From: Scenedesmus sp. ARA3 | Taxonomy: Eukaryota > Chlorophyta > Chlorophyceae > Sphaeropleales > Scenedesmaceae | Assembly: GCA_004335835.1 (NCBI GenBank) | Contig: RWJK01001889.1 | Coordinates: 1-64,000 of the forward strand | DNA: 64,000 nt | Direction of reading: 5' to 3' | Shown: positions 1-64,000 of the stretch, one piece after another | Position numbering within the stretch: the first letter of the stretch is position 1 | How the letters are laid out: each line of letters starts with the position of its first letter | Program-made: the position numbers and the translations under genes | The notes under the pieces: generated by a model | Databases searched by the model: none | What the model saw: the letters and a program-made list of their open reading frames with translations, nothing else | Told to the model about the DNA's origin: nothing

Positions 1-63
1 AGGATGCAACACACTGCATAGCAGGATGCAACACACTGCATAGCAGGATGCAACACACTGCAT
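1..63. repeat. 22-bp tandem repeat, about 2.9 copies
   Basis: The window opens with nearly three perfect head-to-tail copies of a 22-base unit beginning AGGATGCAACACACTGCATA. The array runs off the left edge, so its true length is unknown. No coding sense is evident. Confidence 0.9.
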
Positions 64-1759
64 GACACAACCCTACCATGTTGACAGAGGGAACTGACAT
101 GTGTCTTTTGCGGTATGTGCGGTATGTGCAGGCAAATACTGCACTACTAGCAGGCCTGCAGTGCTGCTGCTCACCACGACTTCCCCGCGCGTCTTGCCCC
201 CACGCACTGGCGCGCCCCACTCAACATGGTCCCCTGCGATCAGCACAGCATTTAACAAGCAAAACAGCCTGTTTTGTTTGCAATGTTAGGTGAAATGCTC
301 CAGATTTTTGTCACCTCTGCTGTATTACAGCCAGGTCTCAGTGCAGGCTGGGCTCATTCTTGATCAGGTGATGGTTACTGCCTGCTGCAATGCAGCTGCA
401 TGTACTGCTGCCATACTGCTGTTGTTGCAGCTGTAGACTTACCTGGACTGAGCTCTTCAGCTGCTGCTTGCTGCTTGGATGCGTCAGACATGTTCAGCCA
501 GGCGGTGTCCCTGCAGTGTGGTTGGTGTCACGTGGAGCTGTTGCTGTGCTGCTGTGGCTGTAGCGAAAGGCTGCGTTTGTCAATCGTACTATACGCGCAC
601 GACTGGCCCGGCTGTTTAAGCATTACTCGAATTGCTGAAACGTTGTACAGCTGTTGCCTTTTCCTGGCCACAAAGTGCTCTTGCATCAGGAGTACGTCAT
701 GAATCGGAGTACCGTACAGGCACCACGCACCAGGGCAATGTACTTGCTTGCGCCGGCGCGCCTTTGGATATTTTAATTCAAAACTTTGTTTTGCGGGGAA
801 GAGCAATGGCAGTAATACCATGATCATATGCAGACGTAGTCATCCACACTGAAACAGTTTGATGCTGACAGACAGGCAGGAAGGCCTGCTCCTCACTCCT
901 GCTGCCTCTGGGGGATTAAACAGCACAAAAGTGCAGCTACATACACAGCTGCTAGTTGCCACCGACCCTCACATGCTGCAGCTCCAACATTACAAACTGC
1001 AGACAGTCCTGCAACTGCCAGCAGCAAATTACAAGCTGCACCCTACTTCGCACACCAATCCACTGCGGCCGACCAAGCATACACACGTGCTTGATGTTTG
1101 ACTCGAATACCAGGCTTGCCCCCTGCTGCCGCCGGGCATGCCAACAGCACAGCAGCAGAGCTGCATACACAGCTAATGCCTTCCCACATGCATGGTGCAA
1201 ATCATGCTGTACTCCCATCTCCCTCAGAGAGAGAGAGCAGTCACTGCAGCAGTCACTGCTCCAGTCCATGCGTACATGAAAGACACAGTCTTGCCGACGG
1301 CCAAACTTAATCAATGCAATCACGACAACAGCAGCAAACATAAAACCCCAGAACGTGGCTGTTACAGCCAGCAACCTGGCAGTACGTTCCCCAACATGTA
1401 TCACAGTCATGCGCTGCACCCAACCTCGTGAAGTAATTCACTGTAATGGAGCTGCATCAAAGCAGACACGCATGCACCACGACATTCTAGCCACCTGCCG
1501 CCAAGCCTGCTGCCGCTGCCTCATACTGGCAATGCACCAGAGCAGCTGCTGACACAGCAGCTAGTCTGCCGTCTCCTCTCTTGTGCTGCTGCTGCTGCGC
1601 CTGCTGCTGCTGCTGCTGCTGTTGCTGCCCTGACAGTGTAGACTGCAGGTTGTGGTGTCTCAATGCACAGCCAGCATGGACTGCACACATTACTGCTGCA
1701 CAGCAAGCTGTGACTTGCACGGGCACGCCACGGCTGCTGCCACTGCCTGCGCTGCAACA
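64..1759. other. Non-coding region downstream of LPAA-repeat copy 1
   Basis: No convincing gene on either strand. A short CTG-rich run sits at about 1580-1626. The part from about 1560 to 1760 resembles the sequence just 3' of the other two copies (about 6000-6190 and 10800-11110), so it is the 3' flank of the duplicated unit. Nothing recognisable in 64-900. Confidence 0.55.
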
Positions 1760-3802
1760 TCAGTGCTGGAACGCACGCCCCAACCTTTCAGCTGCCGCAG
1801 CCACCTCAAAGTTTGGAGGGTTACCCTGGTTAAGCACGCCACCTGCCGCAGCTATCTCATAGAGTGCAATAGCTGCCACAGCCACCCGAGCATCTGAAAT
1901 TCTGCGCAGAAGGTTACGCAAGTGAGTTTCATTCGTCGCAGGTAGCCTTGGCAGCTTACAGCTTCGCCATGCTGCAGCTGCGTCAAGCAAACGCCGCACA
2001 GCATCGCCGCTGAGCTGCACTGCTGCTGGCAGCGCACACAGGGCAGCTGTGCACGTTCCCTGCGAGTCATCTCCGGATTTGCCGTCATAGTCCACCGCTG
2101 CCGGCAGCAGAGTGCCAAGTCAGCCCTGGTAATCTGCCGCGCGCCTGGCAGCTGGCACAGCGCCGCCACCATTGTCCTGACGGATCTTGAGCGTGACAAC
2201 TTGGCCGCCAGGCTCGTCCCCAGCAGTTCTACAATGTCGCTGCTGCCAACTGACTGTGCTGCGGGTAGACTGCAGGTTGCCCACGTGCCGTCGACGGAGT
2301 ATTGCTGCACCGCAACCTGCAGCAGGCGTGGTATGCTATGACTGGTGAGTTGCTGCGCTGCTGGTAGCTGACACAAAGGTGCGAAGCAGCGGGGCCTCTG
2401 CAATTCTGCCGCTGCACACATCTGAGCAGCCACTGCATCAGGGCTGAGCTGCCAGGCTGCAGGCAGCATGCACACCTCATCCACAGTGTAGGCTGCGCAA
2501 TCGCGACAAACTCTGCTGCAGGGCTGTCGCCAGCAGCTGCTCCACCTCAGCTACGCAGAGCTGCTGTGCTACAGGGAGCTGGAGCACAGGCCACCGGGCG
2601 GGGCCAGACCGCGGCCCGCATCCACAGACGCACGCACCGGGTGCAGGTGGCAGCAGTGATGCAACTTCAGCTGTGGTCAGCAGCTGCGCTGCCGGCAGCT
2701 TGCACAGCCTATCTGTCATGAGGGCATCGCCTTGCTGCACAGCTGGCTGCAGCAGCTGCATAACAAGCTTGCTGTCAAGCTGTGCTGCATCTGGCGTCCT
2801 GAGCAGCTGCAACAACTCTCCGTGCGCTGGAGCTCCAGCCAAATGCCTGAGCACGTTTGCCAGGGTGGAGCCATCCACATGGTCAAGGATCTCTGCGCGA
2901 TAGGCGAGCACTGACAGTGCAGGATGCTGGCGGGCTGCTGCTGTGGTGATGAGCCTGCGAGCCACATCCGGCTGCAGCACTGCTGGCAGCCAGCCAGCTG
3001 CATGCTGTGTTGCCTTTTGTGCTGCTGTTGCACTGGCTGCTGTGCAGTTCAGGCCCAGCTGCAGGAGGCCTAAAACATCTGTTCCTGCAAGCGATGGCTG
3101 CCACTGCAGCAACAAGCAGCAGCGGCCACCACAGAGGCAAACTTTGTTGGCGGGACCCCGCATATCTTAGTGTCTACCGCTAGGACACTGTAATCTTGGA
3201 TTGATGCGCATGGCAGTTGCATAAAGTCTGAACAGCAAAGCCCTGCAACTTGACGCGTACACACACAATCATACTCTGTTGTGCAACAACCAGGCCCACA
3301 CGCATTGTGGTGTCCGTTACAATGACCTGGTGAGTGCACACCCACAATGCAAAGGCTACCGCTGTCAGCCACCAAGCAGTTGCGCTATCAAGCAGCCCAC
3401 ATCTTGTAATTGTACACATTCATTTGCTGTGATTGCCACGAGGGATCTGGAACATAGGCCGATCCGTGGACTCCAACGCACATATGCAGCTGCTCACTCA
3501 CCCAGTTCTCGCCGCGCGCCATGGTGAATGCTGCTGCTGGGATATCTGCTTGGATGCCCAGCTCGTCCAGCGCCTGCAGCCACACCTCCAGCCCCAGCAC
3601 ATTGCTGTCAGCTGCAGCGCGCAGTTGTGCCCAGGTGACGCGCACACCAGCTTGCAGCAGCTTCTTTGCCCAGGCGAGCGGCACTGTTGGCAGGTGAACC
3701 AGGGCCTCGGCTGGCAGCAGCGCTAGGATGTCTACCACTGCCACTTTTGGGGCTGCTGCTGCTGCTGCTGCTGCTGCTGGGTCTGCTGCTGCTGCTGCTG
3801 GG

Positions 3803-3843
<41 letters not shown>

Positions 3844-4086
3844 GTCATTGGCAGGTGTGTGATTTATTAGCCACGCCACCGCTGGCAGGTGCTGCTGCTG
3901 GGGACCAGCTGCACTCAACGTTTGCTGTAAAAGGGTAGGGGCATTTCGCTGAGCGACGTCGAGGCACGCACTGCGAAGGCTCTTGCTGCTTGCTGCCAGG
4001 CGGGCCAGGCCGTGCAGGCCTAATCTTGTACTGAGTGTGTCTGCGAGTTCAAGCAAGTCTTGCTGCGAGTGCCTGGGCATCGGCAT
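1760..4086 (-). pseudogene. LPAA-repeat protein, copy 1, frameshifted
   Basis: First of three tandem paralogues. Exon 1 is 3502-4086, from an ATG at 4084-4086 (a second ATG lies two codons later); exon 2 is 1760-3103; the 398-base intron has donor GTGAGT and acceptor CTGCAG, as in the other copies. Exon 1 encodes an F-box-like leucine-rich start (LGLHGLARLAASSKSLR), a poly-Ala/Pro linker, then the conserved block ending RGENW. Exon 2 carries the LPAAQxLS repeats. Compared with copies 2 and 3, exon 2 lacks two bases near 2505-2515, which brings a stop at 2477-2479, and one base near 2110. The two deletions together restore the original frame, but the stop lies between them. I read it as a decayed copy, though assembly errors would look the same. 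Function unknown. Confidence 0.7.
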
Positions 4087-6192
4087 TGTGTAGAACTGCA
4101 ATGAGGAACCGCACAAAAAGTCGCTTTGGCACAGCAGCACCGATCTTTAAGGTGTACCCATGAAATAAATTTCAAAATGTGATTTGAGTATGTGTAAGCA
4201 GGTCCGAGGCAAAAGCAAGTGGTGGGTCGGAATCAGACCAGAATGTAACAGCAGTGGCCAAGGTTTTCAACCATTCGGGATTACGCCAGGCGGGACTTGT
4301 ATATCTGGTGAAACTCTTTAGAGCATACTGAGCACACCGGCATGACAGGCTGCAAGCGCGGCCTGCTGCTTTGAGCATCAATGCATTCACTACCACCAGG
4401 TGAATAACATCTGCTTCTGCGTAGGTGGTGTGCTGTGGCCCGCACAGGGAAGCATGCATCAGTGCAATAAGTTGATCCATATACAGCTGAGTGCAGTCGG
4501 GGAACACAAAACCGCATGTCTATGAGCATAAAGCCTCGGGAAACGAGTGTGGCAGGTCCTGCTGGCAAAGTATCATACAACATGATGTAGGAGGGCTAGC
4601 TCGCCCCTGACTTCGCACCAAACTTCATCAGCTGCATCTACAGCATCACCACAGCAAGGCATGCAGATGTCCGCGGCCCCATAAATGCCAAATAAAGAGG
4701 CCCCATCAAGGGCCAACAAGTGTATGCTGCATGCTGTACTGCAACCATTTCCAAGTGCCGACCCTGCCAGGTCAAGGGGAAAAGGCAGCTGCAGGTGAAT
4801 TGTACACCAGTCACCTGCGCTGTGCCTGCACAAGACGCTCAATCTCGCCAGATGGGCATAGACTGTCCTGCTGCTGGGCTTGCCTGTCACACCACAGCCT
4901 GCTGAAACAGAACACCAGAACATCCAAAACAGCTGAGGGGAGCAAATGCATGTGCATACACAATTTATGCATGAGGTCCGGTGCGGCAGCTGGTGCTGAA
5001 AGAGAAGCCTTGCATTGCCCATGCATGTGCATTGCAAACTGGGCGAGGGTGGTTGGAGTTGCAAAACGCCCCGCAGTCAAATTGACGGCAGGATACTGCT
5101 ACAGGGACCGTGCTGGGGTACTGGCTGTGCACTGTGCATGTTGTGCTACACCATCCACAGCAGCAAAACATCAGCAGTGTCCCGCCAAAGCTCCAAGTCA
5201 ATGACAATGCTCAACCAGTGCACTGCAGTGTGTGGCTATGCTAGTATACACTTGTGCGTTTGCCCTCACAATCATGCTGATGTGTTTGGTGCAGCTCACC
5301 ATCGATGCGTGTGTATGTTGTACATGTCAGCAATGCTGCAATAAGCAACAACCCAACATTGCCCCCGGGGACGGTCTGGCTGCTGCTATTGCTTGACGGC
5401 CCCCTCACAAGAATATTCACTCTCCAACCGCCGATTTGAAGTGCTTGCGGTGAATATCAAAGACGCCTCAGCACCCGTGGCTGCTCATCAAAGCACCACC
5501 CTCTCATAACTTGCACACTGCCTGGCATCATGATGCATGACACAGCATGCCACCCCTGTTTCAGCTACGGCTGGCAGCACGTCCCAGTGACAGCAAGCTG
5601 CCTCTGGGGCTCAACAAATCAAGCAGCAAAACAGCCATTGCTGCTGCCCCAAAGTCGTGACACCTGCCAGCAAAGTGTGCGCTGCTGATGCTGTTTCTGC
5701 TGCCGCTGCTGCCGCACGCCTACATCATGGATTCCAACAACAGCAGCAGCAACCGCATGACAACTGCGAGTGCCAAGGACCAGCAGCAAGCGCTGCCGCC
5801 TGCTCCAGGCATCAAGCCAACTAACTGCAGCAGGCTGCATCCCAACAAGCATGCGCAACTGCTGGCTGGCAAACTTGCTGCCAGGCATGGTGGTGCTGCT
5901 GCTGCTGCGCCATGACACGCTGGCAGCATAGCAGCGCCGCTGCTCACACAGCTGCTGGCTTGCTGCAACCACATACTACATTTCTGCTGATGCTGCTGCT
6001 CACGCTGTATGGACTGCACACTGTAAGACCCACCACCAAACAAGCACGAGCTGCCCACAATGTCACTGCACTGCAGGCTGCGCCTAGCAGGACACGGTGC
6101 CACTGGTTACTCAGCGCTGCTGCGCTGTAACAGCACCCAGCAGCTGGAGGTCACACACAATGATAAAGCCATCATAAACTAAACTGAAGCCA
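4087..6192. other. Duplicated spacer between copies 1 and 2
   Basis: No gene supported. From about 4690 to 6190 this spacer resembles the next one (about 9690-11110) in the same order: a stretch around CTGAAACAGAACA (4900 versus 9890), one around GCAATAAGCAACAA (5337 versus 10245), one around CGCCTCAGCAC (5465 versus 10365), and the CTG-rich end. So gene and spacer were copied together as one unit of roughly 4-5 kb and have since diverged. The promoters of copy 1 should lie just above 4087. Confidence 0.65.
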
Positions 6193-8326
6193 TCACTGCT
6201 GGAAAATCTGCCTGAGCCACTCAGCTGCCGCAGCTGTCTCGGCTCGTGCAATCTTGCGCAACAGGTCGCGCAAGCGCTGCTCAATGACGGCATGCCGAGA
6301 GCCTTGGCACCGCGCTGCAGCTGTGTCAATCAGGCGCTGCACAGCATCACGGCTCAGCTGCAACGCTGCTGGCAGCGTGCAAAGCGCAGCCGTGCACGTA
6401 ATGTTAAAGCCTGTCAACAGCCCGCAGTCGCGCTCCACTGCTGCCTGCAGCAGAGATGCCATGTCGCCACGGCTGATCTGCTGCGCGCCTGCCAGCTTGC
6501 ACAGCGCCTCCACCTTTTCCCAGGCAGAGGCTGATACAATGGCCTTCTGCAGCAGGACTGCAAGGTTGCTGCTGTTGATGGTCTGTGCTGCAGGTAAGCT
6601 GCAAACTGCAAAGGTGGCGTCGCTGCAGGCAGGCGGCAAACTGCAAAATGTGCTCTGCTGCATAGCAGCCTGCAGCAGCTGCATGCATGGTATGTCACCT
6701 GAGCTGAGCTGCTGTGCTGCTGGCAGCCTGCACAGCGGCGCGATGCAGTCGCTCCTCCCTTCTGCAGCTGCACAGAGCAGGGCAGCTACTACAGCAGGGC
6801 TGAGCTCTTGGGCTGCGGGAAGCTTGCACGCCTCGTCCACAGTGTAGGGTAGACACCCGTCATCGCATTTCTGCTGCAGTGCTGTCACCAGCAGCTGCTC
6901 CAGCTCAGCTGCAGACAGCTGCTGCGCTGCAGGAGGTAAACGCCGGCGAATCGTACAATGGTATGCACGGGGTGCGGGCGCACACAGCGTGACAGATGTC
7001 GCCTCAGCCTTGGTCAGTGGCTGCGCTGCCGGCCGCTTGCACAGCCCGGCAGTCACGGCATCCCGGTACCAACCACGCTGCACAGCTGCCAGCAGCAGCA
7101 ATTGCGCAGCAGCATCGCTGGGCAGCTGCGCTGCAGCTGGCGTATGTAGTGTATGTAGTGTCACTCTAACACCATTGCCTCCAGTCACATGCTTGAACAC
7201 GCAGGTGAGCGTGGGTCCATCCACATGCTGACGGATGGCTGGGCAGCAGGCCAGTGCGTATACTGCACCCCGATGCCGGCGCTGCGCTGCTGTGGTGATG
7301 AGCCTGCGCGCCACGGCGGGCTCCAGCACTGGGGGCAGCTGTTTGACTGCATGGTCAGTTGCCTGTTCTGCCGCTGTTGGTGTACTTTGCAGGTAGCAGG
7401 CTTTGCCGCCAGTGCAGTTGAGGCCCAGCTGAAGGAGGCCCAACAAATCAGGCCCTGCTAGCGGCAGCTGCACCAGCAAGCAACGTACGCCACCACAGAG
7501 GCAAAACACATCAAACGCGATCAGTACTATTGCCAAGATGCAGCGATTGAGTGCACGAGGTAAGTGCAGAGCAGGGTGTCCTGATGTGCGTGTGCACAGC
7601 GGTTATTCTGTGGGGTGCAGCTTCCCAGCACACTGTACTAGAACCTGCCCAAATGAGTAGTCTTGCTGGCCAGTATACCCAAGAACAGCAGTGGGCTATT
7701 ATTGTTTGATATTATGCGGAGCTGCGACAGTTGCCAGGATGCACTATTGCGCATAGCTGCATTAAAACTGACTTGCTGCATACAAAGAATCGCAGGCACA
7801 TCCAGGCTTGGTAATAAAAGCTCGAAATGGGCTGCTTACTCACCCAGTTCTCGCCGCGGCTCAGCATAAATGCGGCGGCTGGGATGTCTGTAGCGATGCC
7901 CAGCTCGTCCAGTGCCTGCAGCCACACCTCCAGCCCCAGCACCTGGCTGTCTGCTGCCTCCAGCAGCTCTGCCCAGCTGATGCGCACGCCAGCTGTCAGC
8001 AGCCTCTTTGCCCAGGCCAGGGGCAGTGCTGGCAGCTGAATCAGGGCCTCTGCTGGCAGAGGGCCAAGCATGTCTGCCACTCCTGCTGCTGCTGGGTCAA
8101 CCTGCTTCAGTAGCCAGGCAACTGCTGGCAGCAGCTGCTGCTGGAGGCCACCAGCTGTAAGCAACGTTTGCTTCAGCAGGATGCGGGCATCTTGCTGAGC
8201 GACTGCATGGCACTTCTTGCGGAAGGCCTTGCTGCTTGTTGCCAGGCAAGCCAGGCCTTGCAGGCCCAGACGTTCACTAAGTACATTGATCACGTCAGTC
8301 AAGCTGTCGTGAGTGGGCATCAGCAT
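6193..8326 (-). CDS. LPAA-repeat protein, copy 2 (intact)
   Basis: Two exons, 7844-8326 and 6193-7467, encode 585 residues from the ATG at 8324-8326. The intron is 376 bases with donor GTGAGTAAG and acceptor GGTGCAG, phase 0, at the same place as in copies 1 and 3. Residues 1-55 form a leucine-rich, F-box-like start (LGLQGLACLATSSKAFR); residues 75-161 hold a conserved block (LPAEALIQLPALPLAWAKRL ... RGENW). Exon 2 opens LPLAGPDLLGLLQLGLNC and then has about eight repeats of 31-43 residues built on LCxLPAAQxLSxxxVxxLLxxA, ending in a basic amphipathic tail. The repeat looks helical, as in an alpha-solenoid, but I cannot match it to TPR, PPR, OPR, Pumilio or HEAT. An F-box adaptor with a solenoid recognition arm is a guess only. 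No signal peptide or membrane segment seen. Confidence 0.8.
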
Positions 8327-11114
8327 CGTTTAAAACGCTTGATTACGAGGTGCTTGCAAAGCAGCACTGTTTCACGCAGGTTGATTTGTTTTTGCCATTG
8401 CTCCAGTTCACCGCAGCGCGCATGTCCTGGTCCGAGAAACGGCGAATCAATCAGTATTATGATGATCCGGTGACAGCTTTTATTCCAGAAGGTGATGACA
8501 CGGGGCTGATACACAGCTGTTGTTTCGTAGGCCCCTTTTGACTTGCACCACGATAAGTAATCAGGTATTCTTCAATTAAAATGCAGCTTTAAGTAAAGCA
8601 AGCACGTCGCCAGTGCTAGGTGCTGGTCGAGCTTGTCGCTTTCCCGCCATTGGCCGTGCTGCTGCTGCCAGCATCACCTGTGTGGAGAGTTGCAGTGTTG
8701 CAGGCTACACACTGTACTGCTCACCCTAACATCCAAAAGAAGAAGCAACTGAAAGATCAAACAAACTAGTTCAATGGATGGATTGAGATGATCTCTGCAT
8801 GTGACACCTGCAGGACTTGATGGCTTCCGCCATTGACAAGAAGAACTATGTGACTACGGACGCTTGCCAAGACACAGTGCGTCTGGGGACTACAGCAGGA
8901 CTGACAGAAGTAGACATCAGAACTGAACAGCATGTAGTGCGTCACATGCAAGACAAATGCTGAGGCACAGCCTGTTGGGTGCAAAGCAAGCAACATGCTA
9001 GCACCACTGGCAGAACATGCCAAACAGTGGCCTCTGCGTCGATGGTGCAGCTTTGGACCGCTCAGCAAAGCATGCAACAGAATCGGCGCTGCTCCAGTGT
9101 GACGATGCAAAACTGCAATGATGAGAATAGCATGCCGTATGAGGAGAGGGTCCGCAGATCTTGCTGACAAGTGCCAGATGTGTGGATGGACAGTGCGTCA
9201 GTATGCAAGGAAACAGCCATGCATGCACTGATGAACAGAAGGATTCAGCACTGATGCGCAAGGATCCAATTTTCTGGTGGAGCGAATGTGCATGTGCTGT
9301 ACAAGTTCCTCCTCTATGCATGACAACACAGACAAGACAACATACACCAGGTGGTCACCATGGCAGCAGCATGCCTTTGCCAGGCTAAAAAAGGATCATG
9401 GTTTGCATGTACTGTAGTGAGCGTGTTGTAAACCGAATTCTGTCACTGCCACAAGATACCGCTCTCCCCGCCAAAATAATGCAGCCTTCGTGCCTCAGGC
9501 GAAGAATCAAATGCAGCAACTGCTGTACCGCCAAAACATGTGTGCGGCATTCACCACAGACCATGCATGTCTTGCCAGAGGATTAAACACGCCATGCAGT
9601 GCTTGATGCATGCTCCTGCAGCGTGCATCAAGCATGCACTGAAGCCGTCATGACCTTGATTGCCTCAAAAAGTGCACAAAAGGGGCACACGAAGGGGCCA
9701 ACAAGAGAAGCATGCTGCGTGCTGTTCTATAACCATTGCCTGTGCAATGCCGTGTCAGGTCAAGCTGAAAGCAGCTCCAGGGGTATTGTACACTCGTCAC
9801 CTGCATCACGCATGCAGCAGAGCATCAGTCTCGCCAGGGATGGGCATGAATTGTCCTGCTGCGATGCTTGCCTATCACACAACAGCCTGCTGAAACAGAA
9901 CAAAAGTACACTGATAACAGCTGAAAGGGAAGCAAGTGCCTATGCACACACATCATTAGATAGGAGGTATAGCGCAACAGCTGGTGCTGTATGAAAAGCC
10001 TTGCACTGTCAGTGAATGTGCAGTGCAAACTGGGGCAAGGCGATTGAAGTTGGCTCAATCGCAAAACACCCACACTGGGATGCACGGCAAGCATATAAGG
10101 CGATAGGGCAACCGTGCTGGGGTAATGCCTGTGCACTGTGCACTTATGCTACATCCATAATACAAAGTGCGCCCACACAATCATGCTGATGCGCTTGCTG
10201 CAACTCGTCGTCAATGCTGAAATACACTGTACATGCCAGCAATACTGCAATAGGCAACAATCTTGCATTTCCCCTGTTACGCTTCTGCTGTTGCTTGAGG
10301 CCACAGCTCCCGCACAATCACGGTGATAATAGAGACTTAGCCGCCATAAGTTAGACACGCAACACGCCTCAGCACATGTGGCCGCCCCTGACCGCACCAG
10401 CCTTGCACGGCATGAACACCCGCCGCAGCTGTGGCTGGCAGTATGTCCCAGCAGCATCACGCTGCCTGTATGGCACCCTGTTGCAATGACAAACCAGCCT
10501 TGCTGCTGTCCAGGAGTTCACAGCACTTTCAAACAACCCCCATCAAAGGGTGCTTTGCTGCTGCTGACCTCTTGAAACCATGCCTGCTGCTGCAGTTCAA
10601 CGTGAGGCAATTCAACTGCAGTATGACAGCATATTCACACAAAACCACCCAAACCGCCACAGAGCAGCATCACAGGCAACACCTGGCAACACGTCGACAA
10701 CATCACTTGAAGGAGGGCTGCTGCCTGGCAACCATGCACAGTTGCTTAACGGATCTGCCGCTACACCTGCTGCCGCCGCCCCCTGACATGCCGGCATCAC
10801 AGCAGCAGGGCCTGCTTACACGGCTGCTAGCTTGCCGGAACCCGTCTTGTGCTGCTGCTGCTGCTCATGCAGTGTGTGCTGCAGACACCAAGATCCACTG
10901 CAAAGCGAGCACAAACAGCCAGCAATGCTGCTGCGCAAGCTGCACAACAGAGGAGACAGTGCCACTGGCTGCATGAGCGCTGCTGCACTGTGACTGCACC
11001 AGGCAGAAGACACACCAGCGACACCAACTGCTGCGCTGACGCCATCGCTGCTGGACAAGCACCTGCTGAGGCTATCAAGACCACCTCAGCAGCACCTCCT
11101 AACCACCCTAGCCA
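8327..11114. other. Spacer between copies 2 and 3
   Basis: No gene supported. The part 9690-11110 is the diverged duplicate of 4690-6190. The part 8600-9600 has no clear counterpart in the first spacer and makes this spacer about 680 bases longer. Short open frames on both strands here are unconserved between the two spacers. Confidence 0.6.
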
Positions 11115-13698
11115 TCACACCAACCCCAAGAACCTGCGCCTGAGCTCATCGGCTGCCGCTGCTGTCCCAGCTCGCATGATCCTCCGCAAAAGGTCACGCA
11201 AGCTCCTCGCAACATTGTAGTATGCAGGCGAAGGGCTTTGGGCGTGCTGTGCTGCAGATGCATCGATCAGGCACTGCACAGCATCACGGCTCAGCTGCAT
11301 TGCCGATGGCAGTGCGCACAGGTAACCTGTGCATATCTCTGACTGATGCCTCGAGCTGTCCCTCTGCAAGTCGCGTGGCACTGCGGCCTGCAGCAGCGCT
11401 GCCATGTCGTCACTGCGGATGTGCTGCGCCCCTGGCAGCTTGCACAGCGCCTCCACCCGCGCACAATGCGTGCGCCTCATATCGAGCTGCAGCTGGTACC
11501 AGTTCACGTCCTGGGAGGCTGGCCCAGCTGCTAAGCAAGCCCGCAACAGGCCTGCAACATCACTGCTGTCGAAGAACTGCGCTGCAGGTAGGCTGACAAT
11601 TCTGCAGAATTCGCTGTTGCTATATCCAGCCTGAACTGCAGCCTGCAGTAGCTGTAGGCATATGCTGCTCAGCTGCTGCGCTGCTGGCAGCTGAAACAAC
11701 AGCGCAACCTCACCCAGCTGCTGCCTTTCGGCAGCTGCACGGATTAGAGCAGCCACAGCATCAGGGCTGAGCTCCAGCGCTGCCGGCAGCACGCACAGAC
11801 CACCTACACCTGCGTCTATGCATGTCTTGCAGCTCTGCCGCAGCGCCGACTCCAGCAGCTGCTGCACCTCAGCTGCGTCCAACTGCTGTGCTGCAGGCAG
11901 CTGCAGTACACGCCAGCGGGACCGCTCAGGCAGCAGCCCGCACCCACCACGGCATGCAGCGAACTCAGGCGCAAACAGCATGGAAGTGACATCAGCCTTG
12001 GTCAGCAGCTGTGCTGCTTCCAACTCAGATAGCCACTCTGCCAAATAGCCCCAATCGTTGTACCGCGCTGCTGCCAGCAGCAGCTTTGCAACATCATCGC
12101 TGGTCAGCTGCAGGCGGCCTGGCGTATCAAACAGCCTTTCCACACCATTAAACGCCCCAACCATGTGCGTGAGCACAGCTGCCAGGGTGGGGCCGTACAC
12201 ATGCTCTTGGACAGCTGCGCAACCGGCCAGGGCTGACACTGCAGGGTGCCGGCGCAGCGCTGCTGTGGTGATGAGGCTGCGCGCAACAGCTGGCTCCAGC
12301 CTTGCAGGCAGCCGGGCCACTGCCTCACTTGTTGCGGATGCCGCCCTGCTTACTGCGCCTCCCAGGTCCTTGCTGTTTATAGTGCAATTCAGGCCCAGCT
12401 GCAGCAGGCCCAGCACATCCGCTCCTGCCAGGGCCAGCTGCATCAGCAACCAGGACACCCACCACAAAGCACATCTTGTGAGCGATGCATGAAGGCTCTG
12501 CCTCCAGGCACACAGTAGCCATGCTTTGCAGAGCTGTGCGGTTGCATGTGCCTGTGCGACAGTTGCTGTGGTGCAGCGACCTGACCAGGCACACATCACG
12601 GTGCTGCAACCTCTCGGGAGACTCGCACATTTTACACATACCGCATATCATGCGAGCGCTGTCAGCGCCTGCTGGACGAGCGACCACAGCATATGCAGCA
12701 CAGTTGCTGTTCTTGCAACATAAAATAACATAGCTGCTAGTAAGCTGTCATACTGTGGCAATTATGGGATTGCTGGCGCGACTGGGTGCACCTCGCAGAA
12801 GAGCATGTGCAGCGCACACTCACCCAGTCCTCGCCACGAACCATTGCAAACGCGGCTGGGGGAATGCCTGTTTGGATGCCCAATCCGTCCAGCGCCAGCA
12901 CCCACACCTCCACTCCCAGCACGTTGCTGCGTGCTGCCTCCAGCAGCTGTGCCCAGGTGATGCGCACGCCGGCCGCCAGCAGCCGCTTTGCCCAGGCCAG
13001 GGGCAGTGCTGGCAGCTGCAGCAGGGCCTCCACTGGCAGGGCAGCCAGTAAGCCTTTGATTTCTCTGGTCGTTTCTGCTTCTACTGCGTCCGCTGCTGCT
13101 GTTGCTGCTTCCGCTTCTGCTGCTGCTGCGGCTGCTGCTGCGTGCGCTGCTTCTGCTTTAGATGCTGCTGCTGCTGATGCTGCATCTGCTTCTGATGCTG
13201 CATCTGCTGCTGCTTCCAGGGCATGCAAGCTCTTCAATTGAGCAAACACGTGCTGCTGGGACGTTTCAGCTGCTGCAAAGACGGCAGGAGAGTTATCCAA
13301 AAATGTACACATATTGGTTGCCCTGACCTGGTACCAAGCTGCATCAATATGTTTTTTGCTGCATTATCTTTGGCGTGAGAGGCTGCTGCGGTTGCTGCGG
13401 TTGCTGCTGCTGCTGCTGCTGCCACTGCTGCTTTTGCTGCTGCTGTTGCTGCTTCTGGGCTGGTGGCAGGTGTGTGCTTCAGTAGCCAGGCAACTGCTTG
13501 CAGGTGCTGCTGGAGGCCACCAGCTGCAGTCAACGTCTGTTGTAGCAGGTTGACAGCATCTCGTTGAACGAGCTTGAAGCAATCGTCGCGTAGGCTCTTG
13601 CTGCTTGCTGCGAGGCGGGCCAGGCCTTGCAGGCCCAGACTTGCGCTTAGTGCGTCGATCAGCTTGAATATCTGTTCGTCCGTGTACCTACGTAACAT
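11115..13698 (-). CDS. LPAA-repeat protein, copy 3
   Basis: Third paralogue. The last exon is 11115-12437; intron 12438-12823 (386 bases, donor GTGAGT, acceptor TGATGCAG) matches the other copies. The N-terminal part starts at the ATG 13696-13698 (MLRRYTDEQIFKL). It changes frame between 13234 and 13312. A 62-base intron, 13273-13334, would join the frames (donor GTACCA is weak; acceptor TCTTTGCAG is good) and give 711 residues; a small deletion would be the alternative. An Ala/Glu-rich linker of about 100 residues, absent from copy 2, sits around this point. The repeat exon is fully open, with the same LPAAQxLS pattern as copy 2 (for example LPAAQQLDAAEVQQLLESAL). Function unknown. Confidence 0.7.
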
Positions 13699-15518
13699 CT
13701 TATGTTTCAATGACGGCGATCCGAAGCTGGCACAAGGAGTTGCGGTTGCAAAGCAGCAGCGTATCAGGCAAGTCCGAAAGCTGCGTTCGCTTCAGTGAAC
13801 CGAAGCACAAATGTGCGCGACGCAACGCAGCGATCATGATAGCCGCTCACTGGTGAGCGAATCTTCACGATAACAGTGAAAAGGCTGCCTGCAGCAAAGT
13901 TTTAAGCTGCGAACCTGTTGTGGTCATTATGTATGCTGCTTTTCACTGCCATCAAGCATTACTTTGTTTTGGACTGAGCATATTAATTTATGATTTGGAG
14001 CTGTCGTAGGCCAGACGTTTGGGGCCCCCCTGTATGGGTGTTCCGGGGTGTCCGTTTCCCGCCATCGGCAGCAGCTGCTGCCAAACCTGCTGCTAGAATG
14101 GGGTGTTGTCTGCCGCCATGACTGGCCGTGGCATGTCAAGGGCTTGCCAAGGGGTCAACCACTGGTGATGAGAAAGTGCTGTCTGAGTTTCACGGGCCTT
14201 ATTGAGGCCGTATCATTTCACCATAATCCCACAGCATCAAGTGACAGCATTGCTAGCACTAACAGCGCTGTCAGTGACATATGTCAAGTACACATACAGG
14301 GCCTGTAGGACTGTACGCCAAATCAATCTGTGACTCCTTATCGAGCAATCAATCTGCAACTCCGTATCCCGGACGGACGTTTCCTTGCATGTGTGCAAGA
14401 CACACACCTGATCGCTGCCTTGGGATCCCCGATGCCCCTTGAAAAAGTGAGGGTGTGCCCTAACACTGTCTTGACCAAAAAACCTGATATTCGCACATCT
14501 ATGCAGTGCCTGTTGACATGCGTGCCACTCCCAGGTAGAACCCGGGATGAAGCCTCCGGCCACCACCCACCCAGCCACGTGGCACTAGATCGATTTGACT
14601 GTAAGCTGCTGCCGAAATGGGGTAGTCCCTGCGACTGTGACATTGTGCATGCCCACACACCTCTGCAAGAAGCAACATAAAGATATGATCTCTATTGGTA
14701 TAAACAATCTGGTCCATCTTGCATTGGTGCAACAAGGATAGACAATGATCATGAGCAGTCGGCCATTTCATACAATGGTTTTCAAGTCCTGTACCAAGTG
14801 TTTGAGTTGGCAGCCTGCATCCTGAGCATACACAGCGCCATATGTGCATTGAATATGATATGCTTGAACGGACGCAGTACTCATGCCTGCAATTTCACGT
14901 CCAAGTTGATCATGACAGCACTTTCACAACGTATGCCATCACAGTCCAAACAAACTGCTACATTCTGTTCTTGCTGTTGCAGTAGCATGGGACTGCTTTT
15001 GTTGTCGAAATCGTGATGTTCACTGGTGCACTGTTACAGCTGGGCTAGGCCAGCAGCCACTAAGCAGAATGCCAGACAGTCCATGAATATGCACATATCA
15101 CATTCAGGACACAACTGGTCAGGGCAGCACAAGCGCTGGCCTTGGCGAGGCTGCTGCAACAGCAGCAACAGATGATGGATGTCCAGCCACCCGTTCCACA
15201 ACGCTTCATGCAGATGGTTCCACCACGTCACGTGGCATGCAGACGGTCTGCACATCTGCCTGAAGCGCAAGCTTACTACACACACTTAACCAGTCACAGC
15301 TGCAGCTTCGCGACGGCAGGCGGCGCCAGCAGCAGCTTAATAAGCAAGCTACCCATTCAGCCATTGCAACAATGCCATCGGCCCGCGCCCCATCGGAGCA
15401 GGAGGGGCCCTTTCCAGTTGCCGCCAGCAGCAGCTTCACACCTAAGCCACTTGCTGCAAGCCCCTGCACAGCCACCACGCAACACAGCCCTGGAGTGGTA
15501 CTACTAACCATGCTGCGC
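13699..15518. other. Intergenic, upstream of copy 3 and downstream of the reductase gene
   Basis: No gene supported; only short unrelated open frames. This region should hold the promoter of copy 3 (right side of 13699) and the 3' untranslated region of the reductase-rhodanese gene. On the minus strand a possible algal polyadenylation signal TGTAA lies at about 15033-15037 (TTACA on plus), some 480 bases past the reductase stop. Confidence 0.5.
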
Positions 15519-18500
15519 TCAGAGCTTGGCCTGCTGCCAGCTGCGGTAGCCGCCAGACACGTTGACGGCATCCTTGCCTGCCAGCAGCAGCTGCCGCGTG
15601 GCGTTGTAGCCGCGCAGGCCCACCTGCAGCAGAAGGGCAGCACAGGATACAACAGTGCGGCATGCGCGTCGCCGAAACACATAGTAGCTGGCTGGCAGAG
15701 AACGAGCGCTGGGCACAGTGTCATGCAGCATCGGCACAGCTTGCTACACGCAGAAGTGTAGCGGTTTTAGCACAGTGCAGACAGCTGCTAATACTTGCAA
15801 GGTACCGCTGAGTGGCTGTAGTGCAGCAGACAGATACGTACAGCAGCTGGCACAGCAGCCGGGAGGTGCACGTGCAGCATGGCCGCTTGTTGGCCAGAAC
15901 ATTAAACGAACAGCAACAACGCAGAGTCAAATCACGGTGCATGCACCCTTGCTTGGCAGTACATTTGTACCGCCCACCCCTCACCTGGCAGTACACGTAC
16001 AGCTTCTTGTCCTGCGGCAGCTCATGCAGCTTCTCCCGCAAGCTGCTCAGCGGGAAGTTCACAGCGCCCTCCACGGCACCCCTGGCCACCTCACCAGGCT
16101 GCAGGCAGGACAGTCCAGCAGCAGCGTGCAGCAACATTGTTTAAACATGCCACAGGCATTCGCAGCATGCAGACGCACGCAGCATGATTGGTGTCAGGAG
16201 GCATGGCGGCAGTGCAAAGGCATAGACACAGCAAGAGGCACGAGACTTGACGCTGTAGCTGCAGCTGCATTCCAATCTCGTGTGCGCTCTCATATACCCA
16301 TTATCTACTTGCTGCGCACCTCGCGCACGTCCACGATGAGTGCGCTGGGGTCTGCGGCCACAGCCGGCCAGTCCACTGCATCCCAGTGCTCCACTGGGTG
16401 GTCACCACGCATCACATTGGACGCAACCATGCCCGCCAGGTTCACGGGGTCCTTGGCGCTGCCATACTGCGGCGCTGCAGGGGCATGACAAAGCAGCAGC
16501 GGCATGTTGCAGCAGTGTGGCAGCAGACCAAACTGGTTAGATGTGCAGTTGCACAGAAGCCTTACACACGAGACCAAGCTCAGAGATGCAGCATCAATTC
16601 TTCAATGTCCTGCACAGGCAGTTTGTCTGAGCTGCATGCTTCTGCTTCTAGGGCACCATGCGGCTGCAGCTGCCCTGAGCATATCAAGTGCTCTACCTTT
16701 TACCACAATTACACCCATGATTTACAGTGCTTAGTGCTGCATGCGGCACAGCGTGCATGCTACAGCAGCAGCAGCAGCAGGCCACGGCACATCAACACAG
16801 CTCACTGTAGCAGAGCTCCGCCTCCTCCAGTTCAAATACTGTGCCTCCCTTCTGCACATGTGCACTGCTTGCCTGCCGTCGACTTTGTCTACGTTTGAAT
16901 GTTACTGGATGCAGCGCAGCTCACCGTAGCACAGCTCCGCCTCCTCCAGGTCAAACACTGTGCCTCCCTTCTGCACATGTGCACTGCTTGCCTGCCGTTG
17001 ACCTCGTCTATGTTTGAATATTACCGAATGCAGCACAGCTCACCGTAGCACAGCTCCGCCTCCTCCAGGTCAAACACGGTGCCTCCCTTCTGCATGAAGG
17101 CAGCCACCACGTCAACACGCTTCTCCACGCCCTCCTCGCCAACAGCCTGGCAGCCCAGCACCTTGCCGTCCTGCAAGGCGATTACACACAAGGACAGAGA
17201 GGCAGGCACGCAGCTGGGGCATCAGAAGTGCACATGTCCATGTGCTTCTCCACGCCCTCCTCGCCCACTGCCTGGCAGCCCAGCACCTTGCCGTCCTGCA
17301 AGGGGTATTGCGTTTCCCCACACATGCGGTCGCAACAAGCAGGTGAGCAGTAAGATCATCAGACTTGTTCATGTCAGTGCGTTTCTCCACACCCTCCTCG
17401 CCCATTGCCCAGCAGCCCAGCACCTTACCGTTCGGCGAGAGGGGCAGGCTGCAGCATCCACAGGCACAGGCAGAGGCCGAGGCAGCGGGGGCAACATCAC
17501 TGTACATATGCTATCTGTAACAACGCTGAAAAGCATCACTCTGTCCAGTCCTGATGAGGCTGCCACTTGCATGGTCAATGGTCTGCAACGTTCGCAGTAC
17601 CAGGTGCATTTGATGCCTCGTCACACCACCCCCTCCATCAGGTGCGTCGACGTACTTCCCTTGTGTACCAAACCACATTCTATAACATGCCATCAAAAAA
17701 GCATGCCGTGTTTGATTGGTTCAACAGAAAAAGCAGTAACTCGCCTCTGGGCTGAAGAGCAGCTTGAGGTCGATGGTCTTGGCTCCTGGGTAGTATCCTG
17801 CATGGTGCCCCGCGTGGATGTACACCTTGCGGTAGGGGATGGACAGCCGCTTCAGCGTCTTCTCACTCGCACCTGCACACAAGCCAGGAGAGAACATTGC
17901 TGACCCATTGCCTATGATGCATGTGGCCTCCACCAAGGCATAACTGTCGCTTGGCATATGTGCAGTGTGTGATGTGCCCAGCAACAACCTGTCCTGCAAG
18001 CATCCAATTTGGCATGACGCCCTCAACCTTGACGACTGCTGTCCTGCAAGCATGCTGCCCAGCAAGCCCGCGCAGAAAGAAACCCATTGCATCCACATAG
18101 CAACCAGGCTGGCACCTGTGCCTGCCAATGTCAGCCCGAAAATCCCCACTACGCTGCTGCCCTGGCTGCCCCTGAAGGTGCTGCTCCTGCCCGCGATGTT
18201 GTCAGCAGCGATGCGGCCCTGCCTGTTGGCCGGCCCTGCCAGCGGGATGAGCGTCTGCTGGCCGGTCACCCAGTCCTTGATCTCAACGGCGTCACCTGCA
18301 AGACCAAATCATCATACAAAATAGATTGGGATCCAGGTCTGGGTGCGGGTTAAGGTACAGGGTGAAAGTCGCGGGTGCACATCTACAGCACACCCAAAAT
18401 GTGCAAGCCACAGTGCATTGCAACAGCCCAGCAGAAGCGTTTCTGGCCAGTCTCCATGATGCAGCATGACCGTACATTGCGGCAACACGCACACCAGCAG

Positions 18501-19495
18501 CCACCCAACAGCCGCATACACCCAGCCACTGCGTAGATACTAGGGTTATTGGTGCGCATGTGCGCCAGTAAACTGCAGCAGCATGATACCAACAACACAA
18601 CAGGCAACAGGCGCATATGTGCAAATTTAGCCACCCACTGTGTGCATGCTGGGGTGCTGCATCTGCTCAAGCGTGCTGGTTCAGCGCAACAACCTCCACC
18701 TTGACAGGAGAAAGCACCCACCACCTCATTGCTTACACTCACCCACTGCATAGATGCTGGGGTCACTGGTGCGCATGTGCGCATCAACAGCAATTCCGCG
18801 CTGCCCCAGCGTCAGCCCGGCCTCCTTTGCCAGGCTTGTTTCTGGCCTCACGCCCACCACCAGCAGCGCCAGGTCAGCGGGCAGCGCCTTGCCACTGGCG
18901 GTGTGGACAACCAAGCCGTTGCCGCCGGCCTGCAAGCATGCATGAATCATCTTTATGCGCGCACATTTCATGATGTTGTGCTCTGTGGCTGCTTATGTGC
19001 GACACAATACAGTACCCCTCAAGCACTGCATACCTAAACCATATCAGACATCCGCCTGGTTGCTCTTTTGCATGCACCTCTGCCAGTGCAATTTGGCTGC
19101 TGCCTGCACTTGTCTTCCGAGATTGTGCCTCACACCCGCACTGCCTGCAGCGCGTAGCCGCACCTGCTGCTCGAAAGCCTTGAGGCCGTCCCCCAGGCAC
19201 AGCTCCACGCCCTTGGCCGCCAGCCGCTCATGCACCGGCTCCACCATCTCAGGGTCAAAGGGCGGCATCACCTGCAGGAAATAAAGACAGCAGCAGCAGC
19301 AGCAGCAGCAGAGACAGCATAGTGTTGACAGCTGCTCATGCACCGGGTCCACCATCTCAGGATCAAAGGGGGGCATCACCTGCAGGAAAACATATGCAGC
19401 AGCAGCAGCAGGTGCATAATAGTGTTGACAGCGGCAAATGCACGGGCTCCACCATCTCAGAATCGAAGGGAGGCATCACATGCAGGAAAACAAAG

Positions 19496-19533
<38 letters not shown>

Positions 19534-20024
19534 TACATCAAAGTGGTGACTGCCGCTCATGCACCGACTCCACCATCTCGGGGTCAAAGGGTGGCGTCAC
19601 CTGCAGGAACACGAAGGCAGCAGCAGCAGCAGCAGCTGATACAGCCGGGGCATGGCAAACATGTCAAATATAGCCATGTGCTTTCTCACCTGCAGCATCA
19701 TCTCCGTCAGTGTTGGCTTGATGCCCCAGCCCACCAGGTCCCACCACAGTCAAGTCCATCACCACACAGCTCTAACAACCACAAACAATCGCAAACACCA
19801 CACTACCAACAATTCAGCACCACAACCGCGCACAACCCAACACCACAACCTTCACATGGCTAGCGCACCTGCGGCAGCATCTCCACCAGGGTCGTCTTGA
19901 TGCCGCGGTGCACCAGGTTCTCCACCATCTCGATGCCGATGAAGCCACCCCCAACCACCACCGCCTGCTTCACGCTGTGCTCAGCAATCCAGGCCTTGAT
20001 GGCGCGGCTGCATGGTGCACAAAC

Positions 20025-20059
<35 letters not shown>

Positions 20060-22494
20060 GTGTGAATCTTGCAGGCAGCATGGGATTACCAGCTCAATGA
20101 AGCCACCCCCAACCACCACTGCCGGCTTCACGCCGTGCTCAGCAATCCAGGCCTTGATGGCGCGGCTGCAGGGAGACGAATGGCGCAGAAAACACAACGA
20201 CGCAGCAGCAATGGCAGCAGCACTGTGTAAGACTTGCAGGCAACATGGCATCTCCAGACAGATGAAGCCACCCCCAACCACCACCGCCTGCTTCACGCTG
20301 TGATCAGCAATCCAGGCCTTGATGGCGCGGCTGCAGGGAGACGAATGGCGCGGCAGCAGCAGCAGTAGCAACATAGGCTCATGCTGAAATGCCATACGAC
20401 TGTGTCGATGATGCCTCAACATGCACCTGGAAGCCCTGTCAGTCATTAACATCTGCCAGACCCTTAGCAATGAAACCAGCGCATGTACATAAACTTTGCC
20501 ACCCACCTGTCACGGACAGTCTTCACGCTAAAGATGCCTGGCAGATCCACGCCCGGCAGCGGCGGCTGTGACACACAACTGGCCGCTTTGCTTGCACGCT
20601 TGCAAGACAACTGCGATCTATCAGTCCGCAACAGACTGTACACGACAATTATCAGCATACAAACCCATTAACCCATTTTGTGGTAAATTCAAACCATCGT
20701 CTCACAACCGACCTATCTGGCACTGTCTTGACGCTGAAGATGCCTGGCAGATCCACGCCCGGCAGTGGCGGCTTCAGCGGCGCAGCGCCCGGGGACAGCA
20801 CCAGCGCATCATATGCATGGCTGCGCTGCTCGCCTGTGAGCACATTGCGCGCGGTAATGGTCTTCGCCTGCGGGGGTGATGGCACGTTAGCAGCAGGCAC
20901 GTTGCAGCATGCAGCATCTTTGTGAATGAGTTGAGGTGATGATGACACAGCATGACACTGGCAGATGTAGAGGCTGACATGGTGTTGTCAGGCAGTTGTT
21001 ACATTGCCGCTGAAATCACTTGTTGCAGAAGTATAAGAGCAGCCTGTGAAGGAATGTGCTGCAATGCTGAAGCTCTTTTGATTCAACTACAGCATAAACC
21101 AAGATCCAGCAGTGTGCTGCCTGCGCCGCCGCCGCCGCCGCAGCAGCAGGCGCCTCACCTTTCGGTCGATGCTGATCACTTCCGTGTTGTCCTGCACGTC
21201 CACATTGAACCACTTCTTGAACTTGGCAGGAGTAGCCACCAGCAGCTTCGATTCCTCCTGCAGGCCATTCACAAAGCACACAGCAGCAAGCGATGCGTTG
21301 TTGCTGTGGCTATATTGGTAGCTTGATGATGATGAGCAAACAGCAGCAGCCTTGCAAAGTCGATGGCCAATGCACTGATTGACATGCAGGTAGGTTTACA
21401 GGCGACTCTTCATTGCTCCTGCAAGCATGCACACAGCACCAGGCGTCCTTCAAGCAACACTCGCTTTCGCTGCTGTAACAGTGAGCTGCGTATCGACCAC
21501 GGCTGCGCCATTCTACCTCAATGAGGTCACCAAAGAAGTACCACAAAACCCAGGGCCTGTACATGCACATTAGCATTGTTGTTATAACAGAACCCACGCC
21601 ACCCACCTCAATGATGTCACCGATGAAGTAAGGCAGGCCGCAGTTCGCAAAGCTCACATACGGGCCCCGCTCAAAGATGGTGATCTCTGGAGTGGCAGGT
21701 AAGCAGTGCAGCCAGGCGCAGCAGAACACGCACAGCAGCGCAGTGGTCAACATGTTTTCCAGCATGTGCCGAAGGATACAAGGCCTCACTACACAGCAGC
21801 CACGCTTTTGAGATGCTGCCGATGCACAGTTCATTTCGCAAAGAGCATTGCTGTTGTGGCAGCCAGCACTTTCTAACACAGAGGCTTCTGTCCAGACCGC
21901 ACAAGTTGGCACACCCCACCCTGCAGACACCAGCAACTCAAACATCCGCAGGCATGGCAATCCGTGCTGTGTCTGTGTGAGAGCTATGCCTGACTTACTA
22001 GCATTGGGCAGTACTGATAGCAGCTCATTGTTTTGTGACACCAACGCAGCGCTGCTCCCACTGCTCAGCAAAAGCAGGCACAATTGAACATGCAAGAGGC
22101 CCGACGTCGACGCTGTGGTGTGCCCATGAGTCAAAATCTTTGCCTGTCATTTAAGCCATGCATGCTCTTTCAAAGCAGTGCATATGTCCATTGGCACCAC
22201 CGAGAGGCACTGCTGTTGTCAATATTCACAGGCACAGCTGAAGTGAATACAGCCACACAAACTGTCCAACAGAGTCTGTGCACCTGCTGCTTCTGTGAGC
22301 CTCCTCAGGCGTGCAGCTGCAGATGCTCCGCCAGCAACGCCTCCCACTACGAGAACTTTCATGGGGTCTTTGGATGCCGCAGCAGCTCGAACGGACAGCA
22401 ATCTGTGCAGCCTAGCAGGGTAAGGGCGCAGCAGCACAAGTTTCACTGCTGTCCTGCTCTGAAGCTGGGTGACGGCAACAGGCAGCCTGATCAT
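15519..22494 (-). CDS. CoA-disulfide reductase-like flavoprotein fused to rhodanese domain
   Basis: Thirteen exons: 22284-22494, 21607-21686, 21159-21257, 20713-20867, 19869-20007, 19164-19271, 18743-18929, 18116-18295, 17745-17872, 17044-17170, 16320-16474, 15985-16098, 15519-15623. They sum to 1,788 bases, 595 residues plus stop, in phase throughout. Residues 1-45 are Arg/Leu-rich without acids until the end, like an organellar presequence. FAD motif VLVVGGVAGG lies at 47-56; the single redox Cys of CoA-disulfide reductases is C86 (SFANCGLPYF); the NAD(P)H motif VVVGGGFIGIE is at 198-208; HHAGYYPGA and the ELCYAPQYGSAKDPVN dimer region follow. The rhodanese domain is about 500-595 with active-site C560 (YVYCQVGLRGYNATR). 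In bacteria such fusions reduce CoA disulfide, CoA persulfide or polysulfide with NAD(P)H. The site is complete, so an active enzyme is likely; the substrate is not decided by sequence. Intron 9 has an unusual GC donor. Confidence 0.88.
16798..17036 (-). repeat. Exon 10 3'-end echoes, two 119-bp copies
   Basis: Downstream of reductase exon 10, its last 45 bases (FDLEEAELCYG and the donor) recur twice, each copy 119 bases from the next (boundaries at about 16801, 16920 and the true 17039). The two intronic copies also share about 75 bases of following sequence with each other. Confidence 0.85.
17235..17440 (-). repeat. Exon 10 5'-end echoes, two copies
   Basis: Upstream of the same exon, its first 50 bases with the acceptor (DGKVLGCQAVGEEGVEKR) recur at about 17240-17300 and, more worn, at 17380-17440. 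Spacing is about 125 and 137 bases. So exon 10 is echoed on both sides. Confidence 0.8.
18515..18690 (-). repeat. Exon 7 3'-end echoes
   Basis: The end of exon 7 (HMRTSDPSIYAVG plus donor, 18743-18790) recurs at about 18530-18570, where it would read HMRTNNPSIYAV, and in a more worn form near 18637-18665. Both copies lie inside intron 7. Confidence 0.7.
19325..19640 (-). repeat. Exon 6 5'-end echoes, three copies
   Basis: The acceptor and first 40 bases of exon 6 (VMPPFDPEMVEPVH) recur three times upstream at about 19340-19385, 19450-19490 and 19570-19610. Each copy carries ACCTGCAGG at the acceptor and is followed by a CTG run on the sense strand, giving a unit of roughly 105-115 bases. Confidence 0.88.
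20088..20345 (-). repeat. Exon 5 5'-end echoes, two copies
   Basis: The acceptor and first 75 bases of exon 5 (RAIKAWIAEHSVKQAVVVGG) recur at about 20090-20170 and 20255-20340. Both copies break off at the same point, inside GGGFI, and then share the same intronic continuation, so they come from serial duplication. Confidence 0.88.
20505..20575 (-). repeat. Exon 4 3'-end echo
   Basis: A second copy of the end of exon 4 (PPLPGVDLPGIFSVKTVRDR with a donor GTGGGTGG) lies about 205 bases downstream of the true end at 20713. The copy keeps frame and donor, so it could compete for splicing. Confidence 0.8.
21510..21548 (-). repeat. Exon 2 3'-end echo, worn
   Basis: A 35-base copy of the end of exon 2 (YFIGDIIE) reads YFFGDLIEV here, about 90 bases downstream of the true donor at 21606. 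The donor itself is lost. Confidence 0.6.
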
Positions 22495-23607
22495 GCCGAG
22501 ACAAGAAACAGAGCAGCAGGTTTGCACAGACGTTGAGCGTAGAAGAGCGCTTTGAGAAGAAAACGATTGTCCCGGAGTTTTGTTGACGATCTGAATCCTT
22601 TCTCAAAGGCACAAATGTGACTTTACACTACAGTATGAGCAACATTCAGTGCACTCATGGTTGTTTCGGCAATGGTGACCGGCCCTAATGTCATCGCGCC
22701 TTTTTGCAAGTTCCTTGATGACTTCGTCATCCCAGCATACACCTTTGACATACGTCTCAAGCGCAGTACTTATGCTGTAAGTTATAGCTAAAAGTGTTGA
22801 GACTAATTTTTCACCAAACGCACCAGCGGTATGCTGGATCCTGCACGTCCATGATATGTGAAGTGTACTGCCAGCCCTGGACAAGCTGGCCTGCTGCGTC
22901 AGCATGATTTGTTCAAAACGGCCTTCAAACACAAATGCTACAGTAGCACTCCATCACAGCTGATGAGGCTGTTGTGCAACGTCCACTGGCTGTGCAGGTA
23001 CAGCCGTCTCAGCTGACAGCCTCAGCACAGCCGGTTCTCCAGGTGGCAGTGCCAATATCTCGCCCATCGCAGCAGTTGAGTTGTTACCCAGTTTGCTTTT
23101 ATTCAAGGCAATACACTAAAAGCTGTCAAGTCCATCTCAATTGGTGCAGAAGACGGTGTAAGAAGCGTTGTGCTTGCCTCCCAAACTGAGATCCTCAGGT
23201 GCATGTGGCAGCAGCATTGACGCCACGCCAGCCATCTGGTAGCACCGCTTTTGTTCCTGCAGGACCCTTTACCCAGCTGCATGCCTCATGAGAGCACAAA
23301 TTGCATGGATAAAGCGGATGTGGGGCATGCACACTGATAGTATGGGGGTACACGACACCAAGCATGTGTTGGAGAACCTAAACACTCACTGGCCAGAGTC
23401 CTTGTAAGCTGTGCCATCGACGCAAGGCCGTATCAACACAACGTTGATGTTCGGTAATGCAACAAAGCAACAAAGCAGGTTTTGAACAACCACGTTTGTC
23501 CATTTCGGGCGATCCTCGGAGCTAATGTGCCGTCTCGTGTGCCCCGATACAGCCTGACATTATCAGTGTGTTACGATAGTCTGGTAGCCTATGGCAGGGC
23601 AGCAGCG
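22495..23607. promoter_or_regulatory. Divergent intergenic region, reductase / receptor kinase
   Basis: About 1.1 kb between two genes that start back to back. It should hold both promoters and 5' untranslated regions. I see no clear TATA box, no conserved operator and no coding sequence. Its base composition is less CTG/CAG-rich than the neighbouring genes. Confidence 0.5.
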
Positions 23608-24852
23608 ATGTTCCTGCCACTGCTCGTGCTGCAGCTCTTGGCATGGCCCGCAGCGGGGGCCACGACACGGCCAGATGCAATTGCAAAAGTTGTGTACATC
23701 CGGCCACCGTATGGTCCCGAAGATATGCAGCTGCGTCATGCACTCAGCGATGCAAGTGTTGGCACCATTATTTTCACGACTGACTACAGTGCTGGGCAGC
23801 AATTTTCGGATTATTCTGGACCATTTAAGGAAGAAACGCCCGTGCTGGTGATCAACAGGTCGGTCCTTTGTTGCTGAGGAAGTCCAAAAGCATCAGCACC
23901 AGCAGTAGCAGCAGCAACAGATAGTTTCCTTGCACCAGCAGCATCGAGCTCTGTAGCTGATGCATCAAGCGCTTGCAGTCCCTCCTATTTTTGAGCATGG
24001 TGTGGCAGAAGCATGTCTGCTAGGATACCAGCACTCACGCGCACAACAGATGCTTACCCTGCATGCTCTGAACTGCTTGCAAGAGATATGCACAGCATAC
24101 ACTTCGTCTTACATGTCTTGCTCTGCAGCGTTGCAGCTGTATAGGTTTTATAACCGTGACTTATTTTACGGTTGACCATCACGGCTGCCGCTGCAGCATG
24201 CGGCCTTTCTTGTGGCGCTCCTGCAAGGCTCCAGCAGCAGCAGCTGCTGCTGCGTCTCGCGCCTCACTATGTGCCACATGCACACTGCTACACTGTTACA
24301 CTTGCAGGAATGTTACTTTGACCGGGCTGCCAGGTCAGCAGCCGCTGCTGGACTTTGACTTCAACCTGTCAGTGCTGGAGCTGTGCGATACCTGCACCTT
24401 TACAATTGAGGATATGGCCATCGCGAATGACAGAAGGGGTGCTAATGCTCAGCTGGACTTCTTTCTCGGGCGCGGCGGCAGCGTGCTAAACCTGACAAAC
24501 GTGATACGCAAGCGCGTGTCGTGCACAAGCATTGAGCCGGCGCTGCGGCTGGTGCACAACACGCAGCGCTCGCCGCGCTTCCCAGCACGCAACGGCAGCA
24601 AGGAGCAGGTAGGCCGCGCAGTAAAGGGCAGCGGCTGGCAGGCAGCGCAGCGCGCACATCATGGTTAATGACTAGCGGACGTTGTGCCCGGCTGCAGCAG
24701 GCGTTTGTGCGCCAACGCTATGCCTTCTCTGCTATCCCACAGCACGAAGCAACCCTGCATCAACCTGTGGCTGCTGCAGCTGCCCTTGCTGTGCATGGCC
24801 TGCGCTGTCAACAAGGCCTTGTGACTTGGAGTCGGCAAGCACACCTCACATG

Positions 24853-24906
<54 letters not shown>

Positions 24907-25095
24907 AGGTGTATGGCGCGCAGGACATCACCCTTCGGGGCAAGCTGTACCCGCGCACGCTGCACCTGAAGTTGCTGAGCAAAACATGCATGTGCTGCTG
25001 CTGCTGCTGAAGGTGTATGGCGCGCAAGACATCACCTTTCGGGGCAAGCCGTACCCGCGCACGCTGCAGTTAAAGTTGCTGAGCAAACATGCATG

Positions 25096-25133
<38 letters not shown>

Positions 25134-28100
25134 CAGGTGTATGGCGCGCAGGACATCACCTTGCGGGGCAAGCTGTACCCGCGCACGCTGCACCTGAAGT
25201 TGCTGAGCAAAACATGCATGTGCTGCTGCTGCTGCTGAAGGTGTATGGCGCGCAAGACATCACCTTTCGGGGCAAGCCGTACCCGCGCACGCTGCAGTTA
25301 AAGTTGCTGAGCAAACATGCAAGTGCTGCTGCTGCTACTGTTGCTGCTGCTGCTGCTGCTGCAGGTGTATGGCGCGCAGGACATCACCTTTCGGGGCAAG
25401 CTGTACCCGCGCACGCTGCACCTGAAGGACTACAGCGTGGAGTTCCCGCGGCACTACAACGGCGGCTACTCCCTAGTGAGGCGGCTGTTATTTGCGGCTC
25501 AGGGGACTGTTATTAACATGTCATGTAACTGTTGTGACAGTGGCGGCTGCAGGAGTGCCAGCAGCTGCACATGGGAGGGTTCAGGCACAGCAGCAGTGCA
25601 GGCAGCAGTAGGCATGCAGACAGGCTCAGCTGTCTTGAGCTGGCAGGCTGTAGCTTATGGGACTGTTATCAACATGTTATGTGACTGTTATGACAGTGGA
25701 ACACTGTAGCAGTGTCTGCAGCTGCGCATGGGAGGGCCAAGGCAGCAGCAGGCATGCAGACAGGGGCAGCTGTCGGGTGCTGGGTGACGCTGTGAAGTCT
25801 TGCAGGCTACGCTCACATCACATGCATGCTGCTTTTGCTGCTACTGATGCATCACGTGCCGCCGCGGCGGCTGCGCGTGTTGCTGGCAGGTGCTCTACAA
25901 TGTCTACCGCATGTGTGACAACTTTGTGGACGACAGCTGCCTGGAGAGCAGGGACGCTGACCAGTGCGTGTATGAGCACATCATGCAGCTGGTGCAGGGC
26001 AAGCCAGGCAGCAAAGCAGGCAGCAGCAGCGCAGCAGCGGCGGCGCTGTCGGCTGGCGCGATTGCAGGAATAGCTGTCGCAGGTGAGGGGTTGTACAGGT
26101 GTGGTTGAGCCATGTTGGTGAAAGACCTGCAGGGCATGCAACCCGCTGGTGCCTGCCGCTTGGCAGCTGCAATTGATGCCACGTAAGCAGCACAGGTCTC
26201 TTATCATGCAGATTCACATACACCTCAGCACGCCCACCGCGTCATGGTATCTCGCTGCTATCGCATAACAACACGCCCAGTGCTGATACCCCAGCTGCCG
26301 AGCACGTTACAACCGCCTTTGGCTCTGCCACACTCACACTTAGCGCCTTGCATTGCCATCCATCCCCTCACCTACCCGCAGCCGCTGCAGTCGCTGCGTC
26401 TATCGCTGCGCTAGTGCTGCTGCTGGTCATCCGGCGCCGCCGCGCAAACAGTGTACCCGCAGTGTACGCATGCAGCAACAGCTTCAAAGATCCAGAGGCA
26501 GCAGCAGCAGCAGCAGGCGGCGGCAAGAGCGTTGGTGCCCCTGGGAGCCTCGACAGCATCAGTCCCAATGACAGCAGCGCCGCAGGCACATCGTGAGTTT
26601 GCTGGTTGTGGCACAGCAGCGGCAGCAGCAGCAGCAGCAGTTGAAAAGCTTGCCATGAACTTTGCGGTTGCCTCACAAAGAGGCATGCTTAGGTCGCGAA
26701 GGTTTTACATTGTGCTGGTTTGGCTCTGCCGACTTGCGACAGCAGTGTGCGGTGAAGAGCAGCACCGCTGCTGCAGCATGGTCATTGTGGCAACTGCTGT
26801 CCCCTCAGCCACCCTATGCACACCATATTGCTCTGTTTGCATGCTCACCAAGCTGTGCATTCTTTCTGTTTCTCTCTGCTTGCAGCCGCATCTGCGCCGT
26901 CGTGTCCACGGCGCCAGCACCTGAAGGCACGCTGCAGCGCACCACCAGCAGCAGCAGCGCCGCGGCGGCACTGGAGCCAGCGCCTGGCGTGGTTGCGGCT
27001 GCGTACGGCCTGCAGTTCGGTGAGCAGATGCTGCCAAAGCTTGAAGGATGTTACAGCTGTGGCCGCATGGGCGACTATGCATGCAGTTCACATGGCTTTG
27101 TGTGTGGTGGGCTGTGCAGGCTGTACAGTACAAGCTGTGCTGCGTGCGCTACCCGCTGCAGTTGTGCAACAGGCACAGCGCCCTGCATGCAATCAAGTTG
27201 CTCCGCAGACCTTGGCTTCTGAATCATCCTTCGCCTGTATCTCGCCTCCTCATCAACTAATGCTTCTGTGCTCAATGCCAGCGCTTTGCTCTCACTGCTG
27301 CTTGCACCGGCGGGTGTGCTGCTGGGCTCGGGGTCCTTTGGGCACGTAAATTGCAACAAAGCCAAGCCATTTATCTTGTGTCTTCTGTTCAATTGTTTCC
27401 TGTTGCACCCGCAGGCGTGCTGCTGGGCTCGGGCTCCTTTGGGCGCGTGTACCGCGCCAAGTGGCGGGAGCGCGACGTGGCAGTCAAGGTGCGCGCGTCT
27501 ACATGCTTCAGGCGTTTCTGGGCTCACCATTTTCCCTGCATCAGCCGAGTTTGAGGGGACAACTGGCATGCTGGTGCTTCAATGTGTGTTAAAAGCTTGC
27601 GTGATGCGCTGTCGTGCATTCTCTGCTGCACTAAGGTGCACCAGCACCCCGCACCTGTGACGTGACAAACAACAAAGCGTTCACCTGCTCCCATGTTTGC
27701 CATTGCACATGTGCCTGTGATTGTGTTGCATCGTGCAGGTCATCGAGCACGACTCGCGCATGGCAGCAGCAGTAGCAAACGAGGTGCAGTTGATGCTCAG
27801 CTGCAACCACCCCAACGTGGTGCGCGCATACCACTACATCACACACGCGCAGCAGCGCAGCACAGGCCACCAGCAACAATCAGCAGGAGCCACACCAATC
27901 GGCGGCACACCCGGCCAGCTTGCCGGCAGCGCAGACACCGCTGCTGCTGCTGCCGGCCGCACAAGCAGCGGCGGCGGAGGCTTTGGCGGGCCGCACATTC
28001 AGCAGCAGCAGCAGCTGCAGCACAGGTCGGATGGCAACGGGCTAGCCGCCACAGGCAGCGGCCCGCAGCAGCAGCAGCCGCAGCAGCAGCCGGGTAGGCC

Positions 28101-31100
28101 AGCTGGTGCTGGCTGGAGGACTTCCTCATTAGGGGCTATGCAGCAGCTGCTGGCGCAGGAAGCGCAGGGCAGCGGGAGCGGCAGCGCTGCTGCTGCAGCT
28201 GATGCGGCGGAGCATGCGCTGCACCAGCAGCAGCAGCAGGAAGAGCTGCGGCAGCTGCAATATCAGCAGCAGGTGGACCAGCTGCCACTCGACGCTCAGC
28301 AGCAGCAGCAGCAGCAGAAGGTGCAGCAGCAGCAGCAAGACCACCTGCCGTCTGACCAGCAGCAGCAGCAGAAGGTGCAGCAGCTGCAGAGTGGCCTGCT
28401 GGGTCATGATTTGCCTCCAGCGCTGCCGCAGACGCCCCGCGGCAGCAGCACTGAGGGTGGGCGGCTGGCGCCTGTAGGGTTTGGGCCGTGTGACCTGGCA
28501 GAGGACGATCAGTGGGAGGATGTGAAGACATGGCTGATACAGGTGGGAGCTGCTGTTGTTGTTACAGTGAACGTGCTGTATGCTGCGTGCTCTGGTGCGC
28601 ATTCAGCAGATTTGTGAGAGGTGGGCGGTAGCTGCGCAGGCCAGCTGCCCCGCCACCCCAACACCTAAACACTTGCCTGGTATAGCTGCAATCAGCAATG
28701 TCAGTCCCGCTCCCTCCCCCTTATCCTGCCCCACCACGAATATACGCCATGCACCATCACTCCCTGTTCTTACTTTTGCAGGAGTTCTGCGACAGCGGCA
28801 CGCTAGTCACCACCAATGCCCCGCTAACTCCACACTCAAGAATGCTGCACTCTCCAATCTGAAATGTTTGCAGGAGTTTTGTGACAGCGGCACGCTGGCC
28901 AAGGCCAGTGGCGCGTGGCAGCCGGCCAACGAGGATGACGCGCAGATGCTCAAGCGGCTGGTGCTGCTGCAGGACGTGGCGCAGGGCCTGCGGTGAGCAG
29001 CAGGGATGAAAATGTGTTGGTTGCTGTAGCTGCCATGTCATTGACTTTGGACTTGATGCGTGATGCTGCAGCCTCAGCTGACTGCAGTTCACGCTGCATG
29101 TACCTGTGTGGCGCTGCCTTCAGCCGTTCGCTGCAATCAAGCCTGTGCCTGCCCAGTGCCTTGGCTCAGCTGTAGTTTTGCTGCTGGTCCTGGTGATGCT
29201 GATGCTGATGCTGATGCTGTTGCCTTGTCAATTGCCGCAGGTACCTGCACTCCCGCAATGTAGTGCATGGTGACTTGGTGAGTGCAATGGGCCGCAGTTG
29301 CAGCACGCGCAATGCAGAACTGGCAGCCTCCAATGTTTACTTTGCTGCAAGCATGCGTATGTCAGCAGTAGCTCAACAATGCATTTAAAAGCTCATTGCA
29401 CTCCTGCTGCTTCTGCTGCTGCTGCTACTGCGCTGTCTTCAGAATGCGCGCAACGTGCTTATCACCAGCAGCAGCAGCAGCCTGGGCGGCTACAGCGCCA
29501 AGCTTGCTGACCTGGGGCTGAGCCGCACCATCAAGCAGCACACCACGCACCACACCACATGCACAGTGGGCACCATGAGCCACATGGTGAGATTCAGAAA
29601 GAAGGAGAAGGTTGGGGCCAGGCAGGTGTATTGAGCTGCATTGTTTTTGCGAACAACTGCGTGATGGCGGCACGCACAGGACATTATGTGCGCGCCACCT
29701 CATGGCAGGCGATGGCAGCAGCTGTAGCGGCTGCATGGTGGCGCAGCAGCCAAGGCCCCCAGTGGCACAGTCAGCTGCAATTGCATGCAGAGCACCTGCT
29801 GCACCTACGTACTTGTACAGGCGTCACTGCGGCACGGCTAGCATTGTGTGATGTCCACGTGCATGTGTCCCTGACTGGTGCTGCCGCGTGTTGCTGACTG
29901 CTGCTGCTGCCGCCTTGTGCTGCTGCTGCCTTGTGCGACTGCTGCCTTGCGCTGCTGCTGCTGCAGCCGCCAGAGCTTCTGCGCTACGGGCGCATGAGCA
30001 CCACTGTGGACATCTACAGGTGACGCTGGGCTCAGAAAATGTGATGTTGGACATACATGCGCTGAGGAATGATGTTATGCTGCTGACACCTGTCTTCAGT
30101 GCAGCCTTCGATGCCTGCTGCTTGCAGCCGGCCGCCTTACGCTTGCAGGCAGTTTGCGCATGTGGTTTGAGTGCACAAAATCAGGTGCAACGCAAGTGTT
30201 CGCTGCACACCCGTGTCACAATCGTCACTGGTTTGCCTGACTGTGCCTGACTGCACTGTACCGCTTGCTCGTGCCTCCCCTGTATTCTGCTTTTTGTACT
30301 GCCTGCAGCTTTGGTGTGATGATGTGGGAGATGTATTGCTTGCTCGTGTCTCTCATGTGTACCGCACTGTACTGCTTTTTGTACTGCCTGCAGCTTTGGC
30401 GTGATGATGTGGGAGATGTACTGCAGAGAGGTGGCCTTCAGGGAGCTGCACTACGGCCAGTTCTTCGAGGTGGGGCTGCTGCTGCTGCTGCTGCTGCTAG
30501 TGCTGCTGCTGCTGCTGGCCCTGCGCTGGCAGCGGCTGAACACACAGTGGGGCGCAACTGCAGCTAAACACTTATCGTTGATCAGCCAGGCTATGCCCGG
30601 CTTGATTGTGTTGTATTGTATCCTCAACTGTTTGTGGCTGCCTGTGGCAATGCTTTGCTGCATCAGCATGCCGCTGCTGTCGTAGCCTTGAACAGCAGGA
30701 TATACACTTTCTTGGCAAGGAGAGCGATGCTCAATCGCATGTATCTTCTGCCGCTGCTGGTGCTGCTGCTGCTGCTGCTGCTGCTGCAGTACGTGGTGCT
30801 ACGTGATCTGCGGCCCAAGGTGCCCTCCTCCATGCCAGAAGACTACCGCCTGCTCATGGAGAGGTGCGGCCTGCTTGCTCATGATTTCGATCTGATCTTT
30901 GACTGTAATCGCCAGCACGCCAGCAGCTATTATATCATTAGTTTATTGCTGATTCACGCCTGCATCATGGAGAGGTGCGGCTTGCTCGTTCCATGTAATT
31001 CATCTACTTATAACATGTTAGTGTTGCCGGCACACCAGCAGCTGTTGTATCGATTGTTCATTGCTAGTTTGCGCCTACATTGTGTGCGCTGATTTACTAC

Positions 31101-31199
31101 TGACCTTGCCTCCACACTCACAGGTCAGCCACCAGAGACGCCGCCAGTATGCTGCCTGATCGTGCGGCTCCACTCAAATGCATTGTAAACCTGTCAGCT

Positions 31200-31231
<32 letters not shown>

Positions 31232-31425
31232 AACACAGGTGCTGGTCCACCAACCCTGCCGACCGCCCCAGCAGCAAGATGGTGTGCGAGTGCCTCGCGC
31301 TCATGCTCACAGAAAGGCAGCAAGCGCTGGGCCTGTCGTCAGTGGAGCACAGCAGCGCCAGCTATGGCAGCAGCGGGCAGGACATGCTGCCACCTGATGT
31401 TACTGGCTGGGCCGGCAGGCGCTGA
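23608..31425 (+). CDS. Receptor-like protein kinase (TKL group), single-pass membrane protein
   Basis: Fifteen exons: 23608-23858, 24308-24608, 25365-25475, 25890-26082, 26382-26592, 26886-27019, 27415-27488, 27739-28542, 28874-28992, 29241-29277, 29443-29586, 29967-30019, 30394-30469, 30790-30863, 31239-31425; 2,769 bases, 922 residues, in phase throughout. A signal peptide (MFLPLLVLQLLAWPAAGA) leads an ectodomain to about 275, whose start resembles beta-helix proteins. One membrane segment at about 281-302 ends in RRRR. The kinase has the P-loop GSGSFGRV near 405, VAVK at 425, HGDLNARNVLI near 742, DLG in place of DFG near 765, PPELL near 795, and the CW...DRP motif near 862. A Gln/Gly/Ala-rich insert of about 215 residues sits inside the N-lobe after NHPNVVRAYHYI. 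Ligand unknown. Catalytic Asp and Lys are present, so activity is likely. Confidence 0.88.
24850..24908 (+). repeat. (CTG)n run ending at an acceptor
   Basis: About 18 CTG units run straight into CAG, forming the acceptor of the first exon 3 copy. The same arrangement, with fewer units, precedes every copy and the true exon. Confidence 0.85.
24909..25364 (+). repeat. Kinase exon 3 5'-end echoes, four copies in a nested pattern
   Basis: Copies of acceptor plus about 63 bases of exon 3 (VYGAQDITFRGKLYPRTLHL) start at 24909, 25013, 25137 and 25241, before the true exon at 25365. Spacings alternate 104, 124, 104, 124, so the real repeat unit is 228 bases made of two unlike halves: an older duplication was itself duplicated. 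Odd copies use a CTG-CAG acceptor and read RTLHLK; even copies read RTLQLK after a GAAG junction. Confidence 0.93.
27300..27352 (+). repeat. Kinase exon 7 5'-end echo
   Basis: Just over 100 bases before exon 7, the P-loop coding start recurs (GVLLGSGSFGHV) and runs into GTAAAT, a fair donor. This echo could give a spurious mini-exon. Confidence 0.82.
28770..28808 (+). repeat. Kinase exon 9 5'-end echo
   Basis: Acceptor TTTTGCAG followed by EFCDSGTL is present at 28782, 92 bases before the true start at 28874. Use of the upstream acceptor would meet a stop codon, so the second one is taken as real. Confidence 0.8.
30254..30342 (+). repeat. Kinase exon 13 5'-end echo, 85-bp unit
   Basis: The acceptor CTGCCTGCAG and the first 35 bases of exon 13 (FGVMMWEMYC) occur at 30309 and again, truly, at 30394. 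The preceding intron sequence (TTTTTGTACTGCCTGCAG) is copied too. Confidence 0.88.
30958..30990 (+). repeat. Kinase exon 14 3'-end echo
   Basis: ATGGAGAGGTGCGGC with its donor is repeated about 105 bases downstream of the true exon end at 30863. Confidence 0.65.
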
Positions 31426-31640
31426 GGGACGGTGCAGTCAGCAGGTGCTGAGGGGTCGAGCACAGCAGCGCTAGTCATGACAGCGGGCAGCACATGCTGC
31501 TGCCTTCTGGCGCGGCAATCAGACGCTGAGGGACGGCAGCGGAGCACAGCAGCGCCAGCTATGGCAGCAGCGGGCTGCACATGCTGCTTCCTGATGTTAC
31601 TGGCTCGGCTGGCTTGGCCGGCAGGCGCTGAAATGGATGA
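31342..31640 (+). repeat. Kinase C-terminal tail repeated across the stop codon
   Basis: The last 80 or so coding bases and the stop (from GAGCACAGCAGCGCC to GGCGCTGA) are followed by two diverged copies, at about 31457-31530 and 31545-31632. Each copy again ends in GCGCTGA. Only the first belongs to the open frame; the others are 3' untranslated. Confidence 0.8.
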
Positions 31641-34600
31641 AGCAGCGGGCACGCAGTCATTGGGGCGGTTGGTGTATGAGGCAAGCCGTGATACATCAAC
31701 TGTGTAGCGTTGATGGGCGTTAGGATGCCGGCAAATTTGCGGGTGTTCGGAGTGCTTATGGTGTGCCTTGGTGAGCATGCTTCCGTATGAGACGCGGTGC
31801 AAGACAGGGGGCCAGCAGCTCTACCGGCAGGTGTGTGTTATTTTATTTCTTTTGCATGCATTCGTGGTAAATTGGCGAGCATGCTCCTGTGTGCTCTGCT
31901 AATGCAAAGGAGGGGCAAGCAGCGCTGGCAGAATGTGCTCCCTGGCACAGTCGTGTTGAGGTGCGCTGCTGTGCTGCAACTGACATGAGATGCGCATGCT
32001 CTGCATTGCATTGGTGAACAGATGCGCGCGGCAGCAAATGAAGGGCGCTGCTGCCGCATGTGCTGTGCTTTCTAGCCTTGCTGCATTCTGTATACTGCAC
32101 TGCTCTGCTGCGCTCTGCAAATACAGCAAATACAACGCACGGTCGTTGATGATAGTAGGCGGGTGCTGTGTGTTGGGTACATCTGGGGTTCAAGTCTGAT
32201 GGCTGCTGCTGCTGCTAGGTTGCACTTCAGCATGCTGCATAGGCCCTGAGTTGCCTGTGCTTGCACCCTACATCCATTGACCCTGGAGAGAGACCCTCTT
32301 TCTGTCCTTCGGCTTGCGTTATTCCATGGCCTTCTGAGGGGGGTGGTTCAGAGGTGATGCCAGTATTAGGGGTTGGCGTGTTGCTGTTATTGTCACATTT
32401 TGCCACCGCTGCTCTCGCTGGCATGCTGGCCGATCGTGACCCTTTTCTGCTGGTCTGCATCTGTGCTGCTGCATGGCTCGAGCCTTGCAGCTTTGATGCA
32501 TGTTTTGGGACGACTGTTATTTGAGATAGGGCCTTGAGCGGGCCGCTGCATTCTTCAGCTGCAGTGCATGGCGGTATCACCAATGTGCCGCACCATGCAT
32601 GGTGTTATGTTATGTTGCGTTAAGTTATGTTATGTTATGTTGTTCAATCGCATGTATGGTGACATTGGGTCAGCTCATGGCGCCGTTCTCGTCAGCAGCA
32701 GCTTCTGTTTGTTGTGTTTTCTGCGCGCGTTCTGCACAGTGCTGTCTGCTTTCTGCACTGGCCGACCGACGCATTGCTGCTTGCCACGTGGATTGCTGGG
32801 CAAGCGTTGTCAGGGCTTGCTCGGGGAGTGCTGCTCTGTCGGCACATCGCTCTGTGTGTTGGTTTACAACAACTGCTGTTCATGCTGTTCTTTGTTACCT
32901 GGCGCCGCTGTGCCAACGTGTTATAACATAGATTGTTGTCACTCTGTGTGCAGCCTGCGGCGGCAGCAGGTGCTGCTGATGCTGTCTGATCTGAGATCTT
33001 GTCGCTTCCGTCTTCTTTTGTGTAGCAGCAACAGGCTGACAGCTGCCTCATCAATCAACAGCAGCCTCCTTCTAAGCTGCTGTGGTAAGTTGCCAACCTG
33101 CTTGCTGATGGGTGTTGTGCTTGCGCAACACCAAACTCGGCTCACAGCCGTTGTTTGCTTGAATGTCTGCTTGCTGACCGCGCACCTGCAAGCGACGCTC
33201 GTGCATGCTTGCATGTGTCTTCAAATCTTGGGGTTTGGCACCGTGCGTGCCTCCTTGAACCCTGCCTGTGTTGTGCTAAGGCACACTGTCGTGCAAATGG
33301 AGCAGTTCTGCTGTGTGCATTGGGTTGAACTTTGCTGTACAAATCGGGCATTGCATGAACTCGAGTGGCGCATTGCAGCAGATGCTCAGCTGCCTTTGTG
33401 TGATGCATTGCCATGCTCAACTGCTCTTTCACTTGCACTTCACCAACAACGTTGTGTGCACAGTGCTTGCTTGGAAGCCTTTGGCAGTGACTGTGGCTGT
33501 GGTACTTCAGGGGGTCCAACTTGCGCGGGAGTTACGGCCTGTGCGCCCTTATTATCTTGAGGAACGTCAGCTTGGATGCGAAAGTGCGGCGGCAACAATC
33601 AAACTCGCAGTGAGCTTCAGACTCATGAGCTTCAGGGTTACTTGGTGCATGTTGGTGTTACTCGACTTGCTCCCCCAGGTTGACATGCCACTGCATGTTT
33701 GTTTACGTGGTGAGCTGGCAGCCAACCACGGTGCAGGAATGCTGTAGCTTGGGCACATGCAGTGGCAGAGTTGGCGCATGGCCGCGGCTGCTGGCCTCGC
33801 CCCAAGCTACTGTGCGTTGCTTACAGTCTGACCAGCTTCTGTCACATCGGCTGCTTCGCGCTGCTCTTGTACTTCTTGCATGCACGTGCATGTGGGTGTT
33901 TGCATGCACGGTTGTTGTGTCTCTCTTCTCTTTGGTTGCTGTTGCTGCGGTGGGTGTTGTTGTTGTACCTCGCTTGCCTTGCAGCAGATCATCCCAGCCT
34001 TGCTGGGCCGTCACAGATCAGCCTTTCTTCACAGTCATCGTCGTGTCGCGCTGAGCCGTTCATGCATCCCCAGGATTGTTCCCCCTGCTGCACATGCATT
34101 TAATGCAGCCCGCTGAGGCGCTGCTCTGGAACTAGACTAGCATTTGTGGGTGCTTGCACTTGCATTAGCCATTACTGCTGCCTGTGGCGTGCTTCCCTGT
34201 GCCGCTGCTGATGCTGTGTGTGGCGTATTGCATGGTTTCAAAGGACGCACAGGGAGCGCTATGTGTGAGCAGCAGCACTCTTTGGCGGGTGACATCCTTT
34301 GCAAGCAACAGTTGCCCTGCTGAGACCCAATCAAAGCGGCACAAACCTAATACCTAAGCCACTAGAGCTCATGATCCTGTGCGGAAGGCAAATGATAATA
34401 TTGCATGGGGCATACAGGCTGTTCTGTGCGTTGCAAATCCAGTATCTGCCAATGCAGGCTTTGGGTGCGAGCTCTGTGTGTGTCCAGGAGTTGCACAATA
34501 GTAAAGAAATTGTTGCCATGTGGGTGTGGGCACCCTACTATGTATAAGCCACAATATGCATGTGTTGATGTCCCACACACAGAATGTGTATGTGGCTTCC

Positions 34601-35657
34601 AGTGTTGGTTTGATCAAATCCCTTTGAGCTCGTGCACTATGTGGCAAATCCCCTGCTGCAGGGTGTCTGCACTTGCTCTGCCTTGTGTTGTTGGGTGTGT
34701 GGCGTGCCAGCCAGTTGCTGGTCTGTCTAACATACTTGCAAGCACAACTATACGCAGCAGCTGCTGCTGGCATCCTCGCACAGATATGCAGCACTGCACT
34801 GCTGTTCTGGTGAGTGCCCTGCTCGTCTGTTGATCAACATTGTTATACTTGGTATTGTTATACTCAGTGCAACCTGACGTGCTGTTGGTCGTGCATGTTG
34901 ATATAAGGACGTGATTCATCTAGGTCACGGCACCATCTTACGGCAGCGCCTGTCTGTACTGATCTGTTGCACGTGACTGCTTCATATCCGTTGGTGGGCG
35001 CCAGCCCCTGCAGGGGCCAGTTGCTTGGGCATGGCCTCTTGTCAGATGGCGTGCACGGTTGCAAGCTTCCATACCTTTAAGGGCTGCGCACTTCCCTTGG
35101 GTGCTAATTCCAACAGCATGTACCAAACGCTCTTTGTGCGTCCTGTTGTGAGCATAGTATCAACTGATCCTGTCGCGTGAGTTTGGGTGCATTTGATGTT
35201 GCTTCTGTACTGGCATTGACTTCTAGCCTCTTTTGATATGAGTTCCCTGCGTTTGGATTCCCTGGGTGTGTACTTCGCTATAGCCAGTCTCTACAGTAAC
35301 ACAACCGTATCCTTACTAAGGACGTATGATACGGTAGGTATCGCTGCATCTGCTCAACATGCTGAGGAAGATCCCTGTACAGGTTTTGTCAGCCCCTTTG
35401 ATACATTTATTGACGCTTTAAAACGCCACCTGAAATGCTTTTGGCTAATGCACCACTGCAATACTGCTTTAGTTGGCCGGAAAGTCAAACTTTAAATGCA
35501 CCCTTGTATTGTACTGTGGTGCTTGGCCGCACACTACATGCCAGCATCCACCGCTGTCCTCGGGCCTCCGTGGGTGCAAATTGGTTCATTTACACTACAG
35601 ACTAGTTCCGTAAGTAAATCAACAAACATCCTGCCAATGATCAGCACCGTGACGTGG
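31426..35657. other. Long convergent intergenic region
   Basis: Between two genes whose 3' ends face each other. It holds the kinase tail copies (to 31640), a TTATG pentamer run at about 32606-32643, and a 330-codon plus-strand open frame at 32568-33560 that is Cys/Leu-rich and looks like chance. I see nothing else coding in 33.6-35.6 kb. A possible polyadenylation signal for the minus gene (TTACA on plus) lies at 35590-35594, about 65 bases past its stop. Confidence 0.5.
32606..32643. repeat. TTATG pentamer microsatellite
   Basis: Six or so imperfect TTATG units (one unit altered to TTGCG) in otherwise unremarkable intergenic DNA. Confidence 0.8.
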
Positions 35658-38600
35658 CTACGCTGACGGGGCCCTGCCGCGCTGCACCACCCGCCGCAGC
35701 GGCCGCGCTCCCGCCATCAGCTCCGCATACTGCTGCGACCCCGCCCACTCCGCCAGCTGCTGCACCCGCATCAGCAGCACCTGCTCATCATCCAGCTCCA
35801 AGGCACCACCACCACCGCTGCTGCTGCTGCTGCTTTCATGTCTGCTGTCGTGCCTGCTGCCATGTCCCAGCTTCAGGCTACGTCCACCTCCAGTGCCAGC
35901 TACAGATCCATCCAAGGAGTCGGCAGCAGCCGAGGTTAAGCACGCGTGGTTTGGCAGCAGCTGCTGCAGCCCATGTGCCCCTCCCTCAAGCACCCGCTGC
36001 AGCCACTGCTGCGCCAACGCACCCCGCGCATCAATTGTTGTTCCAGCCTCAGCTGATGCAGCACCTGCAGATGATCCGGCAATTCCACACCCCTTGCTGG
36101 TTGCAGCCACCGCCCCCACAGCTGTGGCAAGATCCTGAGCCACCAGCAGGCTCCCTCTATCCCCAGCTACTGCCACCAGCCGCTGCGCTGCCTGCAGTGC
36201 TGCTGCGAGGCTGCCACCCATAGCGTGCATCTCAGGGGGCAGGTGTGACAGCAGGAAGGCAGGCTGCAGGGCCAGCAGCGCTGACAGCGTTGCCAGGTCA
36301 GCAAAGCATGGCTCGCCGGGCTTGTCAGGCGCCCAGCCTGCTGCTGCTGCTGCTGCTGAGGGAGCTACAGCACAGCTGCCTGCATCATCAACGCCACAGG
36401 TTGCTGCAGGCAGAACACAAATGCAGCACACTCAGCACAAGAAATGCCTGCTGTGACGTGATAGATGATTGGGCTGCTGGGCCGTGTCGTGCATGCCACG
36501 CTTTGAGCAGACTGGCCAGCCTTGTTGCTGCACATTCAGCTGATGCAACAAACACCATCACAACACCGTAAGCAACAGCCAGCCATCAGCGATCACTTGT
36601 TGGATTCCTCACTCTGTGATTCGCAGAGGCTTGCTTTAGCACCGGCAGGGTGCGCCCTCCACTCATCCCTGTCAACGTGCTGCATATCCTTCAACCGCAA
36701 TTGCTCACCTACTCGTGCCAGCAGGGCAGGCGTGAGTGCGCCAGCCATAGCAGCCTGCAGCTCACCCGGCTGCAGCAGCTGCAGCGCAGCACTGCTCAAA
36801 ACCAACAGCACCTGCCGCTGCCTGCTGTACACCTCACCCTGCTGCTGCTGCTGGGGGGCCAAACTGCTGCTGTCTGCTGTTGGCAGCCGGGTTGTGGGCA
36901 CGTGCAGCATGTGCACGAAGGGTGCGGCGGCTTGCAGCACGTGCACCTGGGGCAGCGGGTGCAGGCCGAGGATGTCTGCTGCCTCCAGCAGCAGGAAGTG
37001 GACGTGCGGCGCCTGCAGCAGCAGCAGCAGAAGCAGGGGCAGCAGCGACTGCCCACGTCAGCATACCATCGAACACACCAGCCAAGCAACCCGCAGATGC
37101 GAGAGACCCTCCGGCAAGCTAGCAGCTGGAAACAGCTCCTAAACAGCTGCAGCAACTTTTGCAGTGCGTGCATTCTCACAACACTCCACACATGTGTCTA
37201 CACACACGCACCTGCACATCTGCCAGCAGGCTGCCCAGTGAGCCATCTCTCAGCCCCGCCAGGAAGTGCTTATAATCACTATGCGATGCGTGCATTCCCA
37301 CAACCGTATGTCTAATAATGTCCGCACCTGCACATCTGCCGGCAGGCTGTCCAGCGAGCCGCCCTTTAGCACGACCAGGAAGTGCTTTCAACCATTATGC
37401 AATGCGTGCATTCTCACATCATATGTCTAATCAGAGCCGCACCTGCACATCTGCCAGCAGGCTGCCCAGCGAGCCATCTCTCAGCCCAACCAGGAAGTGC
37501 TTATAACCACTATGCCATGCGTGCATTCTCACAACCGTATGTATAACCACAGCCGCACCTGCACATCTGCCAGCAGGCTTCCCAGCGATCCATCCCTCAG
37601 CCCCACCAGGAAGTGCCCCCCGGCCACCCAGCGCACCCAGAGCTGCTCACGCCAACATGCCATGTACACACGCTGGCAGCTGCGCAGTCAGGGCACTTCC
37701 AGCATGCTCGCAGCTAGCCTCAAGTACAGATCATGTGCTGATCCATGAACAGCTGCAGCTGAGTTTGCAACGTGTGCTTTTCACGACCGTGTGTCCACAT
37801 ACCCATATGCGCACCTGCACATCTGCCAGCAAGCTGCCCAGCGAGCCATCTCTCAGCCCCACCAGGAAGTGCCCGCCTGCCACCCAGCGCAGCAGCGGCA
37901 GCATGCCAGGCCAGCCCAGCATGCGGCGCAGCAGCAGCAGCGCGCCAGCCGGCAGCAGCATCTGCTGTGCATTGTTAGGTGGCAGCACTGGCATCAGCTT
38001 GCCACTGTCGAGCTTTACCTCACCCCAGCTGCCTTTTATAACACCTGAGGTAGTGCTGCTGGTGCTGCTGCTGTCTCGCTCGCTGTGCTGCTTGTTGAGG
38101 CGTGCTGTTACTGCTGCTGTCGCCGCCTTCTGCTGCTGCGCTGCAAGCATGCGGTGGTACTCTGCTCGGCTGGCCAGCAGCGCAGCTGAGAACTGCGCCA
38201 CCTCCTTGCTGCTGCTGGCATGCTGCTGCATGCTACCCAGCAGCTGCGCCAGCGCAGCAGCAGCACCCTCGCTCATGCCATCAGCACCAGCAGCTGCTCC
38301 ATGCTTTGTGTGCTTGCCTGCTGCCTTGCCGGTACCTTGCACTGCCTTGCTGCCTCCTTGCTCATTCTTCTGCAACTGCTTCAGTACAAACTCCCACAGG
38401 CCTAGTGCTGGCTTATGACTCCGTAGTGCTGTCGCATCAGCAGCAGCCTTTGCTGAGTACAGGGACGCTACCAGCTGCAGCAGCGCAGGCGCAGACAGCA
38501 GCGGCACAGCGCCAGCAGCAAGCAGCTGCTCTGCTGCAGCCTGCAAGCTGGCTGACAGCAATGCCGCTGCATTGGCAGCGCCCAACCCAGCAGCAGCACT

Positions 38601-40342
38601 AGAGCCTGCTGACTGAGGCTTTTGACTGTTGCTGCTGCTGCTGCTGGCGGCTTGATGCACATCAGCCGTTCCATGCTGTGTAAACGCCGGCTGCTTGCGC
38701 TCGACTGCTGCTGCAGCAGCTGCAGCTGCCGCTTTAGGGCTTCCCAGCAGCACAGCAGCCCCGCCTGTGCTTGCTGACATGCCAGCGCCTGGGTCATTCA
38801 ATGGCAGCGGCTCCAGCAAGTTGCGCCTGCTGCTGCTGCTGCTTAGTGGCCTGCTCAATCCTGCTACTGCTGCCGCACCCTCTATACTGCAGCCCAGCTG
38901 CTGCCTCACTACGACCATCTGCTGCTGGTGCTGCTGCTGCGCCGCCCACACCTCTGCGTACTGTGTTTGGATGCCCCTATCAACGCGGCCCAGAGGCACC
39001 ATGCTCTCGTAGCCCCAAGTGACAGCTCGTTTCCTGGCAATGCCGAGCTTCCACTCGGCCTCCTGCAGCCTGGCAAACAGGTCTGCGACGTACCTGCAGG
39101 CACGTTGCAGAGCAGCAGCAGTGTCGGCATAGCAAGCCGTAGGTCATGCTCCAAGGACAGCCTGGTCAACGCGTGATAGCTGCATCAGCCAAAGAACACT
39201 CCATAGTGCAAACCCATCTTCGACCTCGACGTTCCCCCACGCTCACCTGTCTCTTAACGGCCCGCTTTCATAAGGTCCTGTGCCATAAAGTGCCCGGTGC
39301 GCATCCTGCAGCTCCGCAGTGCCCCACACAGTGCGGACTAACTCGTGGCATTGACCACCCCAGGGTCACTGGGTCAACCCACCTGTCTTTGAGCAGGCCG
39401 CTCTTCATGAGGTCCTTGGCCACCAGAGCGCGGTGCGCGTCCTGCAGCGCCGCGTGGTCGGTGCGCAGCTCCTCCAGCTGGCCGTGCAGCTGCCCCAGCG
39501 CGCCACGCAGCGCAGTAGTTCGTGACACAGCGTCCTGCAAATCGCAGCAGCAGCAGCATATGCCAGTTGGCACCATCGGCATGTACTGTGAAATACTGGC
39601 CAGCTGACCGTGCAGGTGTCCCAGCACGCCATGCAGCGCAGTAGTGCGGCTCACCGCCTCCTGCAATGTTGAAAGCTTACTGATGGAAATGATGGGCAGC
39701 AGGGTTCGTGGCATCAACAGCTGTGCGTGGTGTGTGTGCTGCTCAGAAACAGGCAGCTGGGGATGTGCAGCTGGTCCTGGCGGCAGCACGTGCCACTTCG
39801 ATGCATTTCCCACACACAGATGTCCACTCCTGCTGGCAGTGCACAACTGCGGCCGCGTGCTGCTGCACCAGCAGGCACACCCTAAACATCCTGCCAACTC
39901 ATCATCCCCACCCATATCACACCGCACTTGCACTTTGCGCGCCGCACCTGCCGCTCCTGCTGCAGCTGCTGCTGCGCGCCGTCAGCGTCCGCATGTGCCT
40001 CCCGTAGCTGCGCCACCAGCTGCCCCACCTGACTGTGCAGGCTGGCCACACTTTGCATCTGCTCCTGGTACGTGGCCAGAGACACAAAGCCAGACAGCAT
40101 GCCACCGCCAGGGCCCGCAGCAGCAGCGCTAGGACTATTCATGCTGCCTGGGGAGTTGACAGACTCTATGGCAGATAAAGAGGCTTCCTGGAAGCCAAGC
40201 TGCAAGCTAGCCATGTTGCTGGCAAAGCCGCCAGGGTTGAATGGAGGCGGGGCGAATGCGGCAGGGTTCAGCATCGGGGCAAAGCCCTGATGCAGACCAG
40301 GGAAAGTCGCCACTGGAGGCAGGGCCATGAATTCGCCTGGTC

Positions 40343-40376
<34 letters not shown>

Positions 40377-41536
40377 GTGTGGCTGCAATGCTGTCATTGC
40401 AGTGGTGGTGGCTTCCCACGGCGGCGGCATAAGTGGCGCTGTAAAGCCGCCAGCATTGAAATCAGCACTGCTGCCAGCCCCACCCACTGCAGGTAGCAGC
40501 TCTGGCAAAGGTGTTAGCCATGGCTCATTGCCAAAGGCAGCGTCGCCACAAGGCAGCACTTCACAGCTGCCGTCTATCACTGCCGCAGCGGCAGGCGCAC
40601 TGCCATCGCTTGTGCTGGCCTGCCCTGGGAAGCCACACATAGGTGCAGCGATAGGCTCGTTAGCAGCTGCTACACCAGGTACTGCCCCCACCAGCTGCAC
40701 TACATGACGGCTGCTGCTGCTGCTGCTGCTGCGTTCATAGGCGGCGCTGATCACGCTGCTGCTGCATGCATCACCATCCACAGCATCACAACTGGTGCTG
40801 GCGCAGCTGCTGGATGTGACTGTTGTGATGGTTGTGGTGCTGCTGGTAGTAACCACCCGGTGCGCACTCGCATGCCTGGATGCTACACGTGCTGCTGTGT
40901 CAGCAGCACCTGCAGCATCATTAGATGCCTGGGCTTCGCCAGGCAGGTGTGGCTGGACAAGGCTGTCACTTACGCAAGTATTAGCCAGCAGGGGCGCTGC
41001 TGCAGGCCCTGATACGCTGCTATGCATTTGAGCAGGAAGTCCGCTGCTGCTGCTGATGTTGCTGCTGTGTGCAGCTTCTTGTGCGCTGGATGCAGCAGCT
41101 GTGTAGTCAGCCACTGCAGGGTCTGCAGCGATAGACTCTGCTGCATTCTCTGCTGGCGCTGCAGCATGTAGCTCCAAATCTGCCTGGCTGTTGGTAGTAC
41201 CACTCGCATGCGCTACCTGTGACACAGCTGCTTCACCAGCACGCCTTTCATGCTGTTGTTGTTGCAGCACTTGCTGTGGTTGTTGACATTGGCCCTGTTG
41301 TTGCATGCTGGCAGCTGCAACTGGACTTTGGCTGAGCTGGCCCTGCTGTGGCTGCTGCTGCTGGCTGCTTGCAGTCACCAATGGCTGGCGTACTCCAGCA
41401 TCTTGTACAGCTGCATTGGGATGAGAAGCCAGCTGCTGGTGGTGCTGCTGCTGTTGCTGCGGTTGCTGCTGTTGCCGCGACTGCCATTGCTGCTGTTGCT
41501 CCTGCTGTGGTTGCTGTTGTGGCCACAAAGCCTGAG

Positions 41537-41571
<35 letters not shown>

Positions 41572-42259
41572 ACATGCTGGAGCAGCTGCTGGTGTTGCTG
41601 CTGCAGAAGCCGGTGCTGCTGCACCAGCTGCTGGTATGCCTGCTGGTATGCTTGCTGCTGTTGAAGCATAGCTTGCTGCTGAGCTGGCTGCAGACTCAGG
41701 GACTGCTGCTGCTGCTGCAGCTGTGCCGGGTGCTGCTGCTGCGGTAAATGCTGTGTCACTTGCTGATGTGACGGCCTCGGCACCTGTGCTGCTGGTGATG
41801 TGCTGGCTGCAGCTTGTGCTGCTGCACCAAATGCGCCCGCTTGCTGTGTTGCAGCTGGAGCAGCACCTCGTCTGGCTGCAGGGCTGTCTGCAGCGGCATG
41901 TGACAGGGCTGCTGCTGCAGCAGCGCCGCTACCAGCTGCTGCTTGGCTGACAGTTGCTGCTTCGATTGCCACATCCTGTGCTGGAACAACTGCATGCAGC
42001 ACTTGCTGTTGCTCTGGCACATGCTGCAGCTGCGCCTGCGTGTGATGGGCTACAGGAGGCAGCTGTGCTTGCATGCCTCCTTCGGATGCATCTGCTGCAG
42101 CTGTTTCAATCAACGTGCCTGCTGGGTCGTGCTGCATTGCATTGCCACTGCTGCTGTGTTGCATGCTGCTGCCTGCAGCTGCTTCAACTGCTACTGCTGC
42201 TGCTCCTAGCTGTCCTGGTTTTGCCTCTGTTGCAGGCTGCTCAGTGGCAGCAGGTTCTC

Positions 42260-42298
<39 letters not shown>

Positions 42299-45200
42299 CT
42301 TCTGCTGCTGAAAAGCCATCACTGCTGAGGCTAGCACCCTGCTGCTGCTGCCCTTCCACTGCACCAACATCGTCGCTTTGCAGTATTTGGGCAGCACCTG
42401 CTGGCTCTGACAGTGCATTTGAAACAGCTGTGACTGGGCTGTCCCTGACCCCATGCACTTGCGGCTGCACAGCCTGCAGTTGGCTGTCAGGTGCTTGAGA
42501 TTCGGCAGGCTGCTGCTGTTGCTGCTCAGGAACATGTGTGCTTGGCACCTGGAGCACTGCCGCTGCTGCTGGTGTGCCAGCTGCTGTTGGTGCCAGGGCT
42601 AGGCCTGAGTGCAGCTCGTTGCTGCTGTCTGGTTGACCAACTGGCATTGCAGGCACGAGGGCCTCTGTTGAAACAGCAGCAGCTGTGATGCCTTGCAGAT
42701 GCTGAGGGACTGATCCTGCAAAGTCACTGCCGGCAGCTGCAGCACCAGCACCAGCACCACCAGCAGCTGACTTCAGCCCCGCCTGCCCTGCTGCTGCCAG
42801 TGCACTGAGGCTCTGCTTCTTCTTGTTTGCCTTGGCTGCTGCGCGTGCTGCCCGCTTGCTGTTTGACGCTGCCATGGCTTCTGTCCACCAGGCTTGCGCA
42901 GCTTGGTGCCGCTGCTGTACCTTCTCAGAGAGGCCCTACGCAGCAGCATCACACCAGCGGAGTGCAGCAGGAGGACGGATGTAGTGCCGCGAGGTCAGTT
43001 GCTTGCCAGCTGACACCACCTCACTGCAAAAACAGCACTACCCGCACCTGGTGCAGCCAGTAGCTTACATGCTTGACACCCCTGTGACTGCTGGACAAGT
43101 CGACAATCAGCTGCAGCAATAACCATGCAAGCGCTAAACGATACCGCTGCGCACTGCAGCACCAGCGCACCTTGAGTGCGCTGTCAAAGACCTCCTGGTG
43201 CTTGTGTGCCTCAGCCTGCATCAGCTGCTGCAGCCCAGCCATCTGGTCCAACACAGCTGCAGTTGCAGCTGACACGGCACCCTCACTGCCACCTGCTGCT
43301 TCAGCTGCTCCGCTGCTGCTGTTGCTGGCCCCGCTGCCGCTGATGGTGCTGGCTCTGGCTGCAAACCCAGCTGCAGCAGCACCGTCAGCGGCTGCATTGC
43401 CTTCCAGGACTTGGCTGCTGAGCTGCTGCATGGCTGACTGGATAGCAGCAGCCCTGCTGGCAAGGCGCCGTGACGCTGCCTCGCTGGAGACCGTCCACTC
43501 CTGCAGCTTGCCTGCAGCACACCAACATCCGTGCAGTGCCCAGAAAGACATAAAACAGTGTAACACAGCTTCGCATGCTTGCAGATGCCTGTAACAAGGT
43601 GTATGCAGTGCAATATCACCCAGCAACAAGTCAAAGCATTTAGAAGTGATCAAGACCATTAAGAGTTATGCCTGCGATAACCCACCATACGCTTCTTGGA
43701 ACGACGCCATCCAGCCATCGCGCTGTGCTGCCAGCGCCTGCCTGTCTGTCTCTGCTGCCTCAAGGGCTGCCTGCACATTCTCCAGCTGGGTGCTGAGAGA
43801 CGCTGCCTGCTGCTGCGCACCGTCCCCAGCTGAGGTGGCCTCAAACAGCTGCGTAGCAAACAGCAAAACCAGTACAGTGTGTGGGTGAGTCTATTTACAT
43901 CTTGCCATACGCTGCTGCAGTGCCCTGGGCAAAGCCTGCAGCAAATAGCACTCACTCTGCAAGGTGGTCAATCCAGACACACAAGCCCCAGCAAGCTGCT
44001 GGGCCAGCAACCCACCTGCCGCATTAGCTGCGCCTTCTCCTGTTCTGATTGCTCCAGCCTCTCGCCGAGCTGCTCTGCCTCTGCTGCAGCCTGCTGCTGC
44101 GCTGCCTGCACCTCCTGTAGGCTGCTGCTGGTGGCCACCAGCTGCTGCGACAGCGCTGCCGTGCGTGCCTGCAGCGAGCTGTGGTCCTCCTTTAACTGCT
44201 GCAGCTCTGCGGCTGTCAGCTGCAGCTGCCGCGCTTTAGCAGTGAGGTCCTGCACACACACCACATCGCAGCAGGTACGACTCAATACCCTGCAGTGTGC
44301 CTAGGAGGTCCGGTGCTAGGTGTGCTTTGTGTTCACGCTGCGGGACGCCTGCGACATCTCACGGCAGCATCCACAAACCAAGAGCGAGCGCATCACTTGC
44401 GCCAGGTGTTATGTACTATGCATAAGACAGTAAGCATATCCAACCCAGACATGCCTGCATGCTGCAAAAGCATCACTGGCGCTTCCCCTCACCAGCTTCT
44501 CCTGCTCCAGCTGCTCCAGCTTTGCCTCCGCTGCCGTGTGCTGCTGCTGCAGGCTGGCCAGCTTCTCCTCAACGCCGCCCAGCTCAGCCAGCCGCCCCCG
44601 CAGCTGCCCCGCCTCCTGCCGCAGCGCTGCGTGTGCTGCCTTCTCTGATGAGTGCTCGTGGCGCAGCTGGTCCAAGTCCTCTGTGCAGGCCTGCATAGGT
44701 GGTAGGTTGTTCAAACACAGTGTGCCCTTGAATGATTCACCCGCAGCGCAACTGTTGTACAGCATCACAAGCAAGTGTGCGTTTCATGCAACTTTTATTC
44801 TTTCAGTGCTCAAGCAGACAGACCACTCATCATGGCAGCTCATCACTCCCTGCGAGGATTACACAACACACACTACAGCGACATGTATCACTGCACCCAC
44901 CTCCAGCGACACTTGCGTCTCCTGGAGCTTCTGGCTCAGCGCAGCACTGCTGTCATTGGCCTTGCTGAGCTGGCCCTGCAGCTTCTTCACGCGGCCCTCG
45001 GCGGTCTCTCGCGCAGCTGCTGCCTCCTCTGCTGCGTCGCGTGTCTTGGCCAGGTCCGCGGTGAGGCCTGCGGTGCGCTCCTGCTCCGTCTCCAGGTCAG
45101 ACATCAGCTGCTTCATGTGGCTGCGGCCAGCCTGCACAGCAGTCACAGCATCGGCCATAGAGGCAGTTGTAAGTGTGCATTTGGATGTCGGCTGAGCAGC

Positions 45201-48200
45201 ATTAAAACAGCCGACTCACTTCTTGTGCAGGCTGCCAAATGATCAGGTGCAGCCACCTGGTTCATGCAGATGATCAGCAACCTCCGCAGCTCCCCCAGCT
45301 ACTCTGACCGCCTCCCGCCACAAACCATCAAAGTGAATCAGTTCATCATTGGCCGCACCTGCAGCTGCGCATTGGCTCCCTCCAGCTCCATGAGCCGCAG
45401 CTTCAGGCTGTCCTCGGTGCTGGTGAGGGAGCGCTGCGTGACAGACAGGCTGCTCTGCGCGGCTTCCAGCTTGGAGGCCAGGCTGGTCACCACTGCATGT
45501 GCATGCAGCAGCCAGGCAGACCCCAAGCTGCATGTTTGAGAACGATTTGGCATGTTGGGGGATCCTGGCAGGTATCACTGGCTGCAGGCAGACGTCGCTT
45601 CCAGCAACCGCAAACTGCTGCTGCTACGCCTCGACTGTTAGCAACAGGCCACGTCACAGCACCTGCCAGCCCAACTACAAGCTGCAAACAGCTGCACTAG
45701 ACATCCAAACAGTACGGCGCGATGACCTCATGCCAACAAGACTGCTCACCTGTTTGCGCTGTTGCGCGCTGCTCTACAGCAGCCAGGCGTGAGCGCTCCA
45801 GCCTGAGGCGCAGCTGAGAGGCGTGGGCTGCAGACACCACAGCACACAGCACACAGCGGTTAGCATGGCAAGCATGCAACAGCAAGAGGCCAGCTGAGGC
45901 ACTAGGGCACTTTAATACACAAAGGTATGCACATCAAGGAGTCAAGCAGCCTACTCGTAAGTAGTGGTTCATGAGAGACACAGCAGAAGTCGCACCACGC
46001 TGAGCTACCGTCTTTACCGGACCTCTGCAGCCCACCCCAACACCTGTGCAGGAAATATCCAGTGCTCTGTTGCAGCAGGAATGATGTGTGCAGCACAACA
46101 TGCAGCTGCTCCCGGCCTCACGCGCCGCTACGCCTCTCACCCTTGCTCTCCTCCAGCCTAGCCTGCTCCTGAGCCAGCTGCTCCTCCAGCTGCCGCACTG
46201 TCGCCTTCATTGCGCCAGCCATGCCTTCTGCATTGTCCGCCCTGCTGTCGCTCTTCGCCAGCTGCCGCCGCCAGCTGTCCTCTGCTGCAGTGGCCTTGTC
46301 AGCGGCTGCAGTGGCCCTGCTGAGCTCAACCGCCAGGCGGCTGGCACGTGACAGCTCCTCATTGTACAGCAGCCGCAGCGCCTCAACCTGGCGGCTGGAC
46401 TCCGACAGGGCTGCTGCTGCGCCGCCTGCTGCTGTCAGGTCCTGCAAGGTTTAGGCGGCATGGTGTGGTAGCAAATTGTTACAGACGGTGATGATGTGAG
46501 CCTGAATTGCGAGCAGCACTCGCTGCTTACATCCGTAATACAGCTGCAAGGACAGCTAAAGGCCAGTGTTGCATGCGCACCTGCTGCAGCGTCTCCACAA
46601 TCTTCCGGTGCTGCTCCTCGAGCTGCTGCTTCTCCTGCGCAGCCGCCTCCATGGAGGCAGTGTGGTGCTGCTGCAGCGCCAGGTGCGCTGCATGGCTGGC
46701 AGCTAGGTCTGACTGCAGCTGCGCCACCTGCTCCTGCAGCTGTGCTGCTTCCGCCTGCTGCTCAGAGATGCGCCTAACATACAGCAGCAACAGCATCACA
46801 GCCGCAATCACAGGTCGGTGCATGCATGCGGAAGGTGAAGAGTTCAAAAGGAAAGAGCTGTTGCAGTGACATACCAGAAGGAGTTATGCATGTGCTGCAT
46901 GGTTGACAAGAACGTGATGGAAAGGCGTAGCTGCAGCATCTATTGCCAGCTGCTCACCTGTTTGCTGCATCCAGCTGTGCTGTGATGTCACGCAGAGAGC
47001 CCTCCGTCTGCTGCACCTTGCCTGCCAGGAAGTCTCCGCGGCGCTGCTCATGCCGCAGCCGCACCTGCAAGGCACAACGCGATGTGCGGCATGCACAGTG
47101 AGCACAGCGATTGAGTTGAGGGATGCCCCTTGTTCACGTTCATCCCATTGCCACATGGACCTAACAAGGCACGACCTCTAGCAATGCTCTTACTCTGGCC
47201 TGCCTTGCTGCTAGCGAGCCATATGCAGGCATTGCTGTTGGCTGCAGCTGCTGTGCAGCCAAGCTTGCAGCTGCTCGCACCTCCATGGTCTCCTTCATGC
47301 TTGCATAGGCCTCTGCATAGTCCTTCACAAGATCCTCGGCAGAAGGTCCTAGTGCATTGCTGCTGCCATCAGCATCCTCTCCACTGGGTATCAACCCTGC
47401 CGCAGCAGCTGTCAGCGCCTGCTGTTGCTGGTGTTGGTGCTGCTGCAACGCTTGGAGGTTTGCTGCTGCCCTCCCTGCTTTCAGTGCCTGTTGTGGTGCT
47501 GCTGCAATGGGCCCATCCAGCAGCTGCAGTGTGCGTGCAAGCTGCGGGGTTGCTGCCACCAGCTGCCGCAACTGCTGCACCTCCGTGGACATCAGTTTGC
47601 GAAAAGCGCCTGGAAGGAAATAAGTAGGAAAAGCATTGGGTTTGGAGCAAGGGCAAGGGGCTACCACAGCAGGGCAACTGCTGGCTACATGTGCAAGGCG
47701 ACCGTGGCACACACCTCTGCTTCAGCTGCTGCCACAGCTATCCAGTCACCATGATTGTCGGCAACAATCAGCTTGCTCACATCACCATCATGCATGATCA
47801 CAGCGCTGCTGCGTCCCGCTGCACACCTGCGCGTGCTGCGAGTGACCTGTACAGGCTGTTGATGGAGTGCTGCTGCAGGCCGCTGCCCAGCAGTGCTGCC
47901 CTGTCCAGGCCCAGCCCACTGAGGCTCTGTGGCACTCCTGCAGGCAGAGATTGATTGAGCATGCTGAATGTCAGCTAAAGAAGCATACAGCGTGGGTCTC
48001 AGAGCCAACCAATTGCTGCCAAAGTGTTACATCTGGTAGCGTTCGTGCAAGTGTTCACTCTTGCATACAGCTTGCTCGCCAGTCTGCAGCGCTTGCAGTC
48101 AGCTGCTTTGGCTGCTGGACCCGGAGCAGCTTACCATTGACGTTGTCTGGGCTTGCACCTGCGAGTGCAGGCAGCAGCTGCTCCAGGTAGCCCCCAACCA

Positions 48201-48511
48201 GCTCCAAGTCAGCGCCACTGCCGCTGTCACTGCCAACAATTCTGCACAGCCATGCACAGCAGTAACAGCAGGATGTACTGTTCATCAAGCAATCGCCCGT
48301 GCACCCAGTACATGAAATGCTGGGAGGTTCGTGTAGCGTTCAAACTGCTGAAATGCAATAGATTGCCCCTCGACACTGACACATTCAATGTTGGATTCAA
48401 CTTTGCTCACCCATCGCGCACGCCTTTGGCTGTCTCAGTCTGCTGCGCAGTCTGCTGACTTTGCAGCGCTCCAGCAGCTACTGAACGCTGCAATGCCCCT
48501 GCCAGCAACAT
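35658..48511 (-). CDS. Giant coiled-coil protein with C-terminal degenerate M48-like domain
   Basis: Nineteen exons: 48411-48511, 48135-48241, 47827-47937, 47194-47609, 46958-47064, 46581-46773, 46141-46441, 45750-45827, 45359-45492, 44901-45131, 44493-44690, 44016-44249, 43686-43848, 43171-43511, 39948-42935, 39383-39534, 37815-39093, 36709-37012, 35658-36403; 8,184 bases, 2,727 residues, in phase throughout. Residues 230-900 are almost continuous coiled coil (for example LEEQLAQEQARLEESK). Exon 15 (906-1901) is disordered: basic start, Ala/Ser/Thr stretches, poly-Gln near 1290-1450, then more coil. Residues 2379-2727 resemble the plant/cyanobacterial M48 peptidase family: LLLEAADILGL, VLSSAALQLL, PGELQAAMAGALTP, GDRGSLLVAQD, and EWAGSQQYAELM near the end. 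Where the family has HExxH this protein has AGALTP, and the later Glu zinc ligand is also missing, so it should be inactive. A scaffold role is a guess. Confidence 0.83.
37195..37620 (-). repeat. Exon 17 3'-end echoes, four copies
   Basis: The end of exon 17 with its donor (FLVGLRDGSLGSLLADVQ) recurs four times in the intron, with donors near 37208, 37323, 37438 and 37556; the true donor is at 37814. Spacing is 115, 115 and 118 bases. Most copies keep both frame and a GTGCG-type donor. Confidence 0.92.
39250..39332 (-). repeat. Exon 16 3'-end echo
   Basis: A worn copy of the last 75 bases of exon 16 (LQDAHRALVAKDLMKSGLLKD) with a donor GTGAGC lies about 130 bases downstream of the true end at 39383. 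Small deletions break its frame. Confidence 0.75.
39590..39672 (-). repeat. Exon 16 5'-end echo
   Basis: Acceptor plus the first 65 bases of exon 16 are copied about 130 bases upstream (EAVSRTTALHGVLGHLHGQL against DAVSRTTALRGALGQLHGQL in the true exon). Exon 16 is therefore echoed on both sides, as reductase exon 10 is. Confidence 0.85.
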
Positions 48512-49337
48512 GATTCTGATGTACTATAGCTAGAGTATATGTCGTTTCATTCGTGCTTCTGGCATGCTTGTGCTGCAGCACATGAGCTGCAAAGAGCGGA
48601 TTTCAGCAGATGCAGCACTGCTGAGCAGAGCAGCTGCTGATGCTCCTTTGTGCCAGGTCTTATCCGCAAGTGGAAAACAATGCGCAGGATCACATCACAG
48701 CTTCTGGTAGTGGTGTTGGTGACGATTAAACGCGTAATGGAGTCGTCTTAATTTGAATGTGACTGCAGATGTACAGTCAACTGCAGCCTATGGCCTCCCG
48801 TATCCGATTTCGTCTAGTTGGTGTAGCTTCAACAAAATAAACATATTGTAAGCGGCATTCCGTCGCTACAACCACATCAAACAACCCTAGTCCTGGCGTG
48901 TAGTTACAAAAGCCATTGGTCACTCGCGGTGAACTTTCTTCAAGTTGTCTCAGTGCAATACGCAGCATGTTTGTCCTCACCACGACATTGCTACTGCTCA
49001 ACCGGCCAAGCAGCAGTACAACTGTCCCGCCAGCACCCAGCACCGCCTCGTGCCTGTCAGCAGGACAGCAATAAAGGCGCCACTTCTCAGCTGTAGTAGG
49101 TGAGCTGCATGCACTCGCAGGAGCCGTAGGCACGGCAGACGTAGCAAAAGCTGGAAGGGTTCACATGCAGCGCAGCAGCTAGCTGTGACAGCAAGTGTAT
49201 GTTTGTGGAGCCCGCGACAAGAGCACCACCTAAACAACACCTAATACTTTGTCAATCGTCTGTGCTGCAGCATTTGGTGACCCTGAAGCTCTACAGACAG
49301 CTGCAGTATCCCCAGCAGCAGTGCCAAAGCAGCAGCC
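48512..49337. promoter_or_regulatory. Divergent intergenic region, coiled-coil gene / tetraspanin-like gene
   Basis: 826 bases between two gene starts facing apart, so both promoters should be here. A minus-strand open frame (48777-49133, no ATG at its start) has a balanced composition unlike the CTG-rich shadows, with text such as LRIALRQLEESSPRVTNGF. It may be a remnant or an untranslated first exon; I cannot assign it. Confidence 0.45.
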
Positions 49338-50776
49338 ATGGCGAAGCGGCACTGCACAAACTGTGGCCGCTCTGCCGGAACAATGATGCGAGTGCTGGTC
49401 TCCTTCAACTTCCTGGCAGCACTGTGCCTACTCATCTTTGGCTGCACTGTCGAGCGGCCCATCAACAGCTTCCCCCCAGTGGCCATGATCTTGCTGGCTA
49501 TCCTATCTGTCGTGTCAGCAGTCAGCGGCTTGGTCGGTGGCCACAAGTGGGCTTGCTGCTTGGATGCCTTCCTGGTGCTGCATGGCATCAACACGCTGTG
49601 CCAGCTCATCCTGGTGGTGGTGCTGTTTACAGGCTTCCAGGGAGTGGTGGATGCAATTGACCCAAAGGAAACAGGTGCGCTTGCAGGAAACATCCTGCAG
49701 CAATTGCACACGCGTGCACGGCAGCACGTGCTGTCACATGATGCAGTCTATCAACGGCAAAGACTGCCAGCAGCGGAAATGAGTTTTGTCAACAGCTGTC
49801 AACTGAGTTGTCACGGACGAGGTGCAGCTTCATAGCATGTTCACAACGAGCAGTGTCATGCTGTCACAGGCGTGCGCCTGTTATGCTGGTCAGTCAATTG
49901 CAAGCGCTTGAACATGCTCTGCCGCTATTGCTCTGCAGGCCGCTACAACCGTGCACAGGTGGTTGAGGTGCTCAAGGCTGCCAAGTGGATTATGCTGCTG
50001 TTCATGCTCTGCGAAGTCGTGGCGCTGGTGCTGTCACTGCTGCTACGATTTGTGTTTGAAGACACAGCAGCACAGTACGACAACTTTGACACCAACAACC
50101 TGCAGGTATGATCATGTGCAAGCATCCTTACTCTGCCATGGCAGTGGCCACTGCTGGGGCAAGAGTGCAGCAGCACCTTACAGCTAATCAGGCAGGCAGG
50201 CAACGGCAGTTGCTGCAGAGACAGCTGATGCGAGATTGGGACCACAGGAGGCTTAGAGATTGTCTGGCAGGCAGGCAACAGCAGCAGCTGCTGGTGCAGC
50301 ACATGTATGCTGCTGTCCTGCAGCCCCACGTGATGACTGTGTCACTGTGATAGCAGCTTCAGGCTGTCAACCGCAGGACGAAGACGTCCACTCTGGGAGT
50401 TGCCTGCTATGTAAATGTATGCACATGTGGCAAGGCTGGCGTGTGGAGGTGGACAGCTGCAGCTCTCGCAGCCTGATGCAGCAGCGCTAAGTCATTGACC
50501 TGCCTCCCATCACTGCCAGTGAATGCCTCCGGGAGTCAGACGGTGACGCACACGTCGAGGTGCCTAGCAACGCCTCAGCACTGAGCTGCTGCCTTCTGCT
50601 GCTTGCAGGAGAAGAGCCAGAGCATGCAGCAGCTGCGTGTGGATGTGGAGGCTGGCGGCAACCGCTACAGCAGCACCAACAACAGCGTGTATGGCAAGCT
50701 GCGCTCCAAGATGGCCAGCAAGTACGGCTCCTTCACACACGGCATCAAGTGGATGAAGAGCTGGTTCGGGCTCTGA
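49338..50776 (+). CDS. Tetraspanin-like four-pass membrane protein
   Basis: Three exons, 49338-49674, 49939-50105 and 50609-50776, give 672 bases and 223 residues from the ATG at 49338. A short N-terminus with HCTNCG precedes four hydrophobic segments: about 18-36 (LVSFNFLAALCLLIFGC), 46-68 (PPVAMILLAILSVVSA), 72-102, and 125-145 (WIMLLFMLCEVVALVLSLLL). The loop between segments 3 and 4 is short and lacks the CCG motif of classical tetraspanins. The tail is polar and ends YGKLRSKMASKYGSFTHGIK plus a short hydrophobic end. The layout recalls the plant TOM2A-like tetraspanin branch. Likely a membrane organiser in the secretory or vacuolar system; exact role unknown. Confidence 0.75.
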
Positions 50777-51561
50777 GCGTGCAGTAGCGTAGCATATGGG
50801 TACCCTGAGCATATCTTGCAGCATGTCCTGAACCTGTGCCGGTGTGGCAGTCATACAGTGCATACCATGAGACGCAGCGGCTGCACTGCAGTGGCAAGGT
50901 GCTGGTGGAGAGCCAGTCATACAGAACTTGACATCAAAGCCAGTCAACAGTGTGTATTGTTTTGCTGTACTTCAAGTGAAGTTCAGCCCCTTTGAAAGCC
51001 GTTTGCAGCAGCATTGAGTTAGATGTAGTGCAGAAATTTCTGCCATTTCGAATTGTGTTTCTATGGGTCCCTGCCTTAAAGTTGCGTTCAATAACAAGAA
51101 CAGATGCATTTGCCGGCTACAAGCTGCTTGCAAGGGTTCAGTGCGGCTTTGACTCAGTCAAGGCTTGAACAGCCTTCTGTCTAGGTGTTGAGCAGTATAT
51201 GTTCGGTGGTGGGCTGCTCCACTTGATGGCTGCAATTGGTCAGCCTTCCCCTTGTCACCCGTTTGCAGCATGGCTGCTGTAACCGCTGCTACTGCGGGGG
51301 AATCCGCCAACTAAGTTCACTGGACGTGGGGCACATGGCTTTTGAGAAACGCCTGATCATGATACGTCACAGCGGTTTTCTTGCTGGAACTGTCATGTCG
51401 GGGGCGCACCGCCTGAACTCCGCAACGCCCGCACAAGATCACCAAAGCAGACAAAGACAAGACAAATGCGCGCACACAAGACTTTGTTACCTCTCCATAC
51501 AACATTCAGCAACCCCTTTTCAGCCAATGCCACAGCCGCACAAGAGTGCAGCACGCTCAGC
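50777..51561. other. Convergent intergenic region
   Basis: 785 bases between the stops of the tetraspanin-like gene (plus) and the TraB gene (minus). It should contain both 3' untranslated regions. A TGTAA is present on the plus strand near 51277. Nothing coding is seen. Confidence 0.5.
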
Positions 51562-54500
51562 CTACTCCGCCGTTAGCAGCTCATCCAGCTGCCCAGCTGC
51601 TGCCAAGCTCTCCTGCCACCTCTGCACCATGCCCCGCACGTGCGCGCTGCCCACCACGCTCACAACTGCTCTGGGCCCTGCCAGGGGCACGTATGGCCCA
51701 TCACCAGCGCCTGCTGGCGCGCTGCTTGCAGTGGCCCCCTCAGGCACCATGTAGCGCCAGATCAGCTGCCCATCATCCTACAAGTGGCAAACAGCACATG
51801 AATGTGGCACGCAGGGCTCAGAACCAGAAAGCGTTGAGTGCAGATGCAGGAAGCAATGAATGCGGCGTTTTCAACCGGTACAGCAGCAGCCACGGCCATT
51901 AGGCAACTTCAAGCAACTGCGCATCAGCCATGACGCAGCATCTCAGCCATGTCTGCAGAACTGCAGCGACACAACCTGACCAATTGGTGCTACACCATGC
52001 AAACAACAGCTGCATCAAGTCATCGCTCAACAAACACCATTTGAGAAAACCGCCTTCGCTGCATCACCTGGTCAGCAACGTATGCAGGCACGTTGGGGTT
52101 GCTGCCCTGCGCTGCAGCCGCCACCACGCGCGCCATGTACGCGTCACGCTCCTCAATGAGCGGCGTCACTGCGCCGGGCCACTTGAGCAGCGCATCCTCG
52201 CCCCACACAAAGAAGGGCTGGTCCAGGCGCTCCTGTACAACAGACATAGAAACAGAACAAGTGGCGTCGGAAGATGTGCATGATAGTCGAAAGTGAAGCA
52301 AGCATAAAATTACAGGTACGCAACAGGCCAGAGAACTGCAAGGTAGGTACAGGCACAAATAGCAGCCATCAATGCCAAGGGCCTGCATGGACAGGCTGAT
52401 GTGGTCCAGCGGTGCAACTTTCAACTGGCAATAAGTGCACTTGCCGGTTGCCACTGCCCCATAGCCTTCTTCATCCACTGCTGTGCTGCACACCAAAATA
52501 ATGTCTCCGACAGACACGACACGCGTGCGCACATACTTGAGTGCACATGAGCAAGTAAGACATGACACTTACAGCCAGGGTAGCGTAAGCCCCATTTAGG
52601 CGTGTGAGCGAGAGTTACGCTGCGTTGCGCTTTTGCAAGTTGTGCGTCCTGCAAGTATATACAATAAACGTGAACGCACCTGCAGCGGCTCCTTGATGGC
52701 CACAGCTGCCTCCACCTCCTCCACAGCTTCTTCACCCACTGCTGTACTGCACAAATACCAATCCCAACAGAAATGACACGCATGCACACATACAAACACA
52801 CATATATGTGCACGCACCTGCAGCGGCTCCTTGATGGCCACAGCAGCCTCCATCCAGTGCTGTGCTGCAAATTGAACCAAGGTCTCCAACAGACACGACG
52901 CGCATGCTGTATTGGTACATAGAAACGCATATAAGTGCACGCACCTGCAGCGGCTCCTTGATGGCCACAGCTGCCTCCACCTCCTCCCCGCTCAGCCTGC
53001 TGAAGCGCCACACCTCCACAAAGGGAGCCAGCACAGGCCACGCCAGCGCCAGCGCAGCAGCAGCAGACCCAAACACAATGCCCGCATCGCCTGCAGCAGC
53101 GCTGCCTGCTGCTGCCTCCACATCTGGCAGTGCGTGTGTGGCTGCTGAGACGATTCCTGCAAGCAGCAGCCCGAGGGATGCTGCGAGGCGGCCGCCGCTG
53201 GCTGCGGAGATGCCAACAGCCAAGCGGCGCTGCGTCACATTTGAGGGGCGGTCTCCTGCAAGGCAACAGCGATAGGATTGATGCATTCATGCATTGGATT
53301 TAAGGAAAATGGTGCAAGGCATTGACTATTGGTGTTGTTGTGGTCATCATGTTATGGGCGCATGCAGACCAAGCCCAACCTGCACTGCGCTACTTCTGCT
53401 TGCAGCCGTGTACCAAGCAGGCCAGGCAAGCCGAGCCAACAACGACGCTGCGTGACATGCTGACTGCCGGCGCTCTAGAGAAAAAGTTTTGATGTTTGCT
53501 GGGTAAATTCGTATCAGGCACTTACCCAGCAGCACTTGCTGGCTGCCCACTTCACATGCTGCCTCCAGTGCAGCCCTCCAGGCAGCACCAGAGGTGATGC
53601 CTGCTGCATCGCCTGCAAGCGCAAATAGCAGCAAAACAGCATCAGAACACACGCACATACACGTGCATGTTTTGGCGGCGTTGTCACAGCGTGATACATG
53701 TGCATGCAGGCGTTTAAAAGGCAGTCACCAGGGCTGCTGCTGCTGCTGGTGCTGCCGCATGGGCGCCAGCCACAGGCACTGCATTAGCTGCGTTTGCTGC
53801 TGCACATACTGTTGTTCTCCCGCACCTGCTGCTGCCTGCAGCCGTGAGTACAGGCCTGTCATTAGCTGCGCAAACGTGTCTGCCACTGGGTTGGCTGGCA
53901 GCCTGGCGTCAGCAGTGGACACCTCATCTTGACTCCACAGCCTGAACTGCGTCCTGCATGGCTCAAAAGCAAGCAGCAGCGCATGCAGCATCAACACATC
54001 AGCACTGTAGGCGGTACAGCAGGCAGCAGCACAGGTGAAACTGCGGCGCAAGAACCACAATCATGCAGTCATTCAAACCAGCAGCTCAGTACAAGAACAG
54101 CCGCACTTGACCTCCCGAGCAACATGAATCCGCCTGCCACCCCGCACTGCACACCCCAGCAGAGTAGCAGCGCCGCACACAGCTGCGCTGCGCGGACTCT
54201 CAGCAACCTCCTCACCACCGCCGCCACCACATACGCACCTGCGCTCCCAGCCTGCATGCGGCGGCAGCACGCGCTCCGCCTGCCTTGCTGCCCGCGCAGC
54301 AGCCAGCCGCTCCGCTGCCTCAGCAGGCAGCAGCATCCCCGGGCTCAGCTGCACACTGGTGCGCTGCGGCTTAAAGGAGTCAATGCCTAGCCCCTCGCCT
54401 CCCTCTGCACTGCCTTCAAGGCCAGATACATAGGCCGGGTCTGCATCGCGCCGTGCGCGCACAAGCACTTCGACCCTGCCGCTTTCAACGCCGCTGAAAG

Positions 54501-56758
54501 CCACCACGATTTGGTCTGGCTGCGGGAATGCGGCTGCAAGCTGTGCACGCAGCTGCAGGTACAGCTTCAGGCTGCTGTCTGTGTCTGCTGCCTTCTCCTT
54601 CTCCTTGTCTTCCTCTTCTTTGTCCTTTTCCTTATCCTTTTCTTCCTCTGCCTTGCCGTCCGCTGCTGCCTTTGCTGCTGCTGCCGCCTTTGCCTCCGCA
54701 GCAGCAGCCTCAAGCAGCCCACTTGCAACGCCCTGCAGCTGCGCAGCATCCACACCTGCATCCTTCAAGCTGCTGTCCAGGCGAACTTCAATGCTGCTGA
54801 CCAGCGGGAGCTTCCGCGGCTCCACTATGAACTTCAAACTTCCCAGCGGCGGCACCAGCTGCAGCGCGACCTCGCCGGTGTAACTAGTTACACCACTGCC
54901 GGCCTCGGCACCTGCTGCTGCTGGGTTTGGCTGCTGCTGCTCCTCCTCGTCGCCTGTGTCTGGCTTTACTGCTCCGAATTGAGGGGCCTCGCCCCTGCCT
55001 GCATTCATAGCTGCTGGGCGGGCCTTGCCGAACAGACCAGTGGCCAGTAGGCGTGCACAGTCCAGCTCAATTTCCTGCAAAGCAAATGTGAGACAGCATG
55101 ATCATTGTCATAGTCACATTTGCATTCCAGCCACAGCAACAACATCGCACAGGCAGGGGAAGATGCACGTACAAGCAGCCGCAGCTACCATTGATGGTGC
55201 CAAACACAAGGCATAGCCGGATCTTAAGCCGGCGGGGCAACACCCCAGCATCCCATTGCAGTGCACCAAGTTGTAAAGTTGTGGAGTTGTGAAACTGTGA
55301 CGCACACCTGTGTGGTGACTGCTGCTCCAATCCTGCTTGCGATCAGCTCCAGCAGCTGGCTCTGCTGCGGCCACAGCGGGTCGTCTGCTGGCACGCCGTC
55401 AAGCATCACTTTCCTGCAACAGGGTAGCAGCAGCAACAGCAGCTGGAGTTGGTGGCAAAATCATGTGCAAAGCTTGCAGCATGCTGCACCAAACAGCCAT
55501 GCCCCAGTGCATGCAGCAAGATGCGGCAGCTAGCCTGCGCCATCCAAGCACGTGTAGGTACGACGAGGTGACAGACGTCACCGACACATTTTTCATGGCC
55601 TTCACAGCAGCCATCAATCAGCAGCACCAGTATACTATGATGAACTTCACAGCAATGACAAAGGCATTACCAATGAACTCCAGTGCCTTTAAACGAACTT
55701 CACACAATCATAAGGGCATTTCAATGAAATTCACCTGCAGTGCCAGGTGTCCAGCCGCCGCTCGGGGTTGACTGGGTCCACCAGCAGCCAAACTTAGTTC
55801 AAACAGCACTGAAAACATATGTATCAGGGGGAAATCAGATCACCTGCAGTGCCAGGTGTCCAGCCGCCGCTCGGGGTTGACTGGGTCCACCAGCAGCCCA
55901 AACTTATTTCAAACAGCACTGAAAACATATGTATCAGGGGGAAATCAGATCACCTGCAGTGCCAGGTGTCCAGCCGCCGCTCGGGGTTGACCGGGTCCAC
56001 CAGCAGCCCCAGCCGCTCCTTGCACAGCTCCACCATGACCACCTCGGGCCGCACAGCACGCACCAGCTGCTTGATCTGGTCACACGACACCTGCGGCAGC
56101 AGCAGCAACGGCAGCAGCAGCGGCAGCAGCAGCAGCAGCAGCAGCAGCGGCAGGTTGGTGCACAGCTCGACTCCGGTGACACATGATTGAGTGCTGACTA
56201 ATGTGTTGCACGTACTGTGAGACCACGACTGCTTTGTGTTGAGGTTTGGCAAGTGGGCAGTGACAGACTTGACAGCATGAGCTGCAGCATGGCTTGCAGT
56301 AGACAGCACCATCAACGCTAAAGCACACACCTGCGAGACGTGTGACACGCCCAGCACAAACACGCGCGTGACGCCGCCAGGAGCTGCAGGGTTTGGCGCC
56401 TCCAAAACCGCTGTGGCGTTGCGCAGGTCTGTGGGCAGCTGCTGCCATGACGTTACTGGTGCTGCTGCTGCTGCTGCTGCTGTGCTGGCGACCTGGAAAG
56501 CACAACCAATTGTAGCTGAGGAGGTTGGCCAGGCGCTGTGCAGGTCGCAACATCTGTGCACATGGCAGTGTTGCACAACTTTGGATGCCTACCAATCAGC
56601 TGCTGCCACTTTGCAGCCTGCCCAGAATCTACTGGTGTCAATGTGAGTTGTTGCAAGCTGAGGAACGGATTCATGGTGCCATGTGCAGATGCAGGGTTGA
56701 CCTGACAGCATTGCTGATGCATCAGATGGGTAGTAGCACAAGCACGTGACATGCACAT
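51562..56758 (-). CDS. TraB-family membrane protein
   Basis: Exons that join in phase: 56331-56492, 55954-56090, 55308-55413, 54239-55074, 53826-53953, 53526-53612, 52945-53255, 52068-52232, 51562-51777 (715 residues). The first exon is uncertain; 56702-56758, from an ATG at 56756-56758 to donor GTCAAC, fits in phase and adds 19 residues. TraB signatures: VFVLGVSHVSQ, then IKQLVRAVRPEVVMVELCKER, the middle AAWRAALEAACEVGSQQVLLGDRP, LPLIEERDAYMA-type sequence (TPLIEERDAYMARVV), and a terminal VVSVVGSAHVRGMVQRW. Between the two conserved halves exon 54239-55074 adds an Ala/Lys/Glu-rich charged linker. Exon 52945-53255 has two hydrophobic stretches (LGLLLAGIVSAAT and ALALAWPVLAPFVEVW), so it is probably membrane-bound. 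TraB relatives in plants act at organelle contacts; the role here is inferred only. Confidence 0.8.
52680..52872 (-). repeat. TraB exon 7 3'-end echoes, two copies
   Basis: The end of exon 52945-53255 with its donor (EAAVAIKEPLQ, GTGCGT) recurs with donors at 52817 and 52679, spaced 127 and 138 bases. Both copies keep a usable donor, and the copied block includes about 50 bases of intron. Confidence 0.9.
55730..55953 (-). repeat. TraB exon 3'-end echoes, two 109-110-bp copies
   Basis: The end of exon 55954-56090 (LVDPVNPERRLDTWHC) and its donor recur with boundaries at about 55845 and 55735. Copies 1 and 2 are almost identical over the whole 110-base unit, so this duplication is recent; the third copy has lost the intronic part. 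Confidence 0.93.
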
Positions 56759-57405
56759 TCTGCAGCGGCGCAGTGGCCTTTATACCTTGTCTGGTGTAGC
56801 AATGTGCACCCGCAGCAAGCAGCCACGCTGCCTGCATCTGCCAGGTGCTGCTCTATGTGAAGTGACTGAAGTTCCAGCACTGTGAGACAGCATCATGGCG
56901 TGTATGCCTGGTCCTTTGTGTAATTATGTCTATGTGTGTTTGCAGAATTGAGCAATCGCAGCTATTGCTGGACCAGTGCGTGACAAGCAAGTCGGAAGAG
57001 TCGAGATTTGGCACCAGGCACGACCAGAACCCGAGATCATCTCCGGCATATGTTCGTCAACGCCGAAACCTATGTTATCATACACACAAAGCGTCAACAC
57101 CTTGCAGCTGACGAAAGTGACCATGTGACAGTGTGACAGCAACGGTTTGAGGGTGCAAGACAAGGGAGCAAAGCAAAGAAGCTCTCACTTGCAGCTGTAA
57201 CTTGTGATGTTTTACCTGCAGCTCAGCGCACCGCACCTGCTGTCCTTTACCAGGCAAACAAGTCTTTCGTTCGGCCAACACATTGCAAGTAAAACAAACT
57301 GCTACTTTTCTTGATCAACGAGCACAAAAAGTGTTTTTGAGCTTCTGTTTGCACAAACTTTGCAGTCTCTCTCCTGAGTCAGCCAGCAGCAGGAGCAGCA
57401 GCAGC
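56759..57405. promoter_or_regulatory. Divergent region, TraB gene / EF-hand-like gene
   Basis: About 650 bases between the uncertain TraB start and the ATG at 57406. It holds the 5' flank of both genes. No motif stands out and there is no supported coding sequence. Confidence 0.45.
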
Positions 57406-59804
57406 ATGGAGTACCTGGGTGATGTCAGCAAAAAAGTAGAAGACTTCATCCGCAAGAGTGATCAGTTCCAAACAGCCTGCAACAGCGCCTTTGACCAAGT
57501 AGATGTGAGGGGGCTGGGCAGTATACCCATCAGCCATGTGGCTCTTGCCACTGTCTACTTCTTCCGGGTAGGGTTTGCTCCACTGCTCTCAGCTGCGTTT
57601 GCATGCATGCATGCGTGTTTGCCACCTACAACATGGCTGGCTTAGAGATGCTTCTAGCACCGTTCCAGTAGGCATGAACAGCGCTGGTTTGCCACCTGCT
57701 TGTGTGCAGCTGCTGTGCAGTGCATACCGCTGACCCTGCCCTCGCGCATGCATACTCTTGAATATCCTTGCAGGATGTCAGCACAGCAGTAGACGACTTT
57801 GGTGAGTCGCCTGCCTAGCTACATCGGATGGGTTGATTGTCTAGCAGATGCCAGTGATTGCTGTGGAAGTTTGTCTTTTGCTGCGCTGACCGGTGCAGCT
57901 GCTGCCTGGAATGTGTGCATGCATCCATGCATGCATGCACTGGCGGCTTGCTCAAGAGTGCTAATCAGCAGCAGCTGCTGCGGCAGCTGTGCAGGGCTTG
58001 CATTAACAGTAGTGACGCTGCTGCCTGCCTTGTGCGTCTTTGGCTGGTGAACTTTACACCACAGCAGGTTCAGGAGACTTTTGTGTGTTTCATGCGTCGC
58101 AGGCATCAAAGTGAAGGAGCCAACAGCAGAAGAGGTCAAGAAGATCTTGCTGGTGCGCCAGCAGCCCACAACTTTTGCAGCAGATGGAAAACATCCTGCT
58201 GGCGCGCTGATACATTCTGCGGCAGTGCACAAGCAGTGTGCACGCATGCTGCTTCGACATGCATGCATGTACATGCATGCATAGGTGCACATGATTGAGT
58301 TGCCTTCAAGCCTTGTGCGGCAGGACAGCCCCATACTGCAAATGCAGTTGTCTCAGTGCTGCAGCCACACATCTTTTTTTGGTGAGCATCAGCTGACAGA
58401 CTGGTTGTGCTGCCTCTGCTGCTGCGGCTCCACCATGCTGCTTGCAGGATAATGGCTTTGAGGAGGGCGATGATGTCAGCAGAGCAGAGTTTGAGGTGAC
58501 TGGCTGCATTGCAGAGCAGAGCAGAGTTTGACGGCAGCACCGCAGAGCAAAGCAGAGTAGAGCAGAGTTGGCAGCATTGCAGAGCAGAGCAGAGTTTTAG
58601 GTGACTGGCAGGGCTGCTGCACTGCTGTGATACACTGTTAACAATGTGCAAGCAGGGATGGCTGCTATGTCAGCAGTGCTTGCAGTTGTGTGAAGCTGCT
58701 CAGCTGCTGGGCGTAGGCTGCAGAGGTTGACTTGACTGTGCACTGTAGGCGCTGCCTGTGCAACCGCACAGCACGGCAACTGCTTGCTGCGCTGCTTGCG
58801 TGTTGTTGGAGGGATGATACGTATACCTGCCTCATGCAGCTTTTTGCTTTCGCGACAGTTGACGGTGAGCTGCTACTGCAGCGTGTTGAAGCTGGCAATG
58901 TGTGTCACGGAACTGCTGCTGATCCGCTGCCTGGCGATGTGTGTGCGCTGTGTGCTGCAGACTCTCTACGTAGCAATCCTCAAGTATGCAGCAGTCAAGT
59001 GCGCAGTCGGCTTTGCACAGAAGTGAGTGTTGGTGTGCTGGCATGTGTTAGACTGCAGCCAGCGTGGTTGCTTCGAGCGCTGCAATGGATTGCATACGCA
59101 TGCAACTGCAACTGCACATGGTTGCACATGCATGCATGCGCGCTCAGCATGCACAGAATGACGTGTTCCACGTCAAGGCTGCTCTGCAACAGCAGCAGCA
59201 GCAGCTACTGCTGTCACCTGGCCGTGGGCTTCACCGCGGTGCTCACTCTGAAGAAGGCCATTGGCTACACCCAGTGTTCTGCAACACGTCTCATTGCTTA
59301 TCCCTTCCCTGTGCTCTTTTTGCTCTGTGTTCTGTGTTTTGCCGCCAGGTATGGCGTGGGCATGGCAGTGGGCTTCACGGCTGTGCTCATCCTGAAGAAG
59401 GCCATTCGGGCAGTGCCTGTGGTGGGAGGCATCGCCAAGCCCATCCTGGGTGAGCTGCTGGGCTGCTGCTGCTGCTGCCGCCGCTGCTGCAGCTGCTGCA
59501 GCTGTGTATGTTCACACATGTTTTCGTGTTCTGCAAGCGTGCCCAGTTGTTGTGTGGCAGCAACAATGTTGCAGTTGCAGCTGCTTGCTTTGATTGAGTG
59601 CAGCAGCAGGCTGCAGGCCGCTGCGATCAGCTTGCTGCCGCCGCCGCCGCCGCTGCTGCTGCTGCTGCTGCAGGCCTGCTGCCAGCGCCGCTGCTGGGCC
59701 CGCTGCTGGGCATCCTGGGCGTGTATGCGGCAGACAGGGGGGACCTGGCAGATGTGCGGCGCAAGCTTTTTGGCGACAAGAAGGGACAGTTCAAGTCGGG
59801 CTGA
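57406..59804 (+). CDS. Small membrane protein with degenerate EF-hand-like N-terminal half
   Basis: Seven exons, 57406-57567, 57774-57801, 58103-58152, 58448-58495, 58961-59022, 59349-59449 and 59674-59804, sum to 582 bases and 193 residues. Residues 1-60 (VEDFIRKSDQFQTACNSAFD) and 75-100 (EPTAEEVKKILLDNGFEEGD, then DVSRAEFE) look like a pair of EF-hands in which the loops are worn: the second reads DNGFEEGDDVSR, the first DQVDVRGLGSIP, so calcium binding is doubtful. A short helical part (LYVAILKYAAVKCAVGFAQK) and two hydrophobic Gly/Leu-rich segments (GVGMAVGFTAVLILKKAI and GLLPAPLLGPLLGILGVYAA) follow, then a basic tail. It looks like a land-plant/algal family of unknown function, anchored in a membrane. 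Exons of 28-62 bases are unusually small. Confidence 0.75.
58496..58612 (+). repeat. EF-hand-like gene exon 4 3'-end echoes
   Basis: GCAGAGCAGAGTTTGAGGTG, the end of exon 4 with its donor, is followed by two or three worn copies at about 58510-58530, 58540-58568 and 58575-58608. The last ends in the full GTGACTGGC. Confidence 0.75.
59205..59275 (+). repeat. EF-hand-like gene exon 6 5'-end echo
   Basis: GTGGGCTTCACCGCGGTGCT and the following AAGAAGGCCATT (VGFTAVLTLKKAI) lie about 150 bases before the true exon 6 codons at 59371. The acceptor of this copy is not preserved. Confidence 0.8.
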
Positions 59805-62247
59805 GCAATACAGGGAGGAAGCAACAGACAAGTGCATTATAACAATTACTTGTTTGCGCTCGTGCGTGTAGGCGGCGTCTGACGCATGATGCACTAGCTT
59901 TGCAAAGCAGCGCAGCAGCGCCCGTTACATTCAGGTCTCTTGCATCATTAACGGTGCGCGTCAGCTGTTCTCTGCTCGGCACGCATCTCTCTCGGGAGCG
60001 TCCTGGCGGGATTTACTGCGCAACACATGTGTTGTGGCTGTCAGTTCTGTTGCACATGCATTGCATCCATTGTACACCAGCTGTTTCATGTGTTCTGTGT
60101 AGTCTGTAGCTTGGGTTGAAGCTAGCGTTGGGAAGTAGTGCGTGGCATCTGCTGGCATTGTAGACATAGAGAGTACATAATTGTGGTGTGCTCACCGGAT
60201 GGTCCTGCGCTGGTGGCAGGCACACTATGCACGGCATTGCAGGCAAACAGGCATGTATTACATTACGATACAAACAGCCCTACGCGGCACTTGACATTTG
60301 ACTGCAGAGCATGCTGTGCGGCACCTACAGTGTTTGTGCGCTGTCCATGGAAGTGCTGGCCTGGCTGTTGCTGCACATGCAGTGTAGCGTGCATCGTTGC
60401 ACCAGCTACCCTCACCTGCTGCATGCAGGACGAGGTGCAATGGTACTGCTGTTGCAGGCGTGTCTGGCAACGCCTGCATTCCGGCCGGGTATCAGCTGGT
60501 GCAGTAGAGTACAACCATGCTACCGTTGCTGCAGAGTGTTTCCGCAAGAGCTTTTCAAGGTAGCCAGCAGCTGACGTTTCGTTTTGCACAAGTCTCCCGG
60601 ACTTGCATTTTGCGCTGCAGGCTAGCAGAGTCAGGATCTGATGCGGTTCTGTTATATATGACAGCTCCGATGTTGCTATGGCTTAAATGGTAACATGATG
60701 ATGATGATATATGACAGCTCCGCGCTTGAGCTTTCAAAATGCAGTGTGCTAGCAGCTGGCTGTGCACTCAATTACAATGTAGTAAGGTTGGGACAATGCA
60801 AACATGTGTTCTTGCCAATTTACATGTAACATTTGCACCCTCTTCCTGCACCTCAAGTGGCACGCAGGGCCAATGGAAAAGCAACCCATAGAGTGGTATA
60901 AAGCAACAGCCGCTTTTAAAGTTGTTTGCAGCAATAAACAGCATGCGCTGGTGAGCACACATTCACAGCACCCAAATGTGACGAACTGGCAAATGCTCTC
61001 GCACTGCTGCAGCACAATTGGCTGTGAATGCGCAAGAGATTTCAGCCACAGCATATCACCCATGATGCATGCGCAGGGGCTGGGCGCCACTGCGGAGTGA
61101 CTAAGCGGGGCGACTAAAGGCGAGATAGTAATGCAGGAATCTCTTGCAGGCATTCACCTTTGCTTGTGGTGTGCGCAGGGTAACAACTGCGAGCAGCACA
61201 GCACAACAGAACTCAGGCGAAGCTCCGGCGCAGCACCTCTAACTACACAGCATCTTCCCAACAATGTGCATGCTGCACGCATCATCCCGGCGCTACACAC
61301 AGACATTTGAGGAAATACAACGCCAAGAACACCTGCTGTCACCAGCATGTACATGCGAGCTGTGCTGCCAGCAGCATTGAGCAACACAGCAGCCACGTAC
61401 ACAGACATGCGTCATGCGCCGCAGCAGTCATCATGCGGCGCATGTTCTGGCAGCAGCCACTCCTGCGGCAAAGCACACGCAAGGTGCTTGCACTAACTAT
61501 GATTTTAGTACGAGGCCAGCCTGGCGGCTCAGACCAGCATGCGCAGAGTACAAGACACCACCGGGCAACAACAGACTGGCAGTTGCATTAAGAAGCTTGC
61601 ATCTTCAGCCTGCCTGATGCAACAGGTTTGCACATGCAGGCGCTGAGCTAGCTGCAAACACTGACACAAGCTATGCAGGCACTCAGCTAGCTACAAACAA
61701 GCAGACTAATGTACAGGTGTGTGCATGAGAGCTCTTCATGCAGTAGTTTGAACGAGAAGCTGAATGGAGGTTGGCACCTCCTGCCTTATCACATGTATGG
61801 GCCGCCGAAGGGGCTATTGCTGCATATCATCGTCACAGCAACAAATAACCAACCTGGCTTGCCAAGACACCGCTGCCACCACAACCCTTTGAAGCACAAG
61901 TGCTATCTCCCAGCACTCTACACCACTGTCAAAAAACAGCTGGTGCGTATCACCACATCGCTGCTGCCTCTGGATGGGCAGCAGCAGCAGGCAAGGAGGC
62001 GCCCAGCAGCCGCCGCCTGCCCACATCCACTACAATCTGACAAAGCACAAGCACTATCGTACAGCGGTTTGGTTTGTCGAAAAAGAAACAGCCGGTTGAC
62101 ATCACCACATTGCTGCCTCTGCTGACTCAGCAGCAGGCGAGGTGGCGCCCAGCAGCCGCTGCCTGCCCGCATCTCCCACAATCTGACAAAGCACGAGCAC
62201 TATCGTACAGCAGTTTGATTTGTCGAAAAAGAAACAGCCAATGCACA
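59805..62247. other. Convergent intergenic region
   Basis: Between the stop of the EF-hand-like gene and the stop of the rightmost gene. A direct repeat of 16 bases (ATATATGACAGCTCCG) lies at 60654-60669 and 60707-60722 next to a short GAT run. The right end holds the 146-base repeats described separately. No gene is supported. Confidence 0.5.
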
Positions 62248-62300
62248 TCACCACATTGCTGCCTCTGCTGACTCAGCAGCAGGCGAGGTGGCGCCCAGCA
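61925..62300 (-). repeat. 146-bp tandem repeat spanning the stop codon of the rightmost gene
   Basis: Three copies, with matching points near 61928, 62074 and 62220. The unit contains the C-terminal codons (sense LLGATSPAAESAEAAMW and stop in the coding copy), then a 3' untranslated part with TTTCTTTTTCGACAAA. Only the rightmost copy is coding. Confidence 0.85.
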
Positions 62301-64000
62301 GCCGCCGCCGTCCCCACACGCCGCCCTCCCTGCGCCTGCCCGGCTCACGCGGAGAGGCAATGCGCTGTGCAACAGCAGCAGCAGCCTCATCACAGCCCTG
62401 CGCATCCTCAGCCTGCAAGCCTGTTCTGCTGCATGGCGTCCAAGTAGCAGCTGCTGGGCCGACCCAAGCCAAGCCAGCTGCGGTCGCTGGGCTGACATAG
62501 GCACCGCTGCTACTGCCAGGTGTTGCCGCTGCTACTGCAGGTTGCTGCTGCTGCTGCTGTTGCTGCAGCTGCTGCTGGCCCACCTCAAGCTTCAGCGCTG
62601 CATACTTGCTGAGCAGCACTCGCTTTGCAGAAGGAGGAGAAGATGCAGCCGCAGCTGCGCCACTCGGCTGCATGCAGCTAACAGCAGCTTTCGCTACCCC
62701 AGCTGCTGTGCTGCTGCACTGGCAAGCATCCTGAGGGCTGCTGCTGCAGCTGCTGAGGCTGCAGGGGTGCCTGATGCGGCGCTTGTGGCAGACGCTGCAC
62801 CTGCTGCCGCTAGGGCTCGGCGTGAAGGCCTGCCGGTCGTGCTGCTGCTGCTGCTCATGGCAAGTGTGGTGGTGGCTGTGGCTATGCGTGCTGCTGCTAG
62901 AGCAGCCTGTAGCTGCTGCACCCGATGCCGAGACGCCAGTCGTCGGCGTGGCACACTGATTGCCGCTGCCAGCACAGAATGCTGCTGCAGGCGAGCTCAG
63001 CGGCGACGCACTCCTGCTGCTGCTGCTGCTGCTGCGGGGGCTGGGTGATCTGCTAATGAGGGAGCTCAGCACACGGCTTGCTGCCCGGCCCATGCTGCTT
63101 GCTGCACGGTTTAGAGTACCTGAGGCTTGGCTGCTGCCAGCTTCAGGCACAACATCGGACTCTGCACATGCACAAACAAACAGCAGCGGGCAGTGATGCT
63201 GTCAATGGCATGCACACAGCAGCACAGTGTCGGCAGGGTGCACAGCACCGTGCCGTTGTCAACGTAAGTATCTATGTGCAGGGATAGTCAGCGAACTGTA
63301 AGGCCGAAAATGCCACAGCTGGTTGCGATGACGGCAATGCTGCTGAGGATCCAGTGCTGTCACCAGGTCAGTAGCAATAACTAAGCCACCCTCGCACCTG
63401 CTAATGGGTCACCAAAACGATGCAGGTAGAAGGCCTCTGCAGCCTCACAGTGCTGCTGCTGCTGTTGCTGCTGTGGACTGCCGGTGGCACTGCCATAAGG
63501 GCTCAAGCTGCCACCACAGCTAGGATTGGGGCTGGCTGCACGGCCGCTGCTGCTGCTCTTTGTAGTGCCTCGTTGCCCCAGCAGACCTCCGGCTGCTGCG
63601 GCTGCAGCGCATGCTGGTGATGATGGCAGCAGCTGGCTCGACTGCGCTTCTAGTATGCTATCACAGCCATCACCAGGAGTCCTCACACATTCATCTCTGA
63701 AGCTACGACTGCTGCTGCTGCGGTAGCTGCTGGGGCTAGCCCCCACCGGCCCAGCCGCGCTGTCACCTGCATTAGCAGGACTCCTGCTGCTGCTGCTGCT
63801 GCTCTTGCTGCTGCTGTAATTGTTACTCCAGGCAGCACTGTCCTGCAAGGAAGCTACCAGTGCCTCCTGCAATGCCACATCATCATAACTGCCCTCAGTG
63901 CCGGGTGAGTCCAGCTGCTGCTGCATCAGCGCGTCATCCCTGTCCCAGCTGTCTGCGCTGTCCTGCAGCTGCACTAGCCGCGCCTCCTGCTGCGCTGCTG
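62248..64000 (-). CDS. Low-complexity protein with possible ubiquitin-interacting motif, 5' end off window
   Basis: Two exons are visible: 63398 to beyond 64000 and 62248-63161, joined across a 236-base intron (donor GTGCGA, acceptor GTGCAG, phase 1). The first is open to the window edge, so the N-terminus is missing. Near its start VALQEALVASLQDS fits the consensus of a ubiquitin-interacting motif (Ala-x-x-x-Ser with an acidic lead, DD). The rest is Ser-, Ala-, Gln- and Pro-rich: RSPSPRSSSSSSRSASP, a poly-Gln run, and several Cys/His groups (SVCHKRRIRHPC, QCSST) too irregular to call a zinc finger. Probably disordered. Function unknown; the last coding bases lie in the 146-base tandem repeat. 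Confidence 0.65.

Follow-up and report, generated by a model that had tools for sequence, protein, structure and literature searches.

Probable splice-border minisatellites in the introns of the green alga Scenedesmus sp. ARA3

Why should the introns of a green alga contain partial copies of the borders of their neighbouring exons? An earlier note on a 64,000-nucleotide stretch of DNA from Scenedesmus sp. ARA3 (hereafter the window) had described such 'exon echoes' in five genes and ascribed them to short tandem duplications that span exon-intron borders, lengthening introns and supplying spare splice sites. Three of these genes were rebuilt by spliced alignment to proteins of Tetradesmus obliquus, which was used in place of an untrained gene finder whose models strayed into CAG repeats and fused genes. 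The reductase product is 99.8% identical to T. obliquus OEZ85_013349 (P0001) over 551 aa, an identity that places the window in T. obliquus or a very near relative. The kinase gene has 16 aligned exons, counted as 15 after merging (exon 8 being 27739-28542), whilst exons 1 and 2 of the TraB-like gene are placed weakly. For the coiled-coil and 62-kb arrays, the borders are those of gene-finder exons alone. The features are collected in the table.

Table. Genes and border-associated copies in the window. Positions count from the first nucleotide of the window.
Feature	Position	Strand	Basis
CoA-disulfide-reductase/rhodanese-type gene, 13 exons	15522..22362	-	spliced alignment to P0001, Pfam domains
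Exon 10 donor array, core-filler-core-filler-core	16793..17094	-	repeat comparison
Exon 10 acceptor array, 2 echoes	17118..17442	-	repeats, border scan
Exon 7 donor echo	18514..18782	-	repeats, border scan
Exon 6 acceptor array, 3 echoes, filler with CTG tracts	19221..19645	-	repeats, border scan
Exon 5 donor echo (79%)	19687..19918	-	repeats, border scan
Exon 5 acceptor array, 2 echoes	19926..20351	-	repeats, border scan
Exon 4 donor echo	20501..20773	-	repeats, border scan
Intron 2 with weak exon 2 donor echo, position within intron approximate	21258..21606	-	border scan
Protein kinase gene	23725..31422	+	spliced alignment to P0144 (97%) and P0145 (99.8%, exons 1-8)
Exon 3 acceptor array, 4 echoes	24868..25427	+	repeats, border scan
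Intron 3 duplication, intron-only, exception to the border rule	25497..25783	+	repeats
Exon 7 acceptor echo	27302..27448	+	repeats, border scan
Exon 9 acceptor echo	28775..28896	+	repeats, border scan
Exon 13 acceptor echo, including 27 nt of intron	30280..30424	+	repeats, border scan
Exon 14 donor duplication, apparently plain tandem, ~100 nt of intron, not phase-locked	30847..31080	+	repeats, border scan
Coiled-coil donor array, 4 echoes	37142..37891	-	gene-finder exon only
Coiled-coil exon 39383-39534, donor echo	39244..39453	-	gene-finder exon only
Coiled-coil exon 39383-39534, acceptor echo	39474..39666	-	gene-finder exon only
TraB-like gene, 11 exons	51565..56896	-	spliced alignment to P0121 (97%) and P0122 (87%)
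Exon 9 donor array	52466..52987	-	repeats, border scan
Intron 7 with weak exon 7 donor echo, position within intron approximate	53613..53825	-	border scan
Exon 4 donor array, 98% identical, final copy ending at +4	55731..56009	-	repeats, border scan
EF-hand-like gene copy pair, border assignment uncertain	59219..59406	+	59219-59262 / 59363-59406
Extra array at a predicted exon end, absent from the earlier list	61931..62318	-	gene-finder exon only

About 50 exon and 8 intron nucleotides at each border of the three rebuilt genes were compared with the adjacent intron, with 100 shuffles for each border, and a copy was counted if its score exceeded the shuffle maximum by more than 4. The earlier observation is thereby confirmed: copies were found in the neighbouring intron at 16 of the 72 exon borders, four further marginal borders being left uncounted. 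These are (a, acceptor; d, donor) reductase exons 2d, 4d, 5a, 5d, 6a, 7d, 10a and 10d, kinase exons 3a, 7a, 9a, 13a and 14d, and TraB exons 4d, 7d and 9d. Two of the echoes are weak: reductase exon 2d scores 37 where its shuffles reach at most 24, and TraB exon 7d scores 34 where they reach at most 29. All the borders listed earlier for these genes were recovered, provided that the exon numbering matches. The three coiled-coil borders agree too, albeit with gene-finder exons only: the core of the four-echo array ends 5 nt beyond the predicted exon end at 37815, and for exon 39383-39534 the donor core ends 3 nt beyond, and the acceptor core starts 6 nt ahead of, the predicted border. In the EF-hand-like gene a single copy pair was seen, although its assignment to a border is uncertain.

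Since each copy sits in the adjacent intron, those of acceptors are necessarily upstream and those of donors downstream. The repeats go beyond chance: complexity-filtered local repeats in the window comprise 37 direct and no inverted pairs (124 versus 27 unfiltered); with low-complexity masking, there are 49 direct and 3 inverted at E <= 0.001. Arrays hold from one up to five extra copies of the exon edge with its splice signal. Of the 78 arrays in the window and control loci, 65 have a smallest copy offset of 80-159 bp. Among 17 other genomic stretches, 13 likewise hold local arrays, though not every array is at a border. Direct copies of varied age in the adjacent intron, with a repeat unit that spans the exon-intron border of the host gene, are features that these arrays share with the 'mirages' of amphioxus discussed below.

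The typical array takes the form (core-filler)n-core, in which a core comprises some 20-90 nt of exon and little beyond the splice consensus. At the reductase exon 10 donor, for example, the echo cores match the real edge at 97% and 91% identity, and the fillers are 87% identical to one another. Across 17 arrays, 45 of 52 spacers are 39-94 nt long. The earlier description of tandem copies needs correction, as filler separates most of them. A simple duplication across the border is not supported in the form proposed, for homology usually ends near the consensus; kinase exons 13 and 14 do look from their sequence like plain tandem duplications.

This abrupt end bears on the first alternative, which we consider rather unlikely: that these are plain random tandem duplications, of which the exonic ones have been purged, so that the border preference reflects survival and detection only. 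Border duplications would stay visible longer because one of their copies is constrained exon. The kinase duplications at exons 13 and 14 and in intron 3 have this look, old pairs align mainly in their exon part, and the loose border tests reach only p 0.02-0.03: counting any straddling copy, 12 of 15 arrays are at borders, one is intron-only and two are mixed (p 0.03 and 0.02), a test of little power. However, homology often stops near the splice consensus even in copies that are 95-99% identical. In the three protein-modelled genes, the end falls 2-20 nt beyond the splice junction in 10 of 15 arrays, against 1.96 (SD 1.30) for random placement and 2.47 once fully exonic placements are excluded, and under neither null did any of 20,000 random placements reach 10. 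These border counts exclude the Q-rich pairs within exon 8 of the kinase gene and a pair beyond its stop (31337-31613), together with the window arrays beyond the three protein-based models (coiled-coil, EF-hand-like and 62 kb).

The same tendency is seen in the 17 other stretches, three of which were not arbitrary choices (L004 adjoins the window; L005 and L006 are matches of a window query). At the expected core end, 19 of their 56 arrays have a splice site scoring at least 8, against 5.8 expected and a maximum of 14 in 2,000 randomisations; 28 have a site scoring at least 6 (13.8 expected by chance), and the other 28 have none of that score. A looser test, which accepted a splice site at any position in the copies, gave no significant excess (40 of 56 versus 33.8 at a score of at least 8; mean-score p 0.11). 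Both strict tests were devised after the looser ones, the control end test once the non-significant loose result had been seen, and their p values are therefore not pre-planned. With that proviso, the worry that the preference for borders was a bias of the eye is answered, for it holds in three genes and recurs in other loci.

Further evidence against plain duplication comes from the flanks. Sharp intron-side ends are found in pairs that are 99%, 97% and 95% identical (e.g. L004 6461/6725, L004 4882/5008 and L018 6367/6595, with junctions assigned by motif) and in the 98% identical TraB exon 4 array. Similarity extending into the flank above the 95% level of the null is absent in 37 of 42 arrays, a set in which the 28 control arrays were pre-selected for having a splice site at the expected end. 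Amongst arrays with at least 93% identity, young copies likewise end abruptly in 11 of 15, the flanks of the remaining four containing CTG runs. Moreover, no filler follows the last copy in two donor arrays, those of TraB exon 4 and reductase exon 10, contrary to what plain duplication requires. Thus, plain random tandem duplication does not explain the near-exact stop of many copies at the end of the splice signal.

Alternatively, the arrays may be old plain duplications in which gene conversion has renewed the cores with sequence from the real exon, homology having shrunk to exon and splice consensus because only this part is under constraint. Such a history is improbable in our estimation. 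It would account for core ends that coincide with the end of constraint, and for the degenerate middle and fresh far copies seen by eye in L018 6367-6650, in L007 and, less clearly, in L004 6461-6794. Gene conversion should, however, leave a continuum of residual flank homology, which is lacking in the 11 highly identical arrays without CTG runs. Adjacent echo cores are also barely more alike than adjacent fillers (89.6% versus 85.1% in 17 arrays), though the fillers are far gappier (1,078 versus 194 gap columns).

As the earlier note had proposed, the copies are of varied age, with identities of ~74-99% across the window and other loci; the TraB exon 4 and kinase exon 3 arrays count among the young ones. 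Some arrays have a middle echo that has degenerated further than the distal one, a hint of gene conversion, which complicates any reading of age.

The copies include the splice junction, and it is the exon-contiguous site that agrees with the protein. It has to be asked whether the other copies are alternative half-exons or decoy splice sites under selection, a reading that we regard as very unlikely. The splice dinucleotide is kept in 19 of 23 echoes examined and the gene finder calls several echoes exons. Such retention is nevertheless about what neutral decay predicts at 90% identity, and of 42 echoes only 6 have a partner splice site close to their exon-side end, compared with 18% of random places. 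As such sites are no more frequent than in random places, the echoes look unused, and the suggestion of spare splice sites is left weak. Substitutions were counted in the exon portions of 20 of 21 echoes, a misregistered reductase echo (30% identity at offset 126) having been dropped; 47 are synonymous and 45 not (0.51). By approximate arithmetic, the predicted synonymous fraction is 0.30 if only the echo changes and ~0.46 when synonymous drift of the real exon is added; with 0.51 observed, there is no clear sign of constraint on the echoes. One protein bears on splicing. P0145 matches kinase exons 1-8, which occupy 4.5 kb of the genome, while none of its source contigs exceeds 2,887 bases; from this shorter length we infer that P0145 derives from spliced RNA in which the echoes at exons 3 and 7 are skipped. 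Together, the echoes look neutral, and most are without a second splice site. In line with the proposed lengthening, introns with arrays are longer, with a median of 540 nt against 270 nt for those without (13 versus 23 introns), a comparison that is partly circular because the array itself adds length.

The filler raises a further possibility, highly improbable in our view, that it is a mobile element inserting at splice sites, with the core as a long target-site duplication. A core-filler-core arrangement with one cut at the splice consensus does resemble an insertion between duplicated targets, but core length varies from about 20 to 90 nt. Both of the two fillers searched genome-wide matched themselves only, 31 fillers compared with the loci analysed gave three short matches beyond their own neighbourhood, and no common filler ends were seen by eye. 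With no recurrence of these two fillers across the genome and no common ends seen, a transposon origin of the filler was rejected.

Collectively, we think it probable that the arrays are splice-border minisatellites, alike in kind to the mirages of amphioxus, and that they arise in four steps. Initially, a short-range duplication may place an exon edge (about 20-90 nt) with its splice consensus into the adjacent intron, usually about 40-90 nt away, beyond unrelated filler. The filler-core unit, mostly 80-160 bp, is present in up to five echoes, and would have been multiplied by unequal exchange or slippage. Splicing would stay on the exon-contiguous site, as suggested by one protein for the two kinase arrays and elsewhere by the fit to annotated proteins, and it is proposed that the copies are tolerated because it does. 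Finally, the copies appear to undergo roughly neutral decay, whereas the exon remains under constraint, and the introns are left longer.

In most cases seen, the intron-side breakpoint of the first copy is, to judge from the sequences, tied to the splice signal. Our best guess for the origin of this copy is a duplication made while repairing a break at or beside the junction, possibly linked to transcription. More speculatively, and we think it doubtful, the junction itself might set one breakpoint, with bound splicing factors or nascent RNA defining the end of the copied piece at ~+5 for donors and -6 to -12 for acceptors; candidate routes are breaks at RNA:DNA hybrids whose limits are set by U1 or U2AF, or copying of trimmed nascent RNA. 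If this were true, spliceosome footprints would be recorded in DNA and introns would grow by mutation bias, not selection.

To our knowledge, repeats at exon borders are known only from amphioxus, where mirages are said to have been first reported by Canestro et al., 2002. Short-read assembly usually collapses such arrays instead of inventing them, which counts against an assembly artefact. Artefact is extremely unlikely for another reason, in that the copies differ by 1-26%, with separate substitutions, and lie on many contigs; even so, the draft amphioxus genome had one mirage wrongly assembled (PMC3087553). Mirages occur in the Adh, globin, troponin C and PGBD5 genes and, as in the alga, are multi-copy, minisatellite-like repeats across the exon-intron border at both 5' and 3' borders, with 81-100% identity in one globin gene and units of 10-72 to about 160 bp (excerpts of PMC3087553 and PMC3902484). 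Splicing is reportedly undisturbed, and AG/GT is kept in many, though not all, copies (same excerpts). The alga differs from the cephalochordate host in having many such borders in one 64-kb window, and its filler and consensus phase-locking are unmentioned for mirages in those excerpts.

Other systems share single features. A local duplication with splice signals in a potato RdRp gene copied intron-exon structure and brought a new intron into use (PMC4974935, in part), unlike the algal copies, which sit inside existing introns with no use seen. Frequent small within-gene duplications have been proposed as a source of introns (as cited in PMC3087553), although the citing passage makes no mention of border-anchored arrays such as those of the alga. 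Duplications at staggered DNA breaks with overhangs are likewise short and direct (under about 100 bp), but the excerpts of PMC8355091 link them to no splice junction, and the term 'filler' is absent from the whole paper; it also cites patch-mediated breaks in rice. Amongst titles and abstract openings alone, no report of border repeats in algae was found. What is new here is their abundance in a green alga and their phase-locking to splice signals.

The density of border repeats in a green alga suggests that they are not a chordate oddity, and makes them open to study in an alga that can be cultured and has several sequenced strains. Strains of T. obliquus include UTEX 3031, and assemblies of UTEX 393 and DOE0152z are named in PMC5552973. 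Phase-locking to the splice consensus is a sharp mechanistic clue, as it predicts a DNA change that depends on a splicing signal. The system also makes it possible to test directly whether introns are lengthened by border duplication and whether intron gain is fed by it. Within the window, the kinase exon 3 acceptor array carries in addition a 228-bp higher-order repeat (104+124).

Copies of exon edges together with their splice signals ("echoes", gathered into arrays) lie in the introns of the reductase (CoA-disulfide-reductase/rhodanese-type), protein kinase and TraB-like genes. These genes were modelled as spliced alignments using Tetradesmus obliquus proteins, to which the reductase product is 99.8% identical and the other two products are each 97% identical; these identities assign the window to T. 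obliquus or to a relative very close to it. The three models together contain 36 introns (13,322 bases) and 6,549 bases of exon. When each of the 72 borders was scanned, 16 had copies, among them the reductase, kinase and TraB borders named from sequence alone in the earlier note, with four further borders marginal. The reductase exon 2 and TraB exon 7 donors are weak among the positives. In the same scan, non-border pieces gave matches for 7/57 exon centres and 17/99 intron centres. Five of the seven exon-centre matches come from exons whose border on the matching side carries an array; the remaining two pair kinase exons 5 and 6 with intron 5. Among the intron-centre matches, three belong to an intron-only array in kinase intron 3, one is weak (reductase intron 8), and 13 are in introns with border arrays, where they presumably fall on echoes.

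Gene models and sharp-ended copy pairs (pairs of about 95% identity or more)
Feature	Position	Strand	Description
Reductase	15522-22362	minus	13 exons, spliced alignment
Kinase	23725-31422	plus	spliced alignment
TraB-like	51565-56896	minus	11 exons, spliced alignment
L004 pair	6461/6725		homology stops 5 nt into intron; junction by motif
L004 pair	4882/5008		homology stops 7 nt into intron; junction by motif
L018 pair	6367/6595		homology stops 5 nt into intron; junction by motif
L019 pair	3496/3730		homology stops 8 nt into intron; junction by motif
TraB exon 4			homology stops 4 nt into intron; junction from protein alignment

The copies are in direct orientation. Local repeats within 3 kb comprise 37 direct and no inverted pairs after complexity filtering (124 versus 27 unfiltered, 49 versus 3 with low-complexity masking). 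They are also associated with borders. In a strict test, with each array represented by its farthest copies, the pair ended 2-20 nt intron-side of a true border and took in 15 nt or more of exon in 10 of the 15 arrays in the three genes. Random placement in the same gene predicts 1.96 (SD 1.30), or 2.47 without fully exonic placements, and 10 was reached in 0/20,000 random trials. An earlier, looser test gave 12/15 against expectations of 8.4 (p 0.031) and 7.8 (p 0.023).

Seventeen more genome stretches (155,687 bases), used as controls, yielded 149 direct and 4 inverted pairs, forming 56 arrays. With splice models trained on the window's 36 introns, 19/56 arrays had a splice site scoring at least 8 where the shortest copy pair should end, against 5.8 by chance (SD 2.3, maximum 14 in 2,000); at a score of at least 6 the count was 28/56 against 13.8. 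A looser splice-site test on the 56 arrays did not reach significance (40/56 versus 33.8; mean-score p 0.11). Duplications are strongly uneven among genes or regions. Array density ranges from 0 to 10 per 10 kb, four stretches having none: no local duplications were found in the 10-kb stretches L008, L009, L011 and L017, against 7-10 arrays each in L004, L006, L018 and L019.

Each echo has a core, consisting of exon edge plus splice consensus, and multi-copy arrays take the form (core-filler)n-core. Across 17 such arrays, adjacent fillers are 85.1% identical (1,078 gap columns), almost as alike as adjacent echo cores (89.6%, 194 gap columns), with spacers of 39-94 nt in 45/52 cases; 65 of 78 arrays have a minimum copy offset of 80-159 bp. 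Two fillers searched against the whole genome matched only themselves. In the array of kinase intron 2 (24868-25427), units of 104 and 124 bp alternate in a higher-order 228-bp repeat, odd and even copies forming two classes.

Most arrays examined have sharp ends. Past the core end, the intron flanks of the real and far copies are unrelated. Flank extension exceeded the null 95% level on the intron side in 5 and on the exon side in 1 of 42 arrays. Of these, 28 came from the control stretches and were preselected because a splice site lay close to the end, and the 14 from the window were positioned with gene models. Among the 15 arrays with at least 93% identity, 11 lack flank extension and the other four have CTG runs in the flank. 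Pure tandem duplication would put filler-like sequence after the last copy; this is absent in most arrays, although kinase exons 13 and 14 and kinase intron 3 look plainly tandem. Alternatively, gene conversion could trim homology down to the constrained part. By eye, L018 6367-6650, L007 592-869 and, least clearly, L004 6461-6794 contain a degenerate middle echo and a far echo that hardly differs from the edge of the real exon, which suggests gene conversion or exchange beyond the nearer copy. However, the 11 young arrays lacking CTG runs show none of the intermediate flank similarity that trimming would leave. An array probably begins with a one-step short-range duplication terminating at the splice signal, and would then expand. 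Staggered-break repair yields short duplications in other organisms (PMC8355091), but we are aware of no connection of those breaks with splice junctions; such a connection is where the interest lies.

The echoes probably do nothing, and their decay is near-neutral. In the exon parts of 20 echoes, 47 differences are synonymous and 45 are not, a synonymous share of 0.51; echo-only change predicts 0.30, and arithmetic that also lets the real exon drift synonymously gives about 0.46. The splice dinucleotide is retained in 19 of 23 echoes examined, close to the neutral expectation. A second splice site lies near the exon-side end in 6/42 echoes, against 18% at random, and therefore most are half-exons unfit as cassette exons. 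The T. obliquus protein P0145 is 99.8% identical across kinase exons 1-8, a 4.5-kb stretch, while its source contigs are at most 2,887 bases, from which we infer that it represents spliced RNA skipping the arrays at kinase exons 3 and 7. Array-bearing introns are longer than the others (median 540 versus 270 nt; Mann-Whitney p 1.2e-5), in part because arrays themselves add length.

Structures of the same kind, repeats across exon-intron borders, are known in amphioxus as 'mirages'. They occur at donors and acceptors alike, in the Adh, globin, troponin C and PGBD5 genes, with splicing reportedly undisturbed (PMC3087553, PMC3902484); the globin paper regards how they arose as unclear and proposes that they could give rise to introns. 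A duplicated intron-exon structure able to enter use is described for a potato RdRp intron (PMC4974935). A literature search of titles and abstract openings found no report of border repeats in algae, and the word "intron" is absent from the main text of the T. obliquus AS-6-11 genome paper and from the whole text of the DOE0152z announcement.

Several other features of the window were observed. Reductase exon 9 is followed by a GC-AG type intron with donor gag|GCGAGT at 17739-17748, a junction settled by the protein of 99.8% identity. Kinase exon 8 was set to 27739-28542, since the gene finder and P0145 both read through where a second aligned T. obliquus protein, P0144, skips. P0144 treats the Q-rich stretch 27820-28431 as an intron, which is likely a misannotation or else an alternative intron. 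The final aligned kinase exon has an echo past the predicted stop (31337-31613); the gene may therefore have an additional 3' exon, and the published C-terminus may be incorrect. On the minus strand of positions 1-15000, three or more long, related reading stretches share motifs including 'LPALPLAWAKRLL' and 'LPAAQQLS' (gene-finder translation), apparently a tandem gene family. A perfect 22-bp tandem repeat occupies positions 1-63, at the window edge.
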